From Caprella mutica (taxonomy: Eukaryota; Arthropoda; Malacostraca; Amphipoda; Caprellidae): a DNA stretch of 64,000 bases. The stretch is from NCBI GenBank assembly GCA_947561585.1, contig CANNZV010001123.1:272572-336571 (forward strand), written 5' to 3'. Of the stretch, positions 1-64,000 are shown in pieces. The notes beneath the pieces were generated by a model, which saw only the letters and a list, made by a program, of their open reading frames with translations, did no database searches and was not told the origin of the DNA. Positions within the stretch are counted from its first letter, which is position 1, and every line of letters begins with the position of its first letter. A program made the position numbers and the translations under genes.

Positions 1-686
1 ATCACTTATGTTATTGCTAACGTTAAATAGAGACAAAATAAGAAAATAATCACCTAGATATCCCTCAGTGTCGCTTGTGTCACCACTGATCTATAGTCTC
101 CTAACCTCACCAACAACAGTACATAGATCACTTATGTTATTGCTAACGTTAAATAGAGACAAAATAAGAAAATAATCACCTAGATATCCCTCAGTGTCGC
201 TTGTGTCACCCCTGATCTATAGTCTCCTAACCTCACCAACAACAGTACATAGATCACTTATGTTATTGCTAACGTTAAATAGAGACAAAATAAGAAAATA
301 ATCACCTAGATATCCCTCAGTGTCACTTGTGTCACCCCTGATCTATAGTCTCCTAACCTCACCAACAACAGTACATAGATCACTTATGTTATTGCTAACG
401 TTAAACAGAGACAAAATTAGAAAATAATCACCTAGATATCCCTCAGTGTCGCTTGTGTCACCCCTGATCTATAGTCTCCTAACCTCACCAACAACAGTAC
501 ATAGATCACTTATGTTATTGCTAACGTTAAATAGAGACAAAATAAGAAAATAATCACCTAGATATCCCTCAGTGTCGCTTGTGTCACCCCTGATCTATAG
601 TCTCCTAACCTCACCAACAACAGTACATAGATCACTAATGTTATTGCTAACGTTAAACAGAGACAAAATAAGAAAATAATTACCTA
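1..686. repeat. 126-bp tandem array, about 5.4 copies
   Basis: The unit recurs at 1, 127, 253, 379, 505 and 631, an exact 126-bp period with only scattered substitutions. The last copy breaks off near 686. The array probably continues beyond the left edge, since the first copy starts at base 1. No coding content is seen. Confidence 0.95.
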
Positions 687-2024
687 CATACTCTAACTGA
701 TCATCTTAAAATTATTGAATCAGAGTATATGCCCAAAATAGAGAGATGAACATTTATTATATTTAAATGTAATCAATTGAAATCAAAGAATATTATGTTA
801 AACATGACTAAATGTTAATTATTTAAAACTACTAATGGCTAAAGTTGATTAAGTTTAAGCAAAATACACCTACAGGATTCCTCCATGTTAGAAAATTAGA
901 AACTTCTGAAGATTTCCATGACAATTTCACCCATGGACTTCATAGTTATTCCTGTGGGAAGAAGAAGAACTTTTATTCTAATTATTTCAACAAAATATAT
1001 TTAGAATCATTAAATTCATGCAACTAAACACCAAATTGTTAAAATAAAAGTTAAGATGCACACTAGGGAAATGTTTTCTCTGCTAATTTTATTCACTCAC
1101 CAAACTGAGTTCCGAGTTTCTCGATTCTGTAAATAAAAGTGAGATGAGACAGTGAAGTAGCATTTATTAGTTTAACATAAAAAACACTATGTTCACTCTG
1201 TTATTCTCCATACCTACAACTGTAACTATCAACTTACTCTATTTTTGCCTCATTTGACTAGTTTCAAAATTTCTTTCACTGGCTTGAACGTTAACTGTAA
1301 ATTTACCCCACTACCAGCATCTTATGTGTTCAATTTCACTGCGACTTGTGCCTATTTAGTGAAGATACCTACTTATCTTATTTTTGTTTGGTAGGAAATA
1401 GATACCTATTTTTTTCTTTGTATTGTATGGAGATATTTTTAGTATTTTCACCAACTTGAACGGTAACATGTAATTGACCCTATTATTTGTGCACTTGGAT
1501 GTTCTACTCTCAGTGCATGTAGTGCATGATTGAGTGCATGATTTTTGTTTTTAAATATTTCACTGGGTTGAACAATAACATCAATTTACCCAAGTATTTC
1601 TGCCTGAATTACCTTGCCCTGTCACCAATGTTTTCTCAATGTGTATCCAATGTGTAGCTCGATTAGTGATAAAGGTCTTTCCGGCAAACTTGTGCTTATG
1701 CAAATAAGCAGAATGATTTGCTTTGGACTGGCTATATGTTTTTCTCTGTGCTCTCTCAGTTTCGCATAGCATTTTTGTGTTACATATGTCTTCATATCAT
1801 CGGTGTTTTGTATTTGATCGTAATTTTTTTAATTATGCTCAATGATTGACTTGTTTATCAATGATGATGTTGACATTGACTACCTCAATTTATTATAGCC
1901 CGATTTGTATGAAGATAGCGATCGATCCAGTCAATTACTTGATATAGACTCTTTAAATTAGAAGGCCTCTGTAACATATCATGAATTTTTTCTCGTACAC
2001 TTGAATATTTGCTCGTTTCTGCCT
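687..2024. other. AT-rich region without a recognised gene
   Basis: Open frames at 845-1027 (+) and 1581-1772 (-) have no family features I recognise. A loosely conserved phrase of about 35 bp (TTGAACggTAAC followed by TGTAAtTTACCC) occurs three times, near 1285, 1455 and 1568, which suggests the remains of a degraded repeat element. It may contain further downstream exons of the minus-strand NLR-like gene, but none could be supported. Confidence 0.5.
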
Positions 2025-2262
2025 AAATAGGAAGAATTCCTTAATTATGTTGGAAGATTGAACTTTAAATGTAATGCTTTCTGTTTTACGGAAACGTCAG
2101 AATGAATGTACGGTCGATATTGTTAGGATAGATGGTTATGAGAAGTTTTATCTTGTTAGACCCGATAAACGAGGAGGAGGAATTTCAATTTTGTCGACTC
2201 GTCATTTAAATACAAATGTCTTTTACCAATGTGTAGCGATTATGTTGAAATACTATGTGTAG
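2025..2262 (+). pseudogene. Non-LTR retrotransposon endonuclease fragment, degraded
   Basis: One frame reads FCFTETSE around 2077-2100, matching the LTETWL motif of LINE apurinic-type endonucleases. A shifted frame then gives IDGYEKFYLVRPDKRGGG at 2128-2181, matching the IPGY...R.DR..RGGG motif that follows it in CR1, Jockey and related LINEs. The spacing between the two motifs is as expected for the family. The frameshift and the lack of further endonuclease or reverse transcriptase sequence show a dead fragment. The following 25-bp satellite starts directly after it. Confidence 0.6.
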
Positions 2263-2276
2263 AGTGTTATTTTGTT

Positions 2277-2850
2277 GATAAGGGTGTTAACAATACAGTT
2301 AGCTAAGGGTGTTAACACTACAGGTAGCTAAGGGGGTTAACACTGCAGGTAGCTAAGGGTGTTAACACTACAGGTAGCTAAGGGTGTTAACACTACAGGT
2401 AGCTAAGGGTGTTAACACTACAGGTAGCTAAGGGTGTTAACACTACAGGTAGCTAGGGGGGGTTAACACTACAGGTAGCTAAGGGTGTTAACACTACAGG
2501 TAGATAAGGGTGTTAACACTACTGGTAGCTAAGGGTGTTAACACTACAGGTAGCTAAGGGTGTTAACACTACAGGTAGCTAAGGGTGTTAACACTACAGG
2601 TAGATAAGGGTGTTAACACTACTGGTAGCTAAGGGTGTTAACACTACAGGTAGCTAAGGGTGTTAACACTACAGGTAGCTAAGGGTGTTAACACTACAGG
2701 TAGCTAAGGGTGTTAACACTACAGGTAGCTGAGGGTGTTAACACTACAGGTAGCTAAGGGTGTTAACTCTACAGGTAGCTAAGGGTGTTAATACTACAGG
2801 TAGCTAAGGGTGTTAACACTATAGGTAGCTAAGGGTGTTAACACTACAGG
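2277..2850. repeat. 25-bp tandem array, about 23 copies
   Basis: The unit is AGGGTGTTAACACTACAGGT plus AGCTA. Variant units (TAGATAAGG, ACTACTGG) recur about 100 bp apart near 2500 and 2600, a weak higher-order period of four units. It lies just downstream of the last visible exon of the NLR-like gene, within its presumed next intron. Confidence 0.95.
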
Positions 2851-2863
2851 TTAATTCACTCAC

Positions 2864-3018
2864 GTAATGTTCTTTTGTATCTCTTTAAGTCCTCTTCGAA
2901 GTCACAGTCAGGCAGAGTGCTGATCCACAGACCATATCTATCACCTCTGTAAACTCTCTTCACAATGTCGAGGTGTTCTTGTGACGTCACACAAGCTCTG
3001 AATTCAGTTACCTTACAC
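2864..3018 (-). CDS. Gene 1, C-terminal exon 3
   Basis: The acceptor AATTACAG precedes 3018 and the donor GTGAGT is at 2858-2863. The 155-bp exon enters in phase 2 and leaves in phase 1. It encodes CKVTEFRACVTSQEHLDIVK and about 30 further residues. This resembles the last exon of the paralogue (YKLNLVRCSLTIPEVNELKK), a strand-turn-helix pattern like an LRR unit. The next exon must lie below 2277 or outside the window. Confidence 0.7.
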
Positions 3019-6000
3019 CTGTAATTAGCAAAAGAAATGAATGTAATAATGAATAACAAGAAAATAGTTAATATACATTATCTATTTTCTACTTTTTAAT
3101 TTATCAGTCACATCTAATTAATTTAGATTTAAATTATTTACAATAATTATATTTAAATTATTTATAATAATTATATTTAAATTATTTATAATAATTATAT
3201 TTAAATTATTTATAATAATTATATTTAAATTATTTATAATAATTAGATTCAAATTATTTATAATAATTAGATTCAAATTATTTATAATAATTAGATTTAA
3301 ATTATTTATAATAATTAGATTCAAATTATTTATAATAATTAGATTTGAATTATTTATAATAATTAGATTCAAGTTATTTATAATAATTTAATTTAAATCA
3401 TTTATACTAATTTAGTTGAATCATTTAATAATAATGTGTTTAATTAATTTAATGGTAATTACTGCAGTCGTTAGAGCGTAAATAAACAGACAAATAAAAG
3501 GTAAATATTGTGTAAATTGAAGAGCAAATAGGGTAAATAATCTATCTAACATTTGTGAGTAGAGGATCTGAATGATATATAGATTCTTTACTCTATTTGC
3601 ACTTTAATTGAAAATAATGAATAAAATTTTATATCAATTGTAATATTGTTAATATATTTCATTATATCTAAAGGTATTTTTAATTCCAAACATTCTATGC
3701 AGTTATTTAAGTACAAAGCATATCAATAACATTAAAATTAACTAACTTGCTATTGTTGAGCTGTCTGAAGAATTTCCCATTCAATGGTTGGTAATAGACG
3801 TAACTATGGTCGAAATCAAGCCTAATTTCACTGTCATCTGTAAGCACTGACACCAACTGACCAACATTGACACAGTCGGTGTCTGTTAGAGACTCAGGAA
3901 AATAACACACAATCTCCACTTTATTTTCCCTCTTCTTCATTACTTCAGTCAAGGGTCTGATGTGACGAGAGTATTGTAAGTAATAGTAACTCTTGTCTCT
4001 CAGGACATCAGAGACAATTGAGACGATGACTGAGTCACAGTTTGAAGAAGAACCTAAATCAAGTAGATATTCTCTATCACCTCTAAAGTATTTCCTCAGC
4101 ACTGCAGTGAATGTTTTGGTGTATTTTGGTATCTCTCCATTTTCTGCAGTTTCAAAAATCAGAAGTTTGATGATATTACCATATCTGTGAGAATAAAATA
4201 AGTACATTATTGCCAATTGTCACTAGACAAGCAACTGATAATATTAACTAAATTTACATCTCTTTATGTGCTTCATAAATCAATTAATGTTTATTTATAG
4301 TATACTGTATAGTGTATATATTTATTAACTATGTATTTTATATAAGAGTTTTATAGGCGTGAAATTTGTTTTATAGAATATTTAAATGAGTAAAATAAAG
4401 CGAATACCAAAAATTAATTACTGTAATTAAAAAAAAATTACTATCTATCATAATAATTTCCTTCGAGTGTTTATTTATTTATTTATATATTTTGTGTTCG
4501 CTTCACAATAATGAAAATAAATGCATGGTAGTGCATGACAAGCTGTTTCACAAATACAGACTACTCGAATTTACTAAAATATTTTGAGGTGAATTGAATA
4601 ACAATTTATTCATTAATAGGGTAAGTTACGAATTATTGGACTGTTCTATAGTTTCGATCACATAGGGAAACTATACAATTTATATTTTTATCATGTAAAA
4701 TGTCACCGTGACACTCGGCAAAATATTGATATGATATTTAAATTAGTTTGTATTTATTTTAATGGGAAAGTACACTTCTAACGGGTTGAGTTACACCAAT
4801 ATTAATACTATTGAAAACCCGTCATTTTTAACGTGAAAGTACACTAGTTTGAAATAATTCATATCCGATTAGCCGTATAGTAGGATTATACCTTATAGTA
4901 GGATAATATAGTAGGATTATCCCTTATAGTAGGATAATATAGTAGGATTATACCTTATAGTAGGATAATATAGTAGGATAATACCTTATAGTAGGATAAT
5001 ATAGTAGGATTATACCTTATTGTAGGATAATATAGTAGGATTATACCTTATAGTAGGATAATATAGTAGGATAATACCTTATAGTAGGATAATATAGTAG
5101 GATTATACCTTATAGTAGGATAATATAGTAGGATTATACCTTATAGTAGGATAATATAGTAGGATTATACCTTATTGTAGGATAATATAGTAGGATTATA
5201 CTTTATAGTAGGATAATATAGTAGGATAATACCTTATAGTAGGATAATATAATAGGATTATCCCTTATAGTAGGATAATATAATAGGATTATCCCTTATA
5301 GTAGGATAATACCTTATAGTAGGATAATATAGTAGGATTATACCTTATAGTAGGATAATATAATAGGATTATACCTTATAGTAGGATAATATAGTAGGAT
5401 AATACCTTATAGTAGGATAATATAATAGGATTATACCTTATAGTAGGATAATATAATAGGATTATACCTTATAGTAGGATAATATGGTAGGATTATACCT
5501 TATAGTAGGATAATATAATAGGATTATACCTTATAGTAGGTTAAAAAGTTAAATTTCATAATAATTAAATACCCATAATTTTAATGAATGAAGAGTTTGA
5601 GGTGAAAAGACAAAGTTTTCAACTTTTCGACAAATTTGAAGTCAGTGACAATATGTTTGAGTCTCTCCTGAAATAGTTCAGTAGTTTTCTATGAGAGAAA
5701 TATTTTCTTTATTTTCTTTCTACCCCTAACTGATATATTTACAGTGGAAAAGCTCTAAACAATTATTAACATTTCAAAGTATTTTCAAGTATCAAAATTA
5801 ATGAAGTTTATCAAATAAAATATTTAAATAATGTATAACAAGTGTTGAAGATTAATAAGTAATAATTAATTGTGAAAATATACCATGGATATCAAAATAA
5901 AAATCTTTAAATTTCTCCACCAGTTGATAAGTTATTTGTGTCCGTTATAGTACTTTGACAACTGGTTTGTATGTTTCACATAGAAATAAATAAATAAAGA

Positions 6001-8450
6001 ACAATATAGAGGAACTGATCAGATTCATTATACACAATGTACCAGATGATGTCAGTCTGTCATTACAATGTACCAGATGATGTCAGTCTGTCATTACAAT
6101 GTACCAGATGATGTCAGTCTGTCCTTACAATGTACCAAATGATGTCAGTCTGTCATTACAATGTACCAGATGATGTCAGTCTGTCATTACAATGTACCAG
6201 ATGATGTCAGTCTGTCATTACAATGTACCACATGATGTCAGTCTGTCATTAATGTTACTAAAATTAAACTAATTCCCAATTAGTCCAAACTCTTTACTTT
6301 CAGGTATGAATTGCGGTTAGAATTAGACGCTTTTCTCACTTTGTTGCAATTAACATTGAGTTTTATGAACCTTTTATTAGGTTGTTTTATTTCTAGTTAG
6401 TGAATATACATAAATTTTATTAAAGCACTATCTAAATATTTAAAGAATTGTAAATGTTTGTAATGGCAGACTTTGATATGAAATAGAAAATAATTATTCA
6501 AAATATAATTACTTACCTCTCAACTTCCCTTTCAACGTCAGTGTTTTTAGTAGACACTCCAAGACATTTTAGAAAGTTCTCCCGTAGATCACTTTCTGAA
6601 AGATGCCTTGAATTCCAGTCAATGTTACGCTCTTCCATGTTCTTGATCACCTGATCTACTGCCAGAAATTCCTGAATTGTGCTGTGTGTGAAGGCGTAAG
6701 TCAAAGTTTTACCGAGTTTCAAAGAGGTCTCTGGGGTTAGGATGGACGTGAGTAACCCTCCAATGTCAACATCTCTCGGCAACTTTTGTTGGCATTTTTC
6801 GACTAAGCTTTCGTAGTGATCTTCTTCAAGGAAATATTTCTCACAATTGAAGAGCATGAGACTGTAGTAACTGAACAAGTCACAAATATATTTGATTGTT
6901 CTTTTGGGAGTCTGAACATTGCTCTCTCTCAACTTTTTCCTTATTTCTGTATAGAAGATTTCTCTTATTGCTTTGTAAGCACTTAGTTCATTGTGCAATT
7001 GAGACAAAGATGTTCTGTTATTCAAGAACAGAGAGATGAATAATGCCAATATAATTGGAGAGCAGAAAACTTTCTGTGCATCTTCATTCAGATTCTCAAA
7101 GCTCTTCACTAGTTCTTCAGAATCAACATCACCCATCTTATCACCATATCTCTTCAAGAAATTCACTTTGTCTCTCAATTCGTTGAAGGCTTCGATGAGC
7201 ATTTCATTGTAGCCCAAATTCATCTCTTTCAGTTTGCTAATGAAATTATTCCCTGCATCAACTCTGCCGGAAACAATGCATGTAGCGTCATATTTGTTGC
7301 AGAATGGTATGATTTGATCAACCAGTTTCCTGCTGTCTTCGTTGACTTCATCGTAGCCATCAATTAAGAAGACTTTGCCCTCCACTTCTTTGAATGCGTT
7401 ATAAATGACTTCTTTAGGAGAATACAGATTGGGAATATTCTCGTTCAGGAAATCACTAAGATTATTCTTTCGCTCAGTTCGGCATTCTAGGTAGATAGGT
7501 ACTCTGAATCTTCCTATGCCTTTGTAACTCCTTTCACTCCCATTAACTGAATTGTCCAAAATATTATGGTACAAGTTTCGCATGAGGGTAGTTTTGCCAG
7601 AGCCTGGACCACCATTGATCACCACGAATTTATTAGTAACGTGGTTACAAAACTCAGTGGAGCTGAAATTTTTTTCTTTCTTTCTCTGTTCATTCTTGTC
7701 TTTAACAGCCACTGATAAATTTACGGACTGAAAGATCTGGGAAGTATCTATCTTTTCCAAACTGCCTGGCAAAGGGACAGAGAATGAATCAGAATATTTC
7801 TCTAGCATGAAGGGTGCACTTTCCTTTTCTATTAATTTTGTAACATTCTTAACTGTGTTCTCATAAGAGCTTGTTGTTTCACGTACCAACTCGTCAAACT
7901 TAGCATCCAAACCTGCAACTTTAGCATCAATTTCACTCTTGTCTTTGCCGTAAAGTGTGCCAGCAGTTCTGATGCATTTTGTCATCAATGTTTTTTTGTC
8001 TTCAATTTTGGGGTCTTCTTTTGCTTTAGATTGTTCGTGGCTAACTTTATTTCTAAAGTCTTTGATCTCTTTTAGAAGATACTCGACACTATCAGTGTCT
8101 TCCATTTTCTCATTATAATCTTTTGTACCAGTTTGAGTGACTTTTTCGTAACACAGAACTGGAAGAATATCATGCAAAAAAGTTACATCAAAGCTGGAAA
8201 AGTCAGTTTCCTCCATTTTTATCAAATGCTTCTCTAACTTTTTTTCTAGTTTTATGCCAGATCTCTCTTCAATCTTCAAATTTTCAAAGTGGTCTTTGAT
8301 CGTCACTCCATCGGGTTTCTTAAAGCCCCAGTCTATTATGGTCTGATAGACAAGGGGACAACACTCAAAATTGATGCGATTATTGATCAGAAAATTCAAG
8401 TCCTCTTGAGAAAGAGATTGAAGTGAAGCCATTGTGCTCAGGAATACAAC
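2864..8450 (-). CDS. NLR-like HEPN-NACHT protein, gene 1 (partial, spliced)
   Basis: Exons are 8450-6517, 4184-3747 and 3018-2864, joined in phases 2, 2 and 1; about 842 codons are visible. Seen in sequence: a HEPN-like region with RNxxxH (R127, H132, counted from the ATG at 8432), then a NACHT ATPase with P-loop GGPGSGKTT (274-282), Walker B VFLIDGYDEV (354-363), sensor SGR (388-390), and a FTHSTIQEFLA winged-helix signature before the first intron. Known for the families: HEPN domains with RNxxxH are often RNases, and NACHT is a signalling ATPase of NLR receptors. Inferred role: a cytoplasmic-side immune or conflict receptor. The big exon opens at a phase-0 acceptor (CTCCTGCAG), so an upstream exon is missing. 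The last exon ends in phase 1, so at least one more lies at lower coordinates. The paralogue at 46563-53231 has the same intron phases. Confidence 0.8.
3118..3410. repeat. 24-bp AT-rich tandem array
   Basis: The unit is TTATTTATAATAATTAGATT plus CAAA, about 12 copies, lying in the intron between exons 2 and 3 of gene 1. Because 24 is a multiple of three, the minus strand stays open as an NLIIINN-type repeat; I take that as an artefact of unit length. Confidence 0.9.
3747..4184 (-). CDS. Gene 1, C-terminal exon 2
   Basis: The acceptor CTCACAG precedes 4184 and the donor GTTAGT is at 3741-3746. The exon is 438 bp and phase 2 on both sides, so it completes an arginine codon after the NACHT exon. 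The product begins YGNIIKLLIFE and is homologous to the YWNILRFVTLQ exon at 48561-48950 of the paralogue, with the same flanking phases. No named domain is recognised; alternating strand and helix periods could be a degenerate LRR-type or other repeat scaffold. Confidence 0.75.
4873..5540. repeat. 31-bp tandem array, about 21 copies
   Basis: The unit is CCTTATAGTAGGATAATATA plus GTAGGATTATA. Each unit is itself built from TAGTAGGAT-type half repeats, so the array probably grew from a shorter motif. It is intronic in gene 1. Confidence 0.95.
6033..6252. repeat. 31-bp tandem array, 7 copies
   Basis: The unit is ACAATGTACCAGATGATGTC plus AGTCTGTCATT, almost perfectly conserved over seven copies, so it is a young array. 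It is intronic in gene 1. Confidence 0.95.
6517..8450 (-). CDS. Gene 1, HEPN-NACHT exon
   Basis: This is a single 1934-bp open exon. The 3' boundary is the donor GTAAGT at 6511-6516 and the 5' boundary is an acceptor CTCCTGCAG at 8451. Six codons precede the first ATG (8432) in frame, so the ATG may be internal rather than the true start. The paralogous exon starts at the same phase, after a transmembrane exon. The region between the HEPN and NACHT parts (residues about 140-260) is lysine- and glutamate-rich and probably helical. Confidence 0.88.
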
Positions 8451-8734
8451 CTGCAGGAGAGAAAAATAAGAATGAGTGAATGTTGCAAATAACGTACTGA
8501 GGTCTAGAGGGAGGAATCCATTTAACGCTATCTGAGGTGTTTTTAATATAACAGTCAGTACTAAAGTACATCAAAAGAATGAAGTTTAAATGACATGTAT
8601 GAAAAAATGGGGCGTTTAGAATTATTGAAATACAATAATTCTTAACTTGAATAACCAACCATCTACTTAACCGATTTAGACAAACTTGTTCTGAATCGAC
8701 TCCAAATTCTTAGGGGTTTTATTTGGTTATTAAA

Positions 8735-9753
8735 AAAAGTGTACTGGAAAAAACAGTAACTGAAAGTGTACTGGAAAAAACAGCAACTGAAAGTGTACTG
8801 GAAAAAACAGTAACTGAAAGTGTACTGGAAAAAACAGTAACTGAAAGTGTACTGGAAAAAACAGCAACTGAAAGTGTACTGGAAAAAACAGCAACTGAAA
8901 GTGTACTGGAAAAAACAGCAACTGAAAGTGTACTGGAAAAAACAGTAACTGAAAATGTACTGGAAAAAACAGCAACTGAAAGTGTACTGGAAAAAACAGT
9001 AACTGAAAGTGTACTGGAAAAAACAGTAACTGAAAGTGTACTGGAAAAAACAGTAACTGAAAATGTACTGGAAAAAACAGCAACTGAAAGTGTACTGGAA
9101 AAAACAGTAACTGAAAGTGTACTGGAAAAAACAGTAACTGAAAGTGTACTGGAAAAAACAGTAACTGAAAGTGTACTGAAAAAAACAGTAACTGAAAGTG
9201 TACTGGAAAAAACAGTAACTGAAAGTGTACTGGAAAAAACAGTAACTGAAAGTGTACTGGAAAAAACAGTAACTGAAAGTGTACTGGAAAAAACAGTAAC
9301 TGAAAGTGTACTGGAAAAAACAGTAACTGAAAGTGTACTAGAAAAAACAGTAACTGAAAGTGTACTGGAAAAAACAGTAACTGAAAGTGTACTGGAAAAA
9401 ACAGTAACTGAAAGTGTACTGGAAAAAACAGTAACTGAAAGTGTACTGGAAAAAACAGTAACTGAAAGTGTACTGGAAAAAACAGTAACTGAAAGTGTAC
9501 TGGAAAAAACAGTAACTGAAAGTGTACTGGAAAAAACAGTAACTGAAAGTGTACTGGAAAAAACAGTAACTGAAAGTGTACTGGAAAAAACAGTAACTGA
9601 AAGTGTACTAGAAAAAACAGTAACTGAAAGTGTACTGGAAAAAACAGTAACTGAAAGTGTACTGGAAAAAACAGTAACTGAAAGTGTACTGGAAAAAACA
9701 GTAACTGAAAGTGTACTGGAAAAAACAGTAACTGAAAGTGTACTGGAAAAAAG
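8735..9753. repeat. 27-bp tandem array, about 37 copies
   Basis: The unit is ACTGAAAGTGTACTGGAAAA plus AACAGTA. As 27 is divisible by three, the plus strand is open for 380 codons (a nine-residue VLEKTVTES repeat from 8723) and the minus strand for 117 codons. There is no upstream gene context or signal peptide, so I treat it as satellite. It lies just upstream of the NACHT exon of gene 1, probably in its first intron. Confidence 0.92.
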
Positions 9754-9836
9754 TAAAATATCCTTTTACTTTGGGTATAACTATTTCCTATTATTTGTGG
9801 AATTCACTAATATTAGTAAATTTCATCTTAAATATT

Positions 9837-9964
9837 TCATCGAATGTTTAAAGTATAGTCCATAGGTGTAGATCTCGCTACACCTCCAATTTCAGGAGCT
9901 TTTCTGACAGATAAACCTTTTTGGAATTCATCAAATGTTTTTTGAATATCTTCTTTAAAAGACA
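9837..9964 (-). CDS. Candidate exon of unknown identity
   Basis: After a possible acceptor (AATAATAG before 9964) the minus strand encodes about 41 residues with normal, non-repetitive composition (SFKEDIQKTFDEFQKGLSVR and following) and ends at TGA 9837-9839. I do not recognise the protein. It sits upstream of gene 1 on the same strand, but the stop codon means it cannot simply splice into the HEPN-NACHT exon without an internal donor. It may instead be a retroelement remnant. Confidence 0.3.
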
Positions 9965-10794
9965 CTATTATTAAAAGTTGCAACTAATCTTATAAACTAA
10001 TGCTATGTCAATTAAAATAATTAACTTATAGTTGATAATGTACTTTTTAATAAGAATTACTTTAATAAATTGTAATTATGGACTGAATCGGATACAGAGG
10101 GAAGGTTCGGACCCAACATCAACAGAAGTGTCTGATTCATCCCAAATGACACTTCAAAATTAAAATCATCACAATTTTTCTAATTTCATTTGTATTATTT
10201 TTTTAAAATACCAAACATAACATAAAATATTGATATAATTCATACCTTTGAGATTGATTGAGAAAACATAATTTCTGTCACCTGACAGTTATTCTAGTTT
10301 ATTTTTCCATTAAAAATAACGGGTCTCCAATATTAATATACTGCCTGTTATATAAATTAATTTTTGTGAATTCAATTACCATTCATTTTTGCATAAACTG
10401 ATACTATATTTTATAGATAAAATACATATAAAAACAGAACAAAACGTAAGAATTTAAATTTCAATTACAATATATTCCCGAGCGTATCATGGTTACATTC
10501 TTCATGTTTAATACCCTTTGAGTAAAAGTGGATACCAAATAAATAAATAAACAGACGACGGAAATTATTAGTGTAGATTTTCTTTTTTGTATAAAACATA
10601 AGGCAGGGTCGGTGTGAGATTCATTGGCAGAGTCTGTGCTAAATAAATTGATGTGAAAAATTACAGAAAACTAGATACAGTGAAGAAGACTATTCTAATT
10701 TCCTATAAATAAATTTAATTGAAAAAAAAATGATATTTATTATAATTGAAACAAAATATGTTTCTAAATGTGTTATGAAGGGGTTTATACATTT
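9965..10794. other. No gene recognised
   Basis: This is AT-rich non-coding sequence. A short TCAGGTGACAGAAATT phrase near 10275 (seen on the minus strand) recurs near 37747, so it belongs to a dispersed repeat. Confidence 0.5.
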
Positions 10795-11340
10795 AGTCCA
10801 GGATACAGTAACATAGGGTATGGTAATCAGCTGATCAAATCTAGTTTGACGTGCCCACCGGATGACTGGAAATGGCGACTCTGACCACACTTTGAAACAT
10901 GGGAAAACCTACTTAAACTTAGTCATTTCTAAATATTATTTTATTCTTATCAATTACTAACTAAGCATTGGTTAAATTGTATTTCCATTATTTTGACCTT
11001 ATTTGTTATTCATAAGAACTACAATTTAGCAGTTAACTAGCACTAGTTTAGCCTCCTAGGTATAACATATGTTCCAGACACAATTTTTAACCGATAAGTT
11101 AAAGAAATGAACAATAAAAACACACCTGAATTAGATCTATTTATTCAACTTTGAGGTTCAATCGCCATTTTCGCTTTTCTTTTTCACGAAACCCTTATAA
11201 AATGACTTTAAACTTCTCGATATTAACATGCAAATACGAGGAATTATGAGCCGCTCGGTCACAAACAAGGAATGTGTTGTTGTGGTGACGTCATATTTCT
11301 GTGTCGTCTACTAGGTACTATACCTGTTTATGTTCCTGTA
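10795..11340 (+). repeat. Dispersed repeat, copy 1 of an inverted pair
   Basis: About 545 bp match 45855-46400 in reverse orientation. Shared landmarks include GGTATGGTAATCAGCTGATC, a TCAAAGTGTGG block, a GAATTATGAGCCGCTCGGTC block and a TGACGTCAT site. No coding sequence is recognised. It is likely a copy of an unnamed transposable element. Confidence 0.8.
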
Positions 11341-11430
11341 CATTGATTTAGTCTAGTGTGAGCCAGGTTTCCATTAGTCTTTTCCTCTTTGATAATCACA
11401 AGTTAGTGTTTTGAGACTCTCAAACTTTCC

Positions 11431-11576
11431 AAAGACTACTTTAGTCCCCTTCTATTGATTGAGACTACTTTAGTCCCCTTCTATTGATTGAGACTACTTT
11501 AGTCCCCTTCTATTGATTGAGACTACTTTAGTCCCCTTCTATTGATTGAGACTACTTTAGTCCCCTTCTATTGATT
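11431..11576. repeat. 29-bp tandem array, 5 copies
   Basis: The unit is GACTACTTTAGTCCCCTTCT plus ATTGATTGA, with five essentially identical copies. Confidence 0.95.
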
Positions 11577-12202
11577 CAGTGCCCATCAGTGAGGTACAAC
11601 TGTCCATTGGAAAATGTCTGCTCTAGATATTGCTAAGATATAAATTAAAAAACTAGGTTGACCATCAACTTGTACTTCCTTGGCAAACCACGCGGGATAT
11701 TTTAGTCTACTCCATTAAAAATGTTATCAGAGCAAAAATAATTTGATTTTAAGGATGATTTATTTTTCATATATGACTATATCTTACAGTAAAAATGCTG
11801 TTTATAATTAGTTTACATTTCAATATTGTACTGTCCTTAATAACCGAATATCATCGTTATTACTTATAGTACATATATAGCGATATAAAAAACCCTCAGA
11901 TGACCATACTGACTATCATTTATTCGAAATAATTCTGATTCGTCAAGTACATTTTCCCAAGACATTTGCTTCTCCTACATCGTTTTTTAGTTTTGTTTCT
12001 GAACTTTCCAGTGTAAGTCACTGAACAGTTTACAAGTCGTTGAGATGTTGAAGTCTCCTTGTAGAAATCTAATTCTTAATTTGCAGCTCCGTGATCAGTT
12101 TCACCATGAAATCTCTCCTGTATAGTTTCTAGCTACCTACCACTCTGCATATAGTACCATTTGTACATCTGGATTGTATTTATAACATAACTTTTATTTC
12201 AG

Positions 12203-12361
12203 AAAAATCAAGTAGCTTCATTATTGAAAACTTGCAGTGGCCAGAGGACACTTTATTGAGTATCATGATACCATTTGACCAACATCCTATATTCCAAACT
12301 TGGATTGGTTATAGCATTATTCAATGTTTGGCCTTTTTAGGATCAGTGAAGATAGATAAAC
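12203..12361 (+). CDS. Candidate exon, possibly a membrane receptor fragment
   Basis: After a good acceptor (TTTTATTTCAG before 12203) an open frame of about 52 codons runs to a possible donor GTATGT at 12362. The product includes SSSFIIENLQWPEDTLLSIM and then PFDQHPIFQTWIGYSIIQCL. The P-F-D...Y...Q pattern loosely recalls insect odorant receptors (7tm_6), but this is weak. No partner exon was found. Confidence 0.3.
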
Positions 12362-12448
12362 AGTATGTATGAATTTTGCTAGATTTTTGTTATTCTTGAG
12401 TAGCGTCGTTCTGTACCGAGGTGAAGTGGGGGAATTCATATCAGAAGA

Positions 12449-13808
12449 AATTTCTCGTCTGCTATAGCTAAGTAGTCTCAGAATTCCTCATCTGATATAG
12501 CTAAGTAGACTCAGAATTTCTCATCTGTTATAGCTAAGTAGTCTCAGAATTTCTCATCTGATATAGCTAAGTAGTCTCAGAATTTCTCATCTGATATAGC
12601 TAAGTAGTCTCAGAATTTCTCATCTGATATAGCTAAGTAGTCTCAGAATTTCTCATCTGATATAGCTAAGTAGTCTCAGAATTTCTCATCTGATACAGCT
12701 AAGTAGTCTCAGAATTTCTCATCTGTTATAGCTAAGTAGTCTCAGATTTTCTCATCTGATATAGCTAAGTAGTCTCAGAATTTCTCATCTGATACAGCTA
12801 AGTAGTCTCAGAATTTCTCATCTGTTATAGCTAAGTAGTCTCAGATTTTCTCATCTGATATAGCTAAGTAGTCTCAGAATTTCTCATCTGATATAGCTAA
12901 GTAGTCTCAGAATTTCTCGTCTGATATAGCTAAGTAGTCTCAGAATTTCTCATCTGATATAGCTAAGTAGTCTCAGAATTTCTCGTCTGATATAGCTAAG
13001 TAGTCTCAGAATTTCTCATCTGTTATAGCTAAGTAGTCTCAGAATTTCTCATCTGATATAGCTAAGTAGTCTAAGAATTTCTCATCTGATATAGCTAAGT
13101 AGTCTCAGAATTTCTCGTCTGTTATAGCTAAGTAGTCTCAGAATTTCTCGTCTGATATAGCTAAGTAGTCTCAGAATTTCTCATCTGATATAGCTAAGTA
13201 GTCTCAGAATTTCTCGTCTGATATAGCTAAGTAGTCTCAGAATTTCTCATCTGTTATAGCTAAGTAGTCTCAGAATTTCTCATCTGATATAGCTAAGTAG
13301 TCTCAGAATTTCTCATCTGATATAGCTAAGTAGTCTCAGAATTTACCATCTGCTATAGCTAAGTAGTCTCAGAATTTCTCGTCTGCTATAGCTAAGTAGT
13401 CTCAGAATTTCTCATCTGATATAGCTAAGTAGTCTCAGAATTTCTCATCTGCTATAGCTAATTAGTCTCAGAATTTCTCATCTGATATATCAAAGTAGTC
13501 TCAGAATTTCTCATCTGATATAGCTAAGTAGTCTCAGAATTTCTCGTCTGATATAGCTAAGTAGTCTCAGAATTTCTCATCTGTTATAGCTAAGTAGTCT
13601 CAGAATTTCTCATCTGATATAGCTAAGTAGTCTCAGAATTTACCATCTGCTATAGCTAAGTAGTCTCAGAATTTCTCGTCTGCTATAGCTAAGTAGTCTC
13701 AGAATTTCTCATCTGATATAGCTAAGTAGTCTCAGAATTTCTCATCTGCTATAGCTAATTAGTCTCAGAATTTCTCATCTGATATATCAAAGTAGTCTCA
13801 AAATTTCT
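12449..13808. repeat. 33-bp tandem array, about 41 copies
   Basis: The unit is CTCAGAATTTCTCATCTGAT plus ATAGCTAAGTAGT. A distinctive block containing TTTACCATCTGC, CTAATTAGTC and GATATATCAAAG occurs at about 13343-13500 and again at 13640-13800, a higher-order duplication of nine units (about 297 bp). The array runs up to the piggyBac remnant. Confidence 0.95.
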
Positions 13809-13823
13809 CGTAAAATACAGTTC

Positions 13824-14210
13824 CTAGTTGCTACGATTGTTATCTTCTTCTCTAATTTCACTGCTAGATTTACAGACTTGGGAAAGTTGTTTGTAGTAAT
13901 ATTCAATTTTTTTACCGAGAAAATGGTCCATAAGTTGCACTACCTTATACTCTGCTAATGATTGATCTTTGACTATATATCCCCAAACAATGAAGTCCAC
14001 ATCGCAAATATTTAGACTTGGCAGACCAAAATTGTACACCAAATTAACTGGTTCACCAGCCCTGTATTGAGTGAACTGATATCTCGACTTTGTTGGAAAG
14101 AGATGCTCATCTATAGTTACGAAACTCTTGCCTTATGACTCATCCAAAGGTGTGGCCATAATGAATGTAGCTATTTCTTCGTCTGTGAGCGTTCTTCGTA
14201 ACATGTTTAC
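13824..14210 (-). pseudogene. piggyBac-type transposase fragment
   Basis: The minus strand encodes a stretch matching piggyBac transposases: a TIDEHLFPTKSRYQFTQYRA segment corresponds to the DEQLFPSKxRxxFxQY motif, followed by a V-Y-N-F region and QSLAEYKVVQLMDHFLGK. An in-frame stop (TAA near 14134, after DES) and the loss of the rest of the protein make it inactive. The left end runs into the 33-bp satellite, which may have replaced the 3' part of the element. Confidence 0.7.
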
Positions 14211-14639
14211 TAGTTTGGTTGTTTGGACAGCATACTGAAATGAGTGTGCAAGTGCTCAACTATTATCATACAAGTATTGTGCGACACTGTTCAGACCTGT
14301 CAGTTCATGTTCTCAATCTTTCTGCACCCAAATATACGGTAACATGAAATTACACGAGAGTGGGTTAAAAAACAAGCTGGGATTTTGAAGTAAATATTAG
14401 AATAACGATTTAAATAATTTAGGACCGAATTTCTACTTTTTTATTGAATATTTACCTCGAGTTATATTCATGTAAACTCAGTAAATTTCATAAATATTAG
14501 TGTAATAACTTCTAAATGATGACGTCTCAAAAATGATTTGTGTATAATATAACCTGATGGTTTACCGTGTATTATCTATTTATAAAATTCTTATATTATT
14601 TGTAGAGTTTCAATAATAATTCAATAAAGTCACTAACAT
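14211..14639. other. No gene recognised, probably interior of the piggyBac remnant
   Basis: This is AT-rich sequence between the transposase fragment and a dispersed repeat. An upstream MLRRTLTDEEIATFIMATP frame near 14160-14210 may be the N-terminal side of the same pseudogene. Confidence 0.4.
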
Positions 14640-14945
14640 CAGGAGTTACTTAATTGTTTCAACAATGAGTTAAAAAATCCATACTGTGTCATTCTTACCA
14701 ACATCGGCAGAGGTGACTTTATCAGCAGATAGTACTTTCTGTACGGTACCGACTAACTACATAGCTAGTTATCAAAGTGCGATAGAGTCTCTTATCTCTC
14801 ACAAGAATTTGTTGGGAGATAACAAATGCAGTAACTGAGTGAGAAATCAAATTATAAAATACTTCAGCCTAAATATGGGAAATTTTGGTCCAGTTCAGGA
14901 CTGCAGAAAAGTGATTCGTTGCTCCTAGGTTTAGAGCTAAATTTT
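14640..14945 (+). repeat. Dispersed repeat, also at 18795-19105
   Basis: About 300 bp are shared in direct orientation with 18795-19105, including ACCAACATCGGCAGAGGTGA, TTTCTGTACGGTACCGACT and a CAAAGTGCGATAGAGTCTCT block. Divergence is modest. No coding sequence is recognised. Confidence 0.85.
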
Positions 14946-15014
14946 ATTTTTCAAACAAACTTCTTTATGGGTCGATAAATACAAAAGGGGTCGAAAGAGG
15001 GCTGATTTATGCTA

Positions 15015-15044
15015 AGAATGTCCGATTGAACATTCTAGGGTTAA
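15015..15044. mobile_element. piggyBac-like terminal end with TTAA
   Basis: CATTCTAGGG is followed directly by TTAA (15041-15044). The reverse complement, TTAACCCTAGAATG, is a typical piggyBac end and target site. It lies upstream of the transposase remnant in the expected orientation. The opposite end was not found. Confidence 0.5.
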
Positions 15045-15178
15045 AATAAATATAATACTGTAGATCCGTGGTAACTTTAGATAAAAATTTACAAATTTTC
15101 AACCAAATATTATGAGTCTTTCTGCATCTCATCAAGCACATCCATCCCACTAATGTCAATTATTTTAACTCTTTGAGG

Positions 15179-15480
15179 TAAGGTGGGACGGACACCAAGT
15201 AACCCACTTATTTAGTAACATTTGTTGCTAGGTGTGACGGACACAATAACCCACTTATTTAGTAATTTTTGTTGCTAGGTGTGACGGACACAATAACCCA
15301 CTTATTTAGTAACTTTTGTTGCTAGGTGGGACACCAAGTAACCCACTTATTTAGTAACATTTGTTTCTAGGTGGGACACTATGTAACTCACTTATTTAGT
15401 AACATTTGTTGCTAGGTGGGACACTATATGTAACCCACTTATTTAGTAACATTTGTTGCAAGGTGGATACTATGTAACCC
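15179..15480. repeat. Imperfect array of about 45 bp
   Basis: About six copies of a unit based on AACCCACTTATTTAGTAACA plus TTTGTTGCTAGGTG-GAC, with small length changes between copies. It abuts the left end of the next inverted-repeat element. Confidence 0.85.
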
Positions 15481-15504
15481 TTTTTAAAATATCATTAGCG
15501 GATA

Positions 15505-16400
15505 AAAATTGTTGGAAATTTGGCGAAAGTGAGCGTAATGGGGAAACAACCGTTAAAGCACTTACGGATGCTAAATGTTGTCAAATTAGGTTCTAGGTCA
15601 ATTGCTCGAAAACAATTGCTCAAAATACAATTGCTCGAAAACAGTTGCTAGAATGAACAATTGCTCGAATGAGTAATTTCTCGAGTGATCAATTGCTCGA
15701 AAGTGGTAGAAGAAGAGTAAACAAGATATGGATATTAGGTAGAGTAGGGAAAATATAAATAAAATAGTGGCACGAATAACAGAGGTCGTATAAGTTTAAA
15801 TTTAGTAAGATTTAACTAAAGGCCATAATGCTGACGTGAACAGATTAAAATGACATGAACAGTACCATGAACAGATGAAAACAACATGAACTGTACCATG
15901 AACAGATGAAAACAACATAAACAGTACCATGAACAGATGAAAACAACATGAACTGTACCATGAACAGATGACAACAACATGAACTGTACCACTTCACAAC
16001 ATGATACCCATTCACATGGTAGAGACGAGATGACACAAACATTTTCTAGTAAGAAATAATAAAAACAGGAAGAGTATAAGATTTAAATCAATTTTACAAT
16101 AATTAATAGAAAATATTTATGAAAAAGTTGATAGAGTTATTATCAATTACAAAAAAGAAACAAAGATGGTGAGGTGCAACTTCATGAATAACTGACTTTT
16201 ACAAATTCAAAAACTGTGAGAAATTTTAAAGTTCGAGTAATTGTTCATTCGATCAATTGTCCGTTAGAGCAATTGTTTTTAGAGCAATTTACCAAGAACC
16301 TAGTTTGACAACATTTAACATCCGTAAGTGCTTCAACGGTTGTTTCCCCATTACTCTCACATCCGCCAAATTTCCAATCATTTTCTCAATAATCACCATA
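15505..16400. mobile_element. Inverted-repeat element A with micro-repeat ends
   Basis: The left arm (about 15510-15700) and right arm (about 16235-16390) are inverted copies: both carry GGAAATTTGGCG, GTAATGGGGAAACAACCGTT and AAGCACTTACGGATG, then a run of short AATTGCTCGAA-type motifs facing inwards. The core is AT-rich and contains a 30-bp satellite at 15845-16000. No transposase is recognised, so it is non-autonomous. The exact ends and target duplication could not be fixed. Confidence 0.75.
15845..16000. repeat. Array of about 30 bp inside element A
   Basis: About five copies of a unit based on ATGAACTGTACCATGAACAG plus ATGAAAACAAC. The period is slightly irregular. Confidence 0.85.
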
Positions 16401-16631
16401 ATTTTTGAATATTTTTTGCAAAAAGGTGAATTAAGCGACAGTAAAAAGAGGTGCAGGGGTGGAGGTTTTTTCCCTCCTCTTCATTCAAAGAGCGGCAGTT
16501 GTCATCCTTAGAGTGAGAATCGAAATAATTTTTGACTTTGATGGGAAGGGGAAAAAGTGAGGGGGAATGGAGAAAATTGATGTGGAATTTTTGAGAAATT
16601 ATGGTAATTGTAGAGAAAATGATGGGGATTT

Positions 16632-16911
16632 TGTAGACTCAATGGGGGTTGGACCTACAGAAAAAATATAGAAGCTAATATGCTTAGCTCGAAATTACTA
16701 AGATAGTCTTGTGAGCTTTTTTCGAATTTCGTTCACTAACTTCTTTTATTCGAAAAAGAAAAAGTGAAAATATATGAATTTTTTTTTAAATGAAAAAAAA
16801 AAATTCAGATAGAAATTGGAAAAAAGCTCAGTAGACGATCTTAGTAATTTCGAGATAAACAATTTAGCTTCCATAAATTTTTCTGTAGGACCAACTCCTA
16901 TTGAGTCTACA
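16632..16911. mobile_element. 280-bp foldback MITE
   Basis: It starts TGTAGACTCAATGGGGGTTG and ends with the matching inverted sequence (GAGTCTACA at 16903-16911). The arms also share CCTACAGAAAAA, AAATTACTAAGAT and AAGCTTTTTT-like blocks, so more than 80 bp on each side can pair. There is no coding content. The superfamily is not assigned. Confidence 0.7.
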
Positions 16912-17278
16912 GACTTTTCGTGGGGTGGGGGTAAACAACAGGTTTTTCACCCCCACGTGGGAGAGGTGCTCCAAAATGAAAAAATAACAATAGCAACTTT
17001 AAAGATTTGGAGCCTTTTACACCTTAAGCCAATATCTCAGCTCAATCAAACGAGTATTATTGGTAGTTAGCAAAACAGGGAAACAATCTCCTTAACATTC
17101 ATCCTTCAGTAAATAGATTTTCACAATAATTTTAAATGATTTCCTGTGATCACAAAAACTAAAATTGGTAGAGGGAATTCCATGTTAGAAATATTCCACA
17201 CAACTTTAACAAAAAGATTAATAAGTTTAGTAGAAGATTTAGTATGAGAGTTTATAAATTATTGAACATCATCCACTG
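16912..17278. other. No gene recognised
   Basis: A G-rich then C-rich stretch near 16920-16970 can form a small hairpin (GTGGGGGT / ACCCCCAC). The rest is AT-rich and the short open frame at 16816-17070 is not convincing. Confidence 0.4.
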
Positions 17279-17404
17279 ATGTTGACAGTTGTTCAAGGAT
17301 TACTTTCGGGGAGTGAACTTTTGAACAAGAAATTAAATAATGAATTGTCTCATGCCAAAGACTCTCCAGTGGAGAAAAATGTTCAGAATTGTTTGGAAGT
17401 TCAG
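17279..17404 (+). CDS. Candidate exon A of an unidentified plus-strand gene
   Basis: Starting at ATG 17279 there are 42 codons with natural composition (LTVVQGLLSGSELLNKKLNN and following), ending exactly at a strong donor CAG/GTAAGG at 17405 in phase 0. Alternatively it is an internal exon using the GTTGACAG acceptor ending at 17288. It pairs in phase with the candidate exon at 18055-18177. The product is not recognised. Confidence 0.45.
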
Positions 17405-17865
17405 GTAAGGGAAACTATATTTTGAAAATGAGAGTACAGGAAAACAACAGAATAATTAATCTTTGGGCTAACAATTTCGATATTTATAATTCCTCTATTA
17501 TATATATTTCATATTTGATTGGTAGATAGGATTTTGTTACTGTTCTTCTTATCTCAACTGATAATAAATTCTTCCTCTCCACCACAATGGATGGTGAAAT
17601 ATGACACCCATTTCTGTCGACTTAAAAGTTACGAATAAATTACATGAAACCTAACCTTAAACATTATAATTTAGGTGAAGAATGCATAAAAATTACATGA
17701 AATACTCATAGCATTGTGGCATGTGACCGTATGTTCATGTAAACATTGACAAGTACACATCTGTTGTCTAGACTTTGGTTTGGTCTGATTTGGGGTGTAT
17801 GATGAAATGAACACCTTAATTCCTTATCTATTCTCTTATCTTAGGTGATAACACACCTCTCACAG

Positions 17866-17938
17866 AGAGACTGAAGATATCGTTTGTGTTGGTGATTTCA
17901 ATGCTAAACCTACACGTGGGCCTATGAGGTTAAATTAG
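17866..17938 (+). pseudogene. Endonuclease fragment with GDFNA motif
   Basis: Frame ETEDIVCVGDFNAKPTRGP carries the catalytic GDFN motif of exonuclease-endonuclease-phosphatase proteins, typical of LINE endonucleases. A stop follows at LN*. Upstream, in another frame, is YDEMNTLIPYLFSYL, consistent with the preceding helix of such endonucleases. It most likely is a LINE relic in the intron between candidate exons A and B. A cellular deadenylase-type protein is a less likely alternative. Confidence 0.4.
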
Positions 17939-18054
17939 TAAAAACTATAATTTCAGATAAGCTTTTCACGATAAAAATTGTATTTAAAAAGTGTTCTTTT
18001 GTGTCACTGATTCTAAGTTCTATTATTTAGTCAAGGACTGATTCTCTGTTTCAG

Positions 18055-18177
18055 AATATTGTGAAGTGCTTGAAAAGTTACCACATGTTTGGATTGGAAA
18101 CTTCTGTCCGATTTTTCAAAGTTATCCCAGTCAGAAAGATAGCGTGGGTTAATAGTTCGGTAACAAATTTACACAGG
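18055..18177 (+). CDS. Candidate exon B of an unidentified plus-strand gene
   Basis: The acceptor CTGTTTCAG precedes 18055 and the donor GTAATT starts at 18178. The 123-bp exon is phase 0 on both sides and encodes 41 residues including SYHMFGLETSVRFFKVIPVR and KIAWVNSSVTNLHR. It is in phase with exon A at 17279-17404. The gene is not identified and no further exons could be tied to it. Confidence 0.45.
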
Positions 18178-18794
18178 GTAATTGTGTATGGTGGATTTAA
18201 ACAGCATTTATACTGTGAAAAACTATAGGTGAAAATCAAATCAAATTTATTATCTGGATCATCGAGATCGTGAAAGCATTAATTATTTTTGTCGTCTGCA
18301 GATTAGAATTCTCTGTAAACTTCTGTATCTTTGTTTTTCAAACTATAGAATAGAGTTAAATAAATACATATAGTGGTGATATTCTAGCTTTATTATTAGA
18401 AAGAATTAGAAAGTTCTACTAAATAATGGACACTTGCAGTGTTCTTATACTTGTTTTTTTCCACCAAATTAACATTTTAAGTCACCTTTAGGTATTTAGT
18501 TACTTACGTGCAATTATTCCTCCTCTCTTCACTGAAATATATTGCACATATCACTCTCCTACACACGCAACTGTAATGTGACTTTAAAATGAACAGTCGG
18601 TGGTTTGATATGAGATAAGAATTTATTAACGCGATAAGGCTTCTCTAGAGCCTCGTAAGAGAATAATAAAGAACATTCCCCGTGAATGAAGTCATTCGAT
18701 GTTCTCTATTTTACAAATTGGTATTCGTAAGGAGGTATAACTTCTCCACTGCTTACCCTAATTACCTGAGCTTCATTTCACAGCACTCACCTCT
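18178..18794. other. No gene recognised
   Basis: This is AT-rich sequence with a slightly GC-richer patch at 18630-18780. I see no repeat array or supported exon. Confidence 0.4.
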
Positions 18795-19105
18795 AACATA
18801 AGGAGTTACTTGTTTCAACAATAAGTCATAGCATCCACAGTGTCATTCTTACCAACATCGGCAGAGGTGACTTTATCAGCAGATAGTACTTTCTGTACGG
18901 TACCGACTGATTACATAGCTAGTTATCAAAGTGCGATAGAGTCTCTTATCTCTTACAAGAATTTGTTGAGAGATAACAAATGCAGTAACTGAGCGAGAAA
19001 TCAAATTGAACAATTAGCTTCAGCCACAAATTGACGACAGAAAGGAGATTTTGGTGCAGTTCAGCACTGCAGAAATTTACTCGATTGTTCCTAGGCTTAG
19101 AGGTC
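18795..19105 (+). repeat. Dispersed repeat, second copy
   Basis: Direct copy of 14640-14945. The copies diverge in the last 50 bp. Confidence 0.85.
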
Positions 19106-19970
19106 AAATTAATATTTGTTTTTTTCAAACAAAAATATAGCGAAATTTCAGTCTTACCTCTTTATCGTTCAGACAATCTGTTTTCAAACTCAGTTTAAGT
19201 GACCATTTGTGATCACTAGAAGTTAGGATCATTTTTTTGGCATGTTTTGTGACGCCCTTTTTAGAAACGTGTTATGAAAATAAATATTTTAATATGAATT
19301 GAAAATTTTAACCAAGATGAAATTTATCCTCTCAATTTTATTTATAACATGGAATGCAGAGCTAAAAGTGATGTATACTCCATTATTATATTGAATAGAT
19401 ATTACCTACCAGTTGAAATTCAAATAAAATGGCCTTGCATTCTATTTATTTGGATTGAAAATTAAATATATTAAATTAATATTAATATTTGATTCCAAAC
19501 TATTGCTGATGAGTAAACCAGCAAATTAATAAAATTATTAAAGGTATATACTAGACTACACAATGTTAAATATTAAATGGAGATCAGGTATTACATGCAT
19601 ATATAAAAAGATAATTATAACAGCAGAAACAAACTAAAAAATTAATTGAAGTCGTTCAAAAAATAATTCTACCAGTATAGTACCTCATTCTGATAATTTA
19701 TCTTAAAGTTAATTTCTCAAATACTTACTTTAATCAAGCATGTAATTAAGTATACTGGGTGATACATTATATAGCAGACATGATCTGAATGCTTGCATAA
19801 AAAACAATAATAAGAACTTTTCCATGAATAAAAAAATGTCCAAATGTCCTTTATTATCGAGGTATTCATATCCTGATTTGCGATAAAAAAAACATAAAAA
19901 GTTTTGTTTCACGAAAATCCATATTGGCAATACCACTCAGTTTCTAGGGATTTAGATAATCACAAGTAGC
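19106..19970. other. No gene recognised
   Basis: This is very AT-rich. The open frame at 19730-19936 (-) has no supporting signal. Confidence 0.5.
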
Positions 19971-19972
19971 TA

Positions 19973-20231
19973 CATATCGCTTGTTTGCAGCAACAACGTC
20001 ATAAACACACAAACATGTATTTTAGAGTTATTCACATAGACATATAAATAATAAAATGCTGATTATTGTGGCAAAACAAATTATCATTGTAACTTTAAAA
20101 TGTACCGCTAGAGAGGCTAAATGTCCTAACGATATACCATTAAATGTACGTACATTACAAGTACTAAAATGCCTCTCCTGAAAAATAGCTTTTTTGAAGT
20201 TATGCCACTGTTCTCGCAAACAAGCGATATG
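19973..20231. mobile_element. 259-bp MITE with TA duplication (Tc1/mariner-like)
   Basis: It begins CATATCGCTTGTTTGC and ends GCAAACAAGCGATATG, a perfect 16-bp terminal inverted repeat. TA flanks each side (19971-19972 and 20232-20233), as for Tc1/mariner-type insertions. It has no coding capacity. Confidence 0.75.
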
Positions 20232-20407
20232 TAAATTAAACATAAGGGACAGGGGGCACATTCCCCCGCCACATCCCCAGCTGGGCGGCTAACCAGACCT
20301 TGTACATTGACTATTTTATGACTTCATTCTACCAAATCTATGAAAAAGTATGGGAGTAACTTTCCTCGGTGGAATTAACAGTCAACGAAATATAAATAAG
20401 AGAAAAT

Positions 20408-21300
20408 ACAGCTATTATATTTCAGTGTGGAGTGGTTAACAAATGGTTACAGGTGTTCACAAATGCCAATTACTAGCCAACTGTTGAGTGTACTGAGATA
20501 AATAAAATACATTAACCTGTAATTTGGATAACTATTTTTACCAAAATAAATTAGAAATAAAATAATTTACAGCTATTTCATTTCAGTGGAGACTAGATAA
20601 TAAATGGTTTACAGGTGTTCACAAATGCCAATTACTAGCCAACTGTTGAGTGTACTGAGATAAATAAAATACATTAACCTGTAATTTGGATAACTATTTT
20701 TACCAAAATAAATTAGAAATAAAATAATTTACAGCTATTTCATTTCAGTGGAGACTAGATAATAAATGGTTTACAGGTGTTCACAAATGCCAATTACTAG
20801 CCAACTGTTGAGTGTACTGAGATAAATAAAATACATTAACCTGTAATTTGGATAACTATTTTTACCAAAATAAATTAGGAATAAAATAATTTACAGCAAT
20901 TTCATTTCAGTGGAGACTAGTTAATAAATGGTTACAGGTGTTCACAAATGCCAATTACTAGCCAACTGTTGAGTGTACTGAGATAAATAAAATACATTAA
21001 CCTGTAATTTGGATAACTATTTTTACCAAAATAAATTAGAAATAAAATAATTTACAGCTATTTCATTTCAGTGGAGACTAGTTAATAAATGGTTTACAGG
21101 TGTTCACAAATGCCAATTACTAGCCAACTGTTGAGTGTATTGAGATAAATAAAATAAATTAACCTGTTATTTGGGTAAATATTTTTACCAAAATAAATTA
21201 GGAATAAAATAATTTACAGCTATTTCATTTCAGTGGAGACTAGATAATAAATGGTTACAGGTGTTCGGGAAAATCTATTTCTAGCCTACACCTGTTGTAC
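20408..21300. repeat. 162-bp tandem array, about 5.5 copies
   Basis: The landmark TTTCAGTGGAGACTAG begins at 20581, 20743, 20905, 21066 and 21228, a 161-162-bp period. The first partial copy near 20420 is more diverged. The unit contains ATAAATTAGAAATAAAATAA and a GTGTTCACAAATGCC block. Confidence 0.93.
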
Positions 21301-21374
21301 TGAGATAATTACCTGTCATTCACCACTCCTGCCTGGGTTAAAAAAATCTAAAATAAAAACGTTAAAAAACAGAA

Positions 21375-21790
21375 GTGAATGTGAATGTTTTTTATGGTAA
21401 AATATATTATTTTTTTGTAAGACTAAGGATACGATGGACACAAAAGAAAGTACATTTAGCTCCAACCGGAAAGGTTGACTCATTAGTAGCAGTTATGTAT
21501 AGATCTGTTGTGCCAGCTCCTGTGTTTCTTTGGAACTCTTTGAAGGATGATATGCTTGATGGTGGTAATGTTGGCGTCATTAAATCCAAGGACAACAAAT
21601 TCCTTTCAGTTTGACCTTGGCTATCCTTTTTCCTTCTCCTTTTTAGCCACCTGGAGAATCACTTCGGGGTCTGTGTGACTTGTGGGGCTTGCCCTGTCCC
21701 TGTAGAGTTCGCTCTTGCTTTTCTTAGGAATAATAAATAAATATGATAATAATTAAAATAAATAAATGAATATAATAATGATAATAATAA
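21375..21790 (+). pseudogene. LINE 3' end: reverse transcriptase C-terminus, UTR and tail
   Basis: The frame ending at 21614 contains VVPAPVFLWNSLKDDMLDGG followed by NVGVIKSKDNKFLSV and a stop. This matches the conserved end of CR1/Jockey-type LINE proteins (WNSLPxxI...SVxxFKxxLxxxL). About 110 bp of GC-richer 3' UTR follow, then an AATAAATAAATAT-type A/T repeat tail from 21728. The 5' truncation is typical of LINE copies. Relation to the other LINE fragments here is unknown. Confidence 0.65.
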
Positions 21791-21905
21791 TTGATAATTC
21801 TAATACTATAGAAAAAAATAATTGATAATTCTAATACTATAGGTAATAATAATTGATAATTCTAATACTATAGGTAGTAATAATTGATAATTCTAATACT
21901 ATAGG
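21785..21905. repeat. Array of about 33-35 bp, 4 copies
   Basis: The unit is TAATTGATAATTCTAATACT plus ATAGGTAATAA. It lies in the A/T-rich tail of the LINE fragment and may have expanded from it. Confidence 0.85.
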
Positions 21906-22446
21906 TAAATATAATATAATAATAGTCACAATAGTTAAATATTGTGTGGAAAGGTTTACTTTGGACAGGCTTAGTCATATATCTTCTGTAGATACGATCT
22001 ATTTAACAATACCTCCTATAAAACAGTAAGATTACACAACATCTCATAGTTGGATCTTAGCTTCTTATACGAAAAACTCTGTCTGATAATTCATTTCAGT
22101 TGAAGACAATTTAACATTACTTTTCCAAATGAATTAAAATTCAATGACTATTCTTTCGTGTATGATTGTACATTACTCTTCATCTAGATCATTTCTTATC
22201 TCCACTGTTCACTTGTCACACCCCCACAATTTACGACTCCCACCCAATATGAAGAGTTTTTCTCATAGATTGTATATGTTCATTTCTAAACTGTGTAACA
22301 CCGCTACACATCATGCAACACGGGGAAATATGTAAGTGTAGGAGTTACATGAAAGGGGCTATATTTATTTCGATAAGTTCATTCACATCAAAAGTATAGT
22401 TTCGATATAAAAATGATATACTTATGACAATACAAGTTTTGTAATA
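21906..22446. other. No gene recognised
   Basis: AT-rich; the open frame at 22144-22335 (+) has no recognisable features. Confidence 0.4.
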
Positions 22447-22503
22447 CAGGCATTCCCCGCTTTAGTTACCAAATCACGACTCAGTTTAGTTACCAAACTG
22501 TAA
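22447..22503. repeat. Short hairpin
   Basis: CGCTTTAGTTAC and its inverted copy GTAACTAAAGCG enclose a smaller duplicated TTAGTTACCAAA motif. It can form a stem of 12 bp. It may be the end of a transposon. Confidence 0.5.
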
Positions 22504-22859
22504 CTAAAGCGAAGAAAAGTAAAAAAGAAATTTATAATTGTCATTCCTCGATTATATATCTCTTTTTCTATGAGTTATAGAAAGAAAATTTGTTTTAGAG
22601 TTATTAGAGTACTACGTATATAAGTATATTAATAATAATATACAGTCTTTCACTATTTGTGACTGTGATGAAAGTTTAAAGTAGTGAATTTATTAAATGT
22701 TTTAAAATCCATTCATAGCTTAACTCTTACTTAGTATAGGTGAGTAATTAATGGATACTTAGACTTCTATAATTATTGCGCTACATTGAACAAACAGCAA
22801 TTTTATGCTCTATGAAATATCTTTAGTAAGAGGGTACTAAGTTCCAAGTTATTGTTTGG

Positions 22860-23300
22860 TTCTACAATTTCGGACACGCCAGAAAAAAAAACATCAATTT
22901 ATACCACCTACCATACCTCATATGGAACCATGTTTCTCTCTGACCATGATTCATCAAATCATTCCCCTTGCCTCATTCTATAAAAACCTACCTGCTTACA
23001 TACATACCACGCACCGTTATCTAGTAAAACCTCTCCATACATTAGCATTAAAATCCCCTTCTATTATCAACATATACCCTCCTTGCATAGCTACTTGTTC
23101 CTCTACATCCTTCTTTTTTAATATTCTATATATACGTCATTTGATCCCCTTTCTGGCTGGTATTGGAACACAAGCTTTATCCCCCCACAACCCTGTCCCT
23201 AACCCATCTCTGCTGTCCCTCCTCGGACAGATTTCATCAGTCAGAAAACTGATCCAAATTGGTTCAGTTTTGCGAATTGAAGAAGAGAATGAAAAGAAGA
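22860..23300 (-). pseudogene. LINE endonuclease fragment
   Basis: The minus strand encodes MLIIEGDFNANVWRG at about 23035-23070, with the GDFNA catalytic motif of LINE endonucleases. A preceding LVFQYQPE-type segment and a following RETWFHMRYGRW-type segment resemble neighbouring endonuclease blocks, with several frameshifts and stops. The strand bias (C-rich plus strand) also fits a minus-strand coding relic. The plus-strand open frame at 22856-23392 is its shadow. Confidence 0.5.
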
Positions 23301-24022
23301 TAAATGAGATTAGCTTTGTTTTATTTTCGATCTCACAATTATTGTTCGTATTGTTTTTTGAAAAAAAAATCCCCATATTCAAAAACTTATAACGAAATTC
23401 AAATATTAGAGATCTCAAAGTTATTTGAGCTTGCATTACCTATGTTTTCAGCCCCAAAACAAAACAATTGATCGAAAACTCACAAAAATTTATATTAAAA
23501 AAAGAAAATTTCCTCACATAAAATATAACAAAAAATATTTCGGAAGTACTTTCGACATAATACCTCAGAGTTTCAATAAATCGTAGCGTAAATGAAAAAG
23601 ATACTCAGAGATTTCCAACCTAAATGACCCTTAAGGGGACCGTCCATGAAAAAATCGCATATATCACTTTTTTGTTGCTTCAAAAGGTATAGCTTATATG
23701 TCTAAAATTGTTTTAATTCATTTTTCTGGTATTTTAAATAATGACAAATTTTTGGTATTCAAACATATACTTCTAATACAGTTTTGAAGCTACGGCTTTG
23801 CAGTTTCTTTCATTCCATTCTCCTGGTTATTCTCTACAAGATGATTTCGATCAATTTTTTTATTTTGAATTTTTTTCGAAATATAAATGTTAAATGATTT
23901 TTATTTTTATTTTAGTATAAATTTATGGATGGTCTTCTTAATTTATTTAATGAAACATTAAGTGATGAGGAAAAGAGTGAAGTAACTCGATTAAATAACG
24001 GAAATAATATTATGGGGAAGGA
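23301..24022. other. No gene recognised; older copies of the next satellite
   Basis: AT-rich. TTAAGGGGACCGTCC near 23632 looks like a transposon end without a found partner. From about 23960 a diverged version of the following repeat (GATGAGGAAAAGAGTGAAGT) begins. Confidence 0.4.
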
Positions 24023-24985
24023 ATGATCTAAATCAAACAGACGAAAAAACTAAAGTGATGACGAAAGGAGTGATCTAAATCAAACAGACGAAAAAACTAA
24101 AGTGATGACGAAAAGAGTGATCTAAATCAAACAGACGAAAAAACTAAAGTGATGACGAAAAGAGTGATCTAAATCAAACAAACGAAAAAACTAAAGTGAT
24201 GACGAAAGGAGTGATCTAAATCAAACAGACGAAAAAACTAAAGTGATGACGAAAGGAGTAATCTAAATCAAACAGACGAAAAAACTAAAGTGATGACGAA
24301 AGGAGTGATCTAAATCAAACAGACAAAAAAACTAAAGTGATGACGAAAGGAGTAATCTAAATCAAACAGACGAAAAAACTAAAGTGATGACGAAAGGAGT
24401 GATCTAAATCAAACAGACGAAAAAACTAAAGTGATGACGAAAGGAGTGATCTAAATCAAACAGACGAAAAAACTAAAGTGATGATGAAAGTAGTGATCTA
24501 AATCAAACAGACGAAAAAACTAAAGTGATGACGAAAGGAGTAATCTAAATCAAACAGACGAAAAAACTAAAGTGATGACGAAAGGAGTGATCTAAATCAA
24601 ACAGACGAAAAAACTAAAGTGATGACGAAAGGAGTAATCTAAATCAAACAGACGATAAAACTAAAGTGATGACGAAAGGAGTAATCTAAATCAAACAGAC
24701 GAAAAAACTAAAGTGATAACGAAAAGAGTGATCTAAATCAAACAGACGAAAAAACTAAAGTGATGACGAAAAGAGTGATCTAAATCAAACAGACGAAGAA
24801 ACTAAAGTGATGACGAAAAGAGTGATCTAAATCAAACAGACGAAAAAACTAAAGTGATGACGAAAAGAGTGATCTAAATCAAACAGACGAAAAAACTAAA
24901 GTGATGACGAAAAGAGTGATCTAAATCAAACAGACGAAAAAACTAAAGTGATGACGAAAAGAGTGATCTAAATCAAACAGTTAAT
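24023..24985. repeat. 47-bp tandem array, about 20 copies
   Basis: The unit is GATCTAAATCAAACAGACGA plus AAAAACTAAAGTGATGACGAAAGGAGT split across two motifs. Copies are over 95 percent alike by eye. They grade on the right into diverged copies. Confidence 0.95.
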
Positions 24986-25480
24986 AGATGAAAAAACTAA
25001 AGTGATGAGGATTAGACGTAAGTAAATAAAATGACTGACAATACTTAAGTGATGAGGAAAAGAAAAAAATTAATCGAATTAATGCTACAACTAAAGTGAT
25101 TGGGAAAAGTGTGACCAAAACCGAATATAAGACAAAACAAAAGTGATGATTAAAAGAGTGAAGTAAATCGGACAAATGACAGATATATTATTATGACGAA
25201 AAAAGTGAAATTAATTGAATAAATAACAAAATTAATGTGATCAGAAAAAATTTGAAGTAATTCAAATAAAGGACAAGACTAAAGCAATTAGTAAAAGACT
25301 ACATCGAATAAGTTACTAAATAGAGTGATTACGAAAAGAGTGAACCACTTGAATAAATGACAGAAATATTACGATTAGGAATAAAAGTGAACTAAATCGA
25401 ATAAAGGATAAAACTAACGTGATGAGGAAAAATGATTGAATTCGAATGTAGAACAGAAATATTATAATGAGGAAAAGAGA
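24986..25480. repeat. Diverged flank of the 47-bp array
   Basis: Recurring AAGTGATGAGGAAAAG, AAATCGAATAAA and GACAAAACTAAAG phrases at similar spacing show old, decayed units of the same satellite. They flank the young homogeneous core. Confidence 0.7.
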
Positions 25481-25668
25481 ATATAATATTTCACAGATTT
25501 TTCAACCACTATGTTGAGTGGAAGTGACTCATGTACGTTTAATTGCAAATGAACTCAATACATAAAAGCATCAACATTTGTGAATATTGGTACACTTGTG
25601 TGGATGCCAGCCACTCTACTGACCACCAGTTTCAGTATCTCTCTGACTGCCGCCCAGTTCTCATAACC

Positions 25669-25743
25669 ATGATTGCTTTAAAATTTCTCAGTGAATTAGG
25701 CAGAAAGAAGATTGTAACTCTGCTTGTTATGCAGCTTCTCCTG
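25669..25743 (+). CDS. Lectin-like gene, exon 1 (signal peptide)
   Basis: Begins at ATG 25669 and ends at a strong donor CTG/GTAAGT in phase 0; 25 residues with a hydrophobic C-terminal half. The frame is open upstream to 25543, so the 5' limit and start are uncertain. It is joined to 32887 because the phase fits and because the downstream exons lack a start with a signal peptide. Confidence 0.5.
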
Positions 25744-28700
25744 GTAAGTACTAGTTTCATCCTTTCTTTACTTACAAGTACCAAAGTAGTGTAGTAGGCT
25801 AACTGAAGACTTTGAGGATTCATCCATACGATTTATTTCTCATAAATCACAATACAAAAACATTGTTATGCTTAAAATAATATTGGTAAGATAATTTCAT
25901 CGGCATGGAATCAGGCTGATTCAATACAACATAGTAATCATTTTGTGTTGATTGGTTTATTCTATATATTTGTATACATTTTGAACCTTCATAAGCGATG
26001 TAATTCGTTTCTATATACATGATATGGATGCATGAACGGGTAAATTAAATATCAATCAAATCAATATTATTTTCCGATATTTTAGGCATGCTTCATTCGT
26101 TAAAAAATACTTAATAAACATTAAAATATTAATAACAATAATTATTTCAAACTATTGATTTTCCGAATGAAAAAATTAATTCAATCGATATGTAATTAAT
26201 ATAAACTGTTTCAGCAATCTAATATTATTTAAAATCGAATTAATATGTTTCTATGGAACAAATACTTCAACTAAAAATTCATTCAATATCAAACATTATG
26301 TTTTGTTCCTCTTGTTTTAATCCAAGCGTCTGAAATTATTTCTCAAGTATATTGTTAACAGTTGCCGGAATTCTGCCGACAGAGATTTAACTGACACATT
26401 TGACCGAACGGACATTTGACCGAACGGACATTTGACCGAACGAACATTTGACCGAACGAACATTTGACCGAACGAACATTTGACCGAACGAACATTTGGA
26501 CTTATTATTTTGTCATATATTATTTTTAAATTATTCTAATACTATTTCTATCAAACTAAACTAACTAAACGTAACCTAATCTATGGGTTCACATCGTCAA
26601 TATCCAAAAGCTTATTACCAACCTAAGCGTAGACACTAAGCAAAAGTCTTCTTCCTCCTCTTGTATTATCACGAAAAAATTAACGAAGTCACTTTAAATT
26701 TTAGAAGCAAAATCCGTGGAGTTCTGAGACACTATTTTGAGATTTGGCACTGTTGCTTAAGAAAAGTACAGCTTCAAGCTGTAAAATTATAAGGATGCCA
26801 ATTAGTGAAAAGTGAATGACTATTTAGATACCAATTAATGAATTTGTTTTATATTTTTGAAGATGGAGACAATTTTATTTTATCGTATTACTATAAACTT
26901 TATATCACATGCTTTTGATGAAATTTCTATATTTATTTTAACTAATCCTATGAGCTACGTATATTTCTCTTATATTTTTAGATTAAGTGTATCTAGCGAA
27001 CAGTAAATTCAAGATACGGTAATTGAGTGGTTACACAAAACTACTGATGGGCAGCGGCAGATTTCATTTTCATGGGCGACAAAAATGTTTCTGCTTTTTC
27101 AAATACTTGTAAATCGTTAGCCAATGGACGAAAAAACTTCTTCTTGATCTCTTTTTCTCTGCCTCTTATTGTACTATTAACTAGTAAAACAATTCTGAAC
27201 TGATGGACATAGTATAAGAACAGGAAAGCAAAAAGTGAGAGAGATTATTTTGGTCATTGCGCGAAGGTTATTCTTAGAGCTAACTCTGTGATTTTACTTA
27301 CTAAAAGACAGTGAATAAAAGAGAAAAAGTTATAATGATGGACATTTTAATACAGGGTACTTACACTTCTTCCTATTAAACTATTTGGAAATAGAACAAC
27401 TTCAGTTATATTTTGATCTCATTAAAGTTATCACAAGGAATATTCGTTTTTCGCTTGTTAATTGCATGATTAAGGCCCGCTTCACACTTGCATTTTTAAC
27501 AGCGCGGAAAAAGCTCTTCATAAAATGTGTTCACACTTGTGTTTTTTTTTATCGCTGAAGTAAAAATTTAATGTGCTTTTCCATCAGTAATAAAAAAATG
27601 CAAGTGTAAACACATTTTAAGGAGAGCGTTTTTCCGCGGTGTTAAAAATGCAAGTGTGAAATGGGCTCCTTAACCATGCATTGAACAAACAAAGAACGAA
27701 TCTTCATAGTGAAAACTTCAATGAGTTCAAAATTTCACTGAAGTTGTTTCTATTTCCCAATAGTTTCCAAGGAAGAAGTGTAAGCACCCTGTAATAAAAT
27801 ATCTACCATTATATTTTTTTCCTTTTATTCACTGCCTTTTAGTAAGTAAAATCACAGAGTTAGCTATAAGAATAACCTTCGATCAATGACAAAAATAATC
27901 ACCCTCACTCTTTGCTTACCTGTTCTTAAACTATGTCCATCAGTTCAAAAATGTTTTTATCGGTTAATAGTATAATAAGAGGCGAAGGAAAAGTGACCAA
28001 GATACAGTTTTTTCGTCCATTGGATAACGATTTACAAGTATTTGATAAAGCGGAAACTTTTTTGAGGCCCATACTGAATATCTAAGGTGCTACGTCTGAG
28101 AAGGCATAGCGCTGACTGAAGGTACAGCTATGATTTGTGTGCTATGATTTATAGTGAGGAATGATATAATTTATTCATCACATCATTCCCCCTCTAAAAC
28201 CTAAAAATTCTAATGTTATCCCAATATAAATTTATTAAAGATTGAATCCTAAATTCTAAATTTTATCATAACGAATCTCCATTTAAAGTATTGGTAACTT
28301 GACATACTGGTCAAACATTGAACCTTTATAAACTTATAACTTTTTAATTAAATTCCAAATTATCATAGTATATCATATTACAAATACCCCCGCCCCCCCC
28401 CCCCCCTCACACACTTACATAATTTTCATTCTGATCGCATGTACGGAAATTCCAGACCTCTACAATTATGGTATACCTACCTCTTAAAATTTGTTCCAAA
28501 AAAAAAATAATAAACTGCTTATATAGGATAAAAAGAATATTTCAATATCAAAAATTTCTAGAGTATTATAAATGCAACTAAAAAAATTATTCGTTAGTAA
28601 ACAATTGTTTTCACATTCTCCACTTATTTCACTAATCTATCCAAAATCAAGTGTCCCTTAACAAGTTTTATTTAACTAATAAAAAAGAGTTTATTCCAAT

Positions 28701-31700
28701 TTATTTTTACCTGATCTTTTTATGTTTAATTACCATTAAAATTTACCAATTTTCAAAACTTCCATTTAAATATAAAAAAACTTTAACTCTACCTATTTCT
28801 TAAACTTGAACTAGAGTTGATGACCATTTAGAATTTTAGACGCTAGTGTCTCTATTTTTTTTTTTTTTTCTTGGTTCTGTTCTAATGTTCCTAATATTAA
28901 AATTTGTAATATTAATTATCACAGAGGAAGGGCCATTTGATAGAGAGTTACACTAAGAGCGGTATAAAATTTTGAACGCTTCTGCTGAAATTCTATTTTG
29001 CAGAGTTCTTGCCGCGTATGTTTTTTTCCTTTAACTCTTTCCTAAACTACTCAGCCATTCCGAAACCATAGATGAACAACACAATTACCCCTACTGCCAG
29101 TCTCATGTCCGAAAACGCGTCAGATACCAGGTCGAAATGAGGAGTTTTTGCCGCTTCAATTGCAGTCCGATAATTTTGTTTCGTAACAGTATTAGCATTT
29201 TTCAATAATTCTACTATAGCATCTATATTATAGTTACTTTGAGACTGGCCCATAATTATTGATTTATTATCCCTTTGAATAAAATACTAAACTTTTAATT
29301 ATATATATATGGGTAAAATTCTTTATTGTTTATCTCCAATCAACCTTTATCAACTCTAATCAACTGCTGGTTAGGTATATGGCTCATGCAAGGTTACTCA
29401 TTTAGTACCCTCAATTAGACTCTGATATTTAGAATATTGTTTTGAATTGGAAGATATGTCAGTCACTCAGATGTAAACCTCCATCTTCTAACATCTCATG
29501 GCCGTCACCATCGAGGACATGGCAACGCATCCACGTAGATCATTTTTTTGTTGGTAACATAATATGTTTCATTGTTATTGATTCACTCACTAAATATATT
29601 GAGGTTGAGATTGTAAAATCAACCAGTACCAATGACACAATCGATGCGCTCCCGTAACGGTTTGCCCGGTATCCGGCGGATTTTCCGAAAACAAATTTAC
29701 CGAGACCAAATTCTCCGAAAACTAATTCGCCTAACCGGATTCTCCGAATGCAAATTTGCCAAAAACCAAATTTGTCGAAAACGGGTTCGCCGAAGTGACA
29801 AATTCACCGAAAATCAATTTTACCTAAAGTCAAATTTACCGAAAGTCAAATTTTCCAAAAGCCAAATTTACCGAAAGACTAATTTACAACCAAATGTAAA
29901 AATATACAAAAAGTTACAGAAAAGGAACGAAGTAACGAAATCATAACCCTTAGTTACACTGAAATTGATCCTTTAATTATTCTCTAACTGTTATTCTTTA
30001 TACCACTAATTGATCCTTTGTCTTTGTTCTTATTTTGAAGACACTCAAGCTTTATTCAGTCAGTATTAGTCAGTCAGTCAGTTTTGGGTACATGTTTTAT
30101 TTCATTCATTTGAGCGTTATGCTTGTGTTTAGATTGTGTGTTACTATAAGGTGCTTATTAATCTTTTGTTCTGAATAATCTAATTATGGTGCTGCTTTGT
30201 TTTAATGCAGGAATGATATATTTTATATATCACGGCGAGTTAAATAAACTACATTTAATCTTATTTTGGATTCAGTTGCTAACAGTATTTCATACAGAAG
30301 GTGTGTTGTGTCTGACATATTAATATTTATTCCATTTATTGCGTTTAGAATATAAAAATGTTAGTAAGGAATAACATAATTATTAGTTATCCAAATATAC
30401 CTCTAGCTTCAACGATAGTGTCACTTGCATGAATAAATTTGTTTCAGTTAAAGACTTTGATTTCTATCAACCATTTATTTGTAATATCATTGCCAATAGC
30501 GGAACACAAATCTATACATATAGCAATAGCAATGTCATATTCATATAGGATGTGTGTTTTTTATGAATAAGATTTATTGATGAGAACTACAATTAAAGTT
30601 CCACAGAATGTTCTTTTAAATAAATTAAATTTGATTTTTTGACAAATTCGTTATTCGGAAAATTTGTCCTTCGGCAAAAGCGTATTTCGGAAAATTGGTT
30701 TTGGGCAAATTTGGAATTCGTCAAACGCGTATTAGTTTTAAAAAAATTCGGTTTCGGCCAATTTGTTTTCGGAAAATCAGCCTAACCCGGTTTGGCCAAC
30801 GTTCTTCTCTCTGACTCCTTCGTTGATTTCATCTCCCATGAATTTAGTTCCTTTTTGTCGAGAAATGCTGTGAAACACATGACTCCCCCACCTTATTCCC
30901 TTGTTTCAAATGGTCAGGCTGAGCGAGCCTACGTGTCATTAAAGATATGTTGAAGAAAACCCCTACTAAGTGTTCATTTAAATATAAATTAGCCAAAGTT
31001 TTGTTGCAATATCGATCAGTACCTCATAGTGCCAATCAAGCTGCGCCAGCTGTTGCTCCTAACGAAATAAAATTAATTACAATGAGAGAAAAAATTAATC
31101 CTCATTATTGCTCAGAAATTAGTGAAGAGAAATCTAAAACAGTTTGGTATAGGCTCTAGCGTTTTAGCACTTAATTTGAGGGGAGGACAGAAATGAGTTG
31201 ATGCCAATATTATTGATATAGTAGCATTAAATATTTATAATGTTCAAGTGTACGATCTCCACAGTATCTGGAGACGTCATTCAAATCAATTACTATCAAT
31301 ATCCAATTGCCTTAGATCTGAAGTATAAGATACTTCTCTATCTATTTATGTGCTCCTCAACCATTAGGGACCACCGCAACAGATAGGCTTATTATTAATT
31401 AATGTTAATAACTTTTGAATACTCTACAGCTTAGTATATATTAAACAGGAATAATGTTAGTTTTGAATTTATTTTGATATTCTGTTCGTTATCTAAATGG
31501 AGAGGAAATGTTATGTTCATTATTACAGTAGTTAGTTAGTTTGTGTTTGTTTGTAACGGTTAGCTAGTCAGTCTTTAACGTACAGTCTTTAACGTTAATG
31601 CTGTGAGGTTGTGTGTTATTATCCTCGTGTTCCGGTTCTTTTAATGGACCTCATTCTGTAAAGAAGGGTCACCTGTCCTATCATTATACATAACAACTCA

Positions 31701-34700
31701 TTTAATAATGGTTTGCTAATGATATGTTATAAAGGGTGGCCGGAAAACTCCCAGGCGGAAAATTCCAAGTGAAAAAACTCTCAGAGTGGAAAACTTCCAG
31801 AGACTTTTATATTTCTTATATTTATATTTGCAGTTTAAATGAAACATACCGAATAAAAGATTCTTGATGCGTTAAAATTTGTAGCTAAACCAAAACCTAC
31901 CAAATAAAAGATTATTACAATATAACTTTAAATTTCATTTTCAAATTACTTATGAGTAATTAACTACTAAATGAATAAAGCGTCCAACTTGGCTTTACAT
32001 TACGAAACAGCTTGTATATTTTAAATAAGTTCCAAATGAACAAAGTCTTCAACTTTTTCTTTGGTTTATAATTATATGAAGTGATAATCTATTGAACAAT
32101 TACAGGTAAAACTTTTAATAATTTATAAATATTTCCTTGAATTACTTTAGTTTACGAAACTGCTGGTGTGTTTTAAATATCTTCCAATAAGCAAAAATAT
32201 TCAAACTAGAAGCAGTTTCCTAATCATAAGTATTTTAGACAGCTTTAACCGAAGGATGAATGAACTCCTAAGTAATTTGATTAAAGAAATTGGGATTACT
32301 TTTTTTATTGATATAATATATTATTTAATAAGTTTTTACTATAACTGTCCAATTTAATGCATATTAGTGAATTAATATGAAAATCACTGGGAGTTTTCCA
32401 CACTGGGAATTTTTTCACTGGGAGTTTTTTCACTGGGAGTTTTCGTATAACCGTTATAGAGGATTATTAAAAAAACAGTTTTCTGAAATTTTCTGTTTGT
32501 GCGCAAGCATACTTTTGACACCGTTTAGTATAATCACTATTTCATCAATATTGAATAATGTATATATTTTGAAATATCACTATTTATGTAAAAAAAAGTT
32601 GACAAACACAATAGTATTTAAAAAATTCTTAACTTTAGAAGTTTTTGAGATGTATCAATTCAAAGTTGTGTTTCGTTATTTTTTGACCCACCCTGTATAT
32701 CATGTCTAATTTATAAAAAAATAATGTACTTCGTAATAATGTTATTACTTGATTATTATTTGTATCTGAAGAGTCCAATTTCAATATAATAACCTCAACT
32801 AATTGAATACATCTAATATACAATTTGTTTTCATCCAGTACAAAATATTTTTCTATTTTTATTGAATATTTTTAACTTTTTTTCAGACCCATGATGTAGT
32901 TACAATGAAAGGATTAGCTATGGAAGAGGTGAGAACTTTTACCTTATCTAAAGGTGATATTACTTCAAAATATTTGATGTTCTCAAGATATGGTCAAATC
33001 CTGAGATTTTTTCTCAATTACAACTTTTATTTGTTGTCTTGAATATTTTGTAATATATCTCTAGTTTTGTGTATTTTATACTTTATTTTTAAGATTTCTT
33101 GATGTTTTCTATAATTGACATCAGTATTTTTCTAATAAATCACCAAATCAACTAGTGAGTAGTGTCTCCTTTTAAATGTATTTTTTGTTAAATCTCTCCT
33201 TTCCTTCATGTCAGGTTGTCATAGCTGAAATACCTTGCGACACCTGTGCAGAAATAGTCTGTACAATCGCGACTATTGAACCTGCTGACTCTGACTTTAA
33301 GTATGAGAAGTACATTGCTGATTCCTTGCAAACTAAGTTTGTAGAATCTGCATGGCAAGATAAACCTGAGGACGTGACTTTTGAAGCTTGTGCTTCTGCA
33401 GCCAATTCTACTGGTAAGTGAAACAAAAATAAATGTTTCATCTTCTGAGAAAATGCGTACATTGACATTTATACTCATATGGGCATAATAAAAAACATGT
33501 CTTTTTTATGATTTGCAATTATAAATTCTGGTAGTGGATATTGATAATAAGTGAACAAAGCTCAATTCATAATGAATTCTGATAAAAAAAGGTCGTTTCT
33601 TCTGAATATATTGCCTTCATTGAAATGATACATTTCAACAGGATCCAAGATGTTTTTATTCGATGATGGCCAGTGCAAGGTTTCACCACTTGTTTTTGAA
33701 AAGATGGACCCATGCAACGTAATTCAAACCCAGTTGGTGTACATTGAAGCTGAAGCAGGTAGTGAAATTAAAGATGATTCTTTAAATTATTAAATCATAA
33801 GTCAAATTGATTCATTTTTTTAAGTTAATTTAAGGGGGGCGTTTCACTGAAAAACGGTAAAATTTTCAAATTTCGTTTTTTGCATTTTTTAATTCTTCAA
33901 TAGTTTATGTGTAACCCTGTAAAAACAGAACAACGAAATTCGTACTAGAAATGGTACAAAACGTACCAACGCGATCAGCTGTGCAGGACTGCAGCGGGCC
34001 ACCCAAGGTCAGTCTGTCTGTAGCCATTGAGCGAGGTGGAGTGTTGTGTGCTTTATTCCCCCTCAAAAAAGCTCAAAAATCCCAATGAAGTTATATAACC
34101 TACGATGCCACAGTGGGGATGCCGGAATCGGCAGGTAAAACCCTGTAAAAAAACATTGGAAAATTTGAAGTCGTTTTTCTCAGGCAAATCCCTACTCCTC
34201 CGTCAGTTTTCAACCGATTTTTCTGATTCAACGTTTTATATGAAGGTAAGACTTCAGGCTACAAATCACGCGTTGTAAAAGTGAAAAAAAAATTTCAGAA
34301 AAAAAAAATTCGTTTTTTTTGATAAAAAATATGATTTTTCAAAATTTTGTCTATTTTTGAAAACTGGTTTTGATTTTTGAATATTTGCAACGGGTGTTTT
34401 GTTACCACATGATTTGGCTATGTCATGAAGCAAAAAAAATGAAAATTGGTCACAAATTGTAGGAGGAGTAGGACTTTGAAAAATTGCTCAAAAACTCGAA
34501 AATGTGGCAATAACTCAAAAACTATAAAAAAAATTTGAAAAAATGTCATCACCAAAAACGTCTTAGAATTTGATTTTACACCTGCCTACTAAGTTTCAGA
34601 AAAATCGTACGATAAATAAAGAAGCTCACCCGAAAATGAAACGCCCCCCCTTAAAAAAAACGTGATATTGGAAAAAATCATTAAACAGTTTATTGCAGCT

Positions 34701-37700
34701 TTGACACGTTGAATCACTGAGGGTAAAATCGAGGATAAAAGGTTACTACTGTTGAAATGATAGAAATAAAAACCATGCAGGATTTAAAGGTCTCCTTCAC
34801 TAATTTTTTATTATTGTGTTCATAAAAACTAGAGTTACTGGTTATAAAACTGCCAACATTTCAAATATGGTTCTATATTTTTAATATAATATGCAATTTA
34901 AGTTATTCTTGTGAAATTTCTTTGTCGTCTGGATTTCAAGCAATAAAAAAGAAAATGGTTCGTCCAGAAAATTCAAAACAATAACAAAGCTGATAGACAT
35001 ATCATAAATGGCTATCTATACCTTTATCTAAGTACTATTACCCTCAACTTACATTAGGTACCTAAAAGTGTATCTTAATATCAAATAAATGTCGTCCCTC
35101 TTAGTAGTTCTTCTGCTAAATCTAATTGAAATGTCGGACAGTGGGATCTAGGTAATCCTCCGTGGAAAATTCCACCACGGAAAATTCCACCAGGAAAGTT
35201 CCATCACTGAATATTCTGCCGCCGGAAAATTCCACGGGATAATACTGGATTTCATTTACAGAAGGTATAACATTTAATAAAACTGATTTAAAGGAAAGAT
35301 GTGTTTTTATGGTAACCGGACAACATTTGATATATAATAAAATTTAAATCATTTAAATTCAACAATAAAGTTCCGCTGCCACAGTAATCAACAATTTAGA
35401 TCCCGTTTGATTCTCCTCTAAACATAGATAAATACATATGTTCAAACTGAAATTTAGGATATTTTTTTGTTGCATAAATTATATTTATCTCTAAATTTTG
35501 TCTATTGAAAAAGGTTTTTATATGTACTAATATAGAGTTCAATTTAAATTTGCTTCGATAAATTTAAAGGTGAAATTAAAACCTAATTTGACACGTTCTG
35601 AAATCAAATGTTTAATTATTATTGATATATTTTAATATAAAATTGAGATTTTACAAAGCTGAAACCTTCTGAAACTGTTTAATAATCTCAATTGAAAATA
35701 TTACAAAAAAAAGTTTAAATTTAATGCGTTTCTACTAAATCCTAAACCTAGGGTAAAGCAGGGGAAGTAACATTAACTAGCTTCGACCTGAAACCACAGA
35801 CAAACGAATAAAAATATAACTTCAAAAACATAAGATAAATAAATCATAACACAAGGAGTTTCTTTTGATATGCATCATCTTTATATAAAATCGGTTCATC
35901 AGGGTTTAGAGACTCTAAAGAAATAGTCACTAAAAACATTCTTGTCATATTACTGCTCAATATTAAGACTTTCAATAATGAATATACCTAATAAAAATGA
36001 TTTTTGTATCAAATATTAAAATCTGAACTTTAGTGTTTCAGTTGTTAAATTCAAGGAACAAAATTTAGCAGTGTTGCCATACAAGCGTCATATTCTGTCA
36101 AGACATTTGATGGCTATACTATGGATTTATTAATTGTTTTATATTTAAAAGGAAAAATATGTTCATTTATAAATGTAAATTACCTGGACTAAGAAATAGA
36201 TTTTAAAATAAACTGTTTATTTAAACTGCTAGTTTTTTTTTCAAAATGGTGGAATCTTCCATGGTGGAATTTTCCACATCTGGCATGTAACGCTGGAAGA
36301 ATCTTCCTTGGTGGAATCTTCCTGGTGGAACTTTCCGCGAAGGAACTTTCTGCAGTGGAATTTAGCGGCCCAGGGACAGTGAATGTTGGGTGTGAATATT
36401 TCTCAAATAATTAATTACGGAGCGAATACTTCATCAATTTCTTTTCAGTTTCATGTGATATGTTATATAACCTTAGTTCTGCTGATTTAAAATATTTTTA
36501 GAGAAATTGTAATGAGTGGAAGGAACCTTTGAGTCAGTATATTGAGATTTAACACAAACTCCTTATTTTCGTAGTAACATGAGAGGAAACCAAAAATGTA
36601 GACAGTAAGAAAGTAGAGGTACCAGTTAGTTCATTATTGTTCAATATTCAAAGTTAGTACCAACCTTTCACTATGAAATTTACCTTTCGGATACAGTTAT
36701 TCGAACTAGAAGGCCGAGTGGTCTTTTAATTATTTTTTTTACGAATTTGCTACATTTGGCGTTTTATAGAATTATCTAGAAAAGTCATAAAATGTATTAG
36801 TATATTCTTCATTAATTTGCCCTTACTTCCTTCATCAATTAGAGATCATACTGAACAGTGTAATTGTAGAATATCATTAATCAAATAATTTTTAGATTTT
36901 AGATTCTACCTCCAATAGTTCAGATTAATTTTTTTTAAATCAAATCCTTCTCTTAATCAATGAAATATTTCAATTCCTATATTAATTGTAGATAGTTATT
37001 GTTTCATACTCTTTCAATTCACTTCAGGTAAACTATTCCTTTAATTTCAAATAAACTTTGAATAATGTTTTAATCTCAAATTTCAGATTATTTATTAAAT
37101 TTTATAAAGTGATTCCAGTAAGAGTCGATACGTCGAATTTATATAAAATACGAAAGTTTTAATCTATTTATAGCCTTCTCCTTCATTTTAAACTTCATCC
37201 CATGTTACTTAGCTAGAGTAAGTTTTGACCATTATACAAGAAGACCTCATCTAATATTAGGCCATAGTATAACCCAATCGGCAAGCAAGATCGTAATATT
37301 GAACATTAGTATAAATTTTTACAATTATATAACTTATAAATCTCATGATTTTACTTTTGCTGTGTTTAAACATATTTGAAATATTCCAAATACTCCCACT
37401 TCGAATGATCTCGTGATGGTGACAAAGATATCATACTACAATAAGATACACTACTCTCGCCAATTTCTGGTTACGAAAGCGGGAACTAGAATTGAAATAT
37501 AGTAAAGACATTCGAGGTATATTGTATGCGTGACGTCATTGCAGCAACACTTTAAAACACTAATTAAGAAAATTGATGAACGTAACATTATGAAAACTGT
37601 TTATTTATTTAAACCAATAAATATACACCGATTCTGCCTATGTCATATCCTAAAAGCAAAAAAATATATATAATTCAAATTAGAGAATTATCTTTAAAAC

Positions 37701-40428
37701 AGTATTGTTATCATTCCTCCTTGTAAAATTTACACTAGAATAACTGTCAGGTGACAGAAATTGTATTTTGAATAACGTCAATAGCTCTTATAACATCAAT
37801 AGCTCTTACAACATCAATAGCTCTTATAACATCAATAGCTCTTATAACATCAATAGCTCTTATAACATCAATAGCTTTTATAACATCAATAGCTCTTATA
37901 ACATCAATAGCTCTTATAACATCAATAGCTCTTATAACATCAATAGCTCTTATAACATCAATAGCTCTTATAACATCAACAGCTCTTATAACATCAATAG
38001 CTCTTATAACATCAATAGCTCTTATAACATCAATAGCTCTTACAACATCAATAACTCTTATAACATCAATAGCTCTTATAACATCAATAGCTCTTATAAC
38101 ATCAATAGCTCTTATAACATCAGAAGTATGAATCTGGGCTTAATATATACGGTACTTATGACCGAGAACTCTAACTTTATTGCAATAATATTTATTCTTT
38201 TCTAGATGTTAATGTGTTCACACGTAATCTGACCTGTAACTCCTATGTTGTCACACAACAAGTTGATGACGAAGCTATCAACACTATTGTCGGTGAGAAT
38301 CTTATAATATTGTAATGATCTTCAAATATTTAATTACAATTATAATATTTGACGATATAAATAATTGAGCGTTGAATGACACCCTACACTGAGAAAAATA
38401 AACAACTCCAACTGATGCACTCAGGTGCTTCGACTTCACCCTATGGCTTTGTCTCTAAAGCGAGACACTTTAGTGCATCAAACTATAGTTTGGATGCACT
38501 AAAGTGCATCAGTTCCTTACACTTTAGTGTCTTAACTATAAGTTTGTTAAAATGATGAGACAATTAATCTCATCATTCTAGCAAAGGAAAATTTGAGACA
38601 CTAAAGTGCATCGAACTGATGCACTTTAGTGCTTCCAAACTATTGTTTGATGCACTAAAGTGTCTTGCTTTGGAGACAAAGCAATAGGGTGTATATGTGA
38701 TAATAGAGTGTATATGTGATAATGAAGCTACTTAACCCTTAATAATTGTGCACTTTATTTACAACTATTGGTGGTTATTTTAACCCTTTACTGTGCACTT
38801 TATTTACAACTATTGGTGGTTGTTTTAACCCTTCACTGTGCACTTTATTTACAACTATTGGTGGTTGTTTTAACCCTTTACTGTGCAGTTCTTTAACAAT
38901 TATTTTGAACGATGGTTGTTTTTACACCAAAATGATTTAATAGAATCTTACCCATGCGAAAATAGGAGCAGGTTCGAGGCAGCGGTTGAGATGATCGGGG
39001 TCTCAACTGCACAGAACTACTCTGGCCATCTGCACCTATTTGCCTAGCGCGCTGCCTAACTGCGGATGGGCGGCCCCTAGCCACGACTGTAATATTGTAT
39101 TACTATTATAGCAGATTTTGCTAATGGCCGCGTATCCACAGTTAGACAGCGCGCTATGGCAAATAGGAGCAGATGCCCAGAGTAGTTCTTCGCATTTATA
39201 CCGAGGTAGAATTAGTCCCCAAAGCGGTCAGTTTACCTCCCACGTTGCGCTCTCGCTGCTTCCTGGCTGACGTGGTGACTACTCCGATCGGCTTAACCGC
39301 TGCCTCGAACCTGTTCTTATTTTCAATGTGGTAGAAATGAAATTTTTGAATATATGTATAAATTACTGTATAAATTTTTTAATGTTCTCTGATGATGTGA
39401 AATGAACTCTTAGGCCCGCTTCACACTTGCGTTTTCAAACAGTGCGTTAAAAAAAGCTCTTCTCAAAATGTGTTTAAAACTTTTCTCTTTAGCGCTTAAA
39501 TAACGCAAGTGTGAACACATTTCAACATGACGTTTTTTTTAAAGCAGCGTTAAAAAAGCAAGTCAAGTGTGAAGCAGACCTTAAGGATGTAATTATTATT
39601 TGTTTATAATAATGCACGTATGTACGATATTTTGCTTCACAAGTTAACTAGTAATCAATTACAGTCGATGACGCAGTTGGAGAGTGTAAATCGAAACTAT
39701 TACACTTTGCGTCATTTAGTTCAGAGTACATCTTCTTCGCCCCTGACTATAAAATTCCTATGAAAAACATCGCTGCTGAGTGTCAAAAGTTTGGAGCCAC
39801 GGCTTGTGCGCCAGAACAAGACAAAGATATTACTGCATTCGCGGAGGACCTTAAAAGTACGTTATTATCTTAATTTAAACTTGTAAAATTTTAACCAGTC
39901 TAAAATTATCTGTAAAGATTAGTTTCAGAGTATGTTTGAACGATCATTTTCACTCAATACGTGTGGTTCATATAACTAAATTAGTGTGGTTCACACCACT
40001 CAGACGTGCGGTTCACACCACTCAGTCGTGCGTTTCACACCACTTATTTCGTGTGGTTCACACCACACGAGGTCTTTGGATTATTCTGAGCAATGAAATT
40101 GTTAGATGTGACACTAATTTGGTAAAATATTCTACCTAATTTACTGGAGAGTGACTCTAATATTCATTTTCTTCAAGATTTTACCATTGCTTCTGCTTTT
40201 AATGGAAACTATATCACTGTCGGACTATCTTCTAACGATAGTGGTGGAACCTTCTTCTGGACTACCGGAGTCAGCCAACCTACGACACCCGAGGGGCAAA
40301 ATGGATGGGGAGATGAAGAACCTTATATTAATCCTGAATGTGTTCAAATGACTTCGTGGGGACTAGCTACTTCGTATTGCAGTTATACCAAATACTTTTG
40401 TTGTTCACTTCCGTACTTTGCGGAGTGA
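25669..40428 (+). CDS. Secreted C-type lectin-like protein (7 exons)
   Basis: Exons: 25669-25743, 32887-32928, 33215-33413, 33642-33758, 38206-38292, 39665-39856, 40178-40428. All junctions are GT-AG and all phases agree; the total is 963 bp, 320 residues plus stop. The N-terminus (KKIVTLLVMQLLL) looks like a signal peptide. Residues about 40-145 form a cysteine-containing region (IPCDTCAEIVC; DGQCKVS; DPCN) I cannot name. Residues about 180-320 look like a C-type lectin fold: FFAPDYKIPMKNIAAECQKF at its start, ITVGLSSNDSGGTFFWTTG corresponding to WIGLxD..G.W.W, and CVQMTS...YCSYTKYFCC at the end. The usual EPN is EPY and WND is not clear, so calcium and sugar binding may be lost. Inferred role: extracellular recognition. 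The first exon is the least certain because its intron is 7.1 kb. Confidence 0.75.
25744..26385. other. Intron 1 of the lectin-like gene, left part
   Basis: AT-rich and non-coding. Nothing recognised. Confidence 0.5.
26386..26500. repeat. 16-bp micro-repeat array
   Basis: About seven copies of ACATTTGACCGAACGA, preceded by TGCCGGAATTCTGCCGACAG. It resembles one arm of the micro-repeat inverted elements found elsewhere in this window, but no opposite arm was found nearby. Confidence 0.75.
26501..27054. other. No gene recognised
   Basis: AT-rich intronic sequence of the lectin-like gene; no array or exon. Confidence 0.4.
27055..28080. mobile_element. Large foldback (arms about 410 bp) with a central MITE
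   Basis: 27055-27470 and 27672-28080 are inverted copies. Shared blocks include AAATACTTGTAAATCGTTA, TGATGGACATAGT, GTGATTTTACTTACTAAAAG and CTTACACTTCTTCC. The inner TACAGGGT / ACCCTGTA blocks (27352 and 27788) suggest an older nested Tc1/mariner-like pair within the arms. The centre is occupied by a separate MITE. Confidence 0.75.
27473..27669. mobile_element. Harbinger-like MITE, copy 1
   Basis: It starts AGGCCCGCTTCACACTTGC and ends with the inverted GCAAGTGTGAAATGGGCTCC, with TTA flanking both ends (27470-27472 and 27670-27672). A 3-bp TTA duplication fits PIF/Harbinger. The second copy is at 39413-39580. Confidence 0.75.
28081..29046. other. No gene recognised
   Basis: AT-rich; contains a run of C at about 28390-28407 and a T run at 28855-28870. 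Nothing coding is seen. Confidence 0.5.
29047..29253 (-). CDS. Small open frame of unknown function
   Basis: The 68-codon frame begins MGQSQSNYNIDAIVELLKNA, has a glycine at position 2 as in N-myristoylated proteins, and ends with a hydrophobic segment (VGVIVLFIYGFGM). Downstream on the same strand a shifted frame reads RTLQNRISAEAFKILYRS. It could be a relic of a retroelement or virus-derived gene, or chance. I cannot assign it. Confidence 0.25.
   Translation of the reverse strand: MGQSQSNYNIDAIVELLKNANTVTKQNYRTAIEAAKTPHFDLVSDAFSDMRLAVGVIVLFIYGFGMAE
29430..29659 (+). pseudogene. Ty3/Gypsy integrase, N-terminal part of a split copy
   Basis: The frame at 29442-29655 contains PSPSRTWQRIHVDHFFVG and FIVIDSLTKYIEVEIV, the first catalytic D region (W.RIHVDF) and the iDa.SKW.E motif of Gypsy integrases. 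It stops where another element is inserted. The rest of the same integrase resumes at 30798. Confidence 0.75.
29660..30797. mobile_element. Inverted-repeat element B, inserted in the integrase
   Basis: The left end (GTTTGCCCGG, then GGATTTTCCGAAAACAAAT and repeated CCGAAAA-CAAATT motifs to about 29890) is inverted at the right end (about 30645-30797, TTCGGAAAATTTG motifs ending CCGGTTTGGCC). AACG flanks both sides (29656-29659 and 30798-30801). The integrase reading frame continues on the far side when one AACG is counted. About 750 bp of AT-rich core without coding sequence. Confidence 0.75.
30798..31335 (+). pseudogene. Ty3/Gypsy integrase, C-terminal part of the split copy
   Basis: It resumes with LLSDSF (second catalytic D; the usual SDNG is altered), then SNGQAER containing the catalytic E, followed after a frameshift (near 30945) by KLAKVLLQYRSVPHSAN and a C-terminal WVDANI...YNVQVYDLHSIWRRHSNQLL segment, the W-G-Y-V...RH.NQL tail of Gypsy integrases. 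Frameshifts and a stop near 31157 show it is dead. Confidence 0.75.
31336..31733. other. No gene recognised
   Basis: AT-rich region between the integrase relic and element C; it may include the remains of the Gypsy 3' end, but no LTR pair was found. Confidence 0.4.
31734..32452. mobile_element. Inverted-repeat element C with micro-repeat ends
   Basis: The left end carries CGGAAAACTCCCAG, GAAAATTCCAAGTG, AAAAAACTCTCAGAG; the right end has the inverted CACTGGGAGTTTT motif four times. Flanks are GTTATAAA (31726-31733) and GTTATAGA (32453-32460), an 8-bp duplication with one mismatch. AT-rich core, no coding sequence. Confidence 0.8.
32498..32697. mobile_element. Solo end of a Tc1/mariner-like element
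   Basis: GTGCGCAAGCATACTTTTG at 32498 and TTGACCCACCCTG before TA at 32697 match the sub-terminal and terminal sequence of the transposon at 59757-60800 (GTGCGCAAGCATATTTTTGG; CAGGGTGTCCC). No transposase here. Confidence 0.5.
32887..32928 (+). CDS. Lectin-like gene, exon 2
   Basis: This 42-bp phase-0 exon lies between a T-rich acceptor (TTTTTTTCAG) and donor GTGAGA, encoding THDVVTMKGLAMEE. Confidence 0.65.
33215..33413 (+). CDS. Lectin-like gene, exon 3
   Basis: The acceptor ends at 33214 (ATGTCAG) and the donor is CTG/GTAAGT; phase 0 in, phase 1 out. It encodes VVIAEIPCDTCAEIVCTIAT and about 46 more residues ending NSTG. Confidence 0.78.
33642..33758 (+). CDS. Lectin-like gene, exon 4
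   Basis: The acceptor TTTCAACAG precedes the exon and the donor is GTAGTG; phase 1 in and out. It encodes SKMFLFDDGQCKVSPLVFEK and further residues with two cysteines. Confidence 0.75.
33834..34650. mobile_element. 817-bp element with TTAA duplication (piggyBac-like, non-autonomous)
   Basis: It begins GGGGGGCGTTTCA and ends TGAAACGCCCCCCC, flanked by TTAA on each side (33830-33833 and 34651-34654). TTAA target sites are characteristic of piggyBac. No transposase frame is seen; part of the core (33960-34070) is GC-richer. It lies in intron 4 of the lectin-like gene. Confidence 0.75.
35144..36373. mobile_element. Inverted-repeat element D with micro-repeat ends
   Basis: The left arm has repeated GGAAAATTCCACCA-type motifs (35160-35245); the right arm has the inverted TGGTGGAATTTTCC motifs (36250-36365). 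The perfect 8-bp direct repeat GGACAGTG flanks it (35136-35143 and 36374-36381). The AT-rich core of about 1 kb has no coding sequence. Intronic in the lectin-like gene. Confidence 0.82.
36382..37399. other. No gene recognised
   Basis: AT-rich intronic sequence of the lectin-like gene. Confidence 0.5.
37420..37625 (+). repeat. Half copy of the 58945-59640 foldback element
   Basis: Shares ATAAGATACACTACTCTCG, GCGTGACGTCAT and ACATTATGAAAACTGTTTAT with the left arm of the foldback at 58945-59640. Confidence 0.8.
37776..38126. repeat. 18-bp tandem array, about 20 copies
   Basis: The unit is ATCAATAGCTCTTATAAC. Because 18 is divisible by three the plus strand is open (an SSYNIN repeat); I take this as an artefact. 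It lies 80 bp before exon 5 of the lectin-like gene. Confidence 0.95.
38206..38292 (+). CDS. Lectin-like gene, exon 5
   Basis: The acceptor TTTTCTAG precedes the exon and the donor is GTGAGA; phase 1 in and out. It encodes VNVFTRNLTCNSYVVTQQVD and following. The preceding intron (33759-38205) hosts two transposons and an 18-bp satellite. Confidence 0.72.
38430..38692. mobile_element. Long hairpin MITE
   Basis: CACCCTATGGCTTTGTCTC is inverted at the right end (GAGACAAAGCAATAGGGTG). In between, GCACTAAAGTGCATC and its inverse repeat several times, and the centre AATGATGAGA...TCTCATCATT is itself palindromic, so nearly the whole 263 bp can fold into one hairpin. No coding sequence. Confidence 0.75.
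38740..38890. repeat. 45-bp tandem array, about 3.3 copies
   Basis: The unit is CTGTGCACTTTATTTACAAC plus TATTGGTGGTTGTTTTAACCCTTTA. Confidence 0.9.
38952..39333. mobile_element. GC-rich inverted-repeat element
   Basis: It starts GAAAATAGGAGCAGGTTCGA and ends with the matching inverse (TCGAACCTGTTCTTATTTTC). Further inverted blocks are GGCAGCGGTT / AACCGCTGCC and GCGCGCTGCCTAACTGCGGAT / ATCCACAGTTAGACAGCGCGC-like. It is far richer in G+C than its surroundings. No coding frame; no clear target duplication. Confidence 0.65.
39413..39580. mobile_element. Harbinger-like MITE, copy 2
   Basis: GGCCCGCTTCACACTTGCG at the left and CAAGTGTGAAGCAGACC at the right, flanked by TTA (39410-39412 and 39581-39583). 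Same family as 27473-27669. It lies 85 bp before exon 6 of the lectin-like gene. Confidence 0.75.
39665..39856 (+). CDS. Lectin-like gene, exon 6 (start of lectin-like domain)
   Basis: The acceptor AATTACAG precedes the exon and the donor is GTACGT; phase 1 in and out. It carries the first lectin-domain cysteines (GECKSK, AAECQKF, TACAPEQ). Confidence 0.8.
39955..40078. repeat. 22-bp tandem array, about 5 copies
   Basis: The unit is GTGTGGTTCACACCACTCAG plus TC, itself palindromic (GTGTGGT / ACCACAC). It lies in the last intron of the lectin-like gene. Confidence 0.85.
40178..40428 (+). CDS. Lectin-like gene, last exon
   Basis: The acceptor TTCTTCAAG precedes the exon; the frame runs to TGA 40426-40428. 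It carries the GL...W core, the EEPY segment and the final cysteines (NPEC, SYCSY, YFCC). It ends SLPYFAE. Confidence 0.8.
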
Positions 40429-40485
40429 TTAAGTTTGAAAACCCTTGATGGCCGACCTCCTAGAATCAGACGATAGAATAAGTTC

Positions 40486-40491
40486 ATTAAA
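40486..40491 (+). promoter_or_regulatory. Possible poly(A) signal ATTAAA
   Basis: ATTAAA lies 58 bp after the lectin-like stop codon. It is a common variant signal, but the AT-rich context makes chance occurrence likely. Confidence 0.3.
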
Positions 40492-40876
40492 ATAATTTCT
40501 ACTTTCTAAAACTAAATCTAATGCATATGTCTTCATCGTTAAAGTTCATCTCTAGCAAAATATTATTTGTATCTTCTTGCATACAGAGGCGAAATAATTT
40601 GTTTTTCCTAAATTACCAAACCATTTTTTGGAGCTGTTCTGTAACCTGTACTTCTGTTTTGAATTCTTAAATCATCAAAATCTCACGTCGGTCATTAGGG
40701 TTAAAATATTGCAAAGAGAGTTAGTGGTCAAAGAAGTTTGGGTGTCACAAGTAATTTTCATGGATTTAGTCTTCATAAACAACAGTTTACTTTTTAATTT
40801 CATCACTTTTTTGATAATAGACGCACCATTTGTAAGTACTTTTTGTTTGTGAACACTATTACCATATTAGTTCTGA

Positions 40877-42672
40877 GGAGGGGAGGTGGGACATTGGTAT
40901 GATCTTATACATCATTAGAGGGGAGGAGCATCATTGGTATGATCTAATACATCATTAGAGGGGAGGAGCATCATTGGTATGATCTAATACATCATTAGAG
41001 GGGAGGAGCATCATTGGTATGATCTAATACATAATTAGAGAGGAGGAGCATCATTGGTATGATCTAATACATCATTAGAGTGGAGGGGCATCATTGGTAT
41101 GATCTAATACATCATTAGAGGGGAGGAGCATCATTGGTATGATCTAATACATCATTAGAGAGAAGGGGCATCATTGATATGATCTAATACATAATTAGAG
41201 AGGAGGAGCATCATTGGTATGATCTAATACATCATTAGAGTGGAGGGGCATCATTGGTATGATCTAATACATCATTAGAGAGGAGGGGCATCATTGATAT
41301 GATCTAATACATCATTAGAGGGGAGGAGCATCATTGGTATGATCTAATACATCATCAGAGAGGAGGGGCATCATTGGTATGATCTAATACATCATCAGAG
41401 AGGAGGGGCATCATTGGTATGATCTAATACATCATTAGAGGGGAGGGGCATCATTGGTATGATCTAATACATCATTAGAGAGGAGGGGCATCATTGGTAT
41501 GATCTAATACATCATTAGAGAGGAGGGGCATCATTGGTATGATCAAATACATCATTAGAGAGGAGGGGCATCATTGATATGATCTAATACATCATTAGAG
41601 GGGAGGAGCATCATTGGTATGATCTAATACATCATTAGAGAGGAGGGGCATCATTGGTATGATCTAATACATCATTAGAGGGGAGGAGCATCATTGGTAT
41701 GATCTAATACATCATTAGAGAGGAGGGGCATCATTGGTATGATCTAATACATCATTAGAGAGGAGGAGCATCATTGGTATGATCTAATACATCATTAGAG
41801 AGGAGGGGCATCATTGAAATGATCTAATACATCATTAGAGAGGAGGAGCATCATTGATATGATCTAATACATCATTAGAGAGGAGGGGCATCATTGGTAT
41901 GATCTAATACATCATTAGAGAGGAGGGGCATCATTGAAATGATCTAATACATCATTAGAGAGGAGGAGCATCATTGATATGATCTAATACATCATTAGAG
42001 AGGAGGGGCATCATTGGTATGATCTAATACATCATTAGAGAGGAGGGGCATCATTGAAATGATCTAATACATCATTAGAGAGGAGGAGCATCATTGATAT
42101 GATCTAATACATCATTAGAGAGGAGGGGCATCATTGGTATGATCTAATACATCATTAGAGAGGAGGGGCATCATTGAAATGATCTAATACATCATTAGAG
42201 AGGAGGAGCATCATTGATATGATCTAATACATCATTAGAGAGGAGGGGCATCATTGGTATGATCTAATACATCATTAGAGAGGAGGGGCATCATTGAAAT
42301 GATCTAATACATCATTAGAGAGGAGGGGCATCATTGGTATGATCTAATACATCATTAGAGAGGAGGGGCATCATTGGTATGATCAAATACATCATTAGAG
42401 AGGAGGGGCATCATTGATATGATCTAATACATCATTAGAGAGGAGGGGCATCATTGGTATGATCTAATACATCATTAGAGAGGAGGGGCATCATTGGTAT
42501 GATCAAATACATCATTAGAGAGGAGGGGCATTATTGATATGATCTAATACATCATTAGAGGGGAGGAGCATCATTGGTATGATCTAATACATCATTAGAG
42601 AGGAGGGGCATCATTGGTATGATCTAATACATCATTAGAGGGGAAGGGCATCATTGGTATGATCTAATACAT
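40877..42672. repeat. 40-bp tandem array, about 45 copies
   Basis: The unit is GATCTAATACATCATTAGAG plus AGGAGGGGCATCATTGGTAT. From about 41821 to 42300 a three-unit higher-order repeat of 120 bp is visible (units ending GATAT, GGTAT and GAAAT in fixed order). Confidence 0.97.
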
Positions 42673-43369
42673 CATAATGGTGAGAAAGAGAAAGGATAGA
42701 AGTGATATATTTTCGGTAAATGAAATTCTCTGACCACTAACATATAAAAAAAACTCCATAAGAAAAACGCAATGGAAATTGCATGGCGGTACCTTTACCT
42801 CTTTGACATCTGTGTTGAGTTCTCTTTAAAGTTTCATTGGAACTTTCAATAACTATATTGTTTTAGGTTTTAATTGTTTTTAATAGAAAATTAGAGCATC
42901 TTTAAGAATTTGGAATCTTTTTCTCTGAAATTTTACTTTTAAAATATATACTTCAATAAAATTGTGTGAATTTTACAGAGTTTTAGTGAACCATTAATGA
43001 AATCTATTGAAATTTGGTGTTTTTCGAGACCACTTATTTATTATGCTTCAAATGAATTAATTTACAATTTAATAAATTTACAAAATAAATATATTGTAAA
43101 TTTATATCTAATCATGAAATGAATAATTTTATTCATTATACATGGAAGTTTAGTATTCGTTTCAAACTAAGTTGAGTCAAAAAACAGGTATCCGTAATAA
43201 CTCTAGACAGTTTGTTAATTTCAGATTTACAGCAAGAAATTTCATTTTCATTGTTAGTACCAACACTCAATTCATTAAATTATTCAGAAATAGAAATTTG
43301 TTATACTCGTGTAGTTAATGTGTCAAATTATGACCACTGTGAACACTGATCAAATAGTCCGTGAATAGT
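42673..43369. other. No gene recognised
   Basis: AT-rich; nothing supported on either strand. Confidence 0.5.
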
Positions 43370-43660
43370 ACTCTGTGCAAGATAGGAAACAGAGCAATAG
43401 TTTGAAATACAAACTCAGTACAAGATAGGAAACAGAGCAATAGTTTGAAATACAAACTCTGTACAAGATAGGAAACAGAGCAATAGTTTGAAACACAAAC
43501 TCTGTGCAAGATAGGAAACAGAGCAATAGTTTGAAACACAAACTCTGTACAAGATAGGAAACAGAGCAATAGTTTGAAACACAAACTCTGTACAAGATAG
43601 GAAACAGAGCAATAGTTTGAAATACAAACTCAAGATAGGAAACAGAGCAATAGTTTTGGA
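43370..43660. repeat. 43-bp tandem array, about 6.7 copies
   Basis: The unit is CAAGATAGGAAACAGAGCAA plus TAGTTTGAAACACAAACTCTGTA. It leaves all three minus-strand frames open, a composition artefact. Confidence 0.93.
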
Positions 43661-44164
43661 CTCAACTCAAAGAGACACAATAAATAATTCCCATATTCAC
43701 TAATTATTTAAGTAAATGATTCAACCAGCAAAAAAAACGTATTGCTGAAAACACTTCAAACTTTATCTCGAAAAGTTATAAAGAAATCGCCTAAATAATT
43801 TAATAGGATATAATGAAAAACATTTTGAGTATACTTTTTGAATGAGACAATGAAAATCTAAATATTATATAATAATAATGCTAAGCTCATATAGATTAAT
43901 AATTAACTGAACTTTTGCTATTATTCTATAAGTTTTGACTGGAAATTGTACATTGAGCTATTTTATGTTTATTCCCACCAGCTACTTGTTCTTTAAAAAT
44001 AATTGTATACCTAAGCTAGTAATTGAGTCAGACAATGAGTGGTACGAATTATTTGTTATGATATTTTATATAAAAAAAAGAGAGAATACAAATTATGGCT
44101 ATTAGGTACATAACCTCTTCCTCTAACACCACCGATAGCTAGTGGAAATGAAACTACTGGGGGA
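43661..44164. other. No gene recognised
   Basis: AT-rich spacer between two satellites. Confidence 0.5.
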
Positions 44165-44445
44165 GAAGACTGAAACTTATTCTCGACCCCGCCTGTACCC
44201 CACCAAAGGAGGAAACTTCTGAAATTTCTTCTTCTCGACCCCGCCTGTACCCCACAAAAGGAGGAAACTTCTGAAACTTCTCCTTCTCGACCCCGCCTGT
44301 ACCCCACAAAAGGAGGAAACTTCTGAAACTTCTCCTTCTCGACCCCGCCTGTACCCCACCAAAGGAGGAAACTTCTGAAACTTTTTCTTCTCGACCCCGC
44401 CTGTACCCCACAAATGGAGGAAACTTCTGAAACTTCTTCTTCTAC
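44165..44445. repeat. 52-bp tandem array, about 5.3 copies
   Basis: The unit starts TCTCGACCCCGCCTGTACCC at 44181, 44233, 44285, 44337 and 44389. It is GC-rich compared with the surroundings. The minus-strand open frames across it are periodic and not credible genes. Confidence 0.93.
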
Positions 44446-44719
44446 TCCAAAGAGGTGGATGGACAACATCTTAGAGTTATTGGTCAACAAACCTAGTTGA
44501 CCCGTTTAGTCAGTCTGTCATTTCCTTAAAAGTAGAACAATTAATGATTTGTATCTCAAGTAGATATACCGGATAACATTACGTGTGAAAACTAATTACA
44601 AAAGTTGATTATTTGGTATTAACTAATATTCAATTATTCATACCTTTGGTCTTTGAAGTTGGTTCTGTTTAGGAAGAAAAAATCGGGCGTGACAAAGAAC
44701 TTTACAACTTTTCAGTGTA

Positions 44720-45545
44720 GGTTGGTTTACAATCTAGACGATGGTGGTTCACAATGTAGACGATAGTGGCTTAGAATGATGGAATTGAAGGCGACGATGG
44801 TTCACAATGTTGGCGATGTAGTTTCAAAATATAGGTGATGGAGGTTTACAATGAAGGAAATGGTGGTTTACAATGTAGGTAATTGTGGTTTACAATGTAG
44901 GTAATGGTGGTTTACAATGTAGGTAATGGTGGTTTACAATGTAGGAAGTGGTGGTTTACAATGTAGGAAATGGTGGTTTACAATGTAGGAAATGGTGGTT
45001 TACAATGTAGGTAATGGTGGTTTACAATGTAGGTAATGGTGGTTCACAATGTAGGTAATGGTGGTTCACAATGTAGGTAATGATGGTTCACAATGTAGGT
45101 AATGATGGTTCACAATGTAGGTAATGGTGGTTCACAATGTAGGTAATGGTGGTTCACAATGTAGGTCCTTGTGGTTCACAATGTAGGTAATGGTGGTTCA
45201 CAATGTAGGTAATGGTGGTTTACAATGTAGGTAATGGTGGTTCACAGTGTAGGTAATGGTGGTTCACAATGTAGGTAATGGTGGTTTACAATGTAGGTAA
45301 TGGTGGTTCACAATGTAGGTAATGGTGGTTTACAATGTAGGTAATGGTGGTTCACAGTGTAGGTAATGGTGGTTCACAATGTAGGTAATGGTGGTTTACA
45401 ATGTAGGTAATGGTGGTTCACAATGTAGGTAATGGTGGTTCACAATGTAGGTAATGGTGGTTTACAATGTAGGTAATGGTGGTTCACAATGTAGGTAATG
45501 GTGGTTCACAAAGTAGGTAATGGTGGTTCACAATGTAGGTCCTGT
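44720..45545. repeat. 22-bp tandem array, about 37 copies
   Basis: The unit is TGGTGGTTCACAATGTAGGT plus AA, with TTTACAATG variants and a more diverged left edge. Confidence 0.95.
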
Positions 45546-45854
45546 AGTTTCATTTCAGTGCTTTCAATTTTTTAAACTCTTTTTCTTGGATGGATTTTCC
45601 CTTAAATGAAAAATTAATGAAATTAGAGCAAAAAATATTGAACAAGATTTTCAATGAAGCAATCTAATATTTTTTCATTGTATCCTTACATTTTTATATG
45701 AAGAGAATAGCCAATTTCTCCTCCATCCCTAAAAACATAGGAAAAATTTCATGTCTTATTTCAATTCAATCTACTTCAAATTTACGAATATTCCAAGCAA
45801 ACATTAAAGAAGCATATCAATGTAAATCTAGACTTCATGATATGGTAGACGTAC

Positions 45855-46400
45855 TCAGGGTACAAGAACATAACGGGTATAGTACCTATTATACGACACA
45901 AAAATATGACGTCACCAAAACAACACATTTCTTGTTTGTGACCGAGCGGCTCATAATTCCTCGTATTTCCATGTTAATTTCGAGAACTTTTAAGTCATTT
46001 TATAAGGGGTTCGAGAAATGAAAATGGCGATTGAACCGCAAAGTTGAATAAATAGATATAATTCAGGTGTGTTTTTATTGTTCATTCTTTTACTTATCTA
46101 TGAAAAAATAGGGTCTTCAACATATGCTACCTAGGAGCCTAAACTAGTGCTAGTTAACTGCTAAATTGTAGTTCCTATGAATAATAATTAAGGAATGAAA
46201 TGATGGAAATACAATTTAACCAATGCCTAGTTAGGTATTGGTAAGAAAAAAATTTAATTTAGAATTGACTAAGTTTAAGTAGGCTTTCCCATGTTTCAAA
46301 GTGTGGTCAGAATAGCGATTTCCAGTCACCCGATGGTCACGTCAAACTAGAGTCGATGAGTTGATTACCATACCCGATATGTTACTGCATCCTGGACGTA
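45855..46400 (-). repeat. Dispersed repeat, copy 2 (inverted relative to 10795-11340)
   Basis: Matches 10795-11340 in reverse orientation, including the TGACGTCA site and the CCGAGCGGCTCATAATTCC block. It abuts the 3' side of NLR-like gene 2. Confidence 0.8.
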
Positions 46401-46416
46401 CTGAACGTCTAAACCT

Positions 46417-46422
46417 TTTAAT
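46417..46422 (-). promoter_or_regulatory. Possible poly(A) signal ATTAAA for gene 2
   Basis: On the minus strand ATTAAA lies about 140 bp downstream of the stop at 46563. Variant signal in AT-rich sequence, so weak. Confidence 0.25.
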
Positions 46423-46562
46423 GATTAGACGTCACTTCAAAGTCTGTTGTCAGTACAACATACAAGTAGTTTTAATTATGATTTAGATGATGTCATCGTC
46501 TAGAAGTTAAATAGTATAATCGAGATTGTTTGCTGGGATAATTTCTTCAGTTTTCCTATTTC

Positions 46563-46689
46563 TCACTTCCATCTCACTGCTCTAGTAACGAAGGAATGCG
46601 TTCGAATATCTTCCACTAACAACATCTTCTTCAGTTCATTCACTTCAGGAATAGTCAGTGAACACCTTACCAAGTTTAACTTGTAAAAC
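46563..46689 (-). CDS. Gene 2, proposed last exon (LRR-like)
   Basis: The acceptor TCTATCTACAG precedes 46689; phase 2 in; frame runs to TGA 46563-46565. Encodes FYKLNLVRCSLTIPEVNELK and about 22 more residues, similar to exon 3 of gene 1 (CKVTEFRACVTSQEHLDIVK). A GTGAGA just before the stop could be another donor, so further exons are possible. Confidence 0.5.
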
Positions 46690-49600
46690 CTGTAGATAGA
46701 GAGTTAGTATCTGTTTGAAATCAATAATGACATTGTGGCAATATCTCCTACTTTCTTGCATCGACTGGAAGCAGACTTTTGATCATCCTGAAGACATTTT
46801 CTTGGTGTCCTTTGGGCACGTCCACCACTCTCAAAGATGGCGCTATTCCGCCACTATCTTTAGGTAGAGGGAAGTATTGATCTTCACCAGAAGAGTCATT
46901 GTAAGGTACTGTGATGGCTGTACATGAAATAATATTAATAATAATAACTAAAGTAGTCAACTGTTGAAAAGAAATATTGGATGGGCAATTTACAAAAATG
47001 TATAGCACTCAAATCTATATATTTCTCGATTCAATCAATGCAAGATAAAAAGATTCATTAAATAATATATAAGCAAGATTATTTAGTATTTGTTATTGCA
47101 AAATAGTTTACATAACGCACCTATAGTTACTTTAGATAGTTATTCGTTAATAAATAACTCTTTAATATTGCAAATAATTTGAAAGGTTACATAGCGCAAA
47201 AGAGTACACCATTCCTGTAGCCTCAAATTACATTATAGAATAAGAATTCTTATCAGGGAAAAATCTTTTGAAATTTTAGTGGTATCGATAAATTTTTCTA
47301 AGACAATACTACCAATCAGCAATCGTATAACAAGAAACATAATACAGATCTTACAACATCTCTTGATGGTAAATTCCTAGTTAACGACAGCCTTCTATAC
47401 CAGCTTCCTAATCACCGACAGCCTTCTATACCAGCTTCCTATAATTAACGACATCCTTCAATACCAGCTTCCTAGTTAACGACAGCCTTCTATACCAGCT
47501 TCCTAGTTAACGACAGCCTTCTATACCAGCTTCCTAGTTAACGACAGCCTTCTATACCAGCTTCCTAGTTAACGACAGCCTTCTATACCAGCTTCCTAGT
47601 TAACGACAGCCTGCTATACCAGTTTCCTTGTTAACGACAGCCTTTTATAATAGCTTCCTTGTTAACGACAGCCTTTTATACTAGCTTCCTAGTTAACGAA
47701 AGCCTTTTATACTAGCTTCCTAGTTAACGACAGCCTTTTATAATAGCTTCCTAGTAAACAACATCCCTCCATACATTATTAAAACTTTTGTAGTTAAAAA
47801 CAGCATTCTATACACTGTTTATATATATAATATTTATCATTGAATAGAGGGTTGTCTTCAACTTGGAAGCTGGCAAATTACCAGATTCCTAGATATTGCT
47901 AGGGATGTCATTATTCATTAAAGTTATTACTCCTTGAAGATCATTTTTCTGATTCTAAAGCACAGACAACACTAACGGGGAATTTTCTGATCTGCACTTC
48001 ACTTCTGAAGTTAATTGCCTGATAATTTTGTACCAAAAATCTAAGACACTTACTAACTGTTGCGTCCACACCATCTAAATATAAAAGTTTGTGACTTTTG
48101 AACGAGGAAATGCTGATGAAGATGGACGGTCTCTCTACTTTCGGGTTCGTCCGTTCAGAAGGTTTTTTATTTCCTATTTTGTGTTTTAGAACCGAAATAC
48201 TCAGTTGTGAATCGATGCATCCTTTGAAGTAAGGAATAAAAACACTGCAATAGGAAAGAAATCATTAGTTTAATTGTTTATAATCTAGTATATGCAATTG
48301 GATCACTTGTGTCAAACGAGACGTTTTGTATGTGAAACTGAACTCATTTGGGTAACAGCTTTCAAATCTGATTTAAGTTAAGTGAAGCTATAGAAGTCCA
48401 TAAGCTAAAGGTAGTAATTGAAGTATTAGATCCATTCAGTTTTTAATAACTTTTTATTGTTAATTTTATATTATTTTTCCAAATCAGACAACGATGACGT
48501 CACAAATACAAAACAACTCGATGTCTACACATTTTGAATACAGTGGTTCACTTCACTAACTTCACGTTCTTCAATTCCTTGAAGATGTCATCACTCAAAG
48601 GTTTCATCTCATCATGACTCTCATGCATGTCAATTCGAAGGGATTTATAAAAAGCATCTGTGTTTTTACTCTTGATATACTTTTTCGTTTTCTGCATCAG
48701 ACTCAAGTGTTTGGTTAGTGTTGCCAACTCTCTTTCTTCGTCGATAAATAACAACATTTCTGAATCAATTACTGGGCAAAGTATAGTCATGACTGCTTCG
48801 TTGTAGTTGGAATCAGCGATCAAAGCGTCACAGTTGTGAAAATTGGGACGAACTTTAGTCTTCATTATCGTATTCAAAACAGAGGATATCTTGCTGAAGC
48901 TACCGTCTGATATTAACTGAAGAGTTACAAACCGTAAAATGTTCCAATACCTGAGGAATAGTAAAGGAATATTATTTGGCAAATCTCTTGACTTAACCAG
49001 CTCTTGATTTAAACTCAATGAACATTCTGACTGAAAAATTTGCTTTAAAACACAGAGATGGGATATTATTGTATTAGACAACACCAAAGTAAACGAATAC
49101 AGACAAAGTGAATGCACATAGATTTTAAGGAAACCATTTGGTGTGAGATAACAAAACGTCTTAATAAATGGTAAAACTTATTGATAGGTTTAGGAATTAT
49201 GAACTGCTATATCCTTAAACTGCAAATTAATATAAATTAGAACATCGCTTTATACTCACATTTCTTGTCCATTAGCAATCGGAATGACTCCATTAAAATG
49301 TTTTCCGATAACCCTTAAAAAGATCGAAAAAAATTATTCTATTTTCAGATATTAATTTTACAAAATATCAGCATGCATGATTAAATTTATTGTATTAATA
49401 GGGAGAATCCTAAATTTCAAGAGTCAATTTCTATTATAAAAATTGGCAGAAAAGTTTTTGATAAGAATACAAGGTTCGTTTATTTGTAATATTCACTTGG
49501 CTCTAATATATTTCAACCAACCACCACCTGAAAACTACCAGATAGACGGATTGTTATCAGCCTCTTCTTAGATTTACAACCATCAGATGGTTGATTTACA

Positions 49601-52600
49601 ACCAACCTGATGGTTTAATTTCAAATTTTACAAATTTATCCTCGTGTACTCATATAAAATATAGACAATCATTATATTTAGTAAATTTTATATCTGTAAA
49701 TGTTAAATTTGTAAACAATCAAGAATTACTACTGATACACTTTCCTTTTACTGTATATGGAACATGGCTGTATGCTCCTCTAGATTTCAAGAAACCCTCT
49801 CCATATTTACTAAAGTAATTTTTTTTTTGTTTAAAATCTCAAAATTCAGTCATAGGTACCTTTCTAGCTGAAAATCCGTGTCCTCGCAATTACTCAAGTG
49901 GAGTGCCTCCAGAAAGTCAGTCATTGAGTATTCCTGGTCAGATTTCCTTTCCATGACACTCTCTATAATCTTACATGCTACAAAGTATTCCTGGATGGTA
50001 GTGTGATGAAAGTGGAAGGTTTTCAGTGTCCCCGTACACTCAGGAGACAGCACACCAGTGAGAATGCTTTCGACACTAAAACTCTCATCGGAAAGCATTT
50101 TGCAATCTCTCATCAAGTGCACGTAATCGTTATTGGCAAAAAAGTATTTGTTTTTATTGCAAAGTTTGACACTGTGCTGACAAATCACTCTCATGATTTT
50201 CTTCGCTAATGGTCCCACTTCTGAAATGCATTGGGATTTAAGTTTCTCTTCGATCATATCTTGGAAATATTTATAGAGATTCCTATTTAATTACCGTATC
50301 TGCCGCATCTCTTTTGACAAAGGAGTAGAATAGGGCGAGCAGAACAGGCGATGAAAAAATAACATTTACATTTCCTGGTAATTCTCTGAAAGTACTTACA
50401 ATTTTCTCCCTGTCGGTTTCAGATAGTTTACATGCGAATTTCCGTAAGAATGTTAGCCTCGTATCATTATATTTAATTTTTTGAATTTCAAAGTAATCGT
50501 GAGCTATAGATCTGTTTTTGAGAATGATGTCACTGAGAGCCAAGATGGCCTTTCCTCGACCTGATATGATGCAAGAAGCTGTAGGTTTTACCTCACATAA
50601 ATCTATCACTGAATGGATGAGCTCTCTTGATCTGTCGTTAACTTCATCATAACCATCTATAATGAAAAGCAAATCATCAGTCAATCGAATTGCGTCCATA
50701 ATTTCTTCCTTGGAGAACCTACCAAGAATCGTTCTGAACTGAGATATCACAAATTCTCCCAAATGTGAATAACTATCACTCCTACAAGAGATAAATGTCA
50801 CCAATTTGAACTCTCTCATATTTCTGTACCTTGATGGTCCGCATAGAATGTCATAGAACAAAGATTTCATAAAGGTTGTTTTTCCAGAACCTGGATCTCC
50901 AAGAACTAATACGATTTTCTCTGTTATTTGGTCAAATATGTTGGAGCTGTCGAAGCTGACAGCGTAACCTTTTTTTGTTCGACACCGTAAGTCGATATTT
51001 ACGTACGCATCATCACAATCGATGTAAGTATCCGATCCTGGAATGTATATAAAGAATTGCTTGTGTTTCTCCTTCAAAATTTTGTAACAATTAGGAATCA
51101 TATAATCCCGAATGAATTTCACTTTGGAATTGTGGTCAGTGATGGTGTCTTCAATAATGCTGAGAAATTCTTCGTCTATCTTTGATTTAATGTTATTCAC
51201 ATTAACTATATTACATATGATGCAAGCTTTTTCTATGCAGGCATGTATAGCCTTTTGCAAATCTGTGATGAAGATTGGGTCCAAACCAACTGAAAAATTC
51301 TTGAAGAATACATTCCTTATGTCTTTCACAACTTTCAATAAAGATTCCATGCTTTGGGGATTATTTAACCTCTCTTTATACTCCACAGTCCCCATTTGGG
51401 ATATTTGTTCATACCAAACAATGGATAGCAGCTGGTGCAGAAAAGTAACATCTAAATTATCCAGATTCACCTGGTCAAGTTGAGACTGGTTCTCTTTCAC
51501 CCAATCGGTTAAATCTTCTCTTCCTTTCGGTGTTTGATTGTTAAGGAAGTTCGAAAGATGGAATAGGTCCTTGGATTGAATGTACTTGAGAATGGTTTGT
51601 CTGGTCCCTTTTCTCCAAACTAGGTTGATAATTGTTTTGTAGAGTAACGGTGCGCAGGTGTGGCAGGCTACGTAACTTCTGTACAGGTAAGTATGCTCGT
51701 CTGACAAAGATTCGATCGGCAGTGGGTTTTGGGCCGGTTCCGTCAGATCATTTGAAAACTTTACCTGTCGTATAGAACAATATGTTTTATCATCTTTCCT
51801 GTTTATTTTATTCAGTAGGACTAATCATATCCTTCAGAATTAAATGTGATATCACTGACGTGAAAACAGAGAGCAGTTACAAGGGACTGAAAAGTGTATC
51901 CGGTAAATTCATCCCAGAAAATTCATCATATGGTAAATTTATCGGATGGTAAATTCATTGCATGGTGAATTCATCGCATGGTGAATTCATCGCATGGTGA
52001 ATTCATCGCATGGTAAATTCATCGAATGGTAAATTCATCGCATCGTACATTTTAAAACTAAATTGATAAACTTAAATAAACTCTTTGCAAATATTAGTCG
52101 CAACCTTACTTTACTTTTCGCTGTATTAAAGTAACTTGTTTTGTACGAATCTGTGCTGTTAGATTACTTTATATGATTCAAATTTTAATAATAAATTTCA
52201 AATAATTTTCATATGTACCTATATTGTATATCATACAATTACTACAAAATCTAAAAATATTCAACAAGTGAGAAACTGCATTTATTTATAATTATATAAA
52301 AAAATCTAATTTAATTTTTTTATTATCTCTTAAAATTACGTATTTGTTTAGCTACTCATAGTGTGACAACAACATAACTGTAAATGCTCTGCAAAGCGTA
52401 ATATGATCAGCAAAGCGTAATTGCGCCAGTAAACGAGAACCAAGTTTCTGATTATTTAAGAGATATTGCTTACAATAATTTCATCTTTTTAGAAAGTAAT
52501 TTTGATATATTTTTTTGCAATTGTAACGATAGAATCGACATGTGATATGTATTTCTAATATTAACGGTTTGCTTTAGCAACATATCCATATATTATTTGT

Positions 52601-53231
52601 AGCGTTATAATGTCTTTTTAAAACACATCTTATACTTTTGTACCTAACTATTATTTATAATATGTACCTTTTTATTTATATTTACCGATGATTTACCATA
52701 CGTTGAAATATCCCAGCGATGAATTTACCATCAATAAATCATGCGTCGCATTATTTACACTGATCCACAAAAAGAAACAGAAGGATATAAATGGTACTCC
52801 ATGAAAATGTTTTTCTACCACCGTATACCTGTGACGGTACTCGTGAACACAGGAAAGATAATCAGTGAAAACAGTCGGTTTTAACGAAATATACAAGTAC
52901 TTCCATGACAAGTACCTACCGGTGATTGCACTCACGCTTGGAAGAGGGAAATGAAGAGGTGATAATAAATAAAGCCTATGAGTCTACCATACATAAAATC
53001 TTAGAACTCGTAGTTGAACAGCATCCTCTAAAACTACAAATAGCGTAAAAATTACAATAGTTTGTTCGACAGTTGAATATTGTAAGACAACTAATTTAAT
53101 TTCCATCTGTACTCTACCTGTTTCTTTTTTTGTGTCCAAATTAGAAGGAACAGAAAGTTGACCAGTGTGAGGGCCAGTACACTTGCTACCACCAAATTAT
53201 CAGTCGTTAACTCATTCAAGGAGAAAGACAT
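46563..53231 (-). CDS. Membrane-anchored HEPN-NACHT NLR-like protein, gene 2
   Basis: Exons: 53231-53118 (transmembrane), 51764-49860 (HEPN-like and NACHT), 48950-48561, 48244-48054, 46917-46752, 46689-46563. Phases agree at every junction except for one extra base inside the large exon near 50283; allowing for it the product is about 963 residues. Seen: an N-terminal hydrophobic helix followed by QKKKQ; a HEPN-like segment with RNVFFK where gene 1 has RNKVSH; P-loop GDPGSGKTT (50874-50900), Walker B LLFIIDGYDEV, sensor SGR, and FHHTTIQEYFVA. The C-terminal exons contain a strand-helix pattern resembling LRR units (YKLNLVRCSLTIPEVNELKK). Family knowledge: NACHT proteins oligomerise on ligand sensing. 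Inferred: a membrane-tethered receptor whose HEPN part is probably no longer an active RNase. The frameshift means it is a young pseudogene or a sequencing error. Confidence 0.78.
46752..46917 (-). CDS. Gene 2, C-terminal exon 5
   Basis: The acceptor CATGTACAG precedes 46917; phase 1 in. Encodes ITVPYNDSSGEDQYFPLPKD and following to LLPVDARK. The proposed donor GTAGGA is weak; without it the frame stops at TAG 46748-46750 and the protein would end here. Confidence 0.6.
47365..47770. repeat. 31-bp tandem array, about 13 copies
   Basis: The unit is AGTTAACGACAGCCTTCTAT plus ACCAGCTTCCT. It lies in the intron between exons 4 and 5 of gene 2. Confidence 0.93.
48054..48244 (-). CDS. Gene 2, C-terminal exon 4
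   Basis: The acceptor TATTGCAG precedes 48244 and the donor GTAAGT is at 48048-48053; phase 2 in, phase 1 out, as in exon 3 of gene 1. Encodes VFIPYFKGCIDSQLSISVLK and following to LLYLDGVDATV. No named domain. Confidence 0.68.
48561..48950 (-). CDS. Gene 2, C-terminal exon 3
   Basis: The acceptor TTCCTCAG precedes 48950 and the donor GTTAGT is at 48555-48560; 390 bp, phase 2 in and out. Starts YWNILRFVTLQLISDGSFSK, homologous to the YGNIIKLLIFE exon of gene 1. Confidence 0.75.
49860..51764 (-). CDS. Gene 2, HEPN-like/NACHT exon with a frameshift
   Basis: The acceptor CGACAG precedes 51764 and the donor GTACCT is at 49854-49859. The frame from 51764 is open to a stop near 50283. From there the homologous sequence continues one frame over (NRNLYKYFQDMIEEK onward, aligning with KAIREIFYTEIRKKL of gene 1). 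Exon length is 1905 where 1904 would keep phase, so exactly one surplus base explains both. No ATG opens the long frame, which fits an internal exon. Confidence 0.82.
51900..52735. mobile_element. Inverted-repeat element E with micro-repeat ends
   Basis: The left arm (51900-52055) is an array of GGTAAATTCATCGCAT-type motifs; the right arm (52684-52735) has the inverted ATGAATTTACC and GATGATTTACC. AT-rich core of about 620 bp without coding sequence. It sits in intron 1 of gene 2. Ends and target duplication not resolved. Confidence 0.7.
53118..53231 (-). CDS. Gene 2, exon 1 with signal-anchor helix
   Basis: ATG at 53231; 38 codons ending at the donor CAG/GTAGAG, phase 0. The product has about 12 polar residues, a hydrophobic stretch (NLVVASVLALTLVNFLFLLI) and then WTQKKKQ. 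The positive residues after the helix predict N-terminus outside and the NACHT part in the cytoplasm. Assigned to gene 2 by strand, position and phase match to the next acceptor at 51765. Confidence 0.65.
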
Positions 53232-53410
53232 ATTTTCTTTCTGGAAATAAATATGTTACTATTCCTAGAACAAATGATTGACGTTACTAACTGATTCTTT
53301 GATTCGTCACCATGAGTGTAGAACAGTAATCAACTCTAACTTTTCGGTTAGTACACCGGAGAGAGATGTTTAGGTTGAACCAGTATAGTGAGGATTCAAA
53401 TAAGAATATT

Positions 53411-54158
53411 AATATTGCTAACAGTGTCCTCATTGGGGTACTTACTGTGTCCCTATATTGCTAACAGTGTCCTCATTGGGGTACTTACTGTGTCCCTTTA
53501 TTGCTAACAGTGTCCTCATTGGGGTACTTACTGTGTCCCTATATTGCTAACAGTGTCCTCATTGGGGTACTTACTGTGTCCCTATATTGCTAACAGTGTC
53601 CTCATTGGGGTACTTACTGTGTCCATATATTGCTAACAGTGTCCTCATTGGGGTACTTACTGTGTCCCTATATTGCTAACAGTGTCCTCATTGGGGTACT
53701 TACTGTGTCCTTATATTGCTAACAGTGTCCTCATTGGGGTACTTACTGTGTCCCTATATTGCTAACAGTGTCCACATTGGAGTACTTACTGTGTCCCTAT
53801 ATTGCTAACAGTGTCCTCATTGGGGTACTTACTGTGTCCCTATATTGCTAACAGTGTCCTCATTGGGGTACTTACTGTGTCCCTATATTGCTAACAGTGT
53901 CCTCATTGGGGTACTTACTGTGTGTCCCTATATTGCTAACAGTGTCCTCATTGGGGTACTTACTGTGTCCCTATATTGCTAACAGTGTCCTCATTGGGGT
54001 ACTTACTGTGTCCCTATATTGCTAACAGTGTCCTCATTGGACTACTTACTGTGTCCCTATATTGCTAACAGTGTCCTCATTGGGGTACTTACTGTGTCCC
54101 TATATTGCTAACAGTGTACTCATTGGAGTACTTACTGTGTCCCTATATTGCTAACAGT
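53411..54158. repeat. 43-bp satellite, left block
   Basis: The unit is TATTGCTAACAGTGTCCTCA plus TTGGGGTACTTACTGTGTCCCTA; about 17 copies. It continues in register at 56380 after a transposon insertion. Confidence 0.97.
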
Positions 54159-56379
54159 CAGAGATGGGCGGGAAAGTACTTCCCAAGTACCAAGTAAAAG
54201 TACTAAGTAACAAGTAAGTACTTCAAGTACTACTTCAAGTACTTTCTAAAAAGTACTTTGAATAATTACTTAGAAGTACTTTTTACAATTACTTGTTACT
54301 TTCCAAGTAAAAAGTACTTTGCAAAGTACATTTTTTTCCTTTCAGTTAAGAGATTTAAAAAAAATAAATTTAAAATCTCTACAAAATTAATTCTTTTTCT
54401 CATCAAAACTGTATTTACAGAAACTGGATAAAAACTAGAGTTTGAAGATGTCCAACATGTTGGAAAATTGTTTGTCAAGCAGAAAAATTGAAAACTCTGT
54501 CAAACAGTAGAATCGAAAACTAAGACTATAAGACATTGTATACTTTTATGTGACGGTGAATATTTATATATTCTGACATACAATCATGTATAGAGACTAT
54601 GAGTTATATTGACCAATTTTAAGTACATTGAATATAATTATTCTGTGATACCTAGATATCACAACCAATATTTACCAAACACATTGACGAATTATAAGCG
54701 TGTGGACGTGTACAGTGAGTCACTGTGATGATGTACTATCAGAGTAAAGAGTCACTGTGATGATGTACTATCAGAGAAAAGAGTCACTGTGATGATGTAC
54801 TATCAGAGAAAAGATTCACTGTGATGATGTACTATCAGAGTAAAGAGTCACTGTGATGATGTACTATCAGAGAAAAGAGTCACTGTGATGATGTACTATC
54901 AGAGTAAAGAGTCACTGTGATGATGTACTATCAGAGTAAAGAGTCACTGTGATGATGTACTATCAGAGAAAAGAGTCACTGTGATAATGTACTATCAGAG
55001 TAAAGAGTCACTGTGATGATGTACTATCAGAGTAAAGAGTCACTGTGATGATGTACTATCAGAGAAAAGATTCACTGTGATGATGTACTATCAGAGTAAA
55101 GAGTCACTGTGATGATGTACTATCAGAGAAAAGAGTCACTGTGATGATGTACTATCAGAAAAGAGTCACTGTGATGATGTACTATCGGAGTAAAGAGTCA
55201 CTGTGATGATGTACTATCAGAGAAAAGAGTCACTGTGATGATGTACTATCAGAGAAAAGAGTCACTGTGATGATGTACTATCAGAGTAAAGAGTCACTGT
55301 GATGATTTAATATCAGAGTAAAGAGTCACTGTGATGATGTACTATCAGAGAAAAGTCACTGTGATCATGTACTATCAGAGAAAGGAATCACTGTGATGAT
55401 GTACTATCAGAAAAAAGAGTCACTGTGATGATGTACTATCAGAGAAAACAGTCACTATGATGATGTACTATCAGAGAAAAAAGTCACTATGATGATGTAC
55501 TATCAGAGAAAAAAGTCACTGAGAAGATGTACTATCAGAGAAAAGAGTCACTGTGATGATGTACTATCAGATAAAAGAGTCACTGTGATGATGTACTATC
55601 AGATAAAAGAGTCACTGTGATGATGTACTATCAGATAAAAGAGTCACTGTGATGATGTACTATTAGATAAAAGAGTCACTGTGATGATGTACTATCAGAT
55701 AGAAGAGTCACTGTGATGATGTAGTATCAGATAAAAGAGTCACTGTGATGATGTACTATCAGAGTAAAGAGTCACTGTGATGATGTACTATCAGAGAAAA
55801 GAGTCACTGTGATGATGTACTATCAGAGAAAAGAGTCACTGTGATAATGTACTATCAGAGAAAAGAGTCACTGTGATGATGTACTATCAGAGAAAAGAGT
55901 CACTGTGATGATGTACTGTCAGAGAAAAGAGTCACTGTGATGATGTACTATCAGAGAAAAGAGTCACTGTGATGATGTACTATCAGAGAAAAGAGTCACT
56001 GTGATGATGTACTGTCAGAGAAAAGAGTCACTGTGATGATGTACTATCAGAGAAAAGAGTCACTGTGATGATGTACTGTCAGAGAAAAGAGTCACTGTGA
56101 TGATGTACTATCAGAGAAAAGAGTCACTGTGATGATGTACTATCAGATAAAAAAGTCACTTAGAAGATGTACTGTCAGAGTTGACAGTATAAATTATTAG
56201 TTTTTAAATTGTATAGTAAATGTACTTGGTACTTGAAAGTACTTTAAAAAGTACTTGGCACTTGTACTTTGAAAGTACTTTTTTATTTGAGTACTTGGGC
56301 AACTACTTCAAGTACATTGATTTACGAGTACTTGTACTTGGTACTTAAGTACTTTCGATGTACTTTTCGCCCATCTCTG
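54159..56379. mobile_element. hAT-like non-autonomous element, 2221 bp
   Basis: It starts CAGAGATGGGCGGGAAAGTA and ends with TACTTTTCGCCCATCTCTG, a perfect 12-bp terminal inverted repeat extended by imperfect pairing. It is flanked by a perfect 8-bp duplication CTAACAGT (54151-54158 and 56380-56387) that belongs to the satellite unit. The 8-bp duplication and CAGAGATGGGC-type end are typical of hAT. Sub-terminal regions are dense in AAGTACTT motifs, possibly transposase sites. No transposase frame; most of the interior is a 32-bp satellite. Confidence 0.88.
54712..56175. repeat. 32-bp satellite inside the hAT-like element, about 45 copies
   Basis: The unit is GAGTCACTGTGATGATGTAC plus TATCAGAGAAAA. 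Variants AGTAAA and GATAAA are clustered, a sign of local unit spread. Confidence 0.97.
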
Positions 56380-58545
56380 CTAACAGTGTCCTCATTGGGG
56401 TACTTACTGTGTCCCTATATTGCTAACAGTGTCCTCATTGGGGTACTTACTGTGTCCCTATATTGCTAACAGTGTCCTCATTGGGGTACTTACTGTGTCC
56501 CTATATTGCTAACAGTGTCCTCATTGGACTACTTACTGTGTCCCTATATTGCTAACAGTGTCCTCATTGGACTACTTACTGTGTCCCTATATTGCTAACA
56601 GCGTCCTCATTGGGGTACTTACTGTGTCCCTATATTGCTAACAGTGTCCTCATTGGAGTACTTACTGTGTCCCTATATTGCTAACAGTGTCCTCATTGGA
56701 CTACTTACTGTGTCCCTATATTGTTAACAGTGTCCTCATTGGACTACTTACTGTGTCCCTATATTGCTAACAGTGTCCTCATTGGACTACTTACTGTGTC
56801 CCTATGTTGCTAACAGTGTCCTCATTGGACTACTTACTGTGTCCCTATATTGCTAACAGTGTCCTCATTGGGGTACTTACTGTGTCCCTATATTGCTAAC
56901 AGTGTCCTCATTGGGGTACTTACTGTGTCCCTATGTTGCTGACAGTGTCCTCATTGGGATACTTACTGTGTCCCTATATTGCTAACAGTGTCCTCATTGG
57001 GGTACTTACTGTGTCCCTATATTGCTAACAGTGTACTCATTGGAGTACTTACTGTGTCCCTATATTGCTAACAGTGTCCTCATTGGGGTACTTAATGTGT
57101 CCCTATATTGCTAACAGTGTCCTCATTGGGGTACTTACTGTGTCCCTACATTGCTAACAGTATCCTCATTGAGGTACTTACTGTGTCCCTATATTGCTAA
57201 CAGTGTCCTCATTGGGGTACTTACTGTGTCCCTATATTGGTAACAGTGTCCTCATTGGAGTACTTACTGTGTCCCTACATTGCTAACAGTGTCCTCATTG
57301 GGGTACTTACTGTGTCCCTATATTGCTAACAGTGTCCTCATTGGGGTACTTACTGTGTCCCTATATTGCTAACAGTGTCCTCATTGGGGTAGTTACTGTG
57401 TCCCTATATTGCTAACAGTGTCCTCATTGGAGTACTTACTGTGTCCCTACATTGCTAACAGTGTCCTCATTGGGGTACTTACTGTGTCCCTATATTGCTA
57501 ACAGTGTCCTCATTGGGGTACTTACTGTGTCCCTATATTGCTAACAGTGTCCTCATTGGGGTACTTACTGTGTCCCTATATTGCTAACAGTGTCCTCATT
57601 GGGGTACTTACTGTGTCCCTATATTGCTAACAGTGTCCTCATTGGGGTACCTACTGTGTCCCTATATTGCTAACAGTGTCCTCATTGGAGTACTTACTGT
57701 GTCCCTACATTGCTAACAGTGTCCTCATTGGGGTACTTACTGTGTTCCTATATTGCTAACAGTGTCCTCATTGAGGTACTTACTGTGTCCCTATATTGCT
57801 AACAGTGTCCTCTTTGGGGTACTTACTGTGTCCCTATATTGCTAACAGTGTCCTCATTGGGGTACTTACTGTGTCCCTATATTGCTAACAGTGTCCTCAT
57901 TGGGGTACTTACTGTGTTCCTATATTGCTAACAGTGTCCTCATTGGAGTACTTACTGTGTCCCTACATTGCTAACAGTGTCCTCATTGGGGTACTTACTG
58001 TGTCCCTATATTGCTAACAGTGTCCTCATTGGGGTACTTACTGTGTCCCTATATTGCTAACAGTGTCCTCATTGGGGTACTTACTGTGTCCCTATATTGC
58101 TAACAGTGTCCTCATTGGGGTACTTACTGTGTCCCTATATTGCTAACAGTGTCCTCATTGGGGTACTTACTGTGTCCCTATATTGCTAACAGTGTCCTCA
58201 TTGGAGTACTTACTGTGTCCCTACATTGCTTACAGTGTCCTCATTGGGGTACTTACTGTGTTCCTATATTGCTAACAGTGTCCTCATTGGAGTACTTACT
58301 GTGTCCCTATATTGCTAACAGTGTCCTCATTGGGGTACTTACTGTGTCCCTATATTGCTAACAGTGTCCTCATTGGGGTACTTACTGTGTCCCTATATTG
58401 CTAACAGTGTCCTCATTGGGGTACTTACTGTGTCCCTATATTGCTAACAGTGTCCTCATTGGAGTACTTACTGTGTCCCTACATTGCTAACAGTGTCCTC
58501 ATTGGGGTACTTACTGTGTCCCTATATTGCTAACAGTGTCCTATA
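56380..58545. repeat. 43-bp satellite, right block
   Basis: About 50 further copies of the unit of 53411-54158. Variants (GGACTACTTACT, GGAGTACTTACTGTGTCCCTACATT) recur in clusters, showing higher-order spread. Confidence 0.97.
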
Positions 58546-58944
58546 TTTGTACCTCATTTCAATCACTCTATTTCTTACAGGGTAAACTCATTAGGTAATA
58601 GTCTCTACTTTCACTCACTATCTCTGACTAATAACTGATAAAGAAATATTGCCTGACTGCTTTATCTCTAACCAACACACTAACAAACTTCTCTTGGCTA
58701 TCAGAGTATAAAGAAGTAAGTAGAACAACTCCATGGTTTATCGCCATCTTGTTTACTGATAATGACGTCATCCCACATAATTCCTACTCAGCCAATGAAC
58801 GTTCAGTCTCGAATAGTGACGCGTTCACGTGAGAAGATTTGGAAAAACATATTAATATGAGGTTCTGACGTAGGAATCAGTACTCTGTTTTAGGTAGTTT
58901 AGAGTACTGGTCTGCCTATTTGTTGTACTTAACTTTATTTAGTG
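58546..58944. other. No gene recognised
   Basis: Slightly less AT-rich; contains a TGACGTCA site near 58767. Could include the promoter region of gene 2, but no signal proves it. Confidence 0.35.
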
Positions 58945-59640
58945 TTAGCAAAGATATTACACTACAATAAGATACACCACTCTCGACAATTCCTTGTTCA
59001 AAAGCCATCTGGTTTCGAAAACGGGAACAAGAATTGAAATATAGTATGGACAATTGAGGTATGTCGTTTGCGTGACGTCATAACAGCAATACTTAAAATC
59101 ATATTCAAGAAAATTGAAGAACGCAACATTATGAAAACTGTTTATTTATTTCCATTATAAGAAACAGTGATCAATCCTCCCATGTTCTTCTCACTGTTTA
59201 ACCTTAATTTTCTATTTGTGTGTGTTGCTTTGTTGACGTCACGGTCACAAATCACTCGATTTGTGACAACGGCTTACAAAGCTCTACTCTTCAATACGGT
59301 ACCTACCCTACTAGAAATACCAATATTGATAGGTAGCGACAATTGAGTGATTTGTGACGTGACATAAGCAAGGGAAAAATTTAAAGAGAAAATTAGGGGT
59401 TTAGCAGGTGAAATAATTAATTTAATATATATTAATTTATTATGTTATGCAAATTAATAACAATTCTTTTTACCAATTTACCTTCTTTAAGTGTTGCTGG
59501 TATGACGTCACGCACACAACATACCTCGATTCTCCTTACTATATTTCAATTCTAATTCCCGCTTTTGAAACCAGAAATTGGCGAGAGTAGTGTATCTTAT
59601 TATAGTATGATATCTTCGGTGTTACTGCAGTGACTAATGT
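58945..59640. mobile_element. Foldback element with TGACGTCA motifs
   Basis: 58945-59165 and 59475-59640 are inverted copies (AATAAGATACACCACTCTCG; GAACAAGAATTGAAATATAGT; GCGTGACGTCAT). An inner inverted pair (59225-59290 and 59325-59400) shares TTGTGACGT and AGTGATTTGTGAC blocks, so much of the element folds. A half copy is at 37420-37625. No coding sequence. Confidence 0.75.
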
Positions 59641-59756
59641 TATACCTACCTCTCGAAGATTATTTTGTCAATTCGATGATTAAATCTAGATATCATCAAC
59701 CAGATTCCGACCTTTGAGCGCCAATGCGATCAACTTTATCCTGGAATAGACTATAC

Positions 59757-60800
59757 AGGGTGTCCCAAAAATAACAATACCAAAATTTGAATGACTGTAA
59801 TTCAAAAACTATTAAACTTACAAAAAATTTGAAAATCACATTTTGTTTATCAACATTTATTCCTTACCTGAATAAAATCTTAGATGAAAATATCCTACCG
59901 TTTTCTTTACACAGTATTTTTAGTGACCGATACCAAAATTTAGTTTGCGCACTTTTGGTTTAACTTCGAATTTTAGGATAATAAAACAATGTTTTAATAA
60001 CTTTCAACAGTTTATTAAAATTATTTATTGAAAACCGTTATTATAACAATGAAAGGTGTTTATTATTATGCAACTGAAAAAAAAACAATCCAACAGTTCC
60101 TCCTATTAATCGCTTTAGGCGATGTGGTGTACCATTCAATACGATGATTCAGGACAATAATGCGTATTGCCGAATAGCTCATTTAGTTTTACCCTAACAG
60201 AAGCATCTCTGAACCCGTCCTGAACCAACCAGGTTAGATTGATTCTGTTTCCATGTATTTCTCGAAGTCTTGGAACGATTCTATCATTTCTTATATCGAG
60301 GTATCTATCTCCATTTAAATTATTTTTGTAAAAATAAGGACAGATTGCTACCTAGTCCAATCCACACACAGACTTTCTTTCACGAAATTCTTACGTCAAA
60401 GTAGAAGGTTGGTTCTTCGGTGCATATGTGCAAACGTTATGATTATTTATTTTGCCATTCAAATGAAAAGCGGCCTTTCACCAACCACATTATTGTCCAC
60501 AAACCGGACATTTCTTTGCTAAAAACAATGAGCAAAATTAAGCCTCCAAGGAAGATCGGTATCAAGGTGTTTGCTTCGCTCGTGCATCTTGTAAGGATGT
60601 CAATTCAAATTTAAGGTTACAATTCTGTTGAATGTATATTTAGTAACATATAATCCACTTTTTATTATAATGATTTGCAAATTTTCTGTAAGTGCTTCTT
60701 GAACAATTCGAACTGTGAAATAAGTGTTTTACTGAAAGTGCGCAAGCATATTTTTGGTATCGGTCACTAAAATACAGCTAAAAGAAAATGGTTGAATCGA
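59757..60800 (-). pseudogene. Tc1/mariner-like transposon with dead transposase
   Basis: The left end is TA then CAGGGTGTCCCAAAAATAAC; its sub-terminal GTGCGCA...GGTATCGGTCACTAAAA block is inverted at 60738-60785, but the outermost right end is lost. On the minus strand (about 60480-60090) transposase motifs appear: FHLNGKINNHNVCTYAPKNQ, NLNGDRYLDI...IVPRLREIHG, TWLVQDGFRDASVRVKLNEL. These match the FxLNGxVNxxN, NLTGxxYLxxL and FQQDGAPxH...VRxxLNExF blocks of arthropod DD37-type mariner relatives. Stops (e.g. CGLD*V) and frameshifts, and loss of the APAH part, show it is inactive. Confidence 0.7.
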
Positions 60801-60944
60801 TTCATCTAAAATTTTGTACAGAGATAGAAAAAAATGGTTACGGGGGTTAGAAAAGGACTAAAAATTAGTGTGGTGACCACTTAATTTGCCTAAAGTTCTT
60901 AAGTTGAGACTAAATTTTAAGTGAGAATAAATTATTACGGCAAA

Positions 60945-61015
60945 AATTCCTGACGGCGAAATTTCCCCATGGCTAATTTCCTTATGGCAAAATTTCCGGT
61001 CATGGTTATGTATAT
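60945..61015. repeat. Micro-repeat cluster (single arm)
   Basis: Four variants of a 14-16-bp GGCAAAATTTCC-type motif (CGGCGAAATTTCC, GGCTAATTTCC, GGCAAAATTTCC). It resembles an arm of the micro-repeat inverted elements; no opposite arm was seen. Confidence 0.6.
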
Positions 61016-61030
61016 CTAGGAGACACTTAC

Positions 61031-61152
61031 CTATGGATTGCTTTGAGCCATTTAGCATACAGTGCCTCTTCTTTCGGAAAGGAAAGTGTCAATTTTCGTA
61101 CTGGATCCATAATTTGACTTGCATCCAGGGACGCAGCAACGCTTCGGCATAT
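61031..61152 (-). CDS. THAP zinc-finger domain exon, frameshifted
   Basis: Between an acceptor TATTTTGCAG and a donor GTAAGT, the minus strand reads MPKRCCVPGCKSNYGSS and then, one frame over, LSFPKEEALYAKWLKAIHR. This is the start of a THAP domain: C-x2-4-C followed by the FPK...KW..AI.R helix. THAP proteins bind DNA and include P-element-type transposases. The 1-nt shift near 61110 suggests a pseudogene or an error. The following intron holds the micro-repeat cluster. Confidence 0.6.
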
Positions 61153-61369
61153 CTGCAAAATAAGTCATTAAATGTAATTACTTTTTAATTTAATATGTTT
61201 AAAATAGGGTCACAACATTTACACTTTCTAATTTTCTGAACACTATAAGCTGGGTAAATTTGATATCAAGTAGCTAGCTAACTACCTATTTAGGTAGGTG
61301 TAATTTTCATAAGTTTTGTATGGTAAAGGCACCAGATGTGATCTTAGTCCAATTTGTGTACAGGAATTA
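61153..61369. other. No gene recognised
   Basis: AT-rich sequence upstream of the THAP exon. Confidence 0.4.
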
Positions 61370-61920
61370 ATATGCAACTATGCAAGCATACCAGTCTACC
61401 AGATTTTTATTTTCTTGAAAATAAATATTCTCGCAAAGTCTGCAGACTTCTTGTTATTTATTCCTATATAACCATTAATTTTTGGAGGGAAAAATGTTGG
61501 AGAATCACCCAAATTATACATAATTATTAGCTGAAATTTTCAGATTTCTTGGTAAGTCGGCAGACTTCTATGCACAGTGCAGAGTGCACCAGACTACCAG
61601 TGACCAAATACAGACTGGCAAGCATAGGAATTAATTCAAGTGTTCACATTTATTATCAAAGGATGACAGCATAACCCAGACTGTATTTGGTGCACTGAAC
61701 TCCTCTGACTTTTCAAAAAATCTGTAAATTATCTGCAAACATTTCCTCATATTTTGGCTAGGTAGTCCTCCAACATTTATACAATTTACTCTCCTAAAAT
61801 TAATGGTAATATATGGATAAATACCTAAAAGTCCTCTGACATTGCAAGAATAATTATTTTGGAGAATTTGAAAAGTCCTCGGACATGTCATTGGAATTTA
61901 CCACCAAATACAATCTGGAG
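61370..61920. repeat. Diverged inverted repeat
   Basis: 61370-61630 and 61640-61920 are diverged inverted copies sharing CCATTAATTTTxGGAG, AATGTTGGAG and CCAAATACAGxCTGG. Probably an old foldback element. Confidence 0.55.
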
Positions 61921-62002
61921 GCACCACTCTGCTCTGCATAATGTGTCTCTTCTGCTGAGATTTTAATTTGAGAGAGTTACTCTTTGACCTTCAGAAGCAG
62001 AT

Positions 62003-62215
62003 TCAAAATATCCCACAGCTAAATTAATGGTAATATAGGAATTAATTCAAAATCCCCCACACCTAAATTAATGGTAACTTAGGAATTAATTCAAAATATC
62101 CCACAGCTAATTCAATGGTAACATAGGAATTAATTCAAAATCTCCCGCAGCTAAATTAATGGTAACATAGGAATTAATTCAAAATCTCCCGCAGCTAAAT
62201 TAATGGTAACATAGG
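62003..62215. repeat. 46-bp tandem array, about 4.6 copies
   Basis: The unit is CAGCTAAATTAATGGTAACA plus TAGGAATTAATTCAAAATCTCCCG. Confidence 0.9.
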
Positions 62216-62216
62216 T

Positions 62217-63260
62217 GTCGTGGAATAATATTCCACGTTAAGTTTCATCGAATTTTACTGGTTATATTTTATTAAAGTGTATTTTAGTATCGACTTTTAG
62301 GATGTCTGTTTTTATGTATGGATGGCAACACTGCGGCAACACTATCCTCGTGAGCCGGCGTTTTCTTAAAATCAGTTAGCCATTTTACTTCAACGTGATA
62401 AGCTAGTTTTAATGTGTATACTGTGTTTATTTTGAGGATTTATTTATTCAGTGTTTTCATTTTGATAGTATTATTTGGCCGCCATGAGTAGGGTTATATA
62501 TAAATATGTTTGGCGTCTTTCTCTGATTGATTAGATAGTTTATTTGAATCGCCTTGGTATTGATATCATTTGTTGGTGTCCTGTCTAGTTATTACAGTGA
62601 GTAGGTGACACTTGTAGTGTGATTATCTGTGTGATGGGAGACAAATAAATAATTTAGGAAATATTAATCTTTGCACAGTGGCTAATTATTTTGATAGGCT
62701 TTCTAGTTCATTATTCAGCAATGCAGCTGAATTTTAGTATGTGCGTAAAGATTAGAATTCGGATCTAGATTTTATATTTTCTATATTTCGGGCAAGTTTT
62801 TAATGCATATGCTACCTGTTTTAAAATGATTTCTTTTAATTCCATAATGTCATATATGGCAGTCATGGGTAGTAAATTTACATGCAATTCTATTTTTATA
62901 TGTTCAATTTAGGTAGGTATTTTTTAGCTTTCCATTTATTTTGTATTTTCAGAAAAGGTAGTAGGTTCCATCCTAAACCCGCAGTGGTTAGGCTATTAAT
63001 GATTGCTGTGATAATTATAGGCCCGCAGTGGTCATAGTGATAAATTGCTATCTGGTTTGGCAAAGGTCTCTTGTACTATATCCCATTCTCCCAGACACTC
63101 CCACAGTCCGTAAGTTTATAGATTTCATGGAATGGTTTTAATTGAGAATTTTCATAGGATGGTTTTATTGAGAATATTAAAGAATTGTTTTATTGTGAAT
63201 TTTAATGTAGTTATTTAGGACTTTTAATTTATTTTAGCTTGTATTCACAGGCACGTTGTA
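62217..63260 (+). mobile_element. Possible 5' LTR and leader of an LTR retrotransposon
   Basis: The boundary TGTCGTGGAATAATATTCCA starts abruptly after a satellite and looks like an LTR start (TG with a short palindrome). It is less AT-rich than the surroundings and precedes a long reading frame. It contains a duplicated GCCCGCAGTGGT motif at about 62980 and 63020. The partner LTR would be beyond the right edge, so this is unproven. Confidence 0.35.
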
Positions 63261-63403
63261 ACTCCACTCGAACGAATAGAAATTTAAGCAGCCAGTCTTT
63301 CATTCCTTTCCTCGAGTGACAGTGCGGACTTGGAGTGCAGTCTTGGTGGAGAAGTACGGACTTGGAGACCGGCCTTGGTGGAACAGTCACTGATCTTTAC
63401 AAA

Positions 63404-64000
63404 ATGGGAAAGCCATCCCTTAAAGTTTTGGAAGCCGAGGAGGACAGAGATAGAGACAGTTTGATACGGATTCTGTCTAATATGGACCACTCTGTAGAAA
63501 CTGTCCAAGAGATAAAAGCTGAGATCTCTAAAATAAAAACTTCATGCAAGAAATTTGAAATCAGCAACAAAGCACTAGCAGAGTGGTACCTGAGCAATGG
63601 AAGTTACAACAGAGAGAAGGAGGTGAGATCAAACAGAATCCAATTGATCTACGTAGAGCCGCAGTTCGTGCTCTCAACAAGAAACTTCATGAGTTGTGTG
63701 TGGAAGTTGAGTCGACCATAGGCAATGGTAGTCAAGCCCCTGGGTCATGTGGATTCCCATCAAATGATCTGCTAGAGGACTCTACTGAGAAGGAGGATGC
63801 TCATGCCAGTCAGTTGCATATGCATGCCTCAGAGAAGACTGCCTCAGAAAAGACTGACAATTATTCTCTTGCATGTCTGCCAGTGCCTCCTGTTGACTCG
63901 ACAGTGAACCCTGTAGTACCTAGTTTCGCTCTCGTTTCAAGAAGAATAGAAGAAGCTCATATCGAGGAGCCTCCAAAAACAAAAAATGAGGGTGCAATCG
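63404..64000 (+). CDS. Gag-like or unknown protein, incomplete at the right edge
   Basis: ATG 63404 sits in a good context (ACAAAATGG). The first 70 residues are charged and helical (KVLEAEEDRDRDSLIRIL; ETVQEIKAEISKIKTSCKKF). Near 63620 the frame must shift by one base; the other frame then stays open to the window end with GGEIKQNPIDLRRAAVRALN, KKLHELCVEVE and a serine- and proline-rich tail. The base composition is less AT-rich than nearby sequence, and with the LTR-like start upstream it fits a retrotransposon gag region. A cellular gene is possible. The family is not identified. Confidence 0.45.

What the first reader, a model, noticed from the sequence alone, without database searches (positions are those of the whole stretch)
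2864..53231. Pair of HEPN-NACHT NLR-like genes with conserved intron phases
Two minus-strand genes 40 kb apart encode a HEPN-like domain fused to a NACHT ATPase. Both have a phase-0 acceptor before the NACHT exon, a phase-2 intron after the ER codons, and phase 2 to 1 C-terminal exons, so they are duplicates of one ancestral spliced gene. NACHT receptors are uncommon in well-studied insects, and a HEPN effector joined to NACHT suggests RNA-cleaving immunity or a programmed response. Function is inferred from domains only.
Basis: partly seen in the sequence, partly recalled or inferred. Interest (0 to 1): 0.9.

Follow-up and report, generated by a model that had tools for sequence, protein, structure and literature searches.

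The report
Diverged HEPN-NACHT immune receptor gene pair
The window carries two related split genes that join a NACHT ATPase to a helical domain that is likely a diverged RNA-cutting HEPN domain, an arrangement known from immune-receptor-like genes of corals and oysters; one copy keeps the predicted catalytic motif, while the other lacks its histidine and has an interrupted reading frame.

Summary
Two minus-strand genes (exons 8450-2864, possibly on to 896; and 53231-46563) share a large exon with a NACHT domain (Pfam 41 and 50.5 bits, cut-off 26.7) and the same intron phases; exons B and C are homologous too. Two unnamed relatives (P0001, P0002; 28% and 27% identical) end where a phase-2 donor would be read through, so that intron is likely conserved.

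HEPN is likely, not proven. No Pfam HEPN family matched and fold searches were inconclusive. But R-N-x3-H is invariant in gene 1 and both relatives, at the end of a helix where published HEPN domains carry it (column permutation frequency 0.00035).

The copies are not equal. Gene 2 reads RNVFFK there, its frame breaks at about 50283-50293, and it may begin with a membrane-anchor exon.

Best reading: gene 1 is an NLR/STAND-type receptor that would cut RNA once its NACHT domain assembles; gene 2 is a decayed or non-cutting paralogue. HEPN-NACHT fusions are in print for cnidarians and bivalves, so the architecture is not new. Host, expression, RNase activity and genome copy number are untested.

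The parts
6517..8450 (-). Gene 1 exon A: N-terminal helical (likely HEPN) domain, NACHT ATPase and following helical region; phase 0 in, phase 2 out
   Evidence: Open frame, Pfam NACHT 41 bits, splice sites and phases, model
8037..8054 (-). Gene 1 predicted HEPN catalytic motif R-N-K-V-S-H (residues 133-138 of exon A)
   Evidence: Sequence; alignment; permutation test
3747..4184 (-). Gene 1 exon B, phase 2 to 2
   Evidence: Splice sites; homologous to gene 2 exon B
2864..3018 (-). Gene 1 exon C, phase 2 to 1
   Evidence: Splice sites; short significant match to gene 2 exon C
896..951 (-). Possible last exon of gene 1 with a stop codon (weak)
   Evidence: Frame and acceptor only; no homologue; another acceptor at 1126 is also possible
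53118..53231 (-). Possible first exon of gene 2, 38 residues with a hydrophobic stretch (would be a membrane anchor; weak)
   Evidence: Frame and donor; highest 19-residue hydropathy 2.74; no homologue
49860..51764 (-). Gene 2 exon A: N-terminal domain and NACHT, read in two overlapping frames (51764-50286 and 50290-49860)
   Evidence: Pfam NACHT 50.5 bits; frames; homology on both sides of the break
51300..51317 (-). Gene 2 counterpart of the HEPN motif, R-N-V-F-F-K (histidine absent)
   Evidence: Sequence; alignment
50283..50293 (-). Interval of the frame break in gene 2, with a TAG at 50283-50285 in the first frame
   Evidence: candidate introns enumerated
48561..48950 (-). Gene 2 exon B, phase 2 to 2
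   Evidence: Splice sites; homologous to gene 1 exon B
48054..48244 (-). Gene 2 exon C, phase 2 to 1
   Evidence: Splice sites; short significant match to gene 1 exon C
46752..46917 (-). Gene 2 exon D, phase 1 to 2 (no homologue in gene 1)
   Evidence: Frame and splice sites only
46563..46689 (-). Gene 2 exon E with stop codon (no homologue in gene 1)
   Evidence: Frame and acceptor only

Best explanation
The window holds two paralogous split genes that join a NACHT ATPase to an N-terminal helical domain that is likely a diverged HEPN RNase; gene 1 is predicted to be an intracellular NLR/STAND-type immune receptor that would cut RNA when its NACHT domain assembles, and gene 2 is likely a decayed or non-cutting copy. 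Shown: NACHT domains with Walker A and B, the shared exon order and phases, the RNKVSH motif in gene 1, its altered form RNVFFK in gene 2, and gene 2's interrupted frame. Inferred: the HEPN fold, RNase activity, ligand-driven oligomerisation that brings HEPN domains together, and the immune role. The C-terminal exons (197 modelled residues in gene 1, about 290 in gene 2, no recognised repeat) would be the sensing or autoinhibitory part.
Confidence: 0.55

Rival explanations
1. The N-terminal domain is not a working HEPN RNase: it is a helical adaptor or RNA-binding domain, and the protein signals by recruiting partners, as NLRs with CARD or death domains do.
For: No Pfam HEPN match; inconclusive fold search; gene 2 carries the domain without the histidine.
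Against: R-N-x3-H is kept in three sequences only 27-28% identical to gene 1 over the exon, at the structural place described for HEPN.
Confidence: 0.27
2. Gene 2 is a live partner rather than a decayed copy: a membrane-anchored NLR with a non-cutting HEPN that gates gene 1. The frame break is an assembly error or a short intron.
For: Both halves of the large exon and five further exons stay readable with matching splice phases; Walker A and B are kept; 28 GT-AG introns among those enumerated would keep the frame, the shortest of 49 bases; a hydrophobic possible first exon lies upstream.
Against: The 49-base intron would remove residues that align with relatives and its acceptor lacks a pyrimidine tract; there is no long homopolymer at the break; exons N, D and E have no homologue.
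Confidence: 0.3
3. Both genes are relics without function.
For: Gene 2's frame is interrupted; no expression data exist here; gene 1's last exon is uncertain.
Against: Gene 1's 644-residue exon is intact, far longer than any frame in 60 shuffles, with Walker A, Walker B and R-N-x3-H kept.
Confidence: 0.1

Closest known systems
DZIP3/hRUL138-like HEPN-NACHT proteins of cnidarians and the pearl oyster (PMC8260672, PMC9646362, PMC3710099; passages)
   Same: N-terminal helical domain with R-N-x3-H followed by NACHT; Rx4H with N after R is the commonest form reported in the pearl oyster.
   Different: PF18738 does not detect the domain here; no LRR recognised in the tails; one copy lacks the histidine.
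Vertebrate NLRs (NLRC4, NLRP3, NOD2)
   Different: The modelled N-terminal domain is a likely HEPN and matched no CARD, PYD or death family in Pfam; no LRR array found.
LvNLRC of the shrimp Litopenaeus vannamei (PMC12370184; passages)
   Same: An invertebrate NACHT receptor with an N-terminal region of about 350 residues that the authors call of unknown function. A lead only: its sequence was not compared.
   Different: LvNLRC is 1485 residues long with a C-terminal LRR array; none was found here.
Bacterial NACHT defence proteins (Avs4, EruA)
   Different: Far below EruA's curated cut-off of 1000 bits; spliced genes; no confirmed relative in 2 scans of genome contigs or 1 of viral contigs.

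Membership tests
NACHT clade of STAND ATPases / NLR-like | Pfam NACHT match above cut-off | tested here: met
   41 and 50.5 bits, cut-off 26.7
NACHT clade of STAND ATPases / NLR-like | Walker A and Walker B motifs | tested here: met
   G-x-P-G-S-G-K and I-D-G-Y-D-E invariant in 4 of 4 sequences
NACHT clade of STAND ATPases / NLR-like | NLR-like fold of NACHT and following helical domains | tested here: met
NLR (tripartite sense) | C-terminal LRR or other repeat sensor | tested here: inconclusive
   No Pfam repeat in either tail at E up to 10; LRR-like pattern 0 in gene 1 and 1 in gene 2, a count reached in 34% of 2000 shuffles; tails may be incomplete
HEPN superfamily | Rx4-6H motif | tested here: met
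   Gene 1, P0001 and P0002 met; gene 2 not met (RNVFFK): 3 of 4
HEPN superfamily | Polar residue (N, D or H) directly after the R | tested here: met
   N in 4 of 4
[quoted passage not shown]
   Domain model: helices 83-93, 116-132 (motif 127-132), 143-160, against the text of PMC3710099; the assignment of helix numbers is mine and the model is from 4 sequences
HEPN superfamily | Acidic residue in helix 2 (often Ex3[KR]) | tested here: inconclusive
   D82 (domain numbering) is invariant beside helix 83-93, but no Ex3[KR] is invariant
HEPN superfamily | Fold match to solved HEPN structures | tested here: inconclusive
HEPN_DZIP3 (Pfam PF18738) | Match to the family profile | tested here: not met
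   Not among matches at E up to 1 or 10; not filed under this family
HEPN superfamily | RNase activity | not testable with these tools
   Needs an assay

The most novel reading that the evidence does not exclude
The pair belongs to a HEPN-NLR lineage that profile libraries do not recognise, in which gene 1 is the RNA-cutting receptor and gene 2 a membrane-anchored partner with a dead HEPN that gates it; if the host is an arthropod, this is the effector domain that arthropod NLRs were reported to lack.
Probability: 0.1. Interest if true: 0.75.

Novelty: new member of a known kind. Interest (0 to 1): 0.4.

Why it matters
If the N-terminal domain is a working HEPN RNase, this is an immune-type receptor that carries its own RNA-cutting effector, in a form that Pfam's HEPN profiles did not detect. 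[quoted passage not shown] If the host is an arthropod, which I could not test, such domains may have gone unrecognised. The motif gives a direct mutational test, and gene 2 is a natural histidine-minus comparison.

Tried and rejected
Membership in Pfam HEPN_DZIP3: not recovered. Bacterial or viral relatives: 17 and 217 pattern matches in genome contigs and 161 in viral contigs, none confirmed by tblastn. More protein relatives: the first search gave 2 of 7991 scored candidates; the alignment search gave 8 at E up to 0.01, the 6 new ones covering 2-50% of the query; the third, on residues 345-480 of a consensus-filled query, gave 0 of 330 candidates at E up to 10. These searches need shared five-residue words, so missing relatives are weak evidence. 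A third copy in the window: tblastn at E up to 5 gave no significant match outside the two genes. An intron in place of the frame break: 28 GT-AG candidates kept the frame; not adopted, not excluded. LRRs: not found. HEPN fold among solved structures: only a top row in the noise range; sequence searches of the PDB gave NACHT-region and ATPase-type matches and no HEPN match. Rfam: 0 matches. PADLOC: weak matches only, among them PD-T4-5 to the N-terminal domain at E 0.015. Membrane-anchor exon: a chance filter found 1 candidate in the window, at 25669 on the + strand, and not gene 2's exon, whose donor does not fit the filter, so that exon stays weak. Host: not identified; no telomere-type repeat in the window.

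Literature: combined NACHT, NLR or HEPN with insect, planthopper, arthropod, hemipteran, crustacean, springtail or invertebrate terms. No listed title or abstract describes HEPN-NACHT genes in insects; lists are capped (20 of 39, 20 of 840) and the library holds open-licence papers only. Papers seen as passages: PMC8195603, PMC11508797, PMC12370184, PMC9646362, PMC8260672, PMC3710099. Others: listing only.

Full report
What was checked. The finding names two minus-strand genes about 40 kb apart. Their large exons lie in open frames of 685 and 513 codons; the longest stop-to-stop frame in 60 dinucleotide shuffles of the window was 166 codons, median 122. Both match Pfam NACHT above its cut-off. 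They share 131 of 462 aligned residues, 190 bits.

Exon chains. Gene 1: exon A 8450-6517 (phase 0 to 2), B 4184-3747 (2 to 2), C 3018-2864 (2 to 1), and a possible last exon 951-896 ending in a stop. Gene 2: a possible first exon 53231-53118, A 51764-49860, B 48950-48561, C 48244-48054, D 46917-46752, E 46689-46563 ending in TGA. Internal sites are AG/GT. B aligns with B (score 77, 9.0 SD above 1000 shuffles, 0 reaching it) and C with C (35, 4.2 SD, 2 of 1000); the 6 other pairings of the 8 tested were not significant. So the phase claim is right, and the exons themselves are homologous. Gene 1's last exon and gene 2's first exon, D and E rest on frame and splice sites alone.

Relatives. A search of about 5.8 billion proteins with the spliced gene 1 gave two at E up to 0.001 among the 7991 candidates scored: P0001 (2.0e-56, 28% identity) and P0002 (3.0e-51, 27%), both unnamed. 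P0001 ends in TDLER and P0002 in NKMHR. Gene 1's own frame ends in EVER because the phase-2 donor AG|GTAA is read as AGG TAA. The same cause is likely in the two relatives, whose DNA I did not see. An alignment search returned these two and six partial matches, three of them from frogs; a third search gave none.

Gene 2 differs. It lacks the histidine, and its large exon is split over two overlapping frames, with a TAG at 50283-50285; the break lies within about 50283-50293. Homology lies on both sides: P0001's match resumes at 50272. A 49-base intron could keep the frame but would remove aligned residues and has a poor acceptor. Pseudogene, assembly error and unusual intron all remain open; the missing histidine argues for a non-cutting copy in each case. 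The possible first exon would add a membrane anchor (hydropathy 2.74 over 19 residues), but it has no homologue and did not pass the chance filter that I set.

How it likely works. By analogy with NLRs, sensing by the C-terminal exons would release the NACHT domain, which would oligomerise and bring HEPN domains together; HEPN RNases commonly act as dimers (recalled), so RNA cleavage would follow. [quoted passage not shown] Each step after the domain calls is inference.

What is known. Anthozoan cnidarians carry 17 to 83 proteins with DZIP3-like HEPN fused to NACHT (PMC8260672, passage); the pearl oyster has more than 50 (PMC9646362, passage). The fusion was listed in 2013 (PMC3710099, passage). 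So the architecture is known. New here would be the sequence lineage, which PF18738 does not detect, and the host if it is an arthropod; [quoted passage not shown] I could not identify the host: neither close relative carries an organism name, and the whole-genome search did not complete. Copy number in the genome is therefore unknown.

Verdict. A real pair of paralogous NACHT genes with a likely HEPN domain: a diverged new member of a known kind, one copy intact over its large exon and one damaged.

Noticed in passing
40126-40425 (+): Between the two genes, on the other strand, an open frame matches Pfam Lectin_C (E 4e-05, 24.7 bits, cut-off 22.6; profile 29-106 of 107): likely the last exon of a C-type lectin gene.
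   Followed up: partly
6519-8450 (-): CpG across codon boundaries is depleted in gene 1's large exon: 22 seen, 41.4 (SD 4.2) expected from synonymous-codon shuffles, 0 of 2000 as low; gene 2's first piece 19 against 28.9 (P 0.006), its second piece 6 against 7.3 (P 0.33). This would fit germline gene-body methylation, stronger in gene 1.
   Followed up: partly
window 1-64000: Tandem Repeats Finder masks 17,076 of 64,000 bases, much of it minisatellites with units of about 16-47 bases; the 43-base unit at 53412-54158 recurs at 56378-58542 at about 95-98% identity.
   Followed up: no
10796-11341 and 45860-46397: An interspersed repeat of about 550 bases, 87% identical and in opposite orientation, lies upstream of gene 1 and just downstream of gene 2.
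   Followed up: no
8714-9862 (+): A 383-codon open frame matches SATase_N above its cut-off (38.9 bits, cut-off 21, five stretches) but lies over a 27-base tandem array (8736-9752, 37.7 copies): an artefact of the repeat.
   Followed up: yes
63320-64000 (+): Two overlapping open frames of 133 and 147 codons at the window's end; the first matches DASH_Dad4 weakly (20.7 bits, cut-off 29.8), the second nothing.
   Followed up: no
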